From the NCBI GenBank assembly GCA_023247255.1, contig JAHFGV010000008.1, positions 1 to 48,202 on the forward strand: a stretch of 48,202 nucleotides of DNA. Direction: 5' to 3'. This document shows, in pieces, positions 1 to 48,202 of this stretch. Below the pieces are notes generated by a model. It worked only from the letters and a program-made list of their open reading frames with translations, did no database searches and was not told the DNA's origin. How positions within the stretch are numbered: position 1 is the first letter of the stretch; each line of letters starts with the position of its first letter. The stretch comes from Candidatus Omnitrophota bacterium. GTDB taxonomy: Bacteria > Omnitrophota > Gorgyraeia > Aquiviventales > Aquiviventaceae. A program made the translations under genes and the position numbers.

Positions 1-146
1 CGCAGCGACTGCCCCCGACTTCGAAGGACTGCCAAGACGTCTCGTTCATGGCTACTCAGGTGTTGGTAGGGTATCGGCATAGTCCGCGTATTCTAACGCG
101 GAAGCCGTCAACCCCTCTAGGTGTTGCACTTACTTATTGAACTTGG
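1..146. other. window edge, no gene recognised
   Basis: No gene can be supported here. A short open frame on the + strand from base 2 to a TAG at 80-82 could be the last residues of an upstream gene, but it matches nothing I recognise. A 6-bp perfect hairpin lies at 84-89/96-101 with no T-run after it. Confidence 0.3.
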
Positions 147-219
147 GATTGTCGATTTTGGATTTTCGATTGAAGACCGCTGTTCAATCGAAGATCGACA
201 ATCGTCAATCGACAATTCC
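147..219. repeat. heptad palindrome, GATTGTC/CAATCGA family, copy 1
   Basis: The left arm (147-172) is four 7-bp units of the type GATTGTC, GATTTTG, GATTTTC. The right arm (185-219) is five units of the reverse-complement type CAATCGA. Together they can fold into a long imperfect hairpin with a 12-base loop. A near-identical copy lies at 294-367 and a third at 40759-40830. It sits in the leader region of the BamD-like gene. Confidence 0.85.
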
Positions 220-293
220 CTCGGCTCTCTGATTGAAGGCTCATCTTCCTTCGAGCTCCTTAGGATGTTCAAAGAAACTGCCTTGGAATTTTC

Positions 294-367
294 GATTGTC
301 GATTTTGGATTTTCGATTGGAAGACGGCCGTTCAATCGAAAATCGACAATCGTCAATCGACAATTCC
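294..367. repeat. heptad palindrome, GATTGTC/CAATCGA family, copy 2
   Basis: This is a second copy of the element at 147-219, with the same order of units (left arm 294-319, right arm 333-367) and only a few base differences. The two copies are direct repeats separated by about 75 bp of unrelated sequence. The remaining bases up to 550 hold no gene that I can support. Confidence 0.85.
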
Positions 368-550
368 ATGGAATGAGCCTGTGGCACCGGCAGGGCCGCC
401 CCGATGGGGGAGACATCCGATCCACCCAGGGGAAGGCTTTACTTTACACGGGGGATTTGGTATCGTGAGTTCCTTGAAGATCAAGAAGCAGAGGGATAGA
501 AAGGGTTCTCTGTTGTGTATGGCACAGGCGAGGGGGAGGGAATCATCCGG

Positions 551-1522
551 ATGAATCGTTTGACGGATAAATACCGACAAACCGGGATCCTTCTCATGGG
601 CTTTATTTTCAGCCTATGTGGGGCTCCGCTAGCTTCTGCGGAGTGGGTATGGTCGCCACAGACCGGATGGATCGGGCCTGGGGGAGCGGTCAAAGACAAC
701 CCCGAAGATCAATTAACCTTCGCCCAGGCATTTTTTGAAAACCAGGAATATGACCGGGCTCGACGAGAGTTCCAGAAACTGTTGAAGGCCTATCAGGCTG
801 CCAAGCAGGCTCCGGAAGCTCAATATTATCTGGGCCGATGCGCGGAGGAGTCGGGAGACTATTACAAGGCTTTCTTAGAATACCGCAAGACCATTCAGAC
901 CTATCCCTCGACACAACGATTTGATGAGATCCTCGAGCGGGAGTATCGGATCGGTAATGCGTTCCTCGAAGGCAAGAAACGTAAGCTCTTTGGGAAGGTG
1001 GCGTTGATTCCTGCTCGGGATAAGGCGGTGGAAGTTTTTCAAGCGATGGTTGATGATGGGCCTTTTGGCGAGTATGGACAACTGGCCCAGTATAATCTAG
1101 GATTGGCCCATATGGCGCTGCAAGACTACGAGTTCGCGGTGAATGCTTTTGAGCAGCTCATCTTGCGCTATGCCGAGTCTCCATTGGTGGACGATGCAAG
1201 ATTTCAGATCGCTTTGGCAAGCCTAAAAGGCACCTTCAAGTCCGGATACGACCAATCCCCTACCGATACGGCCATTCGTGAGATGGAGGTTTTCGTCGAA
1301 TCCTATCCGGAAAGCGATTTGGCCAATGAAGCCAAAACCCGCCTGACGGAGCTCTACGAACGGCGCGCCGCCCACGAGTTTGAAGTCGGGCAGTTCTATG
1401 AGCACCGCCGGCATCCTCTTTCGGCAAAGCTTTACTACGAGACAATCGTGGAACGATACACCCACACCTCCTGGGCCACTCAGGCGATGGCCCGTCTTGA
1501 CGTCCTCAATCCCTCCCCGTGA
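551..1522 (+). CDS. BamD/YfiO-like TPR outer-membrane assembly protein
   Basis: The 323-residue product has an N-terminal signal peptide (hydrophobic stretch about residues 11-27, likely cleavage after ASA) followed by TPR-type helical repeats over the rest (for example FAQAFFENQEYDRARREF near residue 45). This is the architecture of BamD/YfiO, which helps the Bam complex insert outer-membrane beta-barrels from the periplasmic face. The ATG at 551 is chosen over an in-frame ATG at 515 because a GGGGGAGGG ribosome site lies 10 bases before it and the signal peptide starts there. There is no canonical lipobox; the only cysteine in the signal peptide has leucine before it, so the protein may be periplasmic rather than lipid-anchored. 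Its stop overlaps the next gene, lptE, which supports an envelope role. It could instead be a CpoB-like TPR protein. Confidence 0.75.
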   Translation: MNRLTDKYRQTGILLMGFIFSLCGAPLASAEWVWSPQTGWIGPGGAVKDNPEDQLTFAQAFFENQEYDRARREFQKLLKAYQAAKQAPEAQYYLGRCAEESGDYYKAFLEYRKTIQTYPSTQRFDEILEREYRIGNAFLEGKKRKLFGKVALIPARDKAVEVFQAMVDDGPFGEYGQLAQYNLGLAHMALQDYEFAVNAFEQLILRYAESPLVDDARFQIALASLKGTFKSGYDQSPTDTAIREMEVFVESYPESDLANEAKTRLTELYERRAAHEFEVGQFYEHRRHPLSAKLYYETIVERYTHTSWATQAMARLDVLNPSP

Positions 1523-1524
1523 TT

Positions 1525-2103
1525 ATGTCTGGTGCGGTTACGTCTGATCTGAAGCCTCCTCTTTTTCTGCTGTCTGCTGTCTGCTGTCTGCTGTCTGCTG
1601 TCTGCTGTCTTTCCGGTTGCGGCTATACCACACGGCCGGGGCTGGCGCCGCACTTAAAAACGATCTACGTCCAGCCGTTTACGAACCGCATTGACTTTAC
1701 CCAAGTGACGACGAGTGTCGAGTCGCTTCCTCTGTATCGGCATGGGATGGAAGTCACCCTGACAAGCGCCATCATCGATCGGTTTCAGTTCACCGGCCTG
1801 TTGCGTCCGGCCAGCCGTGAGCGGGCCGATTGCCGATTGGAAGGAGAAGTGATTTCTTTTCGTCGGGACGCCCTGCGGTATAACGCTTCTCAACAGATCG
1901 AGGAATGGCGTTTGAACCTGGTGGTCAACGTGCGGTTTTGGGATCAGACCAGCAATACGCTGCTTTGGCAGGAGGAGAGCCTGACGGGAGATACGACGTA
2001 TTTCGCACTCGGCTCCCAGGCGGAGTCGGAGGCCACAGCCCTTAACCGTGCCATCACCGACTTAGCGAGGAGAATCGTGGAACGCAGCGTCGAGAATTGG
2101 TAG
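1525..2103 (+). CDS. lptE: LPS-assembly lipoprotein LptE
   Basis: A 192-residue lipoprotein: signal peptide ending in a lipobox LSGC, then the GYTTRPGLAPHLKTIYVQPF start typical of LptE/LPS-assembly lipoproteins (DUF4136/LptE group). LptE plugs the LptD barrel and delivers LPS to the cell surface. The gene before it is BamD-like and the gene after it is holA, and lptE-holA is a conserved pair in many diderms, which supports the call. Two starts are possible: GTG at 1519, overlapping the previous stop as GTGA, or ATG at 1525, used here. The signal peptide is encoded largely by six perfect copies of the 7-bp unit CTGCTGT (1567-1608), which gives the repeated peptide LLSAVCC; loss or gain of one unit would shift the frame. 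Confidence 0.85.
   Translation: MSGAVTSDLKPPLFLLSAVCCLLSAVCCLSGCGYTTRPGLAPHLKTIYVQPFTNRIDFTQVTTSVESLPLYRHGMEVTLTSAIIDRFQFTGLLRPASRERADCRLEGEVISFRRDALRYNASQQIEEWRLNLVVNVRFWDQTSNTLLWQEESLTGDTTYFALGSQAESEATALNRAITDLARRIVERSVENW
1567..1608 (+). repeat. six perfect CTGCTGT heptamers inside lptE
   Basis: Six uninterrupted copies of CTGCTGT (42 bp) encode 14 residues of the LptE signal peptide, just before the lipobox. Because the unit is 7 bp, gain or loss of one copy shifts the frame and three copies change length by seven residues. Confidence 0.95.
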
Positions 2104-2125
2104 AAATTCCGCTTCGCGGAACTTC
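2103..2125. repeat. small hairpin repeat after lptE
   Basis: A 10-bp stem with one mismatch (GAAATTCCGC against GCGGAACTTC) and a 3-base loop starts on the last base of the lptE stop codon. A related AGAAATT palindrome lies after lnt (17149-17173). There is no T-run, so it is not a typical terminator. Confidence 0.6.
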
Positions 2126-2161
2126 TCACAAATGTCGCGAAGCAGAATTCAGGAATCCCGT

Positions 2162-2923
2162 ATGGATGATGCCCCCACCGGTATTTACCTCTTCCTTGGC
2201 CCTGACCGCGCCCGCAAGCTTCAGAGGATCCAGGCCATTGAGCGCTGCCTCCAGGTGACGGTTTTCGATCGTCATCAACTCGATGCAACGTCACTGAGTG
2301 CCAGTGAGCTGGTGATGTTATGTCGTCAGGGTCCGGCATCTGCCAAGGCCCGCCTGATAGTCGTGGATCAAGCCCATCGGTTGGATCGCCAGGCACTTGA
2401 CAGCCTCGTCGATCATGCCTCGGCGATTGGCAAAACCGCTTGCGTGATTCTGCTGGTGGAAAATGATCTCGGGTCTCGCCATCCATTGGCTGAGGCGCAG
2501 CGGCATCTAACGGTCGAGCCGTTTCCCGCTCGGGAAGTGGCATCCGTCAAGCCATTCGCCCTCATTGAGGCCTTAGGACGCGCCGATACCTCTTGTGCCC
2601 TTAGGGTGCTGCATGAGCCGATGGTCGTGCGGAAAGAGCCTTTGGAGTGGGTAGGGTTAGTGGCCTGGCAGTTGCAACGTTGGGTGCTGGTCAAACGATT
2701 GCTTGAGGCGGGTTACCGCTCGGATCGTATCGGAATCATTACAGGATTGCAACCTTGGCAACTGGAGCGTCTGAAATCAGAATGTTCAAGATACTCACTG
2801 TCCTTGCTTCATCGGTGGTTAAAGCTGTGTTGGCAACTGGATACCGATGCCAAGAGTGGAAGGATCCCCCCTGAACAGGCAATTGAGCAATTGTTAATGG
2901 AGGTGTGCTTGGAGCAGTCGTAG
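2162..2923 (+). CDS. holA: DNA polymerase III subunit delta (HolA-like)
   Basis: The 253-residue product has the weakly conserved pattern of HolA: an N-terminal ATPase-like fold with GIYLFLGPDRARKL, a central VVDQAHRLDRQALDSL segment in the Walker-B region, and a C-terminal helical collar (EPLEWVGLVAWQLQRWVLVK, then LHRWLKLCWQLDTDAKSGRI and a final leucine-rich helix). Delta opens the beta clamp as part of the clamp-loader complex. It follows lptE as in many diderms. It is short for the family (usually about 330-345). The ATG at 2162 has an AGGA site 7 bases upstream; an in-frame ATG at 2132 would add ten residues. It ends 21 bp from the convergent rpsT stop. Confidence 0.8.
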   Translation: MDDAPTGIYLFLGPDRARKLQRIQAIERCLQVTVFDRHQLDATSLSASELVMLCRQGPASAKARLIVVDQAHRLDRQALDSLVDHASAIGKTACVILLVENDLGSRHPLAEAQRHLTVEPFPAREVASVKPFALIEALGRADTSCALRVLHEPMVVRKEPLEWVGLVAWQLQRWVLVKRLLEAGYRSDRIGIITGLQPWQLERLKSECSRYSLSLLHRWLKLCWQLDTDAKSGRIPPEQAIEQLLMEVCLEQS

Positions 2924-2944
2924 CCAGTGGCCACACGTTTTGGC

Positions 2945-3226
2945 TCAACGAGATGCTTTGGGATTACTGGCCCGATTGATTTGAAGACTGAGGCGGGATT
3001 TCTGACGAGAGGCTGTATTCCGATGGATCACTCCTTTGGAGGCTGCGCGATCCCATTTCTTTACAACCAGCCGCATTAAGGAAGAGGCTTCATCGGACTT
3101 CTGTTCTTTTAATAGAATGAGTAACTGCTTGGTGAGTGTTTTCAGTTCAGACCGGATCGCTTGATTCTGTTGCGCGTGTTTACGGTCTTTGCGCATCTGC
3201 TTCAAGGCTGCGTGGAGAATAGGCAT
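2945..3226 (-). CDS. rpsT: 30S ribosomal protein S20
   Basis: The 93-residue basic product begins MPILHAALKQMRKDRKHAQQ and has the helical, lysine/arginine-rich pattern of S20, which binds 16S rRNA in the small subunit, including the C-terminal VIHRNTASRQKSRL segment. The start is fixed by an AAGGAG site six bases before the ATG at 3226 (minus strand); the reading frame stays open far upstream but that part does not resemble S20. It is transcribed against holA and divergently from murJ, an arrangement also known from other bacteria. A strong sigma-70-type promoter lies 139 bp upstream, leaving a leader of about 130 bases that could host S20 autoregulation. Confidence 0.95.
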   Translation of the reverse strand: MPILHAALKQMRKDRKHAQQNQAIRSELKTLTKQLLILLKEQKSDEASSLMRLVVKKWDRAASKGVIHRNTASRQKSRLSLQINRASNPKASR

Positions 3227-3364
3227 GGTCGGCTCCTTCTGCGAAACGTTTGATCCTACCCGCAGAGCACGGGTGCTGGTGGTACTCCCGGTGGACAATC
3301 CTTCCCTGTGGCTGTAGTCTAAAGCGTATCTTTCCTGTACCTGTGCGCACTCTAGTAAACGCTG

Positions 3365-3393
3365 AATGTAGCACGACGGCAGCTTTGTGTCAA
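3365..3393 (-). promoter_or_regulatory. sigma-70-type promoter of rpsT
   Basis: On the minus strand a perfect TTGACA (3393-3388) is followed by a 17-base spacer and TACATT (3370-3365). It points at rpsT and lies about 139 bp before its start codon. Confidence 0.75.
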
Positions 3394-3432
3394 TGGCGGG
3401 GGTGTGTTTGTGTTTTCTAATCGAAAATCCAC

Positions 3433-3534
3433 GCTCAAGGCTTGAGGGAAGAACAGGCTTCTCGACGATGACCGAATCGTTCCCTAGAGCCTTGAGCCTA
3501 GAGCTCATTGAGGGTTTTTCAGCAGCCTGCTGAT
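3433..3534. repeat. CCTAGAG heptads joined to a CTGAAAAACCCTCA-type repeat
   Basis: CTCAAGG CTTGAGG (3433-3446) is complemented by CCTAGAG CCTTGAG CCTAGAG (3483-3503), another heptad palindrome. It runs directly into TGAGGGTTTTTCAGCAGCCTGC (3509-3530), an element that recurs inverted at 40713-40745 and in altered form at 34423-34443. The element abuts the murJ start codon and leaves no clear ribosome site. Confidence 0.75.
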
Positions 3535-5100
3535 ATGGATCGCCAACGTTCCTTGCATCGGATTGCCCATTCGACCAGCGTCCTTGCTGCGACGACGGCC
3601 GTCAGTCGGCTGCTCGGGTTTGTCCGGGATCTAGTCATCGCCAAGTTTTTTGGAACCACCTCGGCTGCCCAGGCTTTCGTCGTGGCCTTTCGGATTCCGA
3701 ACATGATGCGGGATCTGGTTGCGGAAGGTGCCGTGACGAGTGCCTTTGTACCAGTGCTCAGCGGGTACCGGGCCAAGGCCCAGTTGAAGGAATTTTGGCA
3801 TCTGAGTGAGGCTCTGTTCGCGCGGCTTCTTGTGATTCTCTGTGCCATCGGCATCATCGGTTGGGTGTTTGCCACTGCGCTGGTCTATGGATTGGCTCCT
3901 GGTTTTGCTTCGGATCCTGAGAAATTTGCCCTCACCGTGCGGCTGACCCGGATACTGTTTCCCTTGATCCTACTGGTGGGGCTCTGGGCTTACTTCATGG
4001 GATTGTTGAATAGCCTACAGCATTTCACGATGCCGTCTTTAGGCCCGGCGATCATGAATGTCGCGATGATCGTTGCCTGCATAGGCTGGGTTCATCGGGT
4101 GAGTCCGGGGATTTTGGCTCTGGCAATCGGTGTGATGGTGGGAGGTCTTTTACAGGTTCTTATTCAATTGCCGACGGCAATTCGTCTGGGATGGCGCTGG
4201 CACTGGCGCTGGCGGCATACCGGTTCCAGTCGGATCGTCAAGTTGTTGGCCCCGCGCATGCTGGGCTCAGCGGTCCATCAAGGTAATGTGTTCATCCATA
4301 CGGCGCTGGCTTCTTTAGGAACGGTTGTGGGAGAAGGCTCGGTAGTGGCGCTGTACTTCGCCAACCGGCTGATGCAATTGCCTCTAGCGCTTTTTGGAAC
4401 CGCCTCCGCGCAGGCCAGCCTGCCAGCCCTGGCCGAGCAGGCTGCGGAAAATGATTTGGCTGCGTTTCGCTCGACGCTGTTATCCGTCTTGCGCATGGTG
4501 GGATTTGTGATTCTTCCCTCAGCGATGGGATTGATCGTTTTGGCTGAGCCGATGGTCCACAGTTTGTTTGAGCGCGGGGCCTTTGACCATCAGGCGACGA
4601 TTCTGACTACCCAAGCGCTGGCGGGTTACTCCCTTGGGCTTTTGTCCTATTCCATCAGCAAGGTTCTCAGTGGGGCTTTTTATGCCCTGCAGGATACCTG
4701 GACGCCGGTGAGGCTGGCCGTCCAAGCCGTGGCGGTCAATGTGGGATTGAGCGTTGCTTTGATGTATCCGCTGCACGTAGGAGGGCTGGCTTTGGCCTCG
4801 GCGCTTTCTAACACCGTAAACGCATACCAGCTTCTGCGAGGGATGGAGCGTCGATTGAACAAACCGCTGCTTAGCCCTTTGTTAGGATCTTGGGTTCGGA
4901 TGCTGGCAGCCTCCCTGCTCATGGGCGTGGGATGCTGGGCGTTATGGACCTACGGTTCTCTGAATCACCGACCGATTGTGGGGATTCCGGTTGTGATTCT
5001 TTGCAGCCTGGCGTTCTATCTCGTTTGTTGTCGGATGATGGGAATTCCGGAACTCGCCACCAGCCTTCGATGGCTTCGCCGATTTCGTCAACGGGACTGA
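3535..5100 (+). CDS. murJ: lipid II flippase MurJ
   Basis: A 521-residue polytopic membrane protein with about 13-14 hydrophobic segments. The N-terminus SVLAATTAVSRLLGFVRDLV and the FVVAFRIPNMMRDLVAEGAV stretch are hallmark MurJ/MviN motifs, with the expected arginines in the first helices. MurJ moves lipid II across the inner membrane for peptidoglycan synthesis. ATG at 3535 is preferred to an in-frame TTG at 3508 because the latter lies inside the repeat at 3509-3530. No strong ribosome site is visible. The 3' end overlaps uvrC by 31 bp in another frame. Confidence 0.93.
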   Translation: MDRQRSLHRIAHSTSVLAATTAVSRLLGFVRDLVIAKFFGTTSAAQAFVVAFRIPNMMRDLVAEGAVTSAFVPVLSGYRAKAQLKEFWHLSEALFARLLVILCAIGIIGWVFATALVYGLAPGFASDPEKFALTVRLTRILFPLILLVGLWAYFMGLLNSLQHFTMPSLGPAIMNVAMIVACIGWVHRVSPGILALAIGVMVGGLLQVLIQLPTAIRLGWRWHWRWRHTGSSRIVKLLAPRMLGSAVHQGNVFIHTALASLGTVVGEGSVVALYFANRLMQLPLALFGTASAQASLPALAEQAAENDLAAFRSTLLSVLRMVGFVILPSAMGLIVLAEPMVHSLFERGAFDHQATILTTQALAGYSLGLLSYSISKVLSGAFYALQDTWTPVRLAVQAVAVNVGLSVALMYPLHVGGLALASALSNTVNAYQLLRGMERRLNKPLLSPLLGSWVRMLAASLLMGVGCWALWTYGSLNHRPIVGIPVVILCSLAFYLVCCRMMGIPELATSLRWLRRFRQRD

Positions 5101-6518
5101 AGATTCACAAGGAAGCAGTCGGCGGACTGCCGGATCAGCCGGGCGTTTATCTATTCAAAAACGCGCAAGGCCACGTGCTGTACATCGGCAAAGCGGTCAG
5201 TCTTCGCAAGCGCGTGAGTTCTTATTTCCGTCGCAACGCCCCTCTGGGCCCGCGCCTCTTACAGTTGGTTCAGCAGGTCACGCAGATCGAAGTGCGCCCA
5301 AGCAGTTCCGAAGCAGAGGCCTTGCTATTGGAGGTGCAACTCATCAAGGCCCACCAGCCTCGGTATAACGTCGCCTTCCGCGATGACAAATCCTACCCGA
5401 TGCTGAAGGTCACTCACGAGCCGTTTCCTCGCCTGATCGTTACCAGGCGCAAACAACCCGACGGCGCTTGGTACTTCGGTCCCTATCCCAACGCCAGCCT
5501 CATGCATGCGGCGGTCCAGTTCATGCGACGGGTTTTTCCTCTGAGGACATGCTCGACGTTTCCCAAGAGCCCTTGCCTGGAATATCATTTGGGTCAGTGC
5601 CTGGCGCCTTGCGCGGGGTATATCGATAGGTCCCGCTACCAGAGGATCGTCAGGGATCTTCTGGCGTTCCTGCGGGCAGAGCGTGGAGAGCTCCTTCGTG
5701 ATTTGACACGACGCATGGAACAGGCCTCACGCTCGCGGCGGTTCGAGGAAGCGGCCCGCCTGCGTGATCAGATTCAAGCGCTCAGCTCTGTGGTTGTGGC
5801 CAAGGAAAAGTCCCTCGATGCCGGGCCTCTGGAGGAGCTCAAGGAAGCCCTCAAGCTGCCCCGTCTTCCCCGTCGGATCGAGGCCTTCGACGTCTCCAAC
5901 CTCTTCGGAACGCATGCGGTGGGATCGATGGTGGTGTTTATCGATGGCAAACCCCACAAGGCCCACTACCGCCACTTTCAGATCCAGACGGTTTCAGGCA
6001 TCGACGATTACCAGATGATGCGAGAGCTGGTGCGCCGCCGCTACAGCGGCAGCCTCTTGCGCAGCCTGCCCTTTCCCGAGCTGATCCTCATCGACGGTGG
6101 CAAGGGCCATCTGCATGCAGCTTGTGAGGAGCTTTCGGCGCTTTCCCTGACGATTCCTGCGATTGGTCTGGCCAAGCAACTGGAGCAGATCTTTGTTCCA
6201 ACGTCTGACGATCCGATCGTCCTTTTGCCGACTTCTGTGGTTTTGCACCTCTTGCAGCATGTCCGTGATGAGGCGCATCGGTTTGCGATCACCCATCATC
6301 GTCGGCTGCGGCGTCACGCGATCCGAGCATCCGTGTTGGATGCGATTGCCGGCATCGGCCCCAAGCGCAAGGCTGCTTTGTTGGCCGAATTTGGCTCCAT
6401 ATCCCGTTTGGCTCAGGCACGACCGGATGAGCTTTCACAGAAGATACGTATCAGTCGGCAGCAAGCAGAAGCGATTTTGACCTTTCTACGCAGCCGCAAC
6501 ATTCAACAGTCCCCATGA
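5070..6518 (+). CDS. uvrC: excinuclease ABC subunit C, short form lacking the middle segment
   Basis: UvrC makes both incisions in nucleotide excision repair. Seen in order: GIY-YIG nuclease (about residues 21-100, with PGVYLF, YIGKA, Glu81), cysteine cluster (161-181, CSTFPKSPC and GQCLAPC), UVR motif (205-240), RNase H-like nuclease with Asp274 (EAFDVSN), the GIDDY aspartates near 312, Asp342 (LIDGGKGH) and the histidines near 409 (DEAHRFAITHH), then tandem HhH (420-475). The product is 482 residues, against about 600 usual. The missing part lies between UVR and the nuclease core: IQALSSVVVAKEKSLDAG runs straight into the LPRLPRRIEAFD block. All catalytic residues remain, so it may still be active. 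Start ATG 5070 lies within the murJ end; the stop overlaps ogt as ATGA. Confidence 0.92.
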   Translation: MASPISSTGLKIHKEAVGGLPDQPGVYLFKNAQGHVLYIGKAVSLRKRVSSYFRRNAPLGPRLLQLVQQVTQIEVRPSSSEAEALLLEVQLIKAHQPRYNVAFRDDKSYPMLKVTHEPFPRLIVTRRKQPDGAWYFGPYPNASLMHAAVQFMRRVFPLRTCSTFPKSPCLEYHLGQCLAPCAGYIDRSRYQRIVRDLLAFLRAERGELLRDLTRRMEQASRSRRFEEAARLRDQIQALSSVVVAKEKSLDAGPLEELKEALKLPRLPRRIEAFDVSNLFGTHAVGSMVVFIDGKPHKAHYRHFQIQTVSGIDDYQMMRELVRRRYSGSLLRSLPFPELILIDGGKGHLHAACEELSALSLTIPAIGLAKQLEQIFVPTSDDPIVLLPTSVVLHLLQHVRDEAHRFAITHHRRLRRHAIRASVLDAIAGIGPKRKAALLAEFGSISRLAQARPDELSQKIRISRQQAEAILTFLRSRNIQQSP

Positions 6519-6901
6519 CCCTCAAGAAAGATTCGAGGTTCCATCGGCCCACACCCTTTGAAGAACGGGTCTATGCGGTTGTGCGCCGCATTCCCAAAAG
6601 CCAGACGCGCTCCTACCAATGGGTCGCGACGCAACTCGGCGATCCCAGCCGGGCGCGTGCCGTTGGTAATGCGCTCAATCGCAATCCCTATGCCCCGCAG
6701 GTTCCCTGTCACCGCGTCATTCGCTTGGATGGTTCCCTCGGCGGTTTTTCAAAAGGAGCAGAGGTAAAACGTCGGTTACTCGATGCGGAACGAAGGGAAG
6801 CTCGTAGCAGAAAGCGGAACCGAATCGGTCTGAGTGCGAATCAAAAACTGCAAGCGAGAATTATCTCAACCAGAGGAATGAAGACAACGAAATTGGGATA
6901 A
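6515..6901 (+). CDS. ogt: methylated-DNA-[protein]-cysteine S-methyltransferase
   Basis: A 128-residue single-domain O6-alkylguanine DNA alkyltransferase. The active-site motif PCHRVI carries the acceptor cysteine, and the helix-turn-helix RARAVGNALNRNP with the recognition arginine precedes it; GGFSKGAEVKRRLLDAE follows. The protein removes alkyl groups from guanine O6 in one suicidal step. Presence of PCHR rather than PWHR argues for an active enzyme, not an alkyltransferase-like protein. The ATG overlaps the uvrC stop, so two DNA-repair genes are translationally coupled. Its last 41 bp overlap the 3' end of the opposite-strand ATPase gene, and the C-terminal 30 residues look unlike the family, possibly because the original stop was lost. 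Confidence 0.88.
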   Translation: MTLKKDSRFHRPTPFEERVYAVVRRIPKSQTRSYQWVATQLGDPSRARAVGNALNRNPYAPQVPCHRVIRLDGSLGGFSKGAEVKRRLLDAERREARSRKRNRIGLSANQKLQARIISTRGMKTTKLG

Positions 6902-8378
6902 TGCGTGGATCATGTACCTTTACGTCGTCTTGGAGCGTTACCAGCAGTCCAAAGGGCGCGTTGTAAACGGTTTTCTCCAAGAACGCTCGCAGCCCATGGG
7001 TATCGTCATGGGGATCGATGTATTTGCGATACTTGACCTCGATGGGGATGCGTCTGGTTCCCACCACGAGTACAAAATCGACCTCTGGTTCGGCACCGCG
7101 ACCAGGAAAATGCGCCACGTCAAGCGTTGGGATAGAGGCGAGAAAATAGCCAAGCACGCTTTCTGCGAGATGACCCGCTAAATCAGTTAAATGGGGATCG
7201 GCCAACAACCCCTCCGGATGAAGGGGGACAATTTCTTGAAGCCAACTGGCCCGCAGGGCGTGATCGCAGAGGCAAATCTTTGGCCGCGATCTTCGACGTT
7301 TAAGACGCAGTTCAAGAGGCTCGATGAGTCGAATGAGCAATGTCCCATCGAGAAATCGCAAGTAGCTTAGGATGCGATTCCACCCGACATTGCCGGCAAG
7401 CGCCTGCTGAATTTCTGGGACGAAGACAGCCTGGCCGGGACCCTGTCCCGCATAGCGGCAGCAGAGACGAAAGACTTCTTCCAAGAGCTTTTCGTCACGC
7501 TTCACGCCTCGGGGTCCAGTCCGTAGATCGTGTTGGATGGCACGCCGGATGACCGTTTCGTTGAGGTGGTCAGCCATCTCGCCCCATGCAAGCTCAGCCT
7601 TCTCATGAGCTACTGGATATGCCCCACGTTCGGAAAAAGCCTTAAACGCTTCCTGACGGATTGTCGATTCCTGTTGAGCTCGCGCGATGCCTTGTTTCCA
7701 AAACTCCGCAGAGATAATCACATCAGGCCCATTATCCTTCCAGTATGCCTCGGTGAGTGTTCCAAATCGCAACTCAGCGATCTCTCGAAGTATCAATGGA
7801 CCCAAGTCAAAAGTGGTAATTCGTCCCGCAAGACTATCACGCCCAGCTTCAATGCGTAACGAGGAGCTGCCAGTGATGAGAGCCCGGACCGCGTGATTGT
7901 CCACCAGGCTCTTTAGTTGGGGAGCCCAGGCGTTGAGATTTTGTATCTCGTCAAGGAAGAGGTAAGCGATCTGGCCATGATGAGCCGCAGTGTTAAAGCT
8001 GGTACCCAATATTTGCCGCTCGAACCATCGAGCAACGGCGAGGATAGGTTCTTCCAAGGCTTCCAAGGTAGGCAATTCGTCGAACGGGACGTAAAATATT
8101 CTGTTTGCTTGGACCCCTGCGTCGAGTAGATCCTCGATGAGCTGCCGGAGCAGGATTGTCTTTCCGACACGACGCGGGCCACGAAGCACAATAGCAGGAG
8201 TTGTTCCTTTTAGGAGCAGGTGTTTGAGACGTTTGAACGGCCACCGGTGAAATCGCGGCAATGGCAGAGCAGGTTCCTGTCTCCACCAAGGATTGATGGA
8301 ACGAAGGTTCTCAGCTAGCTCCCAGGGCAGGGTTTCGAAGAGAGGATCAGGTATCAATGGACTCGGTTGTTTCTTCAT
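6861..8378 (-). CDS. AAA-type ATPase with C-terminal DUF4143 domain
   Basis: The 505-residue product has a Walker A GPRRVGKT (67-74), Walker B YLFLDEIQ (Asp143-Glu144), a GSSSLR sensor segment, and a C-terminal DUF4143-like restriction-nuclease fold with EVDFVLVVGTRRIPIEVKY. Proteins of this ATP-binding/DUF4143 group are common in bacteria and archaea, often in accessory loci; their role is not settled. It stands alone on the minus strand, converges on and overlaps ogt by 41 bp, and opens the accessory stretch 6.9-10.6 kb. No partner antitoxin is seen next to it. I do not assign a specific function. Confidence 0.8.
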   Translation of the reverse strand: MKKQPSPLIPDPLFETLPWELAENLRSINPWWRQEPALPLPRFHRWPFKRLKHLLLKGTTPAIVLRGPRRVGKTILLRQLIEDLLDAGVQANRIFYVPFDELPTLEALEEPILAVARWFERQILGTSFNTAAHHGQIAYLFLDEIQNLNAWAPQLKSLVDNHAVRALITGSSSLRIEAGRDSLAGRITTFDLGPLILREIAELRFGTLTEAYWKDNGPDVIISAEFWKQGIARAQQESTIRQEAFKAFSERGAYPVAHEKAELAWGEMADHLNETVIRRAIQHDLRTGPRGVKRDEKLLEEVFRLCCRYAGQGPGQAVFVPEIQQALAGNVGWNRILSYLRFLDGTLLIRLIEPLELRLKRRRSRPKICLCDHALRASWLQEIVPLHPEGLLADPHLTDLAGHLAESVLGYFLASIPTLDVAHFPGRGAEPEVDFVLVVGTRRIPIEVKYRKYIDPHDDTHGLRAFLEKTVYNAPFGLLVTLQDDVKVHDPRIIPISLSSFLWLR

Positions 8379-8742
8379 CCTCTTTATCCTAACAGGTATC
8401 GCATAAACGGGTCAATGGATTCTCTGATTCTCGGGCGACACCAATCAGCCTGGACAAGCCCGGAAACAGCCCAGAAACAGTGCATGTCGCGCCAAAGTTA
8501 ATCAGGAGAGCGGAAAATAGGTTGCGTTACCGCCATGCCGATTCGACGTTGCACTCAGTACAAGGGGCAACCTTTCATTCGCTCCGCTCAGTAAAATGTC
8601 ACAAATTTTTGTTGCACTCGTAGTGAGGAGGGTGTAAAGTGCCGCCAACTGGCTCGAGATGAGCAAGTAGAGTCGTTGGTCTAACGTACCCGGGATCAGC
8701 AGACTCTTCAATCCTTACGGGTCACGGAAAAGGAGTCCCTTC
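8379..8742. other. intergenic region between divergent genes
   Basis: No gene can be supported in these 364 bp. The region separates the divergent ATPase and AIPR genes and must carry both promoters, but no convincing -35/-10 pair stands out. An imperfect inverted repeat (GGGCGACAC near 8427 against GTGCATGTCGC near 8481) is present. AAAGGAG at about 8728-8734 is the ribosome site of the next gene. Confidence 0.4.
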
Positions 8743-9981
8743 ATGAGTCCCACGGGTTCTACAAGCAGCAGTCGAACTGTGACTATCCGAGTCCATCCGG
8801 AGCACTGCAAGACTCTCCCCGATCCTAACGGTAAAGGACGCAAGCGGATAATTGCTCAAGTACCCATCGAAGAAATTTATCGCTCGAGTGTTACCTACGG
8901 ACCTAACCCTAGGAATCAAAACCTAGGAACAAAGGTTTCTCAGAAAATTGAGGAGGGTCTTACTGCGAAACCCGGTTGGTTCTTGTACTTCAATCGGGGC
9001 ATTGTCTGGAATGCAAAATCAGCCGAGTACAATAACAAAACACAGGAGCTCACCGTAGAGTTACCCAGCGATCAGAATGAAGGTGTGCAAGGAGAAAGCA
9101 TATTTGGCAATCTGGATGGTGGTCATACGAATAGGGTTATCATTAAACAAATCCAAGAGGGTCTGTGGAAAAACTGGGATTCCCCATCGGAGCGCCAATA
9201 TGTAACTCTTGAGATACTCCTTGGGATTGAAGAAGGAATGTTGTCTGAGTTGGTCGGCGCAAGAAACACGAACATGGCTGTGACAGACTTAAGTCTGATC
9301 GTCTCGGGAAAATATATTGAGTGGCTGCGTGCTCTCCTACAAGAAGAAAATGTCGATCATAAAATCAACTGGAGACAGTTTGATGATACAGGCGACGTAA
9401 TGGGTGAAGACGTTATTGCGACTCTTTCCTTGTTGAATAAGAAATTGGAATCGAAGACGCGATGTTACAGTGGACAGGGGCGCATTATCAGTGCGTTAAA
9501 AGCGGATCCAAAGCTGATGGGCGGCCTTAAAGCTACGAAAGACGTGGCAATAGAGTTTTTCCGGTTTGTGGATTATCTTCACTCGCGTTTTGAGACGTGG
9601 TATATGGAAGAAGAAGGTATAGACATACAGAAGAGACAGGATGAAAACAAGCGGTCCGGTTTTGGGAAATTAGCGGGTGTGTCGCGTGGGGACCACGAAC
9701 TTATCTTTCTGCGAACCAGCATAAATTACAAGCTTTGGAAAGGATGGTTATTACCGCTGGCGTTTGCTTTTAATAGGATTGTCGACAGGGAACGTAGAAA
9801 TCCTGAACTTTGGAGGACGATTGCAGATCATGTGGGACCGAAGCTGTATTCCATATTAAGGGAGCAGACCAAAAATATGGGATACAATTTGGATAAGGTT
9901 GGCAAATCGCAGGCCATATGGGATAACTTGGAAGCTATCGCATGGGCTCAGTATGCGGAGCATCGATTAGCACTGGTATAA
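8743..9981 (+). CDS. AIPR-family (abortive infection phage resistance) protein
   Basis: The 412-residue product carries the pattern of the AIPR domain: NPRNQNLGTKVSQKIEEGL, then PGWFLYFNRGIVW, then NLDGGHTNRVI and VGARNTNMAVTDLSL. AIPR proteins are tied to abortive phage resistance and occur in defence islands; their biochemical activity is not well established. A good AAGGAG site precedes the ATG. The gene is visibly richer in A+T than its neighbours and lies between a DUF4143 ATPase and a toxin-antitoxin pair, which suggests acquisition by transfer. No restriction or methylase partner is adjacent, so whether it works alone is open. Confidence 0.65.
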   Translation: MSPTGSTSSSRTVTIRVHPEHCKTLPDPNGKGRKRIIAQVPIEEIYRSSVTYGPNPRNQNLGTKVSQKIEEGLTAKPGWFLYFNRGIVWNAKSAEYNNKTQELTVELPSDQNEGVQGESIFGNLDGGHTNRVIIKQIQEGLWKNWDSPSERQYVTLEILLGIEEGMLSELVGARNTNMAVTDLSLIVSGKYIEWLRALLQEENVDHKINWRQFDDTGDVMGEDVIATLSLLNKKLESKTRCYSGQGRIISALKADPKLMGGLKATKDVAIEFFRFVDYLHSRFETWYMEEEGIDIQKRQDENKRSGFGKLAGVSRGDHELIFLRTSINYKLWKGWLLPLAFAFNRIVDRERRNPELWRTIADHVGPKLYSILREQTKNMGYNLDKVGKSQAIWDNLEAIAWAQYAEHRLALV

Positions 9982-10005
9982 GGGTGATAGATAGTGGAGG
10001 AAGCC

Positions 10006-10257
10006 ATGGCCATTCTTAATCGAATTGAGATCCACCCGAAGGTAATGCTGGGCAAGCCAGTCATTCGGGGAACACGTATTCCGGTGGAGCTTATTCTACG
10101 GAAGATGAGTGAAGGGATGAGCGCAGCCGAGTTGCTTGACGCGTATCCACGCCTTACACGGGATGACATCCATGCGGCCGTTGCCTATGCCGCGGATACT
10201 ATTGCACATGAGGAGGACGTTTTTGTTCAGCCATCCCAGAAGCAAACGAGACGATGA
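10006..10257 (+). CDS. DUF433 family antitoxin
   Basis: An 83-residue protein with the DUF433 hallmark GKPVIRGTRIPVELIL and a winged-helix-like body with the LTRDDIHAAVAYAAD helix. DUF433 proteins pair with DUF5615 PIN-like proteins as toxin-antitoxin modules and likely bind DNA. ATG 10006 is chosen because a TGGAGG site lies five bases before it; a GTG at 9994 is in frame. The stop overlaps the next start as ATGA, typical of a coupled toxin-antitoxin operon. Confidence 0.88.
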   Translation: MAILNRIEIHPKVMLGKPVIRGTRIPVELILRKMSEGMSAAELLDAYPRLTRDDIHAAVAYAADTIAHEEDVFVQPSQKQTRR

Positions 10258-10607
10258 CGATACGCTTTCTGGCCGATGAAAGCTGCGACTTCTCCATTGT
10301 ACGGGCTCTACGAATTGCAGGATATGACGTGCTGGCTGTGGTTGAGCATTCTCCACGAGCAGAGGATGTGGATGTGATTGAGCGAGCGGTTCGCGAGAAG
10401 CGCATTCTGGTGACTGAAGATAAAGATTTTGGCCAGCTTGTTTACGCAAGCCAACAGAAGACTGGAGGTGTCATACTTATTCGATATCCCACGGATGCAC
10501 GCAGTATGATCGCTGTTGCCGTCACAGATGCGGTAAGACGATTGGGTAGAAAGATTGTTGGACGCTTTGTCGTCATTCAGCCCCACCGGATTCGAGTGGG
10601 TATGTGA
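10254..10607 (+). CDS. DUF5615 PIN-like toxin
   Basis: A 117-residue PIN-like protein: FLADES with an acidic residue at position 8, a central EDVDVIERA segment and VTEDKDFGQLVY with paired acidic residues. These make up a putative metal-dependent ribonuclease centre as in VapC-like toxins. It is translationally coupled to the DUF433 antitoxin before it. Both lie in the accessory stretch that follows the AIPR gene. The toxic activity is inferred from the family, not seen. Confidence 0.85.
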   Translation: MTIRFLADESCDFSIVRALRIAGYDVLAVVEHSPRAEDVDVIERAVREKRILVTEDKDFGQLVYASQQKTGGVILIRYPTDARSMIAVAVTDAVRRLGRKIVGRFVVIQPHRIRVGM

Positions 10608-10707
10608 TGAGAAAAAGTTTCCTTTAAGGTTTATCTGTGAAAGTAAGTCTCTTTCGCATAGCAGGGAAGTTTCCATCTTCTCGACTCCTCGTTTTGTCAA
10701 CAACGCA

Positions 10708-10736
10708 TTGTCCCTGGTCAGAAATCATGTTAGACT
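10708..10736 (+). promoter_or_regulatory. promoter of prfB, close to the start codon
   Basis: TTGTCC (10708-10713), a 17-base spacer and TAGACT (10731-10736). The -10 box ends seven bases before the prfB ATG, so the transcript would start at or next to the start codon. No ribosome site is visible before that ATG, which fits a leaderless mRNA. Confidence 0.5.
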
Positions 10737-10743
10737 AACGGCC

Positions 10744-11875
10744 ATGTCGACGAGCCATTTGCCAGATAAACTGGACGAATTGCGAGGCCGGACGGAGTCG
10801 CTCCAGCAACGCTGGGCTCAACTGCGGAGGTATCTTTGACCTGCAGGGCCTCTCGGATAAAATCACCCAGATCGAGCAAGCCATGGCTCAATCTGATTTC
10901 TGGTCGGATCAAGAGCGCGCCGGCCAGACCATCCAAACGTTGAAAGCCCTCAAGTCTCAGCGCACACCCGTCGAGCAGTTCGAGCGAGACCTCAATGATA
11001 CCATCGAGCTGCTCACCATTCTCGATCCAACGGATACGGTCTCGTTAGATCAGATGGAACGTGACCTGTCGGCTTTGGAAGGACAATACGAGCGTCTGGA
11101 GATCCAACGATTCCTCGGTCAGCCAGTCGATCGCAAAGACGCCATCGTAGCGATTCACTCCGGAGCCGGAGGCACCGAATCCTGCGACTGGACGCAGATG
11201 CTTCTGCGGATGTATCAACGTTGGGGCGAGCAACGGGGTCTCGGTTGCCAGATCATCGACCTGTTGCCGGGTGAAGAGGCAGGGGTCAAGAACGTTACCC
11301 TGATCATCCGCGGGTCCTACGCCTACGGCTACCTCAAGGCTGAAGAAGGGGTCCATCGGCTGGTGCGTATTTCTCCCTTCGATGCCAACAAAAGACGGCA
11401 CACCTCGTTTGCCTCGGTCGATGTCGTGCCGGAGGCCGACGAAGATGCGCCGATTGATATCAAGGAGTCTGACTTGCGCATCGACGTTTACCGTTCCAGC
11501 GGCAAAGGGGGACAATCGGTCAATACCACCGATTCCGCCGTGCGGATCACGCACTTGCCCAGCGGCATCGTCGTTCAATGCCAGGATGAACGGTCGCAGT
11601 TGCAGAACAAGGCAAAAGCCCTGCGCGTTTTGAAATCCCGTCTGGCCGATTCGGAGCGTCGCAAAAAAGAGGAAGCGGCGGCTCGCGACTATGCATCCAA
11701 GCAGAAAATCGAATGGGGCTCGCAGATTCGGTCCTACGTTCTGCATCCGTACAACATGGTCAAAGATCACCGCACCGATTACGAGACCGGCAACGCCCTA
11801 GCGGTGTTGGACGGCAAGCTCGATCCTTTCATGGAAGCCTATCTGAGGTGGAAAACCCAACAAGCTAGCAGATAG
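10744..11875 (+). CDS. prfB: peptide chain release factor 2 (programmed +1 frameshift)
   Basis: RF2 recognises UGA and UAA stops and triggers peptide release. The gene is read in two frames: 31 codons from ATG 10744 to CTT 10834-10836, then a +1 slip over the in-frame TGA (10837-10839) to GAC and on to 11875, in all 376 residues. Seen: the stop-codon-recognition motif SPF (ISPFDANKRR), the catalytic GGQ (SSGKGGQSVNTT) and the RF2 helical N-domain. The slip site has the same layout as in E. coli. The frameshift is the usual RF2 autoregulation: little RF2, slow termination at UGA, more slipping. The stop codon lies in a TAGCAAA heptad repeat that leads to secA. Confidence 0.96.
10825..10840 (+). 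promoter_or_regulatory. RF2 programmed +1 frameshift site
   Basis: CGGAGG TAT CTT TGA C: an internal Shine-Dalgarno-like CGGAGG (10825-10830) three bases before the slippery CTT, then an in-frame TGA followed by C. All elements of the classical RF2 site are present at the classical spacing. Confidence 0.95.
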
Positions 11876-11955
11876 CAAATAGCAAATAGGCTAGGAGGAA
11901 CGGTAAGGATGTACAAGGAATCTATTTGCTATGTGCTCCATGACTATCTGCTGGC
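11866..11955. repeat. nested heptad inverted repeats between prfB and secA
   Basis: Three heptads TAGCAGA TAGCAAA TAGCAAA (11866-11886) are followed by complementary blocks. The pair 11880-11889/11922-11931 is a perfect 10-bp inverted repeat; 11867-11875/11944-11952 is a perfect 9-bp outer pair. The GGAGG at 11894-11898 and the ATG of a short reading frame (11909) lie in the loop. Confidence 0.85.
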
Positions 11956-11965
11956 CATGGATTGA
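11909..11965 (+). CDS. possible 18-residue leader peptide before secA
   Basis: An ATG-TGA frame encodes MYKESICYVLHDYLLAMD. A GGAGG site lies ten bases upstream and the stop is three bases before the secA ATG. It sits inside the loop and right arm of the nested inverted repeats at 11866-11955. No homology is recognised and no SecM-like arrest motif is visible. It may be chance, but position and ribosome site make translation plausible. Confidence 0.3.
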   Translation: MYKESICYVLHDYLLAMD

Positions 11966-11968
11966 CTC

Positions 11969-14900
11969 ATGGTCAATTGGTTGCTTCAAAAATTCATTGG
12001 CACCTACCACGAGCGGACGTGCAAGCGTCTGTGGCCTATCGTCGAGCGGATCAATCAGCTTGAGCCGCAGATGCGCACACTCACCGATGAACAATTACGC
12101 GCCAAGACAAAAGACTTTCGAACTCGGCTGACGCTGGACATGCAGGCGGCACGGTTCTCGGATCCTTCCACGCCCGAGTGGTATGACTTGTCGATGGATG
12201 AGCGCCTGGTTGTCAGACAGCATCGAAGGCAATATCAGCAGCGGCTGTTGGATGCGATCCTTCCGGAAACGTTTGCGGTGGTGCGCGAGGTGGCGCGACG
12301 ACAGCTTTCGATGCGCCATTTTGACGTCCAACTGTTGGGAGGCATCATCCTGCACGAAGGCAAGATTGCCGAGATGGCAACCGGAGAAGGCAAAACGCTC
12401 GTCGCCACACTGGCTGCTTACCTCAATTCCCTCACCGGCCGAGGCGTGCACATCGTTACCGTCAACGACTACCTCGCCCGGCGCGATGCCCGCTGGATGG
12501 GGCCCATCTACCATGCGTTGGGCTTGTCGGTGGGGGTGATTCAGGGGGCGGATCCTGTGGAGCGTCGAGCGGGTGATGAGTCGCTTTCCTTCATATATGA
12601 TCCTGCCTGGACGAGTACCAATGAGCGTTTTATCTATCTGCGAACGGTGACTCGTAGAGAAAGCTACGCTGCCGATATCACCTATGGGCAGAACAACGAG
12701 TTCGGGTTCGATTATCTTCGTGACAATATGCGTTTTCGCAAGGATGATTTGTCCCAACGCGAGTTTCACTATGCAATCGTGGATGAGGTGGATAGTATCC
12801 TCGTTGATGAAGCGCGAACCCCTCTGATCATTTCAGGACCGGCGGAGGAATCCACCGACCTTTACCATCGGCTCGACAAGGTGGTGGATCGTTTGGAGAA
12901 GGGTGCTTGCTTTGAGGTGGATGAGAAGGCTCAGACAGTGAGCCTGACCGAAGAAGGCATCAAACAAGTGGAGCAACTTTTGGGGATCGGCAACCTTTAC
13001 GATGAGACCCACATGCGTCTGGTGCATCACGTCCACCAGGCCCTGCGGGCGCATGAGCTTTTCCGTAGCGATGTGGATTACGTGGTGAAGGATGGAGAGA
13101 TCATCATCGTCGATGAGTTCACCGGCCGCCTGATGCCGGGAAGGCGCTGGAGTGATGGCTTGCATCAAGCGATCGAGGCCAAAGAAAACGTGCACATCCG
13201 GCAGGAGAACCAAACCCTGGCCGCGGTTACGTTCCAAAACTACTTCCGGATGTATGAGAAGCTCGCTGGCATGACCGGAACGGCCGCTACAGAAGCTCAG
13301 GAGTTCAACGAGATCTACAAGCTGGATGTGGTGAGCGTTCCCACCAACCGTTCGCTGATTCGGACGAACTACCCGGATGTCGTTTACAAAACCGAGGCCG
13401 AGAAGTTTATCTCCGTCGTCGAGGAAATTGTGGAATTGCATCGCGCCGGCCGGCCGGTGCTCATTGGCACTATCTCCATCGACAAGTCGGAACACCTATC
13501 TCGGCTGCTCAAGGAGCCGGGGCCGTTTTACAAACGTTTGGGGATGCTGTGTCAGTGGGCGCTTGAAGAGTTGAAGAAAACGCAGGCTGTCGATGAAGGC
13601 CTTCGGCAGGATCTGTCACAGGCCTTGTCACGACCCGCGATGCTGACACAGAGCCAGGTGGAAGATCTGTTACGCCGGGTGGATGCGGTCGTTCCCAAAT
13701 CGCTGTTGGTGTTTCGCATGGAGCAGATCCTGCGGCTCGTCCAGACGATCACCACCATCAAGGCGGGTCTTGCGCACAACGTTCTGAACGCGAAATACCA
13801 TGAGCAGGAAGCTGGGATTGTCGCACAGGCGGGGCGAAAGGCTGCGGTGACCATTGCAACGAACATGGCCGGACGCGGCACGGATATCCTCTTGGGAGGC
13901 AATCCCCAAGCGTTGGCCGACGATGAGATTCGTCAGCAAGAGTCCCGGCGGCAGGCGCCGTTGGAAGCCTTCGAGAAACAGAAAATCGTCGAGCACTTTC
14001 AGGTTTTGTGTCAGAAAGAGCATGAAGAGGTGGTCGCCGTGGGGGGGCTGCATGTGTTGGGAACGGAGCGTCATGAAGCGCGCCGCATCGACAATCAGCT
14101 GCGCGGACGCTCCGGCCGTCAGGGGGATCCGGGTTCTTCCCGTTTCTATCTTTCGTTTGAAGACGATCTGATGCGTATTTTCGGTTCGGATAGGCTCTCC
14201 CGGTTGATGGAGTTTAAATGGTTTCAATGGGAAGAAGGGCTTCCCATCGAACATGCCATGGTGAGCCGGGCGATTGAAACATCGCAGCGTCGAGTCGAAG
14301 GCCACAATTTCGACATCCGCAAGCAATTGCTGGAGTACGACAACACGATGAATCGCCAGCGCGAAGTCATCTATGAGCAACGCCGCCGGATTCTCGAAGG
14401 CGTGGATATGCAGGGATTGATCACTGACATCATTCGAGAGATTGCGGAAGAACTCCTGGAATCTTTTGCATCAAAGACCCTACGCCCGGATGCCTGGGAC
14501 TTAGAGGGGCTCCGCCAGGCGATGGCCCGCCAATTTGGATTGTCGATCGCCGAGCTTAAATCGGATGAAGACCGGCAGATGCTTTCGGAACGATTAGCCG
14601 ATACCCTCCAGCATGCTTACGAAGCGAAACGTCAGCAGCTTGGGCCTGAGGTCATGGCCCAGCATGAGCGGTACATTTTACTCTCGATCATAGACGCCAA
14701 GTGGAAAGACCATCTTTATATGATGGATACCCTGCGAGAAGGAATCCACCTGCGGGCCTATGGCCAGCGGGATCCTGTCGTAGAGTATCAGCGGGAAGCC
14801 TATACCCTGTTTCAGGATATGGTCAGCGCCATCAAAGTCGAGTCCTTGACCGTCCTGTTGCGGTTTCAGCCGGTGGCCGAAGCCCAACCGCTCGTCGGTG

Positions 14901-15169
14901 TGTTTGAGAAAACCCCGCATCAGGAAGTGCATCCGGAGCTGTCCAGTAGCCTGACCGAGCGTTTCAGTTCATCAGCAGAAACACCGATAGAAGTTCGATC
15001 GGGGCCCAGGGCTGAGGGCTCTGGGCAACTGCCTCGAGCCCCGAGCCTAGAGCCTAGAGCCAAACAACGATCTGTCGTTGTAGGACAGCCTTCCGGACAC
15101 AAAGCGGGGCGCAACGATCCCTGTCCCTGCGGCAGCGGCCTGAAATACAAGAAGTGCCATGGCAAGTAA
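11969..15169 (+). CDS. secA: preprotein translocase ATPase SecA
   Basis: SecA drives post-translational export through SecYEG. Seen: Walker A ATGEGKT (about 137-143), HIVTVNDYLARRD, the DEVDSILVDEARTPL block, the MTGTAATEAQEF segment, ATNMAGRGTDILLGGN and LRGRSGRQGDPGSSRF of the second nucleotide-binding fold, the wing and scaffold domains, and a C-terminal zinc site CPCGSGLKYKKCH. At 1066 residues it is long (E. coli 901). One insertion of about 30 residues follows VIQGADPVERRAG and is known from other phyla. A second, of about 85 residues (roughly 516-600), lies between SEHLSRLLK and HNVLNAKYHEQEA. The linker before the zinc site is partly encoded by a heptad repeat (15001-15062). Confidence 0.97.
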   Translation: MVNWLLQKFIGTYHERTCKRLWPIVERINQLEPQMRTLTDEQLRAKTKDFRTRLTLDMQAARFSDPSTPEWYDLSMDERLVVRQHRRQYQQRLLDAILPETFAVVREVARRQLSMRHFDVQLLGGIILHEGKIAEMATGEGKTLVATLAAYLNSLTGRGVHIVTVNDYLARRDARWMGPIYHALGLSVGVIQGADPVERRAGDESLSFIYDPAWTSTNERFIYLRTVTRRESYAADITYGQNNEFGFDYLRDNMRFRKDDLSQREFHYAIVDEVDSILVDEARTPLIISGPAEESTDLYHRLDKVVDRLEKGACFEVDEKAQTVSLTEEGIKQVEQLLGIGNLYDETHMRLVHHVHQALRAHELFRSDVDYVVKDGEIIIVDEFTGRLMPGRRWSDGLHQAIEAKENVHIRQENQTLAAVTFQNYFRMYEKLAGMTGTAATEAQEFNEIYKLDVVSVPTNRSLIRTNYPDVVYKTEAEKFISVVEEIVELHRAGRPVLIGTISIDKSEHLSRLLKEPGPFYKRLGMLCQWALEELKKTQAVDEGLRQDLSQALSRPAMLTQSQVEDLLRRVDAVVPKSLLVFRMEQILRLVQTITTIKAGLAHNVLNAKYHEQEAGIVAQAGRKAAVTIATNMAGRGTDILLGGNPQALADDEIRQQESRRQAPLEAFEKQKIVEHFQVLCQKEHEEVVAVGGLHVLGTERHEARRIDNQLRGRSGRQGDPGSSRFYLSFEDDLMRIFGSDRLSRLMEFKWFQWEEGLPIEHAMVSRAIETSQRRVEGHNFDIRKQLLEYDNTMNRQREVIYEQRRRILEGVDMQGLITDIIREIAEELLESFASKTLRPDAWDLEGLRQAMARQFGLSIAELKSDEDRQMLSERLADTLQHAYEAKRQQLGPEVMAQHERYILLSIIDAKWKDHLYMMDTLREGIHLRAYGQRDPVVEYQREAYTLFQDMVSAIKVESLTVLLRFQPVAEAQPLVGVFEKTPHQEVHPELSSSLTERFSSSAETPIEVRSGPRAEGSGQLPRAPSLEPRAKQRSVVVGQPSGHKAGRNDPCPCGSGLKYKKCHGK
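15001..15062 (+). repeat. heptad palindrome inside the secA tail
   Basis: Left arm GGGGCCC AGGGCTG AGGGCTC TGGGCAA, right arm CCTCGAG CCCCGAG CCTAGAG CCTAGAG (15032-15059). It is translated in frame as part of the flexible linker before the SecA zinc motif. The units belong to the same family as those at 3483-3503 and 18537-18564. Confidence 0.85.
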
Positions 15170-15180
15170 ATCAGTGACCA

Positions 15181-15337
15181 GTGTTGTGTCATTTCCCAAG
15201 AGAAGTAATGAGGACTGTGTCATGACACATGAAACATGACACAGACGTGAGTAGTGAATATTAAAACCATGATTTACTTTCTTCCTGGCCATGGGCCACT
15301 TGGCCACTAATCTCGATGCATTTTGCAAAACCTCAGT
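15181..15337. mobile_element. MITE-like element, left end missing
   Basis: A derivative of the TTTTGCAAAA-ended element. It shares the AAGAGAAGTAATGAGGA block, TCATGNN heptads, the CAGACGTGAG block and the right terminus TTTTGCAAAACCTCAGT (15321-15337) with the other copies; the left terminal repeat and the long palindrome are lost. It shares a TTGGCCACTTGGCCAC-like segment with the copy at 37683-37999. Confidence 0.75.
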
Positions 15338-15429
15338 ATAACGAACAATTGGCGCAAGCCGTGTATGAAGAAGCGAAGAAATTTCCTCCTCTCGTACAAG
15401 AATTGCTTGAAGCGTTAAAAACGCGATAG
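15316..15429 (+). CDS. 37-residue open frame starting in the MITE end
   Basis: An ATG within the MITE right end opens a frame of 37 residues with a charged amphipathic helix (YEEAKKFPPLVQELLEALKTR) and a TAG stop 11 bp before lnt. The first six residues come from the repeat. It may be the surviving 3' part of a gene whose beginning was displaced by the element, or a chance frame. No ribosome site is clear. Confidence 0.3.
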   Translation: MHFAKPQYNEQLAQAVYEEAKKFPPLVQELLEALKTR

Positions 15430-15440
15430 AATTTTTCACA

Positions 15441-17150
15441 GTGCTTCCCATTCCTGTTCCTTTCTTCCTCGCAGTCAGTAGCGCCATCCTCCTCGTGTTG
15501 GCCTTTCCGCCTTTTAACCAATCCTGGCTGGCCTGGATCGCCTGGGTGCCTTGGATGTATGCCTTGCGTACGCTTCCACGCCGCAAGGCTTTTTGGCTTT
15601 CGTGGCTGGTGGGGTTTGTGTTTTTTCTTGGCTCGATGGCCTGGTTGATCCACCTCCAAGAATTTGGAGGGCCATTAGCGTTTGTAGGCTGGTTTGCGCT
15701 CAGCGCGTATCTGGCTCTCTACTTCGCTCTCTTCGGTCTTATCGCTGATCAGGCGTATACCCGACACCCGACACCCTTCACCCGTCACGTCTTGATCCCC
15801 TCTGCATGGGTTGCCTTGGAGTACGTCCGCAGCCACCTGCTTTCAGGATTCGGCTGGAATCTGCTTGCCTATTCCCAGACTTCCTGGACACCGCTCATTC
15901 AAATGGCGGATATTACGGGAGCCTGGGGGGTGTCGTGGGTCATCGTCTTCGTGAATGGGGTGCTGACCGAATCCATACACAGGGCTACTGGGCAAGGGGC
16001 GTGGGGCAGCAGAGCGGGGACAAGAGACAAGGGACAGGGGACAAGGGATAGGAAAGAACCGACCAACAGCGAAGAAAATCTAAAACAAGCAATCAGTGAA
16101 TGGGTAGCTGCCGTTGGTCTTGTGCTCTTAGTCCTTTGCTACGGTATATGGAGGCTTCGAAGCGTACCGGGTGGAGGGATAGTGCGCGTTGCTGTTGTGC
16201 AGGGGAACATCCCCCAAGAGCAGAAATGGCAGGAGGCTTACGTCGCAGAGATTCTTGATCGTTATGCGCGTTTGACAAAGGAAGCGGATCAGACAGCGAC
16301 GGATCTGATCGTTTGGCCGGAGACTTCAGTGCCCGGTCTGTTGGGAGCCGACGAAACAATCACTCAGCGAATGGGGGAGCTTGCCAGAGGGATTCAGCGG
16401 CCGTTGCTCGTGGGGGCTGCGATGCTAAGCTCCGTCACAATGGATGATGGCAATTTTGAACTGACCAACAGCGCCGCTTTGATGGATCCGTCAGGATCCA
16501 TTGTCGCCCGATACGATAAACAACGTCTAGTACCCTTTGGCGAGTTCATCCCGGCTGAAAAGCTATTTCCATGGCTGCGGAATATTCTGCCCCCCATCGG
16601 GGATTTCGTTGCCGGCCATGAAGCAACGGTGTTCCATTCCCATGCACAAACACTGAGTGAGGGGCAAGGGGCATGGGGCGAGGGGCGAGGGGAGACAGTC
16701 GTTCCCACACCCCCTGTCTCCCACCCCATGCCCCCTTTCAGTGTGCTCATCTGCTTCGAGGATGTCTTTCCTGAGATCGCCCGTCGGTTTGTTCGTGACG
16801 GAGCCCGGTTTCTGTTGGTCATCACCAACGACGCGTGGTTTGGCCACAGCGCAGCAGCCTTCCAGCATGCTCAGGCCTCGACCTTCAGGGCGGTTGAGTT
16901 GCGAGTTCCGGTCGCTCGCGCAGCCAACACCGGATGGTCCGGTTGCATCGATGCGCATGGACGCTGGCTGGATGCGGTTAAGGATTCGAAAGGCGATGCG
17001 TTGTTTGTGGCAGGAACCACGACCTGCGAGTTGAGTCTGCCAGTCGTCAAGAGTTTGTATCTTCAGTGGGGCGATTGGTTTGCCTGGTTGTGTCTGTTTG
17101 GTTGTCTCATCGCAGTCTGTTATAATGTTCGTTTCTTCCATGACTGTTAG
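15441..17150 (+). CDS. lnt: apolipoprotein N-acyltransferase
   Basis: Lnt adds the third acyl chain to lipoproteins in the inner membrane. The 569-residue product has about six hydrophobic segments in its first 250 residues, then a periplasmic nitrilase domain with the triad Glu294 (WPETSVP), Lys360 (RYDKQRLVPFGEF) and Cys438 (ICFEDVFP), and a last transmembrane helix. It starts with GTG. Three heptad arrays are embedded and translated: ACCCGAC units (residues 107-116), GGGGCAA/GGGACAA units (about 183-204) and a palindromic GGGGCGA array (about 407-433), the last only a few residues before the catalytic cysteine. Normal Lnt is about 510, so these inserts explain the extra length. All key residues are intact. 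It supplies mature lipoproteins to Lol genes downstream. Confidence 0.95.
   Translation: MLPIPVPFFLAVSSAILLVLAFPPFNQSWLAWIAWVPWMYALRTLPRRKAFWLSWLVGFVFFLGSMAWLIHLQEFGGPLAFVGWFALSAYLALYFALFGLIADQAYTRHPTPFTRHVLIPSAWVALEYVRSHLLSGFGWNLLAYSQTSWTPLIQMADITGAWGVSWVIVFVNGVLTESIHRATGQGAWGSRAGTRDKGQGTRDRKEPTNSEENLKQAISEWVAAVGLVLLVLCYGIWRLRSVPGGGIVRVAVVQGNIPQEQKWQEAYVAEILDRYARLTKEADQTATDLIVWPETSVPGLLGADETITQRMGELARGIQRPLLVGAAMLSSVTMDDGNFELTNSAALMDPSGSIVARYDKQRLVPFGEFIPAEKLFPWLRNILPPIGDFVAGHEATVFHSHAQTLSEGQGAWGEGRGETVVPTPPVSHPMPPFSVLICFEDVFPEIARRFVRDGARFLLVITNDAWFGHSAAAFQHAQASTFRAVELRVPVARAANTGWSGCIDAHGRWLDAVKDSKGDALFVAGTTTCELSLPVVKSLYLQWGDWFAWLCLFGCLIAVCYNVRFFHDC
15759..15786 (+). repeat. ACCCGAC heptads inside lnt
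   Basis: Four tandem units ACCCGAC, ACCCGAC, ACCCTTC, ACCCGTC are translated as TRHPTPFTRH in a loop between membrane segments of Lnt. Confidence 0.85.
15989..16051 (+). repeat. nine heptads inside lnt
   Basis: Nine consecutive 7-bp units of GGGGCNN then GGGACAA type (63 bp, 21 codons) are translated in frame as a Gly/Arg/Asp-rich stretch between the last N-terminal membrane segments of Lnt. Confidence 0.88.
16661..16738 (+). repeat. heptad palindrome inside lnt near the catalytic cysteine
   Basis: Left arm GGGGCAA GGGGCAT GGGGCGA GGGGCGA GGGGAGA (16661-16695), right arm five complementary units such as CCCACAC and CCCATGC (16704-16738). The array (78 bp, 26 codons) is in frame and ends four codons before the segment leading to ICFED. 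Confidence 0.88.
17098..17126 (+). promoter_or_regulatory. possible lysS promoter within the lnt 3' end
   Basis: TTGGTT (17098-17103), 17-base spacer, perfect TATAAT (17121-17126). It would start transcription about 70 bases before lysS. Confidence 0.5.
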
Positions 17151-17173
17151 AAATTTTGCATAGCAAAATTTCT
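17149..17173. repeat. hairpin overlapping the lnt stop codon
   Basis: A perfect 11-bp stem AGAAATTTTGC/GCAAAATTTCT with a 3-base loop begins within the lnt TAG stop. A related unit AAATTTCGCGGAGCGTAATTT follows up to the lysS start. No T-run follows. Confidence 0.75.
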
Positions 17174-17202
17174 AGTAATAAATTTCGCGGAGCGTAATTT
17201 CT

Positions 17203-18726
17203 ATGGAACGGCAAGAACAGTCTGAGATTCGCTATGAAAAGCTGCAAGCCCTCAAGCGGCAGAATATCTACCCTTATGGCGCAGCCTTTCCTAAGGCCGA
17301 ATCGCTTCAACAGCTCGTGGCCCATTTTTCCGAAGGGCTCTCGGTCACCACGGCCGGTCGGTTGAGCGCCAAGCGGGGACATGGGGGACTTTCCTTTGCG
17401 GATCTGCGGGATGCAAGCGGGAAAATTCAGATCTGCCTGAAACAGGAGCGTGTCGGAGCGGAGCCCTACCAGTTCTTTGAGAATCTGGATCTGGGAGATT
17501 TCGTAGGCGTCGAAGGCGCTCTCTTTAAGACGAAGACCGAAGAGATCACCATTCAGGTGTCTCGGCTTACCTTGCTCGCCAAGGCGTTGCGTCCGCTGCC
17601 GGAGAAATGGCATGGGCTCAAGGACGTGGAAGTCCGCTATCGCAGGCGATACCTGGATTTCATCGCCAATGAGCCGGTCCGTCGGGTCTTTCTGCAGAGA
17701 AGCCGCCTGCTTTCCTGTTTGCGCGCGAGTCTTGAGCGTCATGGGTTCTTGGAGGTCGAGACCCCGATGATGCACCCCATCCCCGGTGGGGCAGCCGGTG
17801 AGCCTTTCGTCACGCACCACAACGCGCTGGACGTCGAACTCTATTTGCGCCTGGCACCGGAGTTGTATCTGAAGCAACTTTTGGTCGCAGGTCTTGAGCG
17901 CATCTACGAGTTAAACCGTTCCTTTCGCAACGAAGGCCTATCGACGCAGCACAACCCCGAGTTCACCATGTTGGAGGTCTATGCGGCTTACCAGGATTGC
18001 GCTTCCATGATGAACCTGGTTCAGGAGCTGATCTGCGACGCAGCCCGGAATCTGCTCGGAAGCCTTCAATGGGAATACCAAGGCAAGATGATTGATCTGA
18101 CTCCTCCCTGGGATCGGGTTTCATTCGCTCAGACGATGGCCGATATGGGCTTGACTCCACAGACTCCTCTTGAATCCATGCAGCAGGCTCTGCAGAAAAA
18201 GGGCGTCCAGGTCAAAGGTCTGTCGCGTTCGCAAATGGTCCGACTCATCGAGCAACTCTTTGAGCCCAAGGCCAAGTCTAAACCCTTGTTTGTCACCGAC
18301 TATTGGACGGAGATTTCGCCTCTGGCAAAGAGCAAGCCGGACGATTTTTCTATTGCCGATCGCTTTGAGCTTTTCATCGGCGGAATGGAAGTCGCAAACG
18401 CCTACTCTGAGTTGAATGATCCGATCGAACAGCGTCGTCGGTTTGAAGCTCAACTGCAAGAGCGTTCAGGGTTGGGGGCTGAGGGCTGTTTTGAAAAACG
18501 CTCTGGACTCAGGGTTGGGGGCTGTAGGCCTCCCAGAACCCCGAGCCCCGAGCCCCGAGCCAAGATGATTGATGAGGGATTTGTGGAAGCCCTCGAATAC
18601 GGCATGCCGCCGGCCGGGGGTCTAGGCGTTGGAGTGGATCGCCTCGCGATGCTGTTACTCAACCAGCCCTCGATCAAGGATGTAATCCTGTTTCCGCTGC
18701 TAAAGCCGGAAAGTCGCCACACGTGA
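17203..18726 (+). CDS. lysS: lysyl-tRNA synthetase, class II
   Basis: LysRS charges tRNA-Lys. The 507-residue product shows the N-terminal OB-fold anticodon-binding domain (about 55-150), then class II motif 1 (LEVETPMMHPIPGGAAGEPF), motif 2 (FRNEGLSTQHNPEFTMLEVY) and motif 3 (GGLGVGVDRLAMLLL). Glycine-rich EVANAYSELNDP is also intact. Residues 422-454 are encoded by a 99-bp heptad palindrome that replaces the usual short stretch between QRRRFEAQLQ and MIDEGFVEALEYGMPP, right before the ATP-binding motif 3 region. As the only LysRS seen and apparently intact otherwise, it presumably tolerates the insert as a surface loop. Confidence 0.96.
   Translation: MERQEQSEIRYEKLQALKRQNIYPYGAAFPKAESLQQLVAHFSEGLSVTTAGRLSAKRGHGGLSFADLRDASGKIQICLKQERVGAEPYQFFENLDLGDFVGVEGALFKTKTEEITIQVSRLTLLAKALRPLPEKWHGLKDVEVRYRRRYLDFIANEPVRRVFLQRSRLLSCLRASLERHGFLEVETPMMHPIPGGAAGEPFVTHHNALDVELYLRLAPELYLKQLLVAGLERIYELNRSFRNEGLSTQHNPEFTMLEVYAAYQDCASMMNLVQELICDAARNLLGSLQWEYQGKMIDLTPPWDRVSFAQTMADMGLTPQTPLESMQQALQKKGVQVKGLSRSQMVRLIEQLFEPKAKSKPLFVTDYWTEISPLAKSKPDDFSIADRFELFIGGMEVANAYSELNDPIEQRRRFEAQLQERSGLGAEGCFEKRSGLRVGGCRPPRTPSPEPRAKMIDEGFVEALEYGMPPAGGLGVGVDRLAMLLLNQPSIKDVILFPLLKPESRHT
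18466..18564 (+). repeat. 99-bp heptad palindrome inside lysS
   Basis: Units TCAGGGT TGGGGGC TGAGGGC (18466-18486), a second similar run TCAGGGT TGGGGGC TGTAGGC (18509-18529), then AACCCCG AGCCCCG AGCCCCG AGCCAAG (18537-18564). The length is 33 codons and the frame is kept. Confidence 0.9.
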
Positions 18727-18829
18727 CGCGTGCAATCGGGTGAATGGCTTACCATTGTAAGGAGTGGCGCCGACTTTGCGTATCCAAATGCTTTTATGTT
18801 TTTGCTGATCACTGGTCACTGCTCTGACG

Positions 18830-20035
18830 ATGCGCTACGAAGTTTGGCTGGGCCTACGGTATCTATTTGCGAAGCGGCAGGAACGATTCATTTCGGTCAT
18901 CGCCGCTTTGTCCATCGGCGGCGTAGCGCTTGGCGTGGCGGCGCTGCTCATCGTGATTCCGGTCATGAGCGGGTTCCACGAGGAGCTTAAGAACAAGCTC
19001 ATCGGGATCAACGCGCATCTGATCGTTGACAGCCCCGAGGGACTGCGCGATATCCAGCCGCTCATGCGCCAGCTCAGCGCGATGGATCATGTCGTCGGGG
19101 TCAGCCCCTTTATCGTCGGCCAGGCGATCCTCGCTTTGCCGCATCAGCCGTTGGGGGTTGTGGTACGGGGAATGGATCCCCAACGGGAGATGCGGGTGAG
19201 CCGCTGGGCAGAGTACGTGGTTGTTGGAAAATTACCCGAAGATGAAAACGAAATCCTCATCGGCAGCGTGTTGAGTCAAGCCCTCAGCGCAGGGCCGAGT
19301 GACGCTTTACAACTCATCAGTCCGGTCGATGGACGTACGCATGCTTTGATCATCAGTGGCGTCTTCCGATCCGGGATGTATGCTTCCGATTCCGGGCTGG
19401 TGGGACTTTCATTGTCCAAGGCGCAGCAGTTGTATCACATGGAAGGACGGGTGAGCGGATTGGGAGTGAAGCTGGATGAGTTGGAAAAGGCTCCGGAAAT
19501 GAAGCGGAAAATCCAAGCAGGCCTTGGCCCAGCCTATAGCGTGAAGACCTGGATGGATCTGGATCCGGCATTGTTCGGTGCGGTCCGCATGGAGAAGATT
19601 CTGATTTTTATCTTTTTGCTGCTTATCATCGTGGTGGCTGCCCTTAATATTGCTTCGATGCTCATCATGATTGTGATGGAAAAGACCAAGGACATTGGCA
19701 TCCTGCGGACATTAGGAGCGACGCGCTCGTCGATCGCCTGGCTTTTTTTTTCCCAGGGCTGTGCCATCGGTTTCTTCGGCATATGCCTCGGGCTGATCGT
19801 CGGTCTTTCGGTGACAGGCAATGTGAATGGAATCGCCTCTTGGCTGGAGAGGACCTTTGGGATTTCGGTTTTTCCACCGGAGGTCTACTACTTGGATCAT
19901 ATCCCCGTTCAGGTCAATTCGACCGATGTGGTCATTGTGTTGGTTTCGGTGTTTTTGCTGACCCTCTTGGCCGGTGTGTACCCGGCGCTGCGCGCAGCGT
20001 CCTTGGCGCCGGCTGACGCGCTTCGTTATGAATGA
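18830..20035 (+). CDS. lolC: lipoprotein-releasing ABC transporter permease LolC/LolE
   Basis: A 401-residue MacB/LolC-type permease: transmembrane helix about 22-48 (ISVIAALSIGGVALGVAALL), a large periplasmic domain (about 50-260), then three C-terminal helices including the MEKTKDIGILRTLGATRSSI coupling segment and a final helix ending PALRAASLAPADALRYE. With LolD it extracts mature lipoproteins from the inner membrane and passes them to LolA. Only one permease gene is present here, so the complex may use a homodimer (LolF-like) in this organism. Heptads of the CACTGGT type lie 10 bases before the ATG. A run of nine T bases (19743-19751) lies in the coding sequence. Confidence 0.9.
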   Translation: MRYEVWLGLRYLFAKRQERFISVIAALSIGGVALGVAALLIVIPVMSGFHEELKNKLIGINAHLIVDSPEGLRDIQPLMRQLSAMDHVVGVSPFIVGQAILALPHQPLGVVVRGMDPQREMRVSRWAEYVVVGKLPEDENEILIGSVLSQALSAGPSDALQLISPVDGRTHALIISGVFRSGMYASDSGLVGLSLSKAQQLYHMEGRVSGLGVKLDELEKAPEMKRKIQAGLGPAYSVKTWMDLDPALFGAVRMEKILIFIFLLLIIVVAALNIASMLIMIVMEKTKDIGILRTLGATRSSIAWLFFSQGCAIGFFGICLGLIVGLSVTGNVNGIASWLERTFGISVFPPEVYYLDHIPVQVNSTDVVIVLVSVFLLTLLAGVYPALRAASLAPADALRYE

Positions 20036-20048
20036 GATTAGTTGTTAA

Positions 20049-20744
20049 ATGATAGAGGCTCGCGATCTCGTTAAGCAGTACCGAATGGGCCAGGTGACGC
20101 TGCAGGCACTCCGGGGAGTATCGTTTCAAGTCGAGACGGGAAGCTTTGTGGCGATTGTGGGCCCTTCCGGGGCGGGTAAATCCACGCTGCTGCATTTGTT
20201 AGCCGGTCTGGATAGCCCGACGAAGGGTGAAGTTCTTTGGGAAGGACAGGCGCTTTCCAGCATAAGCGATGCCAAGCGCTCCATGCTTCGGAATCGTATG
20301 CTCGGAGTGGTGTTTCAATCGTATCACCTCATGTCGGAACTTTCGGCTTTGGAGAATGTGATGTTGCCCGGATTGGTAAACGGGCAAGCCACGCTTCGGC
20401 AACTCCGAGAGCGTGGCTTGTCCTGTCTGGAGCAGGTAGGGTTGGCTCATCGGATTCAACACAGGCCGCAACAGCTCTCCGGTGGCGAGCAACAACGGGT
20501 GGCCATCGCCCGCGCGCTGGTGAATCGGCCACGGGTGTTGCTCTGCGATGAGCCCAGCGGCAATTTGGATTCTGCTACAGGAGAAGAGATTGCCAACTTG
20601 CTCATTCGATTCTGCGAGCAAGAGCGGGTGAGTCTGATTCTCGTCACTCATGACACGCGATTTTCATCCCGGGCGCATCGGATTTTGGTTATGCGTGATG
20701 GTCAAATCGTATCCGACGGTCCTGTGAGTGAGTCCCATAAATGA
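20049..20744 (+). CDS. lolD: lipoprotein-releasing ABC transporter ATP-binding protein LolD
   Basis: A 231-residue ABC ATPase: Walker [11 protein letters not shown]-loop [17 protein letters not shown], signature [15 protein letters not shown], Walker [13 protein letters not shown] and switch histidine in LVTHD. The sequence is of the MacB/LolD subfamily, and it begins 13 bp after the lolC/E stop. It powers lipoprotein release by the preceding permease. Confidence 0.93.
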
Positions 20745-20774
20745 CACACTGCTGAATGAAGCAACAAAGTGGGA

Positions 20775-21287
20775 ATGATACTTTATACCAAGGTGAGTAT
20801 TGCGGAATGTGTGAAACGGTTGCAGGCGGTTACGCAGGATGGGTCCAGGGGCTTTTCGCTTTCAGAGTTGTCAAACGAGACTGGCTCAAGCGTCATCGGT
20901 GACAGTCCCAAAGAAGATTGGCCCGTTCGATGGAGTCTGCGAAGACTTAGCCGCCACTCATTCGTTCCAACATTCGTCGGTCGAGTCAGCCTTTATGGTG
21001 ACAGGACTAGGCTTACCGGCTATTTTCGCGATCATCCGTTTGTGATGGGAAGCTTTACCATCTGGGCGGTCTGCATGATGGTGTCTATCTTTCGATACTC
21101 GCGGGTGTGGAACCGACTGATTACCCGTGAATCCGACGATGCGTTATTATGGTTGCTTGGCATGACGGTCTGGGGTTTAGGAATTTTCGTCATTCGATTG
21201 TACCTGGAACGGGATACGCAAAAACATATGATGGCATTCTTTGAAGAAATCCTGCAGACGCATCCTGAGACCTACGGACATCCGTAA
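20775..21287 (+). CDS. unknown membrane protein
   Basis: A 170-residue protein of unknown function. It has an N-terminal soluble part, a conserved-looking HSFVPTFVGRVSLYGDRTRLTGYFRDHPFV block split over two short runs, and two transmembrane segments (about 92-112 and 125-147). The block resembles a widespread group of small bacterial membrane proteins with the pattern SFxPxxxGR...GTRxxGxF. ATG 20775 is preferred over GTG 20769. It follows lolD by 30 bp and ends 16 bp before the ilvE start, so it may be co-transcribed with either. Confidence 0.7.
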   Translation: MILYTKVSIAECVKRLQAVTQDGSRGFSLSELSNETGSSVIGDSPKEDWPVRWSLRRLSRHSFVPTFVGRVSLYGDRTRLTGYFRDHPFVMGSFTIWAVCMMVSIFRYSRVWNRLITRESDDALLWLLGMTVWGLGIFVIRLYLERDTQKHMMAFFEEILQTHPETYGHP

Positions 21288-21303
21288 CGAGGAGGGCAAA
21301 GAC

Positions 21304-22170
21304 GTGAAAGTGTATCTGAATGGCAAGTTTGTGGAACGGTCCAAAGCCGTCATCTCGGTTTTTGATCATGGCCTGCTCTATGGGGACGGGGTCTTTGAGG
21401 GGATTCGATCCTACAGCGGTCTGATTTTTAAGCTCCGGGAGCATGTGGACAGGCTCTTCGAGTCGGCCCAGACGGTGATGCTGACGATTCCCCTCGGCCG
21501 GGAAGCGATCCTCAACGTTGTTAGGCAGAGCCTACGCATCAATCGCCTGCGGGATGCTTATATTCGTCTAGTGGTTACCCGGGGCGAGGGGGATTTGGGC
21601 TTGGATCCGCGCAAGTGCAAACGACCCACCTTGTTTGTGATCGCCGATAAAATCCAGTTGTACCCCCAACGATTGTATGACCGGGGACTCGAATTGATCA
21701 CGGTCGCCACCCAACGCAACGTCCCTGAAGCGCTCAACCCGCAGATCAAGTCGCTGAATTACCTCAATAACATCCTTGCCAAGATTGAGGCGATCAACGC
21801 AGGATTTGAAGAAGCCATCATGCTGTCGCCTTCTGGCTACGTGACGGAATGCACCGGTGAGAACATCTTCGTGGTCAAGGGCAGGCAGTTGCTCACCCCA
21901 CCGCCTTACATCGGGGTGCTGCGCGGGATTACCCGAAAGGCCGTCATGGATCTGGGAAAGGCTCAGAAACTCGATGTCCGTGAGGAGATCCTCACCCGAC
22001 ATGATTTGTTCAATGCCGATGAGGTGTTTTTAACAGGGACAGCGGCAGAGATCGTTCCGGTCGTCACAGTCGATGGGCGCCGGATCGGTTCAGGAACGCC
22101 TGGGCCGGTGACACGATCCCTTCAGCGGGACTTCCGGAATCTGACCCGGATCGATGGCGTAAGGGTCTAA
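21304..22170 (+). CDS. ilvE: branched-chain amino acid aminotransferase (class IV)
   Basis: A PLP-dependent class IV aminotransferase of 288 residues. Seen: start KVYLNGKFVERSKAVISVFDHG, GDGVFEGIRSY, the PLP lysine in IKSLNYLNNILAK, ECTGENIFVVK and VFLTGTAAEIVPV. These fit branched-chain aminotransferases making leucine, isoleucine and valine from their keto acids; D-amino acid transaminase or aminodeoxychorismate lyase are less likely from the length and YLNN motif. GTG 21304 is the start, with a GAGGAGGG site seven bases upstream. The pathway link is ilvB-ilvH at the other end of the window. Confidence 0.88.
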   Translation: MKVYLNGKFVERSKAVISVFDHGLLYGDGVFEGIRSYSGLIFKLREHVDRLFESAQTVMLTIPLGREAILNVVRQSLRINRLRDAYIRLVVTRGEGDLGLDPRKCKRPTLFVIADKIQLYPQRLYDRGLELITVATQRNVPEALNPQIKSLNYLNNILAKIEAINAGFEEAIMLSPSGYVTECTGENIFVVKGRQLLTPPPYIGVLRGITRKAVMDLGKAQKLDVREEILTRHDLFNADEVFLTGTAAEIVPVVTVDGRRIGSGTPGPVTRSLQRDFRNLTRIDGVRV

Positions 22171-22179
22171 CCTGTTAGA

Positions 22180-22415
22180 ACTGGGCTTTTGCAAAAATAG
22201 CCAACGCGTTGACCGAGTGTTGTGTCCTGTCCTAAGAGAAGTAATGAGGATTGTGTCATGTTTTATGAGTCATGTGTCATGAGAAAGCAGAAAATAAACA
22301 GGCATCTCAGGCATGGCCAAAGGGGCTCTTTTGCTTTCCATGACTCATGACACATGAAACATGACACAGACGTGAGCGCTGCCACTAATCTCGATGCATT
22401 TTGCAGAACCTCAGT
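22180..22415. mobile_element. MITE-like element with TTTTGCAAAA terminal repeats, complete copy
   Basis: Left end ACTGGGCTTTTGCAAAA (22180-22196), right end TTTTGCAGAACCTCAGT (22399-22415), imperfect inverted copies of each other. Between them lie AAGAGAAGTAATGAGGATTG, TCATGNN heptads, a central stem and the complementary heptads (CATGACT CATGACA CATGAAA CATGACA). No open frame of note. It fills most of the gap between ilvE and mcsA. Confidence 0.8.
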
Positions 22416-22566
22416 CAGAATGCAGCGTTGAGTAAAGTAGAAGGGCGGGAGACAGCCCCTGTGATTTTCAAGTAAAACGCGGTACACTAGTGTCGTTTCC
22501 CGTTTCCTGCAAAGATCCCGATAGGTACCATGACTTGTGGGGTTTATGAGAAGGGAGGACCGCGGG

Positions 22567-23082
22567 ATGTTGTGCGAGTTGTGCAAACAAGGACAGGCGA
22601 CGGTTCATCTGACAGAGATTGTCAATGAGCAGATGAGCGAGTTGCACCTGTGCGAGACGTGCGCCAACCAAAAGGGGGCACAGGTGGAGACTCACTTCGG
22701 ACTCGCCGATTTGTTGTCAGGCCTGGCCGGGGGTGGCAAGGTCAAGGAAGCCGAAGAAGTTACAGGCAAAGCCTGTCCGAAATGTGGGATGACCTACGAG
22801 GATTTCCGAAAAGTAGGAAGATTGGGCTGCGCTACCTGCTACCTGACGTTTAAGCGCAGTCTAGCCAGTCTACTCAAACGGATTCATGGCTCCCCGGTGC
22901 ATCTGGGTAAATCGCCAATCGGGGCATTGAAGCCCCCCCAAACGAAATCTGAATTATCTGATCTCAAACGTAAGCTGGAACGGGCCATTGAGGAAGAAGC
23001 CTTCGAGGAAGCCGCTCAGTTACGGGATCAGATCCGCCAGATGGAACAGCAGGAACGTCAGGCCAGACAGAAGAAAGCCTAA
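22567..23082 (+). CDS. mcsA: McsA, activator of protein-arginine kinase
   Basis: The 171-residue product has four CxxC pairs (CELC near residue 3, CETC, CPKC, CATC) forming two zinc sites, and a C-terminal UVR motif (LERAIEEEAFEEAAQLRDQI). McsA activates the arginine kinase McsB and helps tag proteins for ClpC. ATG 22567 is chosen because a GGGAGG site lies 8-9 bases before it and the first CxxC follows at once. It stands first in mcsA-mcsB-clpC. The Firmicutes repressor CtsR that usually precedes it is absent; the upstream gap is filled by a MITE-like element and a weak TACACT -10 candidate at 22483. Confidence 0.93.
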   Translation: MLCELCKQGQATVHLTEIVNEQMSELHLCETCANQKGAQVETHFGLADLLSGLAGGGKVKEAEEVTGKACPKCGMTYEDFRKVGRLGCATCYLTFKRSLASLLKRIHGSPVHLGKSPIGALKPPQTKSELSDLKRKLERAIEEEAFEEAAQLRDQIRQMEQQERQARQKKA

Positions 23083-23091
23083 GTCAGCGGG

Positions 23092-23202
23092 CAGTGATCC
23101 GTTCCTCGTGACTAGTGGCATACAAAGCCTTCAGCGACGGATTTCTGTTTTTCGCTGGTCACTAACGTAGGGCTATCTCCTCGGATTTTGCAGGACCTCA
23201 GT
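23092..23202. repeat. CAGTGAT/GTCACTA heptad remnants and solo MITE right end
   Basis: Degenerate units GCAGTGATCCG, GTGACTAGTGG (about 23092-23118) face TGGTCACTAACG (about 23156-23167). The tail TCGGATTTTGCAGGACCTCAGT (23181-23202) is a solo right end of the MITE-like element. All lie between mcsA and mcsB. Confidence 0.65.
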
Positions 23203-23231
23203 TATAGATCATAGAGAAGGAATGGTTGAAG

Positions 23232-24293
23232 ATGGCTAAAGAACTCGATAGTCTCCTGAAGCAACCGAGTGAATGGCTTCGCGGGGTAGGGCCGGTATCC
23301 GACATTGTGATGTCCAGTCGCATCCGGCTGGCCCGAAACTTGGATCAGTTCCCTTTTGCCACACGCGCTTCGAGCAACTCGCAACAAGAGGTGCTCGATC
23401 TGTTCAAGGGGGCCCTGAACAAGAGCGTTGCGCTCAAGTCTCCCCTCATCTTCGAGATGGATGCGTTGACGGAGGTGGATCGCCAGTTTCTTCTGGAGCG
23501 CCATCTGGTCAGCCGCGAGCATATCGTCCAACCGCACCACAAAGCAGTGGCGATCGGCAGTGGTGAGGTGATCAGTATCATGATCAACGAAGAGGACCAT
23601 CTGCGTATTCAGGTGATGCAATCCGGATTAAATCTGGAGGATGCCTGGTCCATCGTTGACGGCCTTGATGACGAATTGGCGAGGCTGTTGCCTTACGCCT
23701 ACTCGGCCGATTGGGGTTATTTGACTTGCTGTCCCACGAATACCGGAACCGGTATGCGCGCTTCGGTGATGCTCCATTTGCCTTCTCTGGTTCTCACCAA
23801 GCAGATCAACAAGGTTTTGCATACCATCACTAAGCTTGGTTTGACGGCTCGCGGCTTCTATGGGGAAGGCACCGAGGCATCGGGCAATTTCTTCCAAATC
23901 TCCAACCAGGTGACCATGGGACGTGCGGAGGCAGAATTGATTGAGAACATCGATCAGATTCTCAAGCAGGTGATTGAGCACGAACAGATGGCCCGTGAAT
24001 CTCTGATGGCGAACAACCGGGTTCAACTGGAGGATCGGATTTGGAGGGCCTTCGGGATTCTCAAACATGCCAAGACCATCAGCTCCAGTGAGACGCTGGA
24101 TCTGCTTTCGGCGGTGCGTCTGGGAGTGGACCTGGGGATCATGAATGGTTTGGATCGCAAGACCGTCAATGAACTCTTCATGGTATCTCAGCCGGCCCAC
24201 CTACAAAAACTGGAGGGCAAGACCCTCAACACACGGGAACGGGATGTCAAACGGGCGCAACTCATGCGGCAGCGACTGGGTGGCCCGTCGTAA
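23232..24293 (+). CDS. mcsB: protein-arginine kinase McsB
   Basis: A 353-residue guanidino kinase. Seen: SSRIRLARNLDQFPF at the N-terminal phosphagen-kinase lobe, the catalytic Cys167 in CCPTNTGTGMRASVMLHLP, ALNKSV and EASGNFFQISNQVTMG, and the C-terminal RDVKRA matching the RDxxRA phosphoarginine-binding motif. McsB phosphorylates arginines on damaged proteins, marking them for ClpC. ATG 23232 puts the catalytic cysteine at 167, as in well-studied McsB; an in-frame TTG at 23226 is too near the AGAAGGA site. Confidence 0.95.
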   Translation: MAKELDSLLKQPSEWLRGVGPVSDIVMSSRIRLARNLDQFPFATRASSNSQQEVLDLFKGALNKSVALKSPLIFEMDALTEVDRQFLLERHLVSREHIVQPHHKAVAIGSGEVISIMINEEDHLRIQVMQSGLNLEDAWSIVDGLDDELARLLPYAYSADWGYLTCCPTNTGTGMRASVMLHLPSLVLTKQINKVLHTITKLGLTARGFYGEGTEASGNFFQISNQVTMGRAEAELIENIDQILKQVIEHEQMARESLMANNRVQLEDRIWRAFGILKHAKTISSSETLDLLSAVRLGVDLGIMNGLDRKTVNELFMVSQPAHLQKLEGKTLNTRERDVKRAQLMRQRLGGPS

Positions 24294-24295
24294 TA

Positions 24296-24344
24296 CCAGT
24301 GACCGGTGACTCAGCCAGTGGCGAGTGATCAGTGGCCAGTGAAA
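24296..24344. repeat. seven CAGTGAC-type heptads before clpC
   Basis: CCAGTGA CCGGTGA CTCAGCC AGTGGCG AGTGATC AGTGGCC AGTGAAA fill the gap from three bases after the mcsB stop to the clpC ribosome site region. Confidence 0.85.
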
Positions 24345-24363
24345 AGAGAGGACGAGAAAAAAG

Positions 24364-26820
24364 ATGTTTAATAAATTCACGGAACGAGCGCGAAAAGTAA
24401 TTCTGCTGGCGAAAGAAGAAGCCAGGCGTTTTAATCATGACTACATCGGGACGGAGCACATCCTCTTGGGATTGATTCGCGAAGGCGAGGGGGTGGCTGC
24501 AGCCGTGCTGCAAAAACTGGGGCTGTCTCCGGAGAAGATTCGCTTGGAGGTGGAGAAGCTGGTGCAGAGTGGGCCCAGCACGATGGTTTCCGGGGATATT
24601 CCTTTTACACCCAAGGCGAAGAAAGTCATTGAGTTGGCCATGGAAGAAGCCCGCAGCCTCGGCCACAACTACATCGGGACGGAACACTTGCTGTTGGGCC
24701 TGATCCGCGAGGGAGAAGGGGTGGCCTCGCAGGTGTTGATGAACCTGGGGCTCGATCTGAATCGAGTCCGCAACGAAGTAATCACCCTGTTGGGTTCTTC
24801 CAGTCCTGCGCCCACCGGTGGCGCTAGTGCACGGACCAAGACGCCCGCCCTCGATTCGTTCGGGCGCGACTTGACTCAATTGGCTCGTGAGGGCAAGCTG
24901 GATCCTGTCATCGGTCGAACGGAGGAAATTGAACGGGTCATTCAGATCCTGGCCCGACGCACCAAGAATAACCCCGTGCTTTTGGGTGAAGCGGGGGTGG
25001 GCAAGACGGCGATCGTCGAGGGACTGGCTCAGAAGGTTATCAAAGGGGATGTTCCCGAAATCCTAAGGGACAAACGCGTGATCATTTTGGATCTCGCGCT
25101 CATGGTGGCGGGAACCAAGTACCGGGGTCAGTTTGAAGAGCGCATCAAGGCGGTGATGGATGAGATTCGCCGATCGGAGAATGTGATTCTTTTCATCGAT
25201 GAACTGCACACCTTGGTGGGTGCTGGCTCCGCCGAAGGGGCCATTGACGCTTCCAACATTCTGAAACCCGCCTTATCTCGGGGGGAGATCCAGTGTATCG
25301 GCGCGACCACGTTGGATGAGTACCGAAAGTACATCGAGAAAGACGCGGCGTTGGAACGCCGCTTCCAGACGATCATGGTCGAGCCACCCTCAGTGAGTCA
25401 GACCGTCGAGATTCTCAAGGGGCTGCGCGACAAGTATGAAGCCCACCACCGGGTCAAGTACCTGGATGAAGCCTTGGAGGCTGCATCCAAACTGGCCGAT
25501 CGCTACATCGCTGGCCGGTTCCTTCCGGATAAGGCGATCGATATCATTGATGAGGTCGGCTCGCGGGCGCGCCTTTCGGTGTTGACCGTTCCTCCGAATA
25601 TCAAGGATCTGGAGGAGAAGATTGAAAAGATCCGCAAGGAAAAGGAATCGGCGATCAAGGGGCAGGACTTTGAACTGGCCGCATCGTTGCGCGACCAGGA
25701 GCGTGAAGCCAAAGAGCAACTCGAGAAGGTCAAGGGTGAGTGGAAGAAGACCAAGGGCGAGGCCATGCCCATCATTACCGCGGAGGATATCGCCTTCATC
25801 GTTTCGAAATGGACGGGTATTCCGCTGATCCGCTTGGAGGAGAAGGAGACCGAAAGGCTCCTGAAGATGGAAGAGGCTTTGCACAAGCGCGTGATCGGTC
25901 AAGAACCGGCCCTGACGGCGATCGCCCGTGCCATTCGCCGCTCGCGCGCCGGTATCAAAGATCCTCGTCGGCCGATCGGTTCCTTCGTTTTCCTGGGCCC
26001 TACCGGGGTAGGCAAAACCCTGTTGGCGCGTGGGCTGGCAGAGTTTATGTTCGGTGACGAGAATTCCTTAATTCAACTGGATATGTCTGAGTATATGGAG
26101 AAATTCAACGTTTCCCGTCTGGTGGGTGCCCCGCCGGGATATGTGGGGTATGAGGAGGGAGGACAGCTGACCGAGCGTATCCGTCGGCGACCTTATGCCG
26201 TGGTGTTGCTCGATGAGATTGAGAAAGCCCATCCGGATGTGTTCAACATCCTGCTGCAGGTTTTGGAGGACGGCCGCCTGACGGACAGCTTCGGACGCAA
26301 GGTGGATTTCCGCAATACCGTGCTCATCATGACCTCAAACCTGGGGGCGGATATCTTCAAGAAGCAGGGAAGCATCGGTTTTGCCCCCACCAGCGAGGGC
26401 GTTACTTTTGAGAAGATGCGTGAGCAGTTGCTCGATGAGGTCAAACGGACGTTCAAACCGGAGTTCCTCAACCGTATCGATGAGGTCATCGTGTTCCATC
26501 CGCTTTCCCGCGAGCATCTGGTTCAGATCGTGGATCTGGAGGTCAACGCGGTCAGACAACGCCTGCAGGAACAAGGGATTGCGGTCGTGCTGGATGAATC
26601 AGCCAAGGAATTTCTCGTCGAGCGAGGTTTCGATCCCGTCTATGGCGCTCGACCCCTGCGACGGGTCATTCAACGTTTCGTCGAAGATCCTTTGGCGGAA
26701 GAAGTATTGGCTAAGCGGCTGAAAAGCGGGGCGTTGATCCACGCGTTTCGCAAGGGTGAGGCGCTAGAGTTCGAGGAGCTCAGCTCGCTCGAGCAGCCGT
26801 CGGTGATCTCTGAAAAGTAG
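24364..26820 (+). CDS. clpC: ATP-dependent Clp protease ATP-binding subunit ClpC
   Basis: An 818-residue Hsp100: two Clp N repeats (1-150, [18 protein letters not shown]), first AAA module ([21 protein letters not shown]), a middle domain with UVR motif ([20 protein letters not shown]), and second AAA module ([22 protein letters not shown]), ending in a Clp D2-small domain. ClpC unfolds substrates for ClpP. The UVR motif and its place after mcsA-mcsB show it is ClpC and link it to phosphoarginine-marked proteins. A ribosome site GAGAGGA lies about ten bases before the ATG. Confidence 0.96.
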
Positions 26821-26836
26821 ACAGCCATCCCGTTCG

Positions 26837-27643
26837 ATGATTGCTCGCGTAGGCCTATCGCTGTTCCAAACCCTTGAAGTCTCCGGCGCGTGGGCGGTGG
26901 CATTGTGTGAGTACGTGGGCAGCATCGCTCTTCTGTTTGTGCAGACGGTGGGGGGCTGTTTTATACGCCCCCTGCGTCGTTCCGCCCTCATCTACGAACT
27001 TTGGAAGATCGGTCTTCAATCATGGGGCATCGTTTCCATCGCTTCGTTATTCATCGGGATGGTTCTGGCTTTTCAAAGTGCCTACCAGATGCAGAAGCTG
27101 GCGGCCGAAATCTACATTGCCAGCCTGGTGGCTCTATCGATCGTACGAGAGATCGGCCCTGTGATTACCGCCTTGATCGTTGCCGGCCGCGTGGGGTCTT
27201 CCATTGCCGCCGAGCTGGGCACGATGAAAGTTACGGAACAGATTGATGCCTTGGTCACCTTGGCGGCCGATCCGGTGCGCTATCTGGTCGTGCCACGGTT
27301 TGTGGCCATGGTGATTGCGCTTCCCCTGCTGACCTTGTGGGCGGATGCCATCGGCATTCTGGGCGGTTTTCTGATCGGCACCGTCAAGTTGGGCGTGTTG
27401 CCAAGCCTTTATTGGAAAATGACGACGATTCCGCTGGTCCTCAAGGATCTCACATCGGGCTTGTTGAAAGCAGTGATCTTTGCTGTAATCATCTGCATCG
27501 TGAGTTGTTTTGAAGGATTCCGAACCGAAGGAGGAGCTGAGGGAGTGGGACGCGCCACTACCTTGGCGGTGGTCAGTTCCTTTATCCTGATCATTGCGGC
27601 CGATTGTTTCTTCACCGCGCTGTTTTATTTCGTTTGGACGTAA
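26837..27643 (+). CDS. mlaE: MlaE permease of phospholipid ABC transporter
   Basis: A 268-residue permease of the MlaE/YrbE family with five to six hydrophobic segments and family blocks GLQSWGIVSIASLFIGMVLA, IVREIGPVITALIVAGRVGS, AAELGTMKVTEQIDALVTLA and the C-terminal GAEGVGRATTLAVVSSF. With MlaF and MlaD it moves phospholipids between inner and outer membrane and keeps lipid asymmetry. It begins 16 bp after clpC and opens the mlaE-mlaF-mlaD operon. Confidence 0.94.
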   Translation: MIARVGLSLFQTLEVSGAWAVALCEYVGSIALLFVQTVGGCFIRPLRRSALIYELWKIGLQSWGIVSIASLFIGMVLAFQSAYQMQKLAAEIYIASLVALSIVREIGPVITALIVAGRVGSSIAAELGTMKVTEQIDALVTLAADPVRYLVVPRFVAMVIALPLLTLWADAIGILGGFLIGTVKLGVLPSLYWKMTTIPLVLKDLTSGLLKAVIFAVIICIVSCFEGFRTEGGAEGVGRATTLAVVSSFILIIAADCFFTALFYFVWT

Positions 27644-27653
27644 GAGTATGAAA

Positions 27654-27727
27654 GAGTGGGTAGGGATGGGGGCGGGGGGCGTGGGAACTACGCTCTCCCT
27701 TGGCCCATGTCTCTTGCCCCGTGCCAC
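27654..27727. repeat. G-rich heptad palindrome between mlaE and mlaF
   Basis: GAGTGGG TAGGGAT GGGGGCG GGGGGCG TGGGAAC, then complementary C-rich units TTGGCCC ATGTCTC TTGCCCC GTGCCAC, ending six bases before the mlaF start. Confidence 0.75.
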
Positions 27728-27733
27728 TTTAGG

Positions 27734-28546
27734 ATGATTGAAATCCAGGGGCTTGTAAAGTCGTTTAACGACCATCGAGTGCTTGAGGGAGTGGACCTTA
27801 CCATCCAGACCGGAGAGACGATGGTGATCATCGGCCGCTCCGGCTGCGGCAAGTCGGTTCTGCTCAAGCACATCATCGGTTTGCTGAAGCCAGACGAAGG
27901 ACGGGTTTTGATCAACGGCGTGGATTTAAACAGGCTGTCCACCCGGAGGCTGGATGGCGTGCGCATGAAGTGTGGCATGCTCTTCCAAGGGGCGGCGCTG
28001 TTTGATTCCATGACGGTTGAGGAGAACGTCGGTTTCGCCCTGCGAGAGCATGCGAGTCTGAGTCATGATGCGATCCGTCAGCGTGTGCAGGAGTGTCTCC
28101 AGGTGGTTGGGCTTAAAGGGATCGAAGGCCTGATTCCCGCGGAGTTATCCGGAGGGATGCGTAAGCGGGTAGGGTTGGCCCGGGCCCTTGCCATGAAACC
28201 GGAAATCTTGCTGTATGATGAGCCAACGACCGGGATTGATCCGATCATGGGGGACTGGATCAATGAGCTGATCATCACCCTGCGCAAGCAACTCAAAGTG
28301 ACATCGGTCGTGGTTACCCATGACATGCGCAGTGCCGATAAGGTGGCGAATCGCATTGCGATGCTCTACAATGGGAAAATCGTCGAAGTCGGCACACCCC
28401 AGCAGATATGGCAATCGCCTAATCCGATTGTCCAACAGTTCATTCACGGACGAGCCGTGGGTCCCATTCAGGAGGGCTTGCCAGATCCGAGTGTGTTATC
28501 CAACTGGGGGAATGCTTCTTCTGCTTGCGGCGAGCGACTCGATTGA
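27734..28546 (+). CDS. mlaF: MlaF ATP-binding protein
   Basis: A 270-residue ABC ATPase: Walker A GRSGCGKS, Q-loop FQGAALFDSMTVEENV, signature LSGGMRKRVGLARALA, Walker B ILLYDEPTTGIDP and VVTHDM. MRKR after the signature glycine is characteristic of the MlaF/MKL subfamily. ATG 27734 is preferred; upstream in-frame codons back to 27656 are made of the G-rich heptad repeat. It energises MlaE. Confidence 0.94.
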   Translation: MIEIQGLVKSFNDHRVLEGVDLTIQTGETMVIIGRSGCGKSVLLKHIIGLLKPDEGRVLINGVDLNRLSTRRLDGVRMKCGMLFQGAALFDSMTVEENVGFALREHASLSHDAIRQRVQECLQVVGLKGIEGLIPAELSGGMRKRVGLARALAMKPEILLYDEPTTGIDPIMGDWINELIITLRKQLKVTSVVVTHDMRSADKVANRIAMLYNGKIVEVGTPQQIWQSPNPIVQQFIHGRAVGPIQEGLPDPSVLSNWGNASSACGERLD

Positions 28547-28548
28547 TA

Positions 28549-28618
28549 ACTGTAGTTTTGCAAAACTGACGGGGTGACCAGTGGAGGGTCAGAACCTCGG
28601 ATTTTGCAAAACCTCAGT
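28549..28618. mobile_element. 70-bp miniature of the MITE-like element
   Basis: Left end AACTGTAGTTTTGCAAAA, right end TTTTGCAAAACCTCAGT (28602-28618) with only about 35 bp between, including GTGACCAGTGG. It starts three bases after the mlaF stop. GTTTTGCAAAAC (28555-28566) is a perfect palindrome. Confidence 0.7.
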
Positions 28619-28660
28619 GGTCGATGGCATCCATAAGGCAGGCACGATAGAGAGGCAGGC

Positions 28661-29401
28661 ATGGCGCAACGTAGAGCGCTTGAGGTAAAGGTCGGGTTAT
28701 TCATCGTATCGGGTGTGGGGCTCTTTGTTATTTTTCTGTTTGCCATTGGGGATCTGGCAACCTATTTTCAACCGGGATATCAGGTGCGTGTGCAGTTTGA
28801 GTCGGCTAATGGTATCACGCAAGGTTCTCCGGTTCAGTATGCCGGCCTTGAGGTGGGCAAGATTCAGGACGTCCGTATCGTTCAGCAGTCGGGAAGCTCC
28901 GTTCCAGAGGTAGAGCTGATCATCCGCATACCCACTTCGGTGACGGTGCGTTCCGACGATGAAGCCTCCATCAGCACCTTCGGTCTTTTAGGTGAGAAGT
29001 TCCTTGAGATTGAGCCAGGGCCCGGTTTAGGCAATGCGTTGGGTGCTAACGGGGTGTTGGTGGGAAAGCCTCCGGTCTCAACCGAGGATATCATCGAGCG
29101 TTCCAATCATGTGCTTACGGAGTTGCAACAAACCTTGGGTGGGATCAACAGCCTGGTCGGGGATCCGCAAGCGCGGATCTTTCTCAAAGAGGCCATTCAG
29201 GAGGCACGCGATGCCACGCGGCAATGGCGGGTTCTGGGTGAACGATTGAACCTTGCCATGTTGCATGTAGAGGCCGGGCAGGGAAGCATCGGGAAATTCT
29301 TGTATGATGACAGTCTCCATCGGCAGGTGGAGCAGCTCATTGAAGATCTGCGCGCCAATCCCTGGAAGTTGCTGGTCCGTCCTAAGAAAGAGAAACCGTA
29401 A
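28661..29401 (+). CDS. mlaD: MlaD, MCE-domain lipid-binding protein
   Basis: A 246-residue protein with an N-terminal anchor helix (about 8-32) and one MCE domain (about 38-120; VQFESANGITQGSPVQYAGL and STFGLLGEKFLEIEPG). The C-terminal part is helical. Such proteins form a hexameric ring on the periplasmic side of MlaE and carry phospholipids. A GAGAGG site precedes the ATG. A miniature MITE-like element separates it from mlaF. Confidence 0.93.
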   Translation: MAQRRALEVKVGLFIVSGVGLFVIFLFAIGDLATYFQPGYQVRVQFESANGITQGSPVQYAGLEVGKIQDVRIVQQSGSSVPEVELIIRIPTSVTVRSDDEASISTFGLLGEKFLEIEPGPGLGNALGANGVLVGKPPVSTEDIIERSNHVLTELQQTLGGINSLVGDPQARIFLKEAIQEARDATRQWRVLGERLNLAMLHVEAGQGSIGKFLYDDSLHRQVEQLIEDLRANPWKLLVRPKKEKP

Positions 29402-29435
29402 AGTAAGCAGTCGGTTCCTCAGCTCCTCGGTAATA

Positions 29436-29678
29436 ACTGGGCTTTTGCAAAAATAACCAACGCATTGACCGAGTGTTGTGTCCTATTCCAAGAGAAGTAA
29501 TGAGGACTGTGTCATGTTTCATGTGTCATGAGTCATGGAAAGCAAAAGGCGTACTTTGGCCGTGCTTGAGATGCCTGTTTATTTTCCGTTTTTTCATGAC
29601 TCATGACACATGAAACATGACTCATGAAACAGACGTGAGCGCTGCCACTAACCTCGATGCATTTTGCAAAACCTCAGT
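29436..29678. mobile_element. MITE-like element with TTTTGCAAAA terminal repeats, complete copy
   Basis: Left end ACTGGGCTTTTGCAAAA (29436-29452), right end TTTTGCAAAACCTCAGT (29662-29678). Same interior order as the copy at 22180-22415, in the same orientation: AAGAGAAGTAATGAGGACTG, TCATGTT TCATGTG TCATGAG TCATGGA, central part, then complementary heptads. It occupies the mlaD-radA gap. Confidence 0.85.
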
Positions 29679-29712
29679 TAGGCACTCTGAGGTTTAGGGA
29701 TGGGCCCTAGAA

Positions 29713-31077
29713 ATGGCGAAGGTAAAAGCCATTTACGTATGCCAGCAATGTGGATATCAGGTCGTCAAATGGTTGGGGCGCTGTCCGGGTTGTCAGGAAT
29801 GGAACACCCTCGTTGAGGAGCTCGCCGCAGACGCTTGGGATCGATCCGATGCAACGGTTGAAGAAGCGCAGCCGGTTCTTTTACCCAATGTGACATTGGA
29901 TGAGACGATACGTCTTGCGAGCGGCCTGGCAGAATTTGATCGGGTTCTGGGCGGTGGCATTGTCCCGTCTTCCGTGACGCTAGTCGGTGGAGAGCCGGGT
30001 ATCGGTAAATCCACCCTCCTTTTGAGCATCGCCGGTTCACTGGCAACGTCTGGAAAAGGAGTGCTCTATGTCAGCGGGGAGGAATCCCTCCAACAGACGA
30101 AACTGCGCGCGATGCGGTTGGGATACAGCAGCTGTCCGGTTCATCTTCTGGCACACACGCAGTTGGAAGGGATTGTGGAGGCCATCCATCGGCTCAAGCC
30201 GCAGGTGATTGTCATCGATTCGATTCAGGTGATTGAGACAAGCGTTCTGGGTTCCGCCCCAGGGTCGATCGGACAGGTGCGCGCCTGTGCGCATGAGCTG
30301 GTTCGCTTGGTGAAGGAAGGCCCAAGCGCTTTGTTTCTGGTCGGGCACCTGACCAAGGAAGGGTATCTGGCTGGTCCCAAGGTGTTGGAGCATCTGGTGG
30401 ATACTGTTTTGTATTTTGAAGGAGACTCGACCAGCGGCTTTCGACTGCTTCGTTCCACGAAGAATCGTTTCGGGGCCACTCACGAGCTGGGCGTTTTTCA
30501 TATGACCTCGGAGGGTTTGGTGGAAGTCTCAAATCCCTCGGAGTTATTCTTGAGTCGACGGACAGAAGACGTCGCCGGTTGTATGGTCACGGTCAGTCTG
30601 GAGGGAAGTCGACCCTTACTGGTTGAGGTTCAGGCTTTGACCAGTCCCTGCGGGATAGGCCTTCCTCGGCGGCGCACCAGCGGAGTGGACGGCAATCGGC
30701 TTTCCATGCTGATCGCCGTGTTGGAACAACGCGTGGGACTCAACCGTCTGGCGCAGGAGGATGTCTTCGTGTCTTCTTTGGCTGGCCTGCGGCTTCTGGA
30801 GCCGAGTGCGGATCTGGGAATTGCCATTGCCATCGCCTCGAGCCTCAAAGGACGGCCCACGCGTCGGACGGACGTTGCCATTGGTGAAGTAGGACTGACT
30901 GGGGAAGTTCTGCCTGTGGTCAACGTCGTGCAACGCTTGCATGAGGCCAAGCGTGTCGGATTCCAACGCTGTTTCATGGCTGCGCATCGTGAGCTATCTC
31001 CGGTTGAAGGCATTGAGATCGTGCCGATACGTCATCTGAGTGAGGCGGTAGAGGAAGCCCTGCGCTCAAAATCTTGA
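29713..31077 (+). CDS. radA: DNA repair protein RadA
   Basis: RadA is a hexameric helicase that extends D-loops and processes recombination intermediates. The 454-residue product has an N-terminal C4 zinc finger (CQQCGY and GRCPGCQEW), RecA-like core with Walker A GEPGIGKS (about 93-100), the RadA-specific KNRFG (STKNRFGATHELG), and a C-terminal Lon-protease-like P domain (about 290-454, GEVGLTGEVLPV). It precedes the PIN/TRAM gene by 10 bp, as in Firmicutes-type gene order. Confidence 0.96.
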   Translation: MAKVKAIYVCQQCGYQVVKWLGRCPGCQEWNTLVEELAADAWDRSDATVEEAQPVLLPNVTLDETIRLASGLAEFDRVLGGGIVPSSVTLVGGEPGIGKSTLLLSIAGSLATSGKGVLYVSGEESLQQTKLRAMRLGYSSCPVHLLAHTQLEGIVEAIHRLKPQVIVIDSIQVIETSVLGSAPGSIGQVRACAHELVRLVKEGPSALFLVGHLTKEGYLAGPKVLEHLVDTVLYFEGDSTSGFRLLRSTKNRFGATHELGVFHMTSEGLVEVSNPSELFLSRRTEDVAGCMVTVSLEGSRPLLVEVQALTSPCGIGLPRRRTSGVDGNRLSMLIAVLEQRVGLNRLAQEDVFVSSLAGLRLLEPSADLGIAIAIASSLKGRPTRRTDVAIGEVGLTGEVLPVVNVVQRLHEAKRVGFQRCFMAAHRELSPVEGIEIVPIRHLSEAVEEALRSKS

Positions 31078-31087
31078 GGGGTTGATT

Positions 31088-32158
31088 ATGACTAATTTTC
31101 GGTTCGTGCGGTTTGGATTTGTGGTTATCAGCGCCTTGATGGGACTCTTGTTGATTGAACATCCGATGATACCGGTGGGATGGCTGCGGGCTTTGGTCGG
31201 GGCTGCGGCCGGTGCGCTTTTGGTGTTGCTTGAAGCGGCCCTGCACCGCATCGGGCGCGTTTCGGTCCGTGGATTCTCGGCAGCCGTCTTTGGGCTTCTA
31301 TTCGGTTTGATCATGGCCAAGTTGGTTTCGGATGCCATCGGTCTGTTACCGTTGGATGTGGGAACGGCGGGATTGATACGGGTGGTTTTGACATGGACAT
31401 TCTGCTACCTGGGCATGGCCATGGCGCTGCGCGGACGTGATGAGTTTGCGGTGATCATTCCCTATGTTCGCTTGGCACGGCAGGATCGCGGAGAGGAATT
31501 CTATCTCATCGACACCAGCGCGATTATCGATGGCCGCCTGGTGGATCTGTGCCGGACGCGGTTTATCGAAGGCCGTCTGGTGATCCCTCGGTTTGTACTG
31601 CAGGAACTGCAAACGGTAGCCGACAGCACCGATCCGCTCAAACGCAGCCGCGGCCGTCGGGGGCTTGAGGTGCTCAATCAATTGCGCGAGCTTTCGACCA
31701 TCGATGTGCGTGTTCACGAAGAAGACCTGCCGCATGTGGCGGCCACCGATGAGAAATTGGTGAAGCTGGCCCAGCTTTTGGGAACCAAGATCGTCACCAA
31801 CGACTACAACCTTAACAAGGTCGCTCAGTTTCAGGGAGTGGCTGTATTGAATGTGAACGAATTGGCCCAGGCGTTGCGTCCAGTGGTGCTTCCTGGGGAG
31901 ACGATTGAGATCAGGCCGATCAAAGAAGGTAAAGAGGCTGCTCAGGCTGTCGCCTACCTCGATGATGGCACGATGGTGGTCGTGGAGAACGGCCGGAATT
32001 TGATCGGCCAGCGTATTCGAGGGGTGGTAACCAGTGTGCTCCAGACATCCGCAGGCCGAATGGTGTTCGTCCGATCCGAAGGGCAAACCACGCGACAGGC
32101 CCATTCATCGGAACACGCATCGGATGAAAAGCGTGGACTCTTGACCGGCCGGGGCTAA
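31088..32158 (+). CDS. PIN/TRAM-domain integral membrane protein
   Basis: A 356-residue protein of the YacL/PilT-like group: four transmembrane helices in the first 120 residues, a PIN nuclease domain (about 140-260; LIDTSAIIDGR, ELQTVAD, ATDEKLVKLA, TNDYNLNK supply the acidic residues) and a C-terminal TRAM domain. Function is thought to be RNA-related but is not settled. The ATG at 31088 has a GAGGGG site six bases upstream, made by the radA stop region; a TTG at 31082 is in frame. The C-terminal 25 residues are low in complexity. Confidence 0.93.
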   Translation: MTNFRFVRFGFVVISALMGLLLIEHPMIPVGWLRALVGAAAGALLVLLEAALHRIGRVSVRGFSAAVFGLLFGLIMAKLVSDAIGLLPLDVGTAGLIRVVLTWTFCYLGMAMALRGRDEFAVIIPYVRLARQDRGEEFYLIDTSAIIDGRLVDLCRTRFIEGRLVIPRFVLQELQTVADSTDPLKRSRGRRGLEVLNQLRELSTIDVRVHEEDLPHVAATDEKLVKLAQLLGTKIVTNDYNLNKVAQFQGVAVLNVNELAQALRPVVLPGETIEIRPIKEGKEAAQAVAYLDDGTMVVVENGRNLIGQRIRGVVTSVLQTSAGRMVFVRSEGQTTRQAHSSEHASDEKRGLLTGRG

Positions 32159-32159
32159 T

Positions 32160-32419
32160 GACTCGTATTGTGTCATGTTCCAAGATCTAGTACTCACGTT
32201 TGTGTCATGTTTCTAAGATTCAGCACTCACGTCTGTTTCATGAGTCATGTGTTGTGTGTCATGAAAGACTGTTTCATGTTTTATGTGTCATGAGTTATGG
32301 AAAGCAAAAGAGCCCCTTTGGCTATGCTTGAGATACTTGTTTATTTTCTGCTTTTTCATGACACATAACGCATGGAACATGACACAATCCTCATTACTTC
32401 TCTTGGAACATGACACAAG
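32160..32419. mobile_element. MITE-like element, inverted and rearranged, ends lost
   Basis: TCATGNN heptads, the AAAGCAAAAGAGCCCCTTTGG stem sequence, and a block CCTCATTACTTCTCTTGGAA that is the reverse complement of the left block in other copies, so this copy lies in opposite orientation. It is extended by an extra CACTCACGTCTG/TGTGTCATGTT duplication on its left. Terminal repeats are not found. It fills the gap before ispD. Confidence 0.7.
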
Positions 32420-33121
32420 ATGTCCCCGCTTACTCGACCCATGGATGTAGCGGCCATCGTCCCCGCCGCTGGCATTGGCCGTCGCCTGGGTACTCGGATT
32501 CAGAAGCCGTTTGTTCCACTCGGTGATCGTCCGTTGCTGGCCCATACGTTGGGGGCTCTCCAGAGCAGTCCGTTCATTCGATGGATTGCGCTTGTCGTCG
32601 AAGAATCCCAGCGCGAGCGTGCCACGGCCTTGTTGAAGCGTTATCGCATTACCAAAGCCCTCAGCCCCTGTGGCGGTGGGCCCTCGCGCGCTGCATCCGT
32701 TGCCCGCGGCTTTGCGATTCTACCGTCTGGGGCACGGTGGATTCTGGTGCACGATGGCGCGCGTCCTTGCCTCAACCAGAGGCTCATCCGAAAAGCGGTA
32801 CGCTTGAGTCTACGTTATGGGGCGGTCGCATGTGGATTGCCGGCCGCATCGACGGTCAAGGTTGCAGATCCGGATGCGAGGGTTCGTTTGACCCTAAAGC
32901 GAGAATCCTTGTGGTTCGTTCAAACCCCGCAGGTTTTTCGACGGGACTGGTTCGCCGAGACCTTAAGGCGTGTCGATCCATCAGGCGAAGCGTTTCCTGA
33001 CGATGCGGCCATGGTGGAATCAGCAGGATTTCCAGTCCGCATGATTCAAGGAGATCCATTGAATCTCAAGGTTACGACGAAAGAAGACCTGTGGTTGGCA
33101 GGAGCCATCCTCACAAAGTGA
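32420..33121 (+). CDS. ispD: 2-C-methyl-D-erythritol 4-phosphate cytidylyltransferase
   Basis: Third step of the MEP isoprenoid pathway: joins MEP and CTP to CDP-ME. Nucleotidyltransferase motifs are intact: VPAAGIGRRLG, GGGPSRAASV, LVHDGARP, PDDAAMVE and the C-terminal NLKVTTKEDLWLA. 233 residues is normal. A second in-frame ATG (MDVAAIVPAAG) seven codons in may be the true start, as the first codons lie directly against the MITE-like repeat. ispF follows four bases after the stop. Confidence 0.95.
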   Translation: MSPLTRPMDVAAIVPAAGIGRRLGTRIQKPFVPLGDRPLLAHTLGALQSSPFIRWIALVVEESQRERATALLKRYRITKALSPCGGGPSRAASVARGFAILPSGARWILVHDGARPCLNQRLIRKAVRLSLRYGAVACGLPAASTVKVADPDARVRLTLKRESLWFVQTPQVFRRDWFAETLRRVDPSGEAFPDDAAMVESAGFPVRMIQGDPLNLKVTTKEDLWLAGAILTK

Positions 33122-33134
33122 GTTCTTGTTGCAG

Positions 33135-33620
33135 ATGCGTATTGGCATCGGTTACGACGTTCATCGGTTTAACGGAAGGGGTCCGGTGAAATTGGGCGGT
33201 GTCGTGATTCCACACAGGCGTGGGCTTTCCGGTCATTCGGATGCGGATGTGCTTCTCCATGCTGTTGCCGATGCCCTCTTCGGTGCCGTTGGAGCGCCGG
33301 ATCTCGGTGAGCAATTTCCTCCGACTGACCCACGTACCCGCAAGGCGGATAGTCGGCAGTTCGTACGCGCGGCCTACGCGGCGATTTGCAAACAGGGCTG
33401 GACGGTCAGCAATCTCGACGCTACGGTGATTGCCGATACGCCTAAGCTGATCGGCTACAAGCGCCGGATGGCTCAAGCGATCAGCCGGTTGCTGAATATC
33501 GAGAGCTCACAAGTCTCTGTGAAGGCTAAGACGACCGAGGGGTTGGGCCATGGGAGAAGGGGGATTGCTGCGCAGGCTGTGGTGTTGTTGAAGCGCTCTC
33601 CAAAACGCAAGGGTCGTTGA
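33135..33620 (+). CDS. ispF: 2-C-methyl-D-erythritol 2,4-cyclodiphosphate synthase
   Basis: Fifth step of the MEP pathway. The 161-residue product starts [12 protein letters not shown] and contains the zinc and substrate residues [31 protein letters not shown] and [22 protein letters not shown] 33135 is chosen by family alignment; TTG codons at 33126 and 33129 are in frame upstream. The TGA overlaps the cysE ATG. Confidence 0.95.
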
Positions 33621-34450
33621 TGTTTTTCTTCTACGTGCTGTTCTCTATAGGAATGACTCTGAGCGGCCTAGCGATCCTCATGGGTGGTGGGTTTATCTTT
33701 TATGCCATTACGGTCGTCATCGGGTTTCGGGCGGAGCTGAAGGCCTGCTTCGACCGGGATCCTGCCGCGCGCAGCACGCTCGAGGTCGTCCTGAACTATT
33801 CCGGTCTACAGGCCATCGTGGCCTATCGATTGGCCCATTTCTTGCAGCAGCTTCGCGTTCCCCTTCTTCCACGTCTGTTTATGTCTGGGGTGCGTTGGCT
33901 CACGGGGATTGAGATTCATCCATCAGCCAAGATCGGGCGGGGACTCTTCATCGATCACGGCATGGGGGTTGTGATTGGAGAAACAGCGCAGATTGGAAAC
34001 GATGTTACCCTCTTTCAAGGAGTGACCTTGGGAGGCACAGGGAAGGAAAAGGGCAAGCGCCATCCGAATATCGGCAATCGCGTCGTGATTGGCGCTGGTG
34101 CTAAGGTGTTGGGTAACATCACCATTGGCGATGATTCGATGATCGGGGCCAATGCCGTTGTGGTTCGCGATGTCCCAGCCCATTCCACCGTCGTCGGAGT
34201 TCCCGGGTATATCACCAAGATCCGGGGAGAGAGCGTACCCGCAACGACCTTAGACCACACGCACTTGCCAGATCCTTTAGCTGAGCGTATACGAAGGCTT
34301 CAGGGTGAGATCGAAGCGATGGAGAGGCATCTGCGTACCCAGCGTCTTTCGAGTCGGCCGTCCACTCACCATCCCTCTGGTGAGGGAGGTCGCGTTCAGC
34401 GAGAGGCCCCGCGCAGCGACGAGCATCCTGGGAAAAACCCTCATCCGTGA
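33620..34450 (+). CDS. cysE: serine O-acetyltransferase
   Basis: CysE makes O-acetylserine, the precursor of cysteine. Seen: left-handed beta-helix hexapeptide repeats (about 85-190; [59 protein letters not shown]), the histidines of the active site, and a [11 protein letters not shown] end. An N-terminal membrane segment (2-33) is unusual for the family. The 276 residues are longer than the 220-245 of the short form because of a tail (about 240-276) encoded in part by repeats (CTCTGGTGAGGGAGG and the CTGAAAAACCCTCA family). cysS follows, so cysteine is made and charged from one operon. Confidence 0.92.
34423..34443 (+). repeat. degenerate CTGAAAAACCCTCA-type repeat in the cysE tail
   Basis: GCATCCTGGGAAAAACCCTCA matches the reverse complement of the element before murJ (3509-3530) with few changes. 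It encodes the end of CysE (HPGKNPHP). Confidence 0.55.
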
Positions 34451-34482
34451 CAGCGAGAGCAGCAGGGATAGCGGGAACAGCC

Positions 34483-36015
34483 GTGTTACGCCTCTACAAT
34501 ACCCTCAGCCGCAGCATCGAAGACTTTAAGCCGCTTGAGTCTAAGAAGGTTTCAATATATGTCTGCGGCCCGACGGTCTATGATGTTCCCCACATCGGAC
34601 ATGCACGATCGGCCTATTGCTTTGATGTCCTTCGGCGCACCCTCCAATTCAAGGGCTATGAAGTGCGCTTCGTGCGCAACGTGACGGATGTGGACGACAA
34701 AATCATCCAAAAGGCTAGAGAGGAGTTAGGGGCAAGGAGCGAGGGGCAAGGGGAGGGGGATCTCAAAGCGAAGTGCAAGGAAGTGGCCGAGCGATACCTC
34801 AAGGGGTACCACGAGGCCATGGATCGGCTTGACATCCGACGGCCGGATATTGAGCCGAAAGCGACGGAACACGTCGTTCCCACGATGACGGACTTGGTTG
34901 GGAAGCTGCTCGTATCGGGATCCGCTTATGAGGCCGAGGGAGACGTTTACTTTGCGGTACGCCATTCTCCCGAATATGGGCGACTCTCCAACCGTTCTAT
35001 CGACGAGTTACAGGCAGGTGCGCGTGTCGAGCCCGGAGAGCACAAACGGGATCCTCTGGATTTTGCTTTATGGAAGGCAGCCAAGTCCGATGAGCCCTTC
35101 TGGAAAAGTCCCTGGGGATATGGACGTCCGGGTTGGCACATCGAATGTTCCGCGATGAGCACGAAGTATCTCGGCGATACTTTCGATATTCATGGAGGTG
35201 GTCTAGACCTCATCTTCCCCCACCATGAAAATGAGATCGCCCAATCGATAGCTGCTGGCAAACCCTTCGCCAAATATTGGATCCACCACGGCCTCTTAAC
35301 TGTGGGCGGCGAAAAGATGTCCAAATCCCTGGGAAACACCATTACCGTAGATCGAGCATTGACGGATTCCCAGGGAAAGGGTGATACGCTCAAAGTCTTT
35401 TTTCTCAGCACGCATTATCGCAGTCCTATAGACTACAATCTGCAGCAAGTACAGGCCGCCTATGCTCGCTGGTCGAACTTCAACCAGCTATTTAGTTATG
35501 CTGAGATTGAAAACAAGCATGTGAAGCAGCGTGAGTCTGCAGTGAGGGGCAAAATCTCATTGTCGCCGGCACTCGCTAAGGGGCTAAAGGGGATTGAGGA
35601 CAAGTTCGATGGCGCGATGGCTAACGATCTCAATACCCCGCAAGCCTTGGCGTCTCTCGATGAAATCGTTGTCTTCGCAAACAAACTGCGTCGCCAGGTT
35701 ACTGAATTAGAGCAGAGTGGAAAGCCCGTTGATGAAGGGCAGTATCAGCAGACGAGGGATGACTCTGCCTTGGGTGTCGTGGCAGCGAAAGAGCTTCTAC
35801 TACGGCTTGGCCGGGAGGTTTTCGGCTTGTTCACTGAGTACGCGGAGAGCCCTGTTGAGCTGAGCCCGCAGCAAAAGGCCAAGCTACGCGAGCGGGAAGA
35901 GGCCAGGACACGAAAAGACTTTCGGACTGCCGATCGCATTCGGCAGGAACTGCAGGCGGAAGGATGGATCATTGAGGATAGGCTTGGTAAGCCTGACGTG
36001 AGGCGCAAGCAATGA
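34483..36015 (+). CDS. cysS: cysteinyl-tRNA synthetase
   Basis: A class I synthetase: HIGH motif as PHIGHAR, KMSKS as EKMSKSLGN, zinc ligands in [15 protein letters not shown] and FPHHENE, and a C-terminal DALR helical domain. The family normally starts [10 protein letters not shown], which fits the GTG at 34483; a GTG at 34447 overlapping the cysE stop would add 12 residues. A 35-bp GGGGCAA-type heptad array encodes an insert [15 protein letters not shown] between [11 protein letters not shown] and KCKEVAERY, in the connective region. All catalytic motifs are intact. Confidence 0.95.
34726..34760 (+). repeat. five heptads inside cysS
   Basis: TTAGGGG CAAGGAG CGAGGGG CAAGGGG AGGGGGA, translated in frame in CysRS. 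Same unit family as the arrays in lnt. Confidence 0.75.
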
Positions 36016-36035
36016 AGTACGATTGAATTATTCCC

Positions 36036-36707
36036 ATGCCTCACGCCCCTCGTCCCCTGTCCCCAAGGAAAGGTTTCTTCATCACCCTCGAAGGTCCCGA
36101 GGGCTCAGGCAAATCGAGTCAGGGACGGTGGTTGGTCAGGCGTTTACGACGGGCGGGCTACGCTGTCGTAGGATTGCGTGATCCAGGCTCGACAAACCTG
36201 GGACGAGCTCTGCGACGCATTCTGCTCCATCGGAAAGAGGATATGTCTGCACTCATGGAGGCGCTTCTGTTTATCGGGGCTCGCGTGCAGTTGGTGGAAG
36301 AGCACATCCAACCCGCGCTGGAGCAGGGAAAGATCGTCGTCTGCGACCGGTTCCATGATTCAACCGTGGCTTATCAAGGATTCGGCGCAGGCTTGGACGT
36401 GAACTGGCTCGATGCGCTGGGACGCAGAGCCATTCGGGATATTACGCCTACGCTGACCCTCTTGTTGGATCTTCCGACGGAACAAGGCTTCAAGCGCTTG
36501 CGTCACAGCCATGACCGCATGGAGCGTAAAACGAGGGCGTTCCACCGCAGTGTCCGTCAAGGTTATTTGCAGCTTGCCAAGCGCGAGCCTAAGCGTTTTA
36601 TGATCATCAACGCTGCACAACCTGCCTCACAGGTTCGTGCACAACTGGAGGAAGTGGTGCTGAAATACCTCAAGTGCAAAAGTTTTTCACTAGTCACTAG
36701 TCACTGA
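36036..36707 (+). CDS. tmk: thymidylate kinase
   Basis: Tmk phosphorylates dTMP to dTDP. The 223-residue product has the P-loop EGPEGSGKSSQ (about 20-30), DRF (CDRFHDSTVAYQG) and the LID RLRHSHDRMERK. Both ends are repeat-derived: residues 3-10 lie over CCCCTCG TCCCCTG TCCCCAA heptads (36048-36068), and the last residues SFSLVTSH come from CACTAGT heptads. holB follows 18 bp downstream, a common tmk-holB pair. Confidence 0.94.
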   Translation: MPHAPRPLSPRKGFFITLEGPEGSGKSSQGRWLVRRLRRAGYAVVGLRDPGSTNLGRALRRILLHRKEDMSALMEALLFIGARVQLVEEHIQPALEQGKIVVCDRFHDSTVAYQGFGAGLDVNWLDALGRRAIRDITPTLTLLLDLPTEQGFKRLRHSHDRMERKTRAFHRSVRQGYLQLAKREPKRFMIINAAQPASQVRAQLEEVVLKYLKCKSFSLVTSH

Positions 36708-36720
36708 TCACTGGTCACTC
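36686..36720. repeat. five CACTAGT-type heptads across the tmk stop
   Basis: TTCACTA GTCACTA GTCACTG ATCACTG GTCACTC. The tmk TGA (36705-36707) lies inside the array, so the last eight residues of Tmk are repeat-encoded. The array ends five bases before the holB ATG. Confidence 0.9.
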
Positions 36721-36725
36721 TCTTT

Positions 36726-37703
36726 ATGGCTTGGGACTCTATCATCGGACAGGAATTGGCGAAGCGAATCTTGCAGGAGCATTTGGCAACTGCAAGGGTG
36801 GCGCAAGCCTATCTGTTGGCTGGTCCGGAAGGGGTAGGTAAGCGTCTGCTTGCGTTGGAGATGGCCAAGGCGTTAAACTGCGCCTTGCAGGCTTCAGAGG
36901 CTTGTGATGCTTGTCATTCGTGTGTGTCGATTGCGCGCGGCGTCCATCCGGACGTGCACGGATTGAGTGTTGAAGCAGACGCAGATAGGATTAAGATCGA
37001 CGCGGTGCGCCAGATGCTGAGCCGGATTGCGCTACGCCCATTCAATGCGAATGTGTCAGTCGTGATTCTGGATGGGGTGGAACGTCTGACGGAAGAAGCC
37101 GCCAATGCGTTGCTCAAGTCATTGGAAGAGCCTCCCGCCCATGCCCGGTTTATTTTGATTACGTCTGTTCTGTCTGGTTGTCTACCGACGATTGTGTCCC
37201 GTTGCCAGATCATTCGGTGTCCGGGTCTGAATCCACAAATCGTGGCGGAGTTTCTAAAAGGACATTCGTGCGATGAAAAGACAGCCGGGTATCTGTCGGT
37301 TTTGTCTTGTGGGAGCCTGTCCCGGGCCATGGCTTGGGCGAGTGAATGGGAGGGCTACCAACGTTTACTTGCGCGCTTTGAGGCCACAGGGCCGTCTGTG
37401 TGGCTTGAGGAAAAGTTACCTGAAACGCGCAAAGATCTGACCTGGGCTTTGGATGGCATGGTGATGTGGTTACGCGATGTGGCTTTTGTCGCAAGCGATG
37501 GTGCGTCATGGGTGCTGCACGCGGATCGGGCCAAGGTGCTTGACGAACAGGCGCAGTCCATGGATGTGGATCTGTGCGTGGAAACGGCATTTCAGCTTCT
37601 GGCTCTGCGCGAATCGTTGGAGCAGTTCGTCAGTCCGCGTCTGGTCGCCACTCTCGCACGCGAGCAATGGCTCTGCCTTTTGACTGGGCTTTTGCAAAAA
37701 TAG
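36726..37703 (+). CDS. holB: DNA polymerase III subunit delta prime
   Basis: Clamp-loader AAA subunit of 325 residues: P-loop GPEGVGKR, zinc module with four cysteines (CALQASEACDACHSC), VVILDGVERLTEEAANALLKSLEEP, sensor SRCQ. Delta prime is usually catalytically inert yet keeps a P-loop in many phyla. The last six residues TGLLQK and the TAG stop are supplied by the left end of a MITE-like element (ACTGGGCTTTTGCAAAA), so the original C-terminus may have been lost or replaced. Confidence 0.93.
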   Translation: MAWDSIIGQELAKRILQEHLATARVAQAYLLAGPEGVGKRLLALEMAKALNCALQASEACDACHSCVSIARGVHPDVHGLSVEADADRIKIDAVRQMLSRIALRPFNANVSVVILDGVERLTEEAANALLKSLEEPPAHARFILITSVLSGCLPTIVSRCQIIRCPGLNPQIVAEFLKGHSCDEKTAGYLSVLSCGSLSRAMAWASEWEGYQRLLARFEATGPSVWLEEKLPETRKDLTWALDGMVMWLRDVAFVASDGASWVLHADRAKVLDEQAQSMDVDLCVETAFQLLALRESLEQFVSPRLVATLAREQWLCLLTGLLQK

Positions 37704-37999
37704 CCAACGCGTCGACCGAGTGTTGTGTCCTATTCCAAGAGAAGTAAGGAGGATTGTGTCATGTTTCATGAGTCATGTGTCATGAAAGGCTGTTTCATGT
37801 GTTATGTGTCATGAGTCATGGAAAGAAAAAGGAGCACTTTGGCCATGCCTGATATGCCTGTTTATTTTCTGCTTTTTCATGACACATAACACATGACTCA
37901 TGACACAGACGTGAGTGCTGCATTAGAACCATAATCCACTTTCTTCTTGGCCCTTGGCCACTTGGCCACTAATCTCGATGCATTTTGCAAAACCTCAGT
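37683..37999. mobile_element. MITE-like element with TTTTGCAAAA terminal repeats, long copy
   Basis: Left end ACTGGGCTTTTGCAAAA (37683-37699) lies inside the holB 3' end; right end TTTTGCAAAACCTCAGT (37983-37999). The interior is as in the other copies, plus an extra AACCATAATCCACTTTCTTC and TTGGCCACTTGGCCAC segment shared with the copy before lnt. This fills the gap before metG with no gene inside. Confidence 0.85.
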
Positions 38000-38019
38000 T
38001 TTGAGTGAGAGTAAGCACG

Positions 38020-38047
38020 ATTCGTGACTCGTGATCCGCGACTCGTC
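38020..38047. repeat. four ACTCGTG heptads before metG
   Basis: ATTCGTG ACTCGTG ATCCGCG ACTCGTC, lying between the MITE-like element and the metG start. Confidence 0.7.
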
Positions 38048-38070
38048 GCTGGCATACTAACGAGACGGCA

Positions 38071-39669
38071 ATGTCTAAAACATTCTTTATCACGACGCCT
38101 CTTTACTACGTCAACGCAGCCCCTCACATCGGGCACTCGTATACGAATGTGGCTGCAGATTGTTTGGCCCGTTACCATCGGCTGAAGGCTCAGGAGGTGT
38201 TTCTATTGACCGGGACCGATGAGCACGGTCAGAAGATCGAACAAGCGGCGAAGGAATCAGGAAAGTCGCCTCAGGTGTTTGTCGATGAGGTGGTCGAGCG
38301 CTTCCAGTCGTTATGGGCCACGTTACAGATTTCTTACGATGATTTTATCCGCACGACTCAGGCCCGGCACGTACGAGCGGTCAAGGTGATCCTGAGCCGT
38401 TTGCATGACGCGGGGAAGCTCAAACGGACCACCTACCAGGGTTGGTATTGCACCCCGGATGAGACGTTTTGGACCGAGGAGGAATTGCGGCAGCTTAAAG
38501 CCAATCCGCAGGGTCCTGTGTGTCCGTCCTGCCAACGGGTCCTTGAGCCGACTCGCGAAGAGGGCTGGTATCTACCGCTGCGTCAGTCGCAGGAGTGGTT
38601 GAGGACGTTCGTCAAGGCGCATCCCACATTTGTCCGGCCACAGACTCGCTACAACGAACTACTCAGCCTTCTGGAGCAGCCTTTGCCGGAATACCTCTGT
38701 ATCACCCGTCCCAAACGGCGGGTGGGTTGGGGAATCCCTGTTCCTTTTAGCGAGGATCATGTAACCTATGTATGGTTTGACGCTTTGCTGAACTACATAA
38801 CCGTTGTTGGATTCGTGGACGATCCGGCGCGCTTTGCTCAGTTTTGGCCTGCGGACGTGCATCTGATTGGCAAAGACATTCTGCGCCACCACGCCGTCTA
38901 TTGGCCGATCATGCTCCACACCCTCGGCTTCTCGGATGACCAAATGCCTCGGACGATCGTCGCGCACGGCTGGTGGAAAGTCGACGAGCAGAAAATGTCG
39001 AAGTCCTTGGGTAACATTGTCAATCCGCAGGCAATCGTCACGCAATTACTCCAGGGCCAGCCCCATGCTGCTGATGTCTACCGGTATTTTCTGCTGCGGG
39101 ATGTTCCCTTTGGGCAGGATGGCAGTTTCTCGCAAGACGCGATCCTGGCTCGGCTTCAGGCAGACTTGGCCAACGATTTGGGAAATCTCGTCCATCGCAC
39201 CCTGTCGATGATCACGCGCTATTGCGCCGGTCGTATTCCGCGGATGGCTTCCGTAGGTTGTGCGGTAGATGATGCTGCTCTCCAGCACTCTACGGTGGGA
39301 CTTGGCACTGTGGTCGATGAGGCAATGGCTCGGTTGGAATTTTCGGTCGCCCTTGATGCCATCATGCGAGTTGTCGGGCAAGCGAATCGTTACCTGGAAT
39401 CACAGGCGCCGTGGCAGCTGAGTAAGGAAGGCCAAAAGAGTCGGCTGGAAAGCGTGCTGCGTATCGCAGCCGAAGTGCTTCGCGTGGTGTCGATTCATTT
39501 GGAACCGTTTATGCCATCAGTCTCTGAAGCGATAAGGACACAATTAGGCTGCGGGCAGCTTTATCGATGGATCGATGGCACCGTCTGGCCTGGGTTGCCG
39601 GACGCTCAGGCGATTGGAAAACCTTCTGCATTGTTTCCTCTGTCCCGCAGCTGTGGAGTTTCCGGATGA
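38071..39669 (+). CDS. metG: methionyl-tRNA synthetase
   Basis: A 532-residue class I synthetase with HIGH motif (APHIGHSYTNVAAD), the connective peptide with cysteines CTPDETFWTEEEL and CPSCQRV (one knuckle, type 2 form), SRPKRRVGWGIPVP-type block (ITRPKRRVGWGIP), WFDALLNYI and KMSKS ([10 protein letters not shown]). The C-terminal anticodon-binding helical domain follows; there is no Trbp111/EMAP-like tRNA-binding extension. Its stop overlaps the next gene start as ATGA. Confidence 0.96.
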   Translation: MSKTFFITTPLYYVNAAPHIGHSYTNVAADCLARYHRLKAQEVFLLTGTDEHGQKIEQAAKESGKSPQVFVDEVVERFQSLWATLQISYDDFIRTTQARHVRAVKVILSRLHDAGKLKRTTYQGWYCTPDETFWTEEELRQLKANPQGPVCPSCQRVLEPTREEGWYLPLRQSQEWLRTFVKAHPTFVRPQTRYNELLSLLEQPLPEYLCITRPKRRVGWGIPVPFSEDHVTYVWFDALLNYITVVGFVDDPARFAQFWPADVHLIGKDILRHHAVYWPIMLHTLGFSDDQMPRTIVAHGWWKVDEQKMSKSLGNIVNPQAIVTQLLQGQPHAADVYRYFLLRDVPFGQDGSFSQDAILARLQADLANDLGNLVHRTLSMITRYCAGRIPRMASVGCAVDDAALQHSTVGLGTVVDEAMARLEFSVALDAIMRVVGQANRYLESQAPWQLSKEGQKSRLESVLRIAAEVLRVVSIHLEPFMPSVSEAIRTQLGCGQLYRWIDGTVWPGLPDAQAIGKPSALFPLSRSCGVSG

Positions 39670-40706
39670 TTCCCCAGTTGCTTCGTGGTAAAGCGATCTA
39701 CGTCGGGTTGGCTTTACTCAGCGTCTTTCTGGTGCTCTGGGCCGCGCGCACGGGTTCCCTGATGGGAGATCACATCCCCACGCCACCGTCGGTTCAGGGC
39801 ATGGATCTGTCGTGGCCGGAGCCGATGGATGCGAATACAATGAAAGATTATTTATTGCATCGTCCGTTGCTGGCAATGATGTGGGGGATATCGATGGTGG
39901 TGCTTGCCGGATTGTCACTGTCCGGTTTTGCTTTGACCTTATGGTTTTGCAAGACCGGACAGATTTTCCGAATCTGGCGTGTGCCCATGCATCCGCCTCC
40001 CCGATGGTCGTTCGGAGAAATCGCACGGATTGCGCTTTTGGCTGTGTTTGCGGCTGTTTGGTTACCGGCGCTGCGCGTCTCGCTGCTTGTCATGTGGCCG
40101 AGCTCGAAATTGGATCTCAATCTCTGGATAGTGATTTCCATGCTCTTTTTGGATCTGTGGGTGGTCGCCATGATTTTGGTCTTCGCAGAAGGCAAGCGGG
40201 GTTCCCGGTGGGAGACATTGGGGTTATCCCGAGCGCATCTGAGGTCTTCATTGACAGAAGGATTTCGCAGCTATGTCACGGTTTTTCCATGGTTGCTTTT
40301 GCTTTTGTTTTTGGTGACGGAGTTGGCGCGGCTGTTTGGATTTCAACCACCCCTTGAGCCGATTCATCAGTTGATATTCCATGAGCAGCGGACGCTGGTT
40401 CTAGGACTGACTATGGTCTTAGCCTGTTTGGTTGGCCCTGCGGCTGAAGAGATGTTCTTTCGAGGGGTGGTCTACGCCGTGATTCGCCGATATGCCTCGC
40501 GGGGATTGGGTATCTTCGTCAGTGGGTGCCTTTTTGCGCTCATCCATACGAATGTGTTGGGTTTTTTGCCGATCATGGCTCTGGGGTGTCTATTGGCCTA
40601 TCTTTATGAACGCACCGGTTCCTTGATCAGCCCGATCGCCGTGCACATTTTTCACAACGCTGTCCTGATGGGAGTGTCGATGGTGTTTCGGGGCTTAGTG
40701 AAGTGA
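39666..40706 (+). CDS. CPBP-family intramembrane metalloprotease
   Basis: A 346-residue polytopic protein with about eight hydrophobic segments. The C-terminal Abi/CPBP (Rce1-like) domain shows motif 1 AAEEMFFRGVVYAV, motif 2 FALIHTNVLG and motif 3 HIFHNAV, the presumed zinc-dependent glutamyl/metal protease site. Substrate unknown. ATG 39666 overlaps the metG stop. Followed by a heptad palindrome, then thiL. Confidence 0.88.
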   Translation: MIPQLLRGKAIYVGLALLSVFLVLWAARTGSLMGDHIPTPPSVQGMDLSWPEPMDANTMKDYLLHRPLLAMMWGISMVVLAGLSLSGFALTLWFCKTGQIFRIWRVPMHPPPRWSFGEIARIALLAVFAAVWLPALRVSLLVMWPSSKLDLNLWIVISMLFLDLWVVAMILVFAEGKRGSRWETLGLSRAHLRSSLTEGFRSYVTVFPWLLLLLFLVTELARLFGFQPPLEPIHQLIFHEQRTLVLGLTMVLACLVGPAAEEMFFRGVVYAVIRRYASRGLGIFVSGCLFALIHTNVLGFLPIMALGCLLAYLYERTGSLISPIAVHIFHNAVLMGVSMVFRGLVK

Positions 40707-40712
40707 GCGCGT

Positions 40713-40830
40713 TAGGATGCTGAAAAACTCGTCTTGGCTCTAGGCTGAGATAATTTTCGATTGTAGATTCTCGATTGTCGATTGGAAAACACAACAAATC
40801 GACAATCGAAGATTGACAATCGACAATTCG
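40713..40830. repeat. CTGAAAAACCCTCA-type element followed by GATTGTC/CAATCGA palindrome
   Basis: 40713-40745 is an inverted, diverged copy of the composite element before murJ (GGATGCTGAAAAACTC then CTCTAGGCTGAG). 40759-40830 is the third copy of the heptad palindrome: GATTGTA GATTCTC GATTGTC, then CAATCGA AGATTGA CAATCGA CAATTCG. The rest up to 40926 holds no gene. Confidence 0.8.
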
Positions 40831-40926
40831 TTGGGCCTATGTTTCCAGCCAAAAACCCCGTGCCCCACATCGTCAGCTTTGAGCGAAGGGACGTTTTTCC
40901 GCAGCCGGCTACGGTGTAGATGCTAA

Positions 40927-41847
40927 ATGGCCATCCCAACCGTGCACGATTGGACGGAGCACAAGCTCATCGGACGGATTGCCCGTCGCATGCAAGGCCT
41001 TCGCTCATCCAGTGTCCGTGTGGGGATTGGCGATGATGCAGCGGTTCTCGAATGTCCGAGAGGTTTTCTTTTGCTTTTCGCCAGTGATATGTTCGTGGAA
41101 GGCGTCCATTTTCACCGACGGCTTCTGCCGGCAGTCTGGATTGGTTGGAAAGCCCTGGCCGCAAACCTCAGCGATATCGCCGCTATGGGAGGCCTTCCTT
41201 GTTGGGCGGTGGTGTCCCTGGGTCTTCCCCAAACGATACCTGTTCCATTCGTGGATGGGTTGTATCGAGGATTGAAGCGTTGCGGCCGTCGATTCGGCGT
41301 GCCCATCGTCGGAGGGGATACGGTTCGTTCCCCGCAGGTGGTGATTGACGTCGCTGTGGTCGGCAAGGTGCGCGCAGAGCACTTGTGCCTGCGAACGGGC
41401 GCACGGGTGGGGGATGTGCTGTGTGTAACCGGACGACTCGGAGGGTCTTATCCGAGTGGTCGCCACGCGCGTTTTATCCCTCGGCTGCGCGAGGCGCAAC
41501 AGTTGTTGAGGCGCATCCCTATTCATGCCATGATGGACCTTTCCGACGGGCTGGCTTCGGATCTCTGGCAGATGAGCCGGGCGAGTCACAGGATCCTGCG
41601 CATTGACGCCGATCGTGTTCCTCAGTCTGCCGGCGTTAAGACGCTGAATCAGGCACTGACGGACGGCGAAGATTTCGAGTTGCTCTTTGCCGTTTCTAGC
41701 CAAGACGCAGCGCGTCTTCCCCATCGAGTCGGCCGATGTCCGATTACCGGAATTGGAAGCGTGGTTCGCTCGGGAGTCGGCGTCGAACTCAGGAAAGCCG
41801 ATGGGCGCGTTCATCCCTTGCAGCCAGGTGGCTTCCGGCATTTTTGA
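40927..41847 (+). CDS. thiL: thiamine-monophosphate kinase
   Basis: ThiL phosphorylates thiamine phosphate to the cofactor diphosphate. The 306-residue product has the family's GIGDDAAVL, ASDMFVEGVHF, AANLSDIAAMGGLP, VGGDTVRSP, MDLSDGLASDL and GEDFELLFA motifs that bind Mg-ATP. Followed at once by tsaE and tsaB, a pairing known in several phyla. The tail extends a little past the family norm. Confidence 0.95.
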   Translation: MAIPTVHDWTEHKLIGRIARRMQGLRSSSVRVGIGDDAAVLECPRGFLLLFASDMFVEGVHFHRRLLPAVWIGWKALAANLSDIAAMGGLPCWAVVSLGLPQTIPVPFVDGLYRGLKRCGRRFGVPIVGGDTVRSPQVVIDVAVVGKVRAEHLCLRTGARVGDVLCVTGRLGGSYPSGRHARFIPRLREAQQLLRRIPIHAMMDLSDGLASDLWQMSRASHRILRIDADRVPQSAGVKTLNQALTDGEDFELLFAVSSQDAARLPHRVGRCPITGIGSVVRSGVGVELRKADGRVHPLQPGGFRHF

Positions 41848-41857
41848 TGTGGATTCC

Positions 41858-42412
41858 ATGAAAAGTAAGCGCAGGGAAACAGGACAGTCAGGGCACTCGG
41901 TTTTCGAGCGGCTCACCTGTAGCGTCGAGGAGACGCAGACCTTCGGCCAGAAGTTGGGGCGGATACTCCAGGGCGCCGATGTGGTAGCGTTGCATGGAGA
42001 TCTGGGTAGTGGGAAAACCACCCTGGTTCAAGGAATCGCCCAAGGATTAGGATACGATCCCTCTACCATCAAGAGCCCCACGTTCGTCCTCATGCGGGAG
42101 TATTCCGGATCGAAGCCCTTCGTCCACTTGGATGGCTACCGGTTAGAGGGTGTGGTGCAAGTCGCATGGCTGGATACCGAGCTGATGTTTGCTCCCAACA
42201 AAATCACGCTCGTCGAATGGGCGGATCGCTTTGCAGATCTTCTGCCCGATGACTATTTGGAGATTCGACTTCAGTATGTAAGCACCCATCGCAGACGTAT
42301 CCAGGTAATCCCCCACGGCCAGCGCTCTCCAGGTATTGTGGCAGAATTGATAAAGTCACAAGGATCCGCTATGAGCGGTCGGCAATCAGCCAGCAGCGAA
42401 TCTGTGTGCTGA
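41858..42412 (+). CDS. tsaE: tRNA threonylcarbamoyladenosine biosynthesis ATPase TsaE
   Basis: The 184-residue product shows P-loop GDLGSGKTTLVQG, SPTFVLMREY, HLDGYRLE and the ITLVEWADRF block. TsaE works with TsaB-TsaD to make t6A37 on tRNAs reading ANN codons. ATG 41858 lies 11 bases after the thiL stop; longer in-frame starts overlap thiL. The C-terminus (about 168-184) comes from a GCAATCAGC/GCTGATTGC inverted repeat. Confidence 0.93.
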   Translation: MKSKRRETGQSGHSVFERLTCSVEETQTFGQKLGRILQGADVVALHGDLGSGKTTLVQGIAQGLGYDPSTIKSPTFVLMREYSGSKPFVHLDGYRLEGVVQVAWLDTELMFAPNKITLVEWADRFADLLPDDYLEIRLQYVSTHRRRIQVIPHGQRSPGIVAELIKSQGSAMSGRQSASSESVC

Positions 42413-42416
42413 TTGC
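42382..42416. repeat. inverted repeat at the tsaE stop
   Basis: GCAATCAGC (42382-42390) and GCTGATTGC (42408-42416) form a perfect 9-bp stem across the tsaE stop codon. The units are of heptad type (GCAATCA GCCAGCA). Confidence 0.75.
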
Positions 42417-42446
42417 TATCGAGGATTCTTTAAAAATACTACGTCC

Positions 42447-43184
42447 ATGACGATTCTCGCGATTGAAACTTCCAGCCGACAACTCGGGATTGCCGTTTCT
42501 GATGCTAATCAAGTGGCCGCCACCTATGAGCTGTTGGTTAGCGATCATCCGCATGCCATTGAGCTTCCGGGAGCAGTCAAACGCCTTTTGGCTAGCGTGG
42601 GCGGGACCCTTCAGGCAATGGATGGGTTTGTGGTGGACGTGGGGCCTGGTTCGTTTACGGGTCTGCGCATCGGCGTCGCGTTTGTCAAAGCCTTAGCCTT
42701 CACGACTCAGAAGCCCGTCGTCGGCATTTCTTCCCTCGATGTGTTGGCCGCCGCCGTTCCTTTTACGACATCCTGGGTATGCCCCATTCTCGATGCCAAG
42801 CAGAAAAACGTCTACGCAGGCCTCTATCGTTTAGAAGAAGCTCAACCGCTCAGGCAGATACCGGATTTCCTGGGTCCGGTGGATGCGATTTTATCTCGCA
42901 TCCAGGAGCCTGTGATTTTCTTGGGGGACGGTTGCGCTCTTTACCGCGACCGCATTCTCCAGAAATGCCCAGGCGCGCAATTCGCTCCTGCTGATCTGTG
43001 GTGGCCGCGTGCCGGGACGCTGGCTCGACTCGGCTGCAAACGGCTGCTCGAAGGTCAGCAGGACGATCCGAGTCAACTGGTTCCGCGTTACCTCTATCCC
43101 CAGGACTGCCAAGTCCGCTCTGCCGATCGTCCCACCAGCCGTCTGCCAAGCCCCCCTGAGATCGCACAGCCCTCATTTTATTGA
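42447..43184 (+). CDS. tsaB: tRNA threonylcarbamoyladenosine biosynthesis protein TsaB
   Basis: A 245-residue ASKHA-fold protein beginning MTILAIETSSRQLGIAV, with GFVVDVGPGSFTGLRIGVAFVKALA and DAKQKNVYAGLY. TsaB scaffolds TsaD and TsaE in t6A synthesis. tsaD is not in the window. The short C-terminal tail is proline/serine-rich. Confidence 0.94.
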   Translation: MTILAIETSSRQLGIAVSDANQVAATYELLVSDHPHAIELPGAVKRLLASVGGTLQAMDGFVVDVGPGSFTGLRIGVAFVKALAFTTQKPVVGISSLDVLAAAVPFTTSWVCPILDAKQKNVYAGLYRLEEAQPLRQIPDFLGPVDAILSRIQEPVIFLGDGCALYRDRILQKCPGAQFAPADLWWPRAGTLARLGCKRLLEGQQDDPSQLVPRYLYPQDCQVRSADRPTSRLPSPPEIAQPSFY

Positions 43185-43207
43185 GTCTCGCAAATCAGCA
43201 TGACAGC

Positions 43208-43237
43208 GTTTCTCGACGGTGAAGCCTGTCGAGAAAC
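43208..43237. repeat. perfect 10-bp hairpin after tsaB
   Basis: GTTTCTCGAC (43208-43217) and GTCGAGAAAC (43228-43237) with a 10-base loop. A second stem TCGGGT/ACCCGA lies at 43261-43276, and seven T bases at 43290-43296 follow at a distance, so a terminator is possible but not canonical. Confidence 0.6.
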
Positions 43238-43328
43238 TCCGCGAGCATCAATAGAAGCCATCGGGTACCGACCCGACGGGCATTGTCGCTTTTTTTAGCA
43301 AGGACGTCGCTCTTCACAGCTTCTACGC

Positions 43329-43357
43329 TTTCAAGTCAGCGGCTCTGTTGGTATAAT
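43329..43357 (+). promoter_or_regulatory. putative promoter before the HTH gene
   Basis: TTTCAA (43329-43334), 17-base spacer, perfect TATAAT (43352-43357). It lies so close to the open frame that the first canonical start codon (TTG 43359) would be upstream of the transcript start. Confidence 0.45.
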
Positions 43358-43358
43358 C

Positions 43359-43559
43359 TTGATTAATGTTGAAATAGGCCTGCCGTCCTTCAAAGACTAT
43401 CTCACCGTTAAAGAAGCCGCAGAGTTTCTTGGCGTTACACTGATAACGCTCCGATGCTGGGACAGTAAAGGTAGGCTCTGCAGTAAACGCCATCCTATCA
43501 ACCGATATCGATTGTACAGAGAAAGCGACCTCAGGAGATTCCTGAATCAGCTTGAGTAG
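43359..43559 (+). CDS. MerR/excisionase-like HTH protein of a decayed restriction-modification locus
   Basis: A 66-residue frame with a winged HTH: YLTVKEAAEFLGVTLITLRC then HPINRYRLYRESDLRRFLNQLE. Small proteins of this pattern often precede DNA methyltransferase genes and may regulate them. Its start is unclear: TTG 43359 is the only usual start codon and it overlaps the promoter candidate, so the true start may be lost. The MTase remnant begins four bases after its stop. Confidence 0.7.
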   Translation: MINVEIGLPSFKDYLTVKEAAEFLGVTLITLRCWDSKGRLCSKRHPINRYRLYRESDLRRFLNQLE

Positions 43560-43563
43560 AACC

Positions 43564-45116
43564 ATGCCTGGAATAAAACAATCCATTCAGACGAAGGCGA
43601 AAGGGTAAAAGAAAGTAAAGACGCAGGCAAAGAAGGAGATCAAGCGTAGTGCCACACCCACGGCCACTGGTAAGATTGGCTTTTTGCTATGCGAAGACCC
43701 CGCGCTCTATGCCGTAGAGAAAACTGATCTGGTGCCACTGGAGGAAGCGGCGAGTCTTACCGGCAAGACGCCTCACAACATCCGCGATTATATCCAGCGC
43801 GGACGAATCATGAAGTTTGATCTCGAAGGCAACGTCATTAACCACGCCAAGAACGGACAGCTGCGCGTTTCGATGAAGGAGTTGCGTGCATTTCTGTACT
43901 TGGTCTCACAACAGGACGAGAAGCACCATCGCGCAGGCCTGCATCCGGAGCTTGGGTTCTACGATGTACCGGAGCACCAGCGCACCAAGCACGTCCACCG
44001 GTTGCACCCGTATCTTGGGAAGTTCATCCCCCAACTGGTTGAGTGGTTCTTGAAGCGATACTTCAAAGCTGGTAACTGGATTCTCGACCCCTTCATGGGC
44101 AGCGGCACGACGCTCGTCGAGGCGAGTGAACTCGGCATAGCTTCCGTCGGCGTGGACATCTCCGAGTTTAATTGTCTCATCGCCCGCGTTAAACTCGCCC
44201 GATATGACTTGGCCAAAGCCCAGCAGGAAGTTCTGGAGGTCGAATCCCGGGTTCAGAAATTCAGCAATCGTCTCGAGCCGACTGGAGACCAAATCCCCAC
44301 CCTTTTTCCTGAAGACAAGCTGGAAGCACTTAAGGAGAGTCTGCTAGCTGAATGCAAGAGCGAATATTTGAGTGCCTAGTTTGCTCGGAAAGCTCTGCTT
44401 GAAATGCTGTACTACCGGCGGCTCATTCCATATTACCATTACCAGGATTTGCTCCGCGTAGTGCTGAGTCGAGCGGTTCGCTCGAGCCGGTTGATTCCGC
44501 ACTACGATTTGGCCACGCCCCGCACTCCTATACCCGTTGGTAAGTCCTACTGGTGCAGAAAACACAAACGCATTTCATGCCGATAGATAATTGCATGGAG
44601 AAGATTCACGCCTACAGCGAAGACACCGTCCGCCGGATTGCTACCTTCGCAGGTCTCCGGTCCGACCAACCCGCTCTCGTCGTTAACGGGGATTCAAGAC
44701 GGGTGAACCTTGAAAAAGTTCTCCCATCAGATGTTCAATTCGATGGGATTTTTACGAGTCCTCCTTATGTCGGACAGATCGATTACCACAACCAACATGT
44801 TTACGCCTATGAATTGTTCGGGATTCCCCGCCGAGACTCCTCCGAGATAGGACCGAAGAGAGGCGGCAAGTCAAAGCTAGCGCAACAGAGCTATGTCGAA
44901 AACATCGCCGCCGTTTTTGGTCATTGCAGCAAGTTCCTCAAGCCAGGTGGTAAGGTATTCATAGTTGCCAACGACCGATTCGGGCTCTACCCAGAGATCA
45001 TGCAAAGAAGCGGGCTTCGCATCAAGGAGACTATAGTTCGTGCAGTCACGAAGAGGACGGAACAGGGAGACGATTCCTTTTAGGAGTCGATTTTCTACTG
45101 CGTGAAGACGGATTAG
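43564..45116 (+). pseudogene. DNA methyltransferase (N4-cytosine/N6-adenine type), broken
   Basis: A methyltransferase can be read across the region only through several lesions. ATG 43564 gives 14 codons, then TAA (43606-43608). In the same frame the body continues: HTH-like VPLEEAASLTGKTPHNIRDYI, then SAM-binding motif DPFMGSGTTLVEA near 44090. A TAG at 44377-44379 interrupts it; the frame continues with MLYYRRLIPYYHYQDLLRVV and KSYWCRKHKR. A frameshift near 44575 leads to PIDNCMEKIHAYS, catalytic TSPPY (44757-44771) and GGKVFIVANDRFG. A further TAG at 45081-45083 precedes ESIFYCVK and the final stop. Three nonsense codons and one frameshift make it a pseudogene. It belonged to a type II restriction-modification system, judged from the neighbours. 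Confidence 0.85.
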
Positions 45117-45125
45117 CTTTGCTGT

Positions 45126-45293
45126 GTGGGGTTATCATTGGATTTAGATTCGCAGCTCTACGTAGCTAAAGACCTGTGGGATTTCCTCGGTGGACAGGGT
45201 GCGTACGAAACGCTGCTGGATTGCTTCGAGGCTGTCGGCGTCAAGCTAAAACCAGAAATCGACGCGCGATTTGAAAAGTTCAAACAAACATAG
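45126..45293 (+). pseudogene. restriction endonuclease C-terminal fragment (TdeIII-like)
   Basis: An open frame ends at TAG 45291 and reads KDLWDFLGGQGAYETLLDCF then EAVGVKLKPEIDARFEKF. From memory this resembles the C-terminal end of TdeIII-type type II restriction endonucleases (GGxGTYxxLLxxFxxVG). The N-terminal bulk is missing; the fragment begins just past the methyltransferase stop. It shows the locus lost its nuclease by deletion. Not known to be expressed. Confidence 0.5.
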
Positions 45294-45347
45294 GATCACC
45301 TTCAGAAACACCAGGTGGTAGACCGACGGAGAAAGACATTCCTATGA

Positions 45348-45353
45348 TATAAT
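45348..45353 (+). promoter_or_regulatory. TATAAT -10 element of ilvB
   Basis: A perfect TATAAT ends 12 bases before the ilvB ATG; no good -35 is found at 16-18 bases upstream. The transcript would start about five bases before the ATG and there is no ribosome site, so a nearly leaderless mRNA is likely. Confidence 0.45.
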
Positions 45354-45365
45354 ACTCAGACTATT

Positions 45366-47123
45366 ATGGCGGCGAAGATGAAGGGTGCTCAGATTTTGGT
45401 GGAATGCCTCAAGCGCGAAGGCGTGGAGGTGGCCTTTGGCATCCCCGGCGGGGCGAATCTGCCCACTTTTGATGCCCTGTACAATTCCCCGATCAAAGTG
45501 ATCCTGACGGCCCATGAGCAGGGTGCGGCGCACATGGCGGATGGATATGCCCGAGCTACCGGCAAGGTCGGGGTGTGTCTGGCAACTTCCGGTCCTGGGG
45601 CCACTAACCTCGTCACTGGCATTGCGACGGCTTTTATGGATTCGATTCCCGTGGTTGCCATCACCGGACAGGTGCGCACATCCGTCATCGGAAACGATGC
45701 CTTTCAAGAAGCCGATACCATCGGAATCACCCGGCCGATTACGAAACACAGCTACCTGGTAAAAGACGTTCGGGACATGGCGCGGGTCGTTCGGGAGGCT
45801 TTTTATATTGCCTCCACGGGACGTCCGGGGCCGGTGCTGATCGATCTGCCTGTTGATTCCACCGTAGCTGAGACGGAGTTCATCTATCCCGAGCAGATCA
45901 ACATCCGTGGCTATCGAATACAAGCCAGCCCGCTGATTGACCGCGCAGCCATTCACCGGGCCGCAGAGGCCATTGCCCAGAGTAAGCAACCGATCATTTA
46001 TGCAGGGGCAGGGGTGATTCATGGGACTGCTTTCGCCGAGCTGCTGGAGCTGGCGCACAAAACGCACATTCCCGTTACCACCAGCCTTTTGGGGCTTGGG
46101 GGATTTCCAGAGACCGATTCCTTGAGTCTCGGGATGTTAGGGATGCACGGGTTTGAGTACACCAACTACGCGGTGGCCCAGTGCGATTTGCTGATCGGGA
46201 TCGGCGCCCGTTTCGATGATCGGGTGACGGGAAAACCGGATGAGTTCGCCAGGCGTGCGAAGAAAATCCACGTCGATGTGGATCCCTCATCAATCAATAA
46301 AACCGTCGTCGTGGACTACCCGATCATCGGGGATGTGAAGCAGGTGCTCCAGGAGCTCAATCGCATCGTGCAGGCTCCCGATACGCGCGCTTGGCTTGCC
46401 ACCATCCAAAAGATGCGCCAGGAATATCCGCTGCTCTACAGAGAGAAGGAAAAGTTGCTTCCTCAGTTCATCATCCAGGAGATTTCCGAACTAACGAAAG
46501 GCAATGCGGTTGTGGCTACAGGCGTCGGCCAGCACCAGATGTGGACCGCTCAATTCTATCAGTTTAACAGGCCGCGTTCGATGATCACCAGCGGCGGTTT
46601 GGGGACGATGGGTTTTGGTCTTCCGGCCGCCATCGGAGCGCAGTTTGGCCGTCCCGATGCAGTGGTCTGGGATATCGACGGGGATGGCAGTTTCCAAATG
46701 ACCACCCAGGAGTTGGCCACTGCGTCCAAACATAAGCTGCCGATTAAAGTGGCGATTATGAATAACCAGCACCATGGCATGGTGCGCCAGTGGCAGGATT
46801 TGTTCTACCAGGGTCGGCATGCCCAGAGCGAGATCAATCCGGTGGATTTTGTGAGACTCGCCGAGGCCTACGGCTGTGTGGGTATTCGCGTCGAGAAAAA
46901 GGACGACGTTCGTCCTGCCATCGAACGGGCGATGGCCATCACCGATCGGCCCACCGTCATGGATTTCGTGGTGGAGGAGACCGAAGACTGCTGGCCGATG
47001 ATCGCCCCCGGTAAGCCGCACGATCAAATGTTGGGCACCTATGAGACGCTCAAACAAGCCGGAGGCGTTCCCCAGCATCGTCGCTCGGATCCCGATGAAG
47101 AGGCGAAGTTGAGCCTGGGTTGA
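45366..47123 (+). CDS. ilvB: acetolactate synthase large subunit
   Basis: A 585-residue thiamine-diphosphate enzyme for the first common step of valine, leucine and isoleucine synthesis. Seen: FGIPGGANLPTFDAL, the catalytic glutamate in TAHEQGAAHMADGYAR, LATSGPGATNLVTG, FAD-region GRPGPVLIDLP, GARFDDRVTGK, and the TPP motif GDGSFQMTTQELATASKHKLPIK (split) with MNNQHHGMVRQWQ and PTVMDFVVE. It is the anabolic, FAD-dependent type. A second ATG at 45378 could also be used. ilvH follows after a short heptad array. Confidence 0.96.
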   Translation: MAAKMKGAQILVECLKREGVEVAFGIPGGANLPTFDALYNSPIKVILTAHEQGAAHMADGYARATGKVGVCLATSGPGATNLVTGIATAFMDSIPVVAITGQVRTSVIGNDAFQEADTIGITRPITKHSYLVKDVRDMARVVREAFYIASTGRPGPVLIDLPVDSTVAETEFIYPEQINIRGYRIQASPLIDRAAIHRAAEAIAQSKQPIIYAGAGVIHGTAFAELLELAHKTHIPVTTSLLGLGGFPETDSLSLGMLGMHGFEYTNYAVAQCDLLIGIGARFDDRVTGKPDEFARRAKKIHVDVDPSSINKTVVVDYPIIGDVKQVLQELNRIVQAPDTRAWLATIQKMRQEYPLLYREKEKLLPQFIIQEISELTKGNAVVATGVGQHQMWTAQFYQFNRPRSMITSGGLGTMGFGLPAAIGAQFGRPDAVVWDIDGDGSFQMTTQELATASKHKLPIKVAIMNNQHHGMVRQWQDLFYQGRHAQSEINPVDFVRLAEAYGCVGIRVEKKDDVRPAIERAMAITDRPTVMDFVVEETEDCWPMIAPGKPHDQMLGTYETLKQAGGVPQHRRSDPDEEAKLSLG

Positions 47124-47146
47124 GTCAAGGACAAACGATACCGATA

Positions 47147-47181
47147 AGGGGCAAGGGATGGGAGACGGGGGACGTGGGAAA
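47147..47181. repeat. five G-rich heptads between ilvB and ilvH
   Basis: AGGGGCA AGGGATG GGAGACG GGGGACG TGGGAAA, about 30 bases before the ilvH ATG. Confidence 0.75.
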
Positions 47182-47213
47182 GCGAAGCAACAAATGGGAT
47201 TTCATTACAAGCG

Positions 47214-47693
47214 ATGAGTGAAAGACATACGATTTCCTGTTTGGTCGAAAACCACTTCGGGGTCCTGGCCCGGGTGTCGGGCCTGATCAGTGCCCGTGCT
47301 TTCAACATCGACTCCTTGACCGTGAGTACCACCGAGGATCCAACGATCTCGCGCATGACGATTGTCGTCGATGCCGATGCCATCAAATTGGAGCAGGTTA
47401 AGAATCAGCTCAATCGCCTCATCGATGTCATCGAGGTCCAGGAGCTCAAGGAAGGGCAATTCATCGATCGGGAGCTGTTGTTGGCTCGCGTCAGCGTCGA
47501 TGGCCGCTCCAGAGCCGAGATGGAATCCATCGTGAGAAACTTCGGTGGGAGACTGGCAGAGGCGGATGAGGATTCTGTGGTGATTGAAGCAGCAGGCGAT
47601 ACCCATACGCTCGACCGTCTCGTTGAGCAGTTACGCTCCTACGGAATCACGAAGCTGGTTCGGACCGGTCGTGTGGCCCTCGAAAAACAGTGA
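47214..47693 (+). CDS. ilvH: acetolactate synthase small (regulatory) subunit
   Basis: The 159-residue product has an N-terminal ACT domain (HTISCLVENHFGVLARVSGL, FNIDSLTVSTTEDPTISRMT) and the C-terminal ALS_ss domain (LARVSVDGRSRAEMESIVRNF). It binds valine and controls IlvB. 160 residues is the family norm. The stop TGA is within the first CAGTGAC heptad of the following repeat. Confidence 0.96.
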   Translation: MSERHTISCLVENHFGVLARVSGLISARAFNIDSLTVSTTEDPTISRMTIVVDADAIKLEQVKNQLNRLIDVIEVQELKEGQFIDRELLLARVSVDGRSRAEMESIVRNFGGRLAEADEDSVVIEAAGDTHTLDRLVEQLRSYGITKLVRTGRVALEKQ

Positions 47694-47912
47694 CCAGTGA
47701 CTAATACAAAGGAACTAAGTCGTGCAGCCATTCCCCTCACCTGTTTCCTCTCCCCTGGGGGGAGAGGGGTGGGGTGAGGGAGCGTTGGAATGACACAAAA
47801 CTAATTTCTTGTGTATTAGTGACTGGTGACTAGTGAAAGGCTGAAAAGCGTATGAGCGTTCTATTTTTTTCCTTGGTGTTAACGGGTCACTGATCACTAG
47901 TCACTGGTCACT
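47688..47912. repeat. CAGTGAC/GTCACTG heptads and a C-rich/G-rich palindrome after ilvH
   Basis: CAGTGAC CAGTGAC (47688-47701) overlaps the ilvH stop. TAGTGAC TGGTGAC TAGTGAA (47817-47837) faces GGTCACT GATCACT AGTCACT GGTCACT (47885-47912), giving an imperfect hairpin. Between them is CCTCTCCCCTGGGGGGAGAGG (near 47748-47768), a perfect-looking palindrome of another family. No gene is present. Confidence 0.85.
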
Positions 47913-47918
47913 GTTCTG

Positions 47919-48202
47919 ATGATACCCTGGCCGATTGCGCTGCTGAGTCTTTTTTACGGAATGCTGATGGCTGTTTCCGCCACTTCGGTGTGGCAGGTGT
48001 TGACCGGCGTGGTTCACAAACCGCTGACTTTCCAGGTGGTTTGGCTCATCCTCTCAGGGGCGGCGATGTTGGGGCTGCCGCTGCGACAGGTCTGGGGTCG
48101 GTGGTTTGCCATTCTGAGTGCGTGGCTGGTCACCGTCAGCATTCTCGCCATCGCCGCCTGGCTGATCCTGGCGGGCTCACCCGGCTGGGGGTTAGCGGCA
48201 GG
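47919..48202 (+). CDS. unknown membrane protein, cut by the window end
   Basis: An ATG at 47919 opens a frame that stays open to the last base (94 codons). It encodes hydrophobic segments at about 5-22, 38-58 and 66-86 (IALLSLFYGMLMAVSATSVW; WLILSGAAMLGLPL; LSAWLVTVSILAIAAWLILA). No family is recognised. The heptad array ends six bases before the start. Confidence 0.6.
   Translation, partial: MIPWPIALLSLFYGMLMAVSATSVWQVLTGVVHKPLTFQVVWLILSGAAMLGLPLRQVWGRWFAILSAWLVTVSILAIAAWLILAGSPGWGLAA

Follow-up and report, generated by a model that had tools for sequence, protein, structure and literature searches.

What kind of sequence repeats a motif of seven nucleotides at one gene boundary after another, and within genes as well, with the motif itself changing from place to place? 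The question is raised by a 48,202-nt stretch of DNA from an Omnitrophota bacterium, here called the window (G000:C20:1-48202), which is part of a 2.18-Mb genome, G000, that is in 64 contigs and 91% complete. Heptanucleotide repeats have been reported as common in bacteria since 2007, with no agreed cause; a heptanucleotide excess is said to have been described by Mrazek in that year, and the STRR of cyanobacteria are heptanucleotide SSRs. The answer favored here is that the paired arrays of the window, and of the genome at large, are probably the arms of small, non-autonomous, mobile palindromic elements.

Extent of the 7-bp periodicity

Array clusters were called from 24-nt windows with at least 18 matches at a given lag. 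Across the 48,202 nt there are 21 clusters at lag 7, none at lags 2-5, 8 and 10-13, one at lag 6, two at lag 9 and, for the harmonic at lag 14, five; the excess at seven that was originally suspected from the letters is real. Order-3 Markov simulations of the window (n=40) yielded a total of zero lag-7 clusters and, together with the lag controls, rule out chance or base composition as the source of the arrays. The same comparison of lags, suggested at the outset as a check, gives the same answer beyond the window, with 121 lag-7 clusters in 433 kb sampled elsewhere in G000 and at most 8 at any other lag from 2 to 13. For two species of one genus, G002 and G024, the lag-7 counts are 38 (vs 8 at lag 8, in 693 kb) and 41 (vs 1, in 564 kb) respectively; both genomes are GC-rich, and their elevated counts of 15-30 at lags 6, 9 and 12 are taken to be codon periodicity.

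Site by site, with a Markov null for a 60-nt segment, 16 of the 22 positions at which arrays had been proposed stand at P<0.001, the rest being borderline (27654, 38020, 47147 and 47817, P=0.0025), weak (18807, P=0.009) or essentially two units (47688, P=0.03). To these are to be added TCATGNN arrays that had been passed over, at 15221, 22252-22368, 29504-29631, 32234-32386 and 37755-37907. The multiplicity of unit families, coding arrays included, is as described from the first inspection, and other units are seen in relatives.

Anatomy of the palindromic elements

A paired element has two arms of about four 7-bp units, the second arm inverted, and a loop of 4-60 nt. That many arrays are followed by their reverse complement is borne out by 72 of the 121 strict arrays sampled in G000, whose inverted partner is no more than 130 nt away; about 40% have no such partner nearby. 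In all families examined the mode is about four units per arm (20/39 arms in G024, 16/26 in G002a, 41/59 in G000A and 30/47 in G000B). Examples in the window are the family B palindromes at 143-220 (GATTNNC units, about four per arm, with a 10-14 nt loop) and 283-364, the latter with a near-identical copy at L093:9526-9602 that extends over both arms and the loop and into part of the flanks. Others are a degenerate CCTAGAG palindrome at the S20/MurJ gene boundary (3428-3504) and a TCACTNN/NNAGTGA palindrome at 47817-47916.

Each arm is a word spelled with few unit variants, commonly in the order AAAA or ABAB, the variants in G024 being AATGCGG, AGTGCGG, AATTCGG and AATGGGG. Core bases of the unit are conserved at about 0.9-1.0, with two or three positions variable. 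Likeness is higher for adjacent units than between arms (0.885 vs 0.764 in the GAGACAG family of G002, 0.844 vs 0.808 for the units of G024), and at the variable positions the two arms of one element agree no better than arms taken from different elements. It is therefore the motif that persists and not perfect stem pairing, which is rejected as a conserved property. Predicted RNA hairpins are strong (median z -4.8 to -6.4). The original prediction had invoked a common mechanism that sees the 7-bp period rather than the sequence. Within a family, however, the four to five core bases are conserved at 0.93-1.00 genome-wide, so that sequence is seen as well as period; the common architecture stands, while a common generating machine that sees the period goes beyond what the arrays display. 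Nor is the period always seven, since a rarer 8-bp class with the same inverted four-unit layout occurs elsewhere in G000 (GTTNGCNN) and in relatives (GTGATTNA in G013 and GTCACANN in G002). Loci of the GTTNGCNN sister class, which resembles the GTTGCTYN octads of Geobacter metallireducens, are L083:3201-3326, L086:3477-3600, L097:7401-7451, L098:15055, L098:17485, L099:7011 and L283:13230.

Dispersed families and their MITE context

Two dispersed families, TCATGNN (37) and GATTNNC (33), together supply 70 or more of the 121 arrays sampled from G000, and because of this and of the location of TCATGNN inside MITEs, most arrays are seen to have been copied and not separately generated. The MITEs concerned, MITE-A, have an 18-bp TIR, AACTGRGSTTTTGCAAAA, with 54 exact matches in G000; in the sampled part of that genome such TIRs bound 15 spans of 207-319 bp, one 26-bp span being excluded, and every one of the 15 carries TCATGNN arrays. 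Within the window MITE-A is found at 22179-22416 (with this TIR and TCATGNN arms), 29435-29679 (complete, with arms at 29504-29537 and 29590-29631), 32130-32400 (rearranged or decayed, with several TCATGNN arrays) and 37682-38000 (complete, with three). Only family A is short, non-coding, multi-copy and TIR-bounded in the manner of a MITE; in the bare heptad palindromes it is the arms that make up the inverted repeats. Several GGCTNNN/GGGTTNN elements are bounded by a second TIR-like motif, AGGATGCTGAAAAAC, which also adjoins one GATTNNC element, the family B palindrome at 40714-40839. GATTNNC palindromes are sometimes nested within GGCTNNN outer arms.

In G002, copies with the same loop resemble one another over the length of the element but not outside the arms. 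Identity begins and ends at or near the arms for L110:7937/8453 and L269:19776/L270:3917; in another pair of copies, L084:17024/L100:8820, it extends into outer TIR-like sequence. The loops of G024 elements with the same unit are mostly dissimilar and thus not explained by simple copying, which leaves room for a less probable reading in which arms are re-written. A dispersed palindromic repeat of about 73 bp that is not heptad (ATGAGGAGTCCGGTTCCC...GGGAACCGGAC) is present in G002 at L110:4450-4521 and 14580-14652; it has many copies in G024, but none at the site orthologous to L110:14580.

Placement between and within genes

By a crude home-made gene predictor, on which the placement counts rest, 97 of the 121 G000 arrays are intergenic (vs 24% of random 35-mers) and 10 are over gene ends (vs 4%), with gene interiors depleted (13/121 vs 64%). 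Even so, essential genes of the window, read on the plus strand, are interrupted in frame. A GGCTNNA/TNNAGCC palindrome (15000-15070) is inside the C-terminal linker of SecA. Lnt (15441-17150) is interrupted three times, by an ACCCGAC array (15754-15792), by GGGGCNN/GGGACAN arrays (15983-16052) and, immediately ahead of VLICFED, a motif of the CN-hydrolase domain, by a GGGGCNA palindrome (16655-16736). In LysRS (17203-18726) a GGCTNNG/GGGTTNN palindrome (18461-18565) encodes about 30 residues between LQER and MIDEGF. The signal peptide of lptE (1519-2103, plus strand) is encoded largely by a perfect direct array of six TCTGCTG units (1564-1618), giving LLSAVCC heptapeptide repeats. Stop codons occur inside arrays in the release-factor gene (PCRF/RF-1 domain), where a TAGCAAA array at 11858-11940, its inverted partner at about 11921-11940, lies over the stop codon, and in thymidylate kinase, whose C-terminus and stop codon are encoded by a plus-strand TCACTNN array (36684-36719).

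Stop-free interruptions in relatives affect PheT, dihydroorotate dehydrogenase, semialdehyde dehydrogenase, PurL, a radical-SAM protein, Lnt and the tail of DnaK; the PurL insert (48 nt) and one at L256 (75 nt) are missing in the congener. The SecA of L001 has a palindrome in the same C-terminal linker as that of G000. At L110:7937-8003 a GGFTLVELLV-type prepilin draws its leader region from a heptad palindrome, for which the congener has a different unit.

Since 7 and 3 have no common factor, all three frames of a perfect 7-bp array read as one cyclic heptapeptide, and tolerance is therefore set by total length and not by entry frame. Gene boundaries accept the elements, as do loops of essential proteins where the insert is in frame, and the natural inserts in LysRS, PheT, SecA, Lnt and PurL map where such proteins put up with extra residues. 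For annotation the warning is that repeated peptides like GSRLKAQ or RNAEFGM in MAG proteins should be taken as mobile-DNA inserts.

Relatives and turnover of the unit

By SecA the closest named relative is a Candidatus Omnitrophota MAG at 68% identity, the other matches listed being mostly far lower, which makes Omnitrophota the likely phylum on sequence grounds too. Within the family the units are GTTCAAG and GCAGAAG in L001, GAGACAN and GCGTAAT in G002, AATGCGG in G009, GACCCAT in G013 and GACAAGC in G017. The GGCTNNA unit has a patchy distribution over families, 39 of 384 Omnitrophota-group genomes having it. Some genomes had no arrays in the stretches sampled (L116, L119, L121 and L123). 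In the 80 SecA loci, 7 lag-7 clusters were found in about 1.43 Mb outside L001. A textbook palindrome with TTGAATT units is present at a Geomobilimonas locus (L008:6048-6157).

LysRS has a heptad insert at one codon position in 13 genera of the family, with GGCTCAA, GGCTCGA, GGTTCAA, GGGGCAG, GGTACAA, GACAAGC or related units; elsewhere in the family and the class that position is a short loop, and the arrays of L140 and L145 are direct only. On a LysRS and Lnt tree, several branches of which are weakly supported, presence of the insert is scattered and GGGGCAG is in three non-sister genera, both of which go against a single ancestral insertion followed by drift only.

The comparison of orthologous loci that had been called for was run on G002 and G024, whose flanks are 86-96% identical, and whole elements are indeed present in one species only. 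In a hand tally of heptad-unit elements with both flanks placed, 7 are G002-only, 6 are G024-only and 4 sites are occupied in both; opposite one further G002 element is a run of N. Of the shared sites, one has the same unit, one has units a core base apart (GCGTAAT vs GCGGAAT) and two have unrelated units (GAGACAG vs GAATGCG in the alignments). Each species is dominated by its own units, and orthologous sites with wholly different units in these two species of one genus keep position, period and inverted layout. With flanks as diverged as these, no clean target-site duplication is readable at the empty sites.

Search for a mobilizing enzyme

None of nine Y1 transposase loci (PF01797 matches) has lag-7 arrays within 1.5 kb, and a RAYT/REP system is ruled out, the arrays not flanking a RAYT. 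Two inward-facing MITE-A TIRs 4.2 kb apart (G000:C30:38905-43164) mark a candidate autonomous element. This sole long TIR-bounded interval has no match to DDE_Tnp_1, which is accordingly an unlikely MITE-A partner. Long transposons bounded by heptad arms were rejected, since inverted pairs that share a unit and lie 150-5000 bp apart number just 4, 1 and 2 in three genomes, and in G000 direct pairs are about as many. A mobilizing gene was thus not found among Y1 transposase loci, by DDE_Tnp_1 or from long-range inverted pairs.

Mechanism and alternatives

Since the words differ between relatives, in some cases at identical sites, the elements look like a mobile family that changes sequence and keeps layout, and we conclude that they are mobile or formerly mobile palindromes with iterated-motif arms. 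In each family the motif would be bound by a transposase-like or accessory protein, its copies may turn over within an arm by replication slippage, and new families would re-occupy the same tolerant sites, from which different units at orthologous sites would result. Much less probable is a bolder version in which a single kind of machinery makes four-unit 7-bp arms, or re-writes them, whatever the unit, site and geometry being inherited and the sequence replaced genome-wide periodically, with units as species-specific addresses of a co-evolving recognition protein.

Slippage might also be the whole story, a favored 7-nt step expanding any sequence in place, with hairpins arising by template switching, unit change by drift and within-array homogenization, and no mobile element involved. 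It was put forward by Mrazek and co-workers for heptanucleotide SSRs, insofar as a later account conveys their view (PMC4679880). The greater likeness of units within than across arms, the alternating ABAB words with their lag-14 harmonics, the perfect six-unit array in lptE and the direct-only LysRS arrays of L140 and L145 are all in keeping with it. That slippage alone suffices is nevertheless unlikely, given that one unit is at many loci per genome yet differs between congeneric genomes, that arms of unrelated families all keep to a length near four units, that sites pass from empty to complete palindrome and that many arrays are inside TIR-bounded MITEs. A role as sites for a host regulator or nucleoid protein, four per side and inverted, or as transcription terminators or mRNA stabilizers, would accommodate the mostly intergenic location and the strength of the predicted RNA hairpins, and the combination of conserved cores with variable bases unmatched between paired arms fits recognition of sequence over stem pairing. 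However, positions mostly not conserved in congeners (13 species-specific vs 4 shared), units that differ between species and insertion within conserved enzymes are not expected of such sites, and we consider this improbable. Reasoning purely from layout, one can also imagine a telomerase-like enzyme extending each 3′ end of a break by repeated copying of a short template, after which the ends are joined as inverted arms around an arbitrary loop. It would predict constant orientation, unrelated loops and arms that are homogeneous but mutually different, each with the same partial unit at its two ends, but some copies share loops and some arrays are inside MITEs, making it very improbable indeed.

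Relation to known systems

The nearest likeness is to Geobacter metallireducens, for which heptanucleotide elements of four tandem units (Gmet_H4##, GGACCGG) are described as present in many copies, both inside genes and between them, along with octanucleotide sites (GTTGCTYN) paired on opposite strands; they are interpreted as RNA or global-regulator/IHF sites (PMC2700814). As far as that description goes, four tandem 7- or 8-bp units, many copies and several unit families per genome are shared, and the Geobacter 8-bp and MTYCTGA classes form opposite-strand pairs at variable distance, as here, with IS elements near some pairs (PMC2700814). Ortholog comparison, in-frame protein insertions and unit replacement are reported here and, within the sections of that account bearing on these repeats, not there, and the phylum is different (PMC2700814). 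Rickettsia palindromic elements (RPE), from Ogata and co-workers, are about 150 bp with a conserved encoded peptide and, as outlined in a review (PMC10969869), resemble the present elements as short palindromes of several families, in frame in unrelated metabolic genes and between genes. Insertion of that sort in conserved coding genes is found here in LysRS, Lnt, SecA, PheT, PurL, DHODH, Asd and others; arms of iterated 7-mers are not mentioned for RPE in the review's outline (PMC10969869).

With MITEs and REP-type palindromes the elements share a non-autonomous, dispersed nature, and MITE-A has ordinary TIRs; unlike them they have iterated heptad arms and many unit families on one geometry, with no partner transposase found. 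Heptanucleotide SSRs include GGGAATC in Xanthomonas and GGGGATT in Nostoc, some in inverted pairs (PMC4692102), and TAACTGA in Beggiatoaceae (PMC4679880). Together with STRR these are likewise degenerate 7-bp tandem arrays, mostly intergenic, but any one genome has a single unit or a few, in up to 26-43 copies and mainly direct, whereas here there are about four units per arm, mainly inverted, and many units per genome. No paper joining the Geobacter elements, RPEs and heptanucleotide SSRs was found in the openly licensed literature. What the present elements offer is a testable recasting of heptanucleotide repeats as discrete elements, whose four-unit inverted arms are gained, lost and swapped at fixed sites.

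A minor observation in the window is a lower-GC stretch at 8743-9981 that encodes an AIPR-domain protein (abortive-infection phage resistance family).

Follow-up and report, generated by a model that had tools for sequence, protein, structure and literature searches.

Why would a gene for apolipoprotein N-acyltransferase carry, at three separate places, tandem units of seven bases and still encode a protein whose catalytic residues are all in position? The gene lies in the window (the whole stretch of DNA analysed here, 48,202 nucleotides), which is contig C20 of a Candidatus Omnitrophota genome of 2.18 Mb and 91% completeness. The answer that we favour, with a probability of roughly 0.6, is that the sites represent heptad hairpin elements, that is, dispersing palindromes whose arms are homogenised in 7-bp steps.

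The gene, lnt, occupies positions 15441-17150 of the forward strand. Its product of 569 residues was identified from Pfam domains (LNT_N at 14-173, CN_hydrolase at 249-510), from PDB sequence matches and from a predicted fold that matches the solved Lnt structures of E. coli and P. aeruginosa; by Lnt the nearest named relatives are groundwater Candidatus Omnitrophota MAGs. A sequence-only reading of this DNA had held that the catalytic residues are intact, and indeed E294, K360 and C438 are all present, with no variation at E294 and C438 and at least 90% conservation of K360 across 17 aligned sequences, while the motif VLICFED begins at residue 435 and thereby places the cysteine at 438, just as had been proposed. 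According to an AlphaFold model, also built on a 17-sequence alignment (mean pLDDT 83, pTM 0.87), segments of at least three residues with pLDDT below 50 are confined to 187-190, 192-205 and 402-427, i.e. to sites 2 and 3 described below, and this prediction agrees with the suggestion that the repeats are tolerated as loops.

All three of the arrays first noticed in lnt are real, and heptads can be read at each of them. Site 1 (15759-15786 on the forward strand, approximately residues 107-116; the original coordinates were exact) is a single arm of four ACCCGAC-type heptads, ACCCGAC ACCCGAC ACCCTTC ACCCGTC, which in the AlphaFold model makes a short turn joining two predicted helices. Site 2 (15990-16052, same strand, approximately residues 184-204) consists of nine G-rich heptads in one register: GGGCAAG GGGCGTG GGGCAGC AGAGCGG GGACAAG AGACAAG GGACAGG GGACAAG GGATAGG. 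The number of units had been given correctly and their position (15989-16051) one base too early; TRF scores only 16017-16048 as an array. This site corresponds to the linker from the N-terminal to the nitrilase domain, which is short in most relatives. Neither site 1 nor site 2 has an inverted partner above chance (12 of 21 matches), and therefore site 3 is the sole palindrome of the three. It is a 74-bp hairpin of GGGGCNN heptads (16661-16734, forward strand, approximately residues 407-432), a member of a dispersed family from whose consensus its bounds were taken, and Cys438 follows it by six residues. The palindrome had been recognised before as 78 bp long; the best estimate is 74 bp, and 78 is in any case not a multiple of seven. 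An outer extension, in which ACACTGA (16650-16656) pairs with TCAGTGT (16739-16745), enlarges the inverted region to approximately 16650-16745 on the forward strand; it is the longest such extension among 21 family copies, and its TCAGTGT word falls within the conserved FSV codons.

Period-7 arrays are abundant in this genome. A sample of 405 kb, window included, contains 87 of them, as compared with 0-3 arrays for other periods that are not multiples of seven and none in a Markov control, and by extrapolation the whole genome would hold about 470. In the window itself period-7 runs are the sole short period in excess and are absent from Markov-simulated sequence; the longest array there, a perfect TCTGCTG repeated 6.4 times at 1561-1614, is one-armed and lies near the start of an LptE gene. 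The density per 100 kb is 21 in this genome and 25 in a sample of its taxonomic family (biased towards Lnt loci), against 8 in other Omnitrophota, 4 in a PVC sample and 0 in an Elusimicrobia sample. An inverted partner within 140 bp, at 17 or more of 21 matches, accompanies 48 of the 87 arrays versus 3 of 87 when foreign flanks are substituted, so the usual form is arm-loop-arm with four to five heptads per arm. Ordinary low-complexity coding of loops is ruled out, since a period of 7 nt is not a multiple of three and the arms are complementary in DNA; an assembly artefact is unlikely too, as in independent public MAGs the corresponding loops, again with the frame kept, contain arrays of this kind made of other words.

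Heptameric repeats as such are not new, the STRRs of cyanobacteria being heptameric simple sequence repeats. Heptanucleotides are a recognised abundant class of bacterial repeats, the top long class of simple sequence repeats in most genomes surveyed, for which slippage has been proposed as the cause (Mrazek 2007, as cited in PMC4679880); described words include GGGAATC in Xanthomonas and GGGGA(C/T)T in Nostoc (PMC4692102), and TAACTGA in Beggiatoaceae (PMC4679880). On this background it could be argued that the arrays arose in place by 7-nt replication slippage and that quasi-palindrome template switching made the second arm, a scheme that we consider improbable without being able to dismiss it. 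The excess of tandem seven-base units over chance, typical for heptameric simple sequence repeats, is certainly seen here, and the complementarity of the outer arm of site 3 to the host's own FSV codons is what template switching would produce; besides, the pheT elements of two genomes of one genus, G026 and G020, are common to both and differ by a 21-bp deletion of exactly three heptads. Slippage would however be expected to leave decaying, open-ended lengths, which were not seen: under maximal-segment scoring the length is 4.0-4.9 units for 34 of this genome's 46 arrays and for 59 of the 85 scored in relatives, and few arrays have five or more. Nor would independent slippage events place a deviant word at one fixed position across the GGGGC loci.

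That irregularity is a sign of copying in the family to which site 3 belongs. When 91 bases of the window were searched against the taxonomic family, 12 of the 27 genomes gave matches, this genome contributing 20 and G016 another 14; over a length of some 74 bp most full-length matches have an identity of 72-85%, and they lie at unrelated loci, so that the dispersal of this family is a matter of observation. In 17 of 21 aligned copies one fixed position of the 3' arm is taken by a deviant word, GTCTC, and because the copies have this irregularity in common, it points to their descent, judged on the sequences, from one element by copying and not to independent slippage. The copies occur in both orientations and lie in or beside pheT, RibD-like genes, a TsaD-like gene and a DHO_dh gene, among others; except for DHO_dh and the genes of the window itself, these names were read from translations. 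With strict filters, a covariance model found the GGGGC family in only 5 other genomes among 145 sampled across the phylum. No motif common to the flanks of the 21 copies is evident, and their outward complementarity does not exceed that of the control.

The same loops in relatives were compared by aligning Lnt, LysS and PheT of the family genomes and reading the loop DNA, the words being taken by hand. At site 1 of Lnt, 14 of the loops read are occupied, no two of them having the same first word (14 in all), and 8 are free; at site 3 the corresponding figures for occupied loops, different first words and free loops are 14, 12 and 8, in the LysS loop 9, 8 and 5, and in the PheT loop 14, 12 and 6. 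Site 3 is built of GGGGC in G000, G016, G017 and G014, of GAGTGNC in G026, of GGAATGC in G024 and G021b, of GGTGAGA in G021a, of GGGTTCC in G020, of GGTTCAA in G019 and of GACCCGC/GAGTCTC in G023, and no array is found there in G002, G005, G006, G007, G010, G011, G012 and G015. Its boundaries are nearly constant, a few codons past TVF and one to two codons ahead of FSV. Turnover can be seen even within a genus: in one of them, with Lnt 79% identical, site 3 is filled in G024 and empty in G002, while G026 and G020, which have their pheT element in common, differ in the words of both site 1 and site 3. The Lnt tree resolves little of the branching (4 of 19 inner branches starred) and was used for sister pairs only. 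Within a genome the words of different sites resemble each other more closely than those of these sites do from one genome to another (mean best match 5.09 of 7 versus 4.47 when permuted; 0 of 5000 permutations). It had been stated at the outset that the notion of inserts would fall if relatives conserved the same residues as ordinary loops, and that array-free orthologues should be sought by alignment; such orthologues do exist, other relatives have different heptad arrays at the same place, and the residues are not kept. As far as comparison of sequences can establish it, the relatives thus confirm insertion at the Lnt, LysS and PheT loops, where filled and empty sites and the turnover of words are directly observed. 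In two cases, PheT of G017 (L235; GACAAGC with CACTCCG) and site 3 of G001 (L093; AAGTCAG with GCATTCC), the arms are made of non-complementary words, an indication that one arm can be exchanged without the other.

A second explanation, which seems to us doubtful on present evidence, is that a RAYT/Y1 (HUH) transposase recognises the hairpins and moves them as REP-like elements. In its favour, the hairpins have regularly placed mismatches, nine Y1_Tnp matches are found in this genome and 30 of 40 genomes searched have a match. Yet G015, G017, G019, G023 and G024 carry elements without any match to PF01797 (these genomes are 73-93% complete); the correlation with RAYT genes is not supportive, with the reservation that the five genomes are incomplete; and on contig C19 (L130) no array lies within 2 kb of the two Y1 genes located there. 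No target-site duplication was evident in the 21 GGGGC copies, by eye and by the outward-complementarity test and without strain-level empty sites, and no mobilising enzyme or transposase has been identified for the elements. A selected function, in which a G-quadruplex or mRNA hairpin tunes translation or folding of the host protein, is very improbable, because, even though GGGGCNN words fit the quadruplex pattern and folding into quadruplexes in vitro is on record for the G-rich heptamers of Xanthomonas and Nostoc (PMC4692102), only the GGGGC words are capable by sequence, most others (GGTTCAA, GAGTGNC, GGAATGC, GACAAGC) lack the needed G-runs, several relatives have no array at these sites, and the words change even between members of one genus.

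On a rough ORF map, 73% of random positions but only 23 of the 87 arrays are located well inside ORFs, and 11% of random positions but 49 arrays between them; a stop in any frame occurs in 31% of random heptads and in only 5 of the 89 words on the coding strand. Hence the arrays are depleted in genes and the surviving coding ones are mostly stop-free. The invasion of coding DNA, which had been thought frequent, is so in absolute number, and relative to intergenic DNA it is strongly depleted. In the genes examined that carry elements the frame is kept and the elements lie in variable loops, and tolerance by the proteins is supported by structure prediction together with these intact frames. The adjacent lysS has a segment with a GGGGCTG heptad hairpin (18451-18570, forward strand, approximately residues 417-456), for which most relatives have no array or different words; directly between lnt and lysS, at 17148-17202, there is an AT-rich palindrome (GAAATTTTGCATAGCAAAATTTC) that is not heptad-built. 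A single-arm AGCCTAG/CCCCGAG array is found near the C-terminus of secA (15030-15064, forward strand, approximately residues 1021-1032), and besides SecA, arrays are present in this genome in ValRS, CarA, CarB, a radical-SAM/TRAM protein and a HemD-HemE fusion. The valyl-tRNA synthetase (L120 8395-11268, reverse strand) has four arrays at three places, with an inverted pair at residues 209-235. In L125 (903-2996, reverse strand) HemD (HEM4) and HemE (URO-D) form one ORF with an AATCGAC array in the joining stretch, approximately residues 311-325, and this array may have fused the two genes.

We propose the following sequence of events for the heptad hairpin elements. An element would be a palindrome of about 75 bp with arms of four to five tandem words, with one-armed relatives of about 30 bp; we infer that it could be copied by hairpin transposition or a similar copy-and-paste route, that purifying selection may leave only copies located in loops, of lengths that are multiples of three and with stop-free words, and that the words within an arm would be homogenised by 7-bp slippage or conversion, a process in which every genome would come to have a word dialect of its own. 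Transfer of the element, homogenisation of its arms and its neutrality for the host are all inferences. Seven being coprime to three, a stop-free array gives one and the same cycle of seven residues in all three frames of a strand (this is arithmetic and not a measurement), and so coding insertion should be easier to survive. Several facts fit this account poorly: neither a transposase, nor a target-site duplication, nor a common motif in the flanks was identified, sites 1 and 2 have no second arm, and simple hairpin copying does not explain the elements with two unrelated words. Common descent of all words from one element was not shown, as the words differ too much between families. We would only tentatively go further and define the class by architecture instead of sequence, as two arms of four to five heptads at fixed host loops, the word of which is repeatedly rewritten by a lineage-specific activity, one that would write or homogenise DNA in seven-base steps, with dialects characteristic of genera.

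Among known systems the Rickettsia palindromic elements, with which the three sites had been compared from the beginning, are among the closest. These are about 150 bp long, have family consensus sequences, encode a conserved peptide each and are already known as in-frame palindromes in Rickettsia coding genes (Ogata 2000, 2002, as summarised in PMC10969869). Like them, the elements described here are short palindromes found at many loci, in frame in unrelated genes and tolerated by proteins; unlike them, they are about 74 bp long, have arms made of heptad arrays, contain different words in different genera at one and the same site and belong to an unrelated phylum. The in-frame palindrome is found at site 3 of lnt, in the pheT, DHO_dh and TsaD-like copies and, with other words, as hairpins in lysS, and the predicted position is compatible with the fold (low pLDDT at sites 2 and 3 only, catalytic residues conserved), whereas the length of about 150 bp is not matched. 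The comparison thus stands for site 3 as an analogy of behaviour and not of membership, and not for the one-armed sites 1 and 2. We conclude, by this analogy, that the elements may work like Rickettsia palindromic elements that are heptad-built, in word families without a common consensus, and that heptad hairpins behave like a spreading, protein-tolerated genomic parasite.

With heptameric simple sequence repeats they have in common tandem seven-base units, hundreds per genome, and some G-rich words, but the described ones are direct repeats and use one or few words in each genome, while here most arrays come as inverted pairs, many different words occur side by side, and different genera have the same loop of an essential gene invaded. 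REP/BIME and MITEs are likewise small, non-autonomous, dispersed palindromes of high copy number; to our knowledge, however, REPs are mainly extragenic and not period-7, and in the GGGGC family, itself an inverted repeat, no target duplication was seen. A search of open-licence literature brought to light no description of hairpins built of heptads, whether in coding genes or in Omnitrophota, the nearest papers being PMC4692102 and PMC4679880, so the coding, hairpin, word-switching form appears unreported, heptamer repeats themselves being known. It joins two separate curiosities, the bacterial heptamer repeats and the protein-coding palindromes, and offers a test bed for the question "why seven?", since sister genera present one loop with different words and the same architecture. 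For the conserved enzymes Lnt, LysS, PheT, ValRS, CarA/B and SecA of an uncultured phylum it means neutral-looking peptide inserts, which annotation pipelines could mistake for domains or errors.

Other dispersed heptad elements were noticed in the same sample. One is a MITE-like intergenic composite with TCATGNN/ACACATG heptad arms, a conserved spacer of about 60 bp (ATGGAAAGCAAAAGG...TTTATTTTCTGC) and nested outer modules, found in the window at 29506-29631, 37754-37909, 22336-22370 and 32270-32299, and in the 405 kb in 22 copies, which are mosaics. A second family, whose heptad arms are built of AATCGAC and whose short loop is conserved, is present in the window at 186-366 and 40753-40786 and has 16 copies in the sample.
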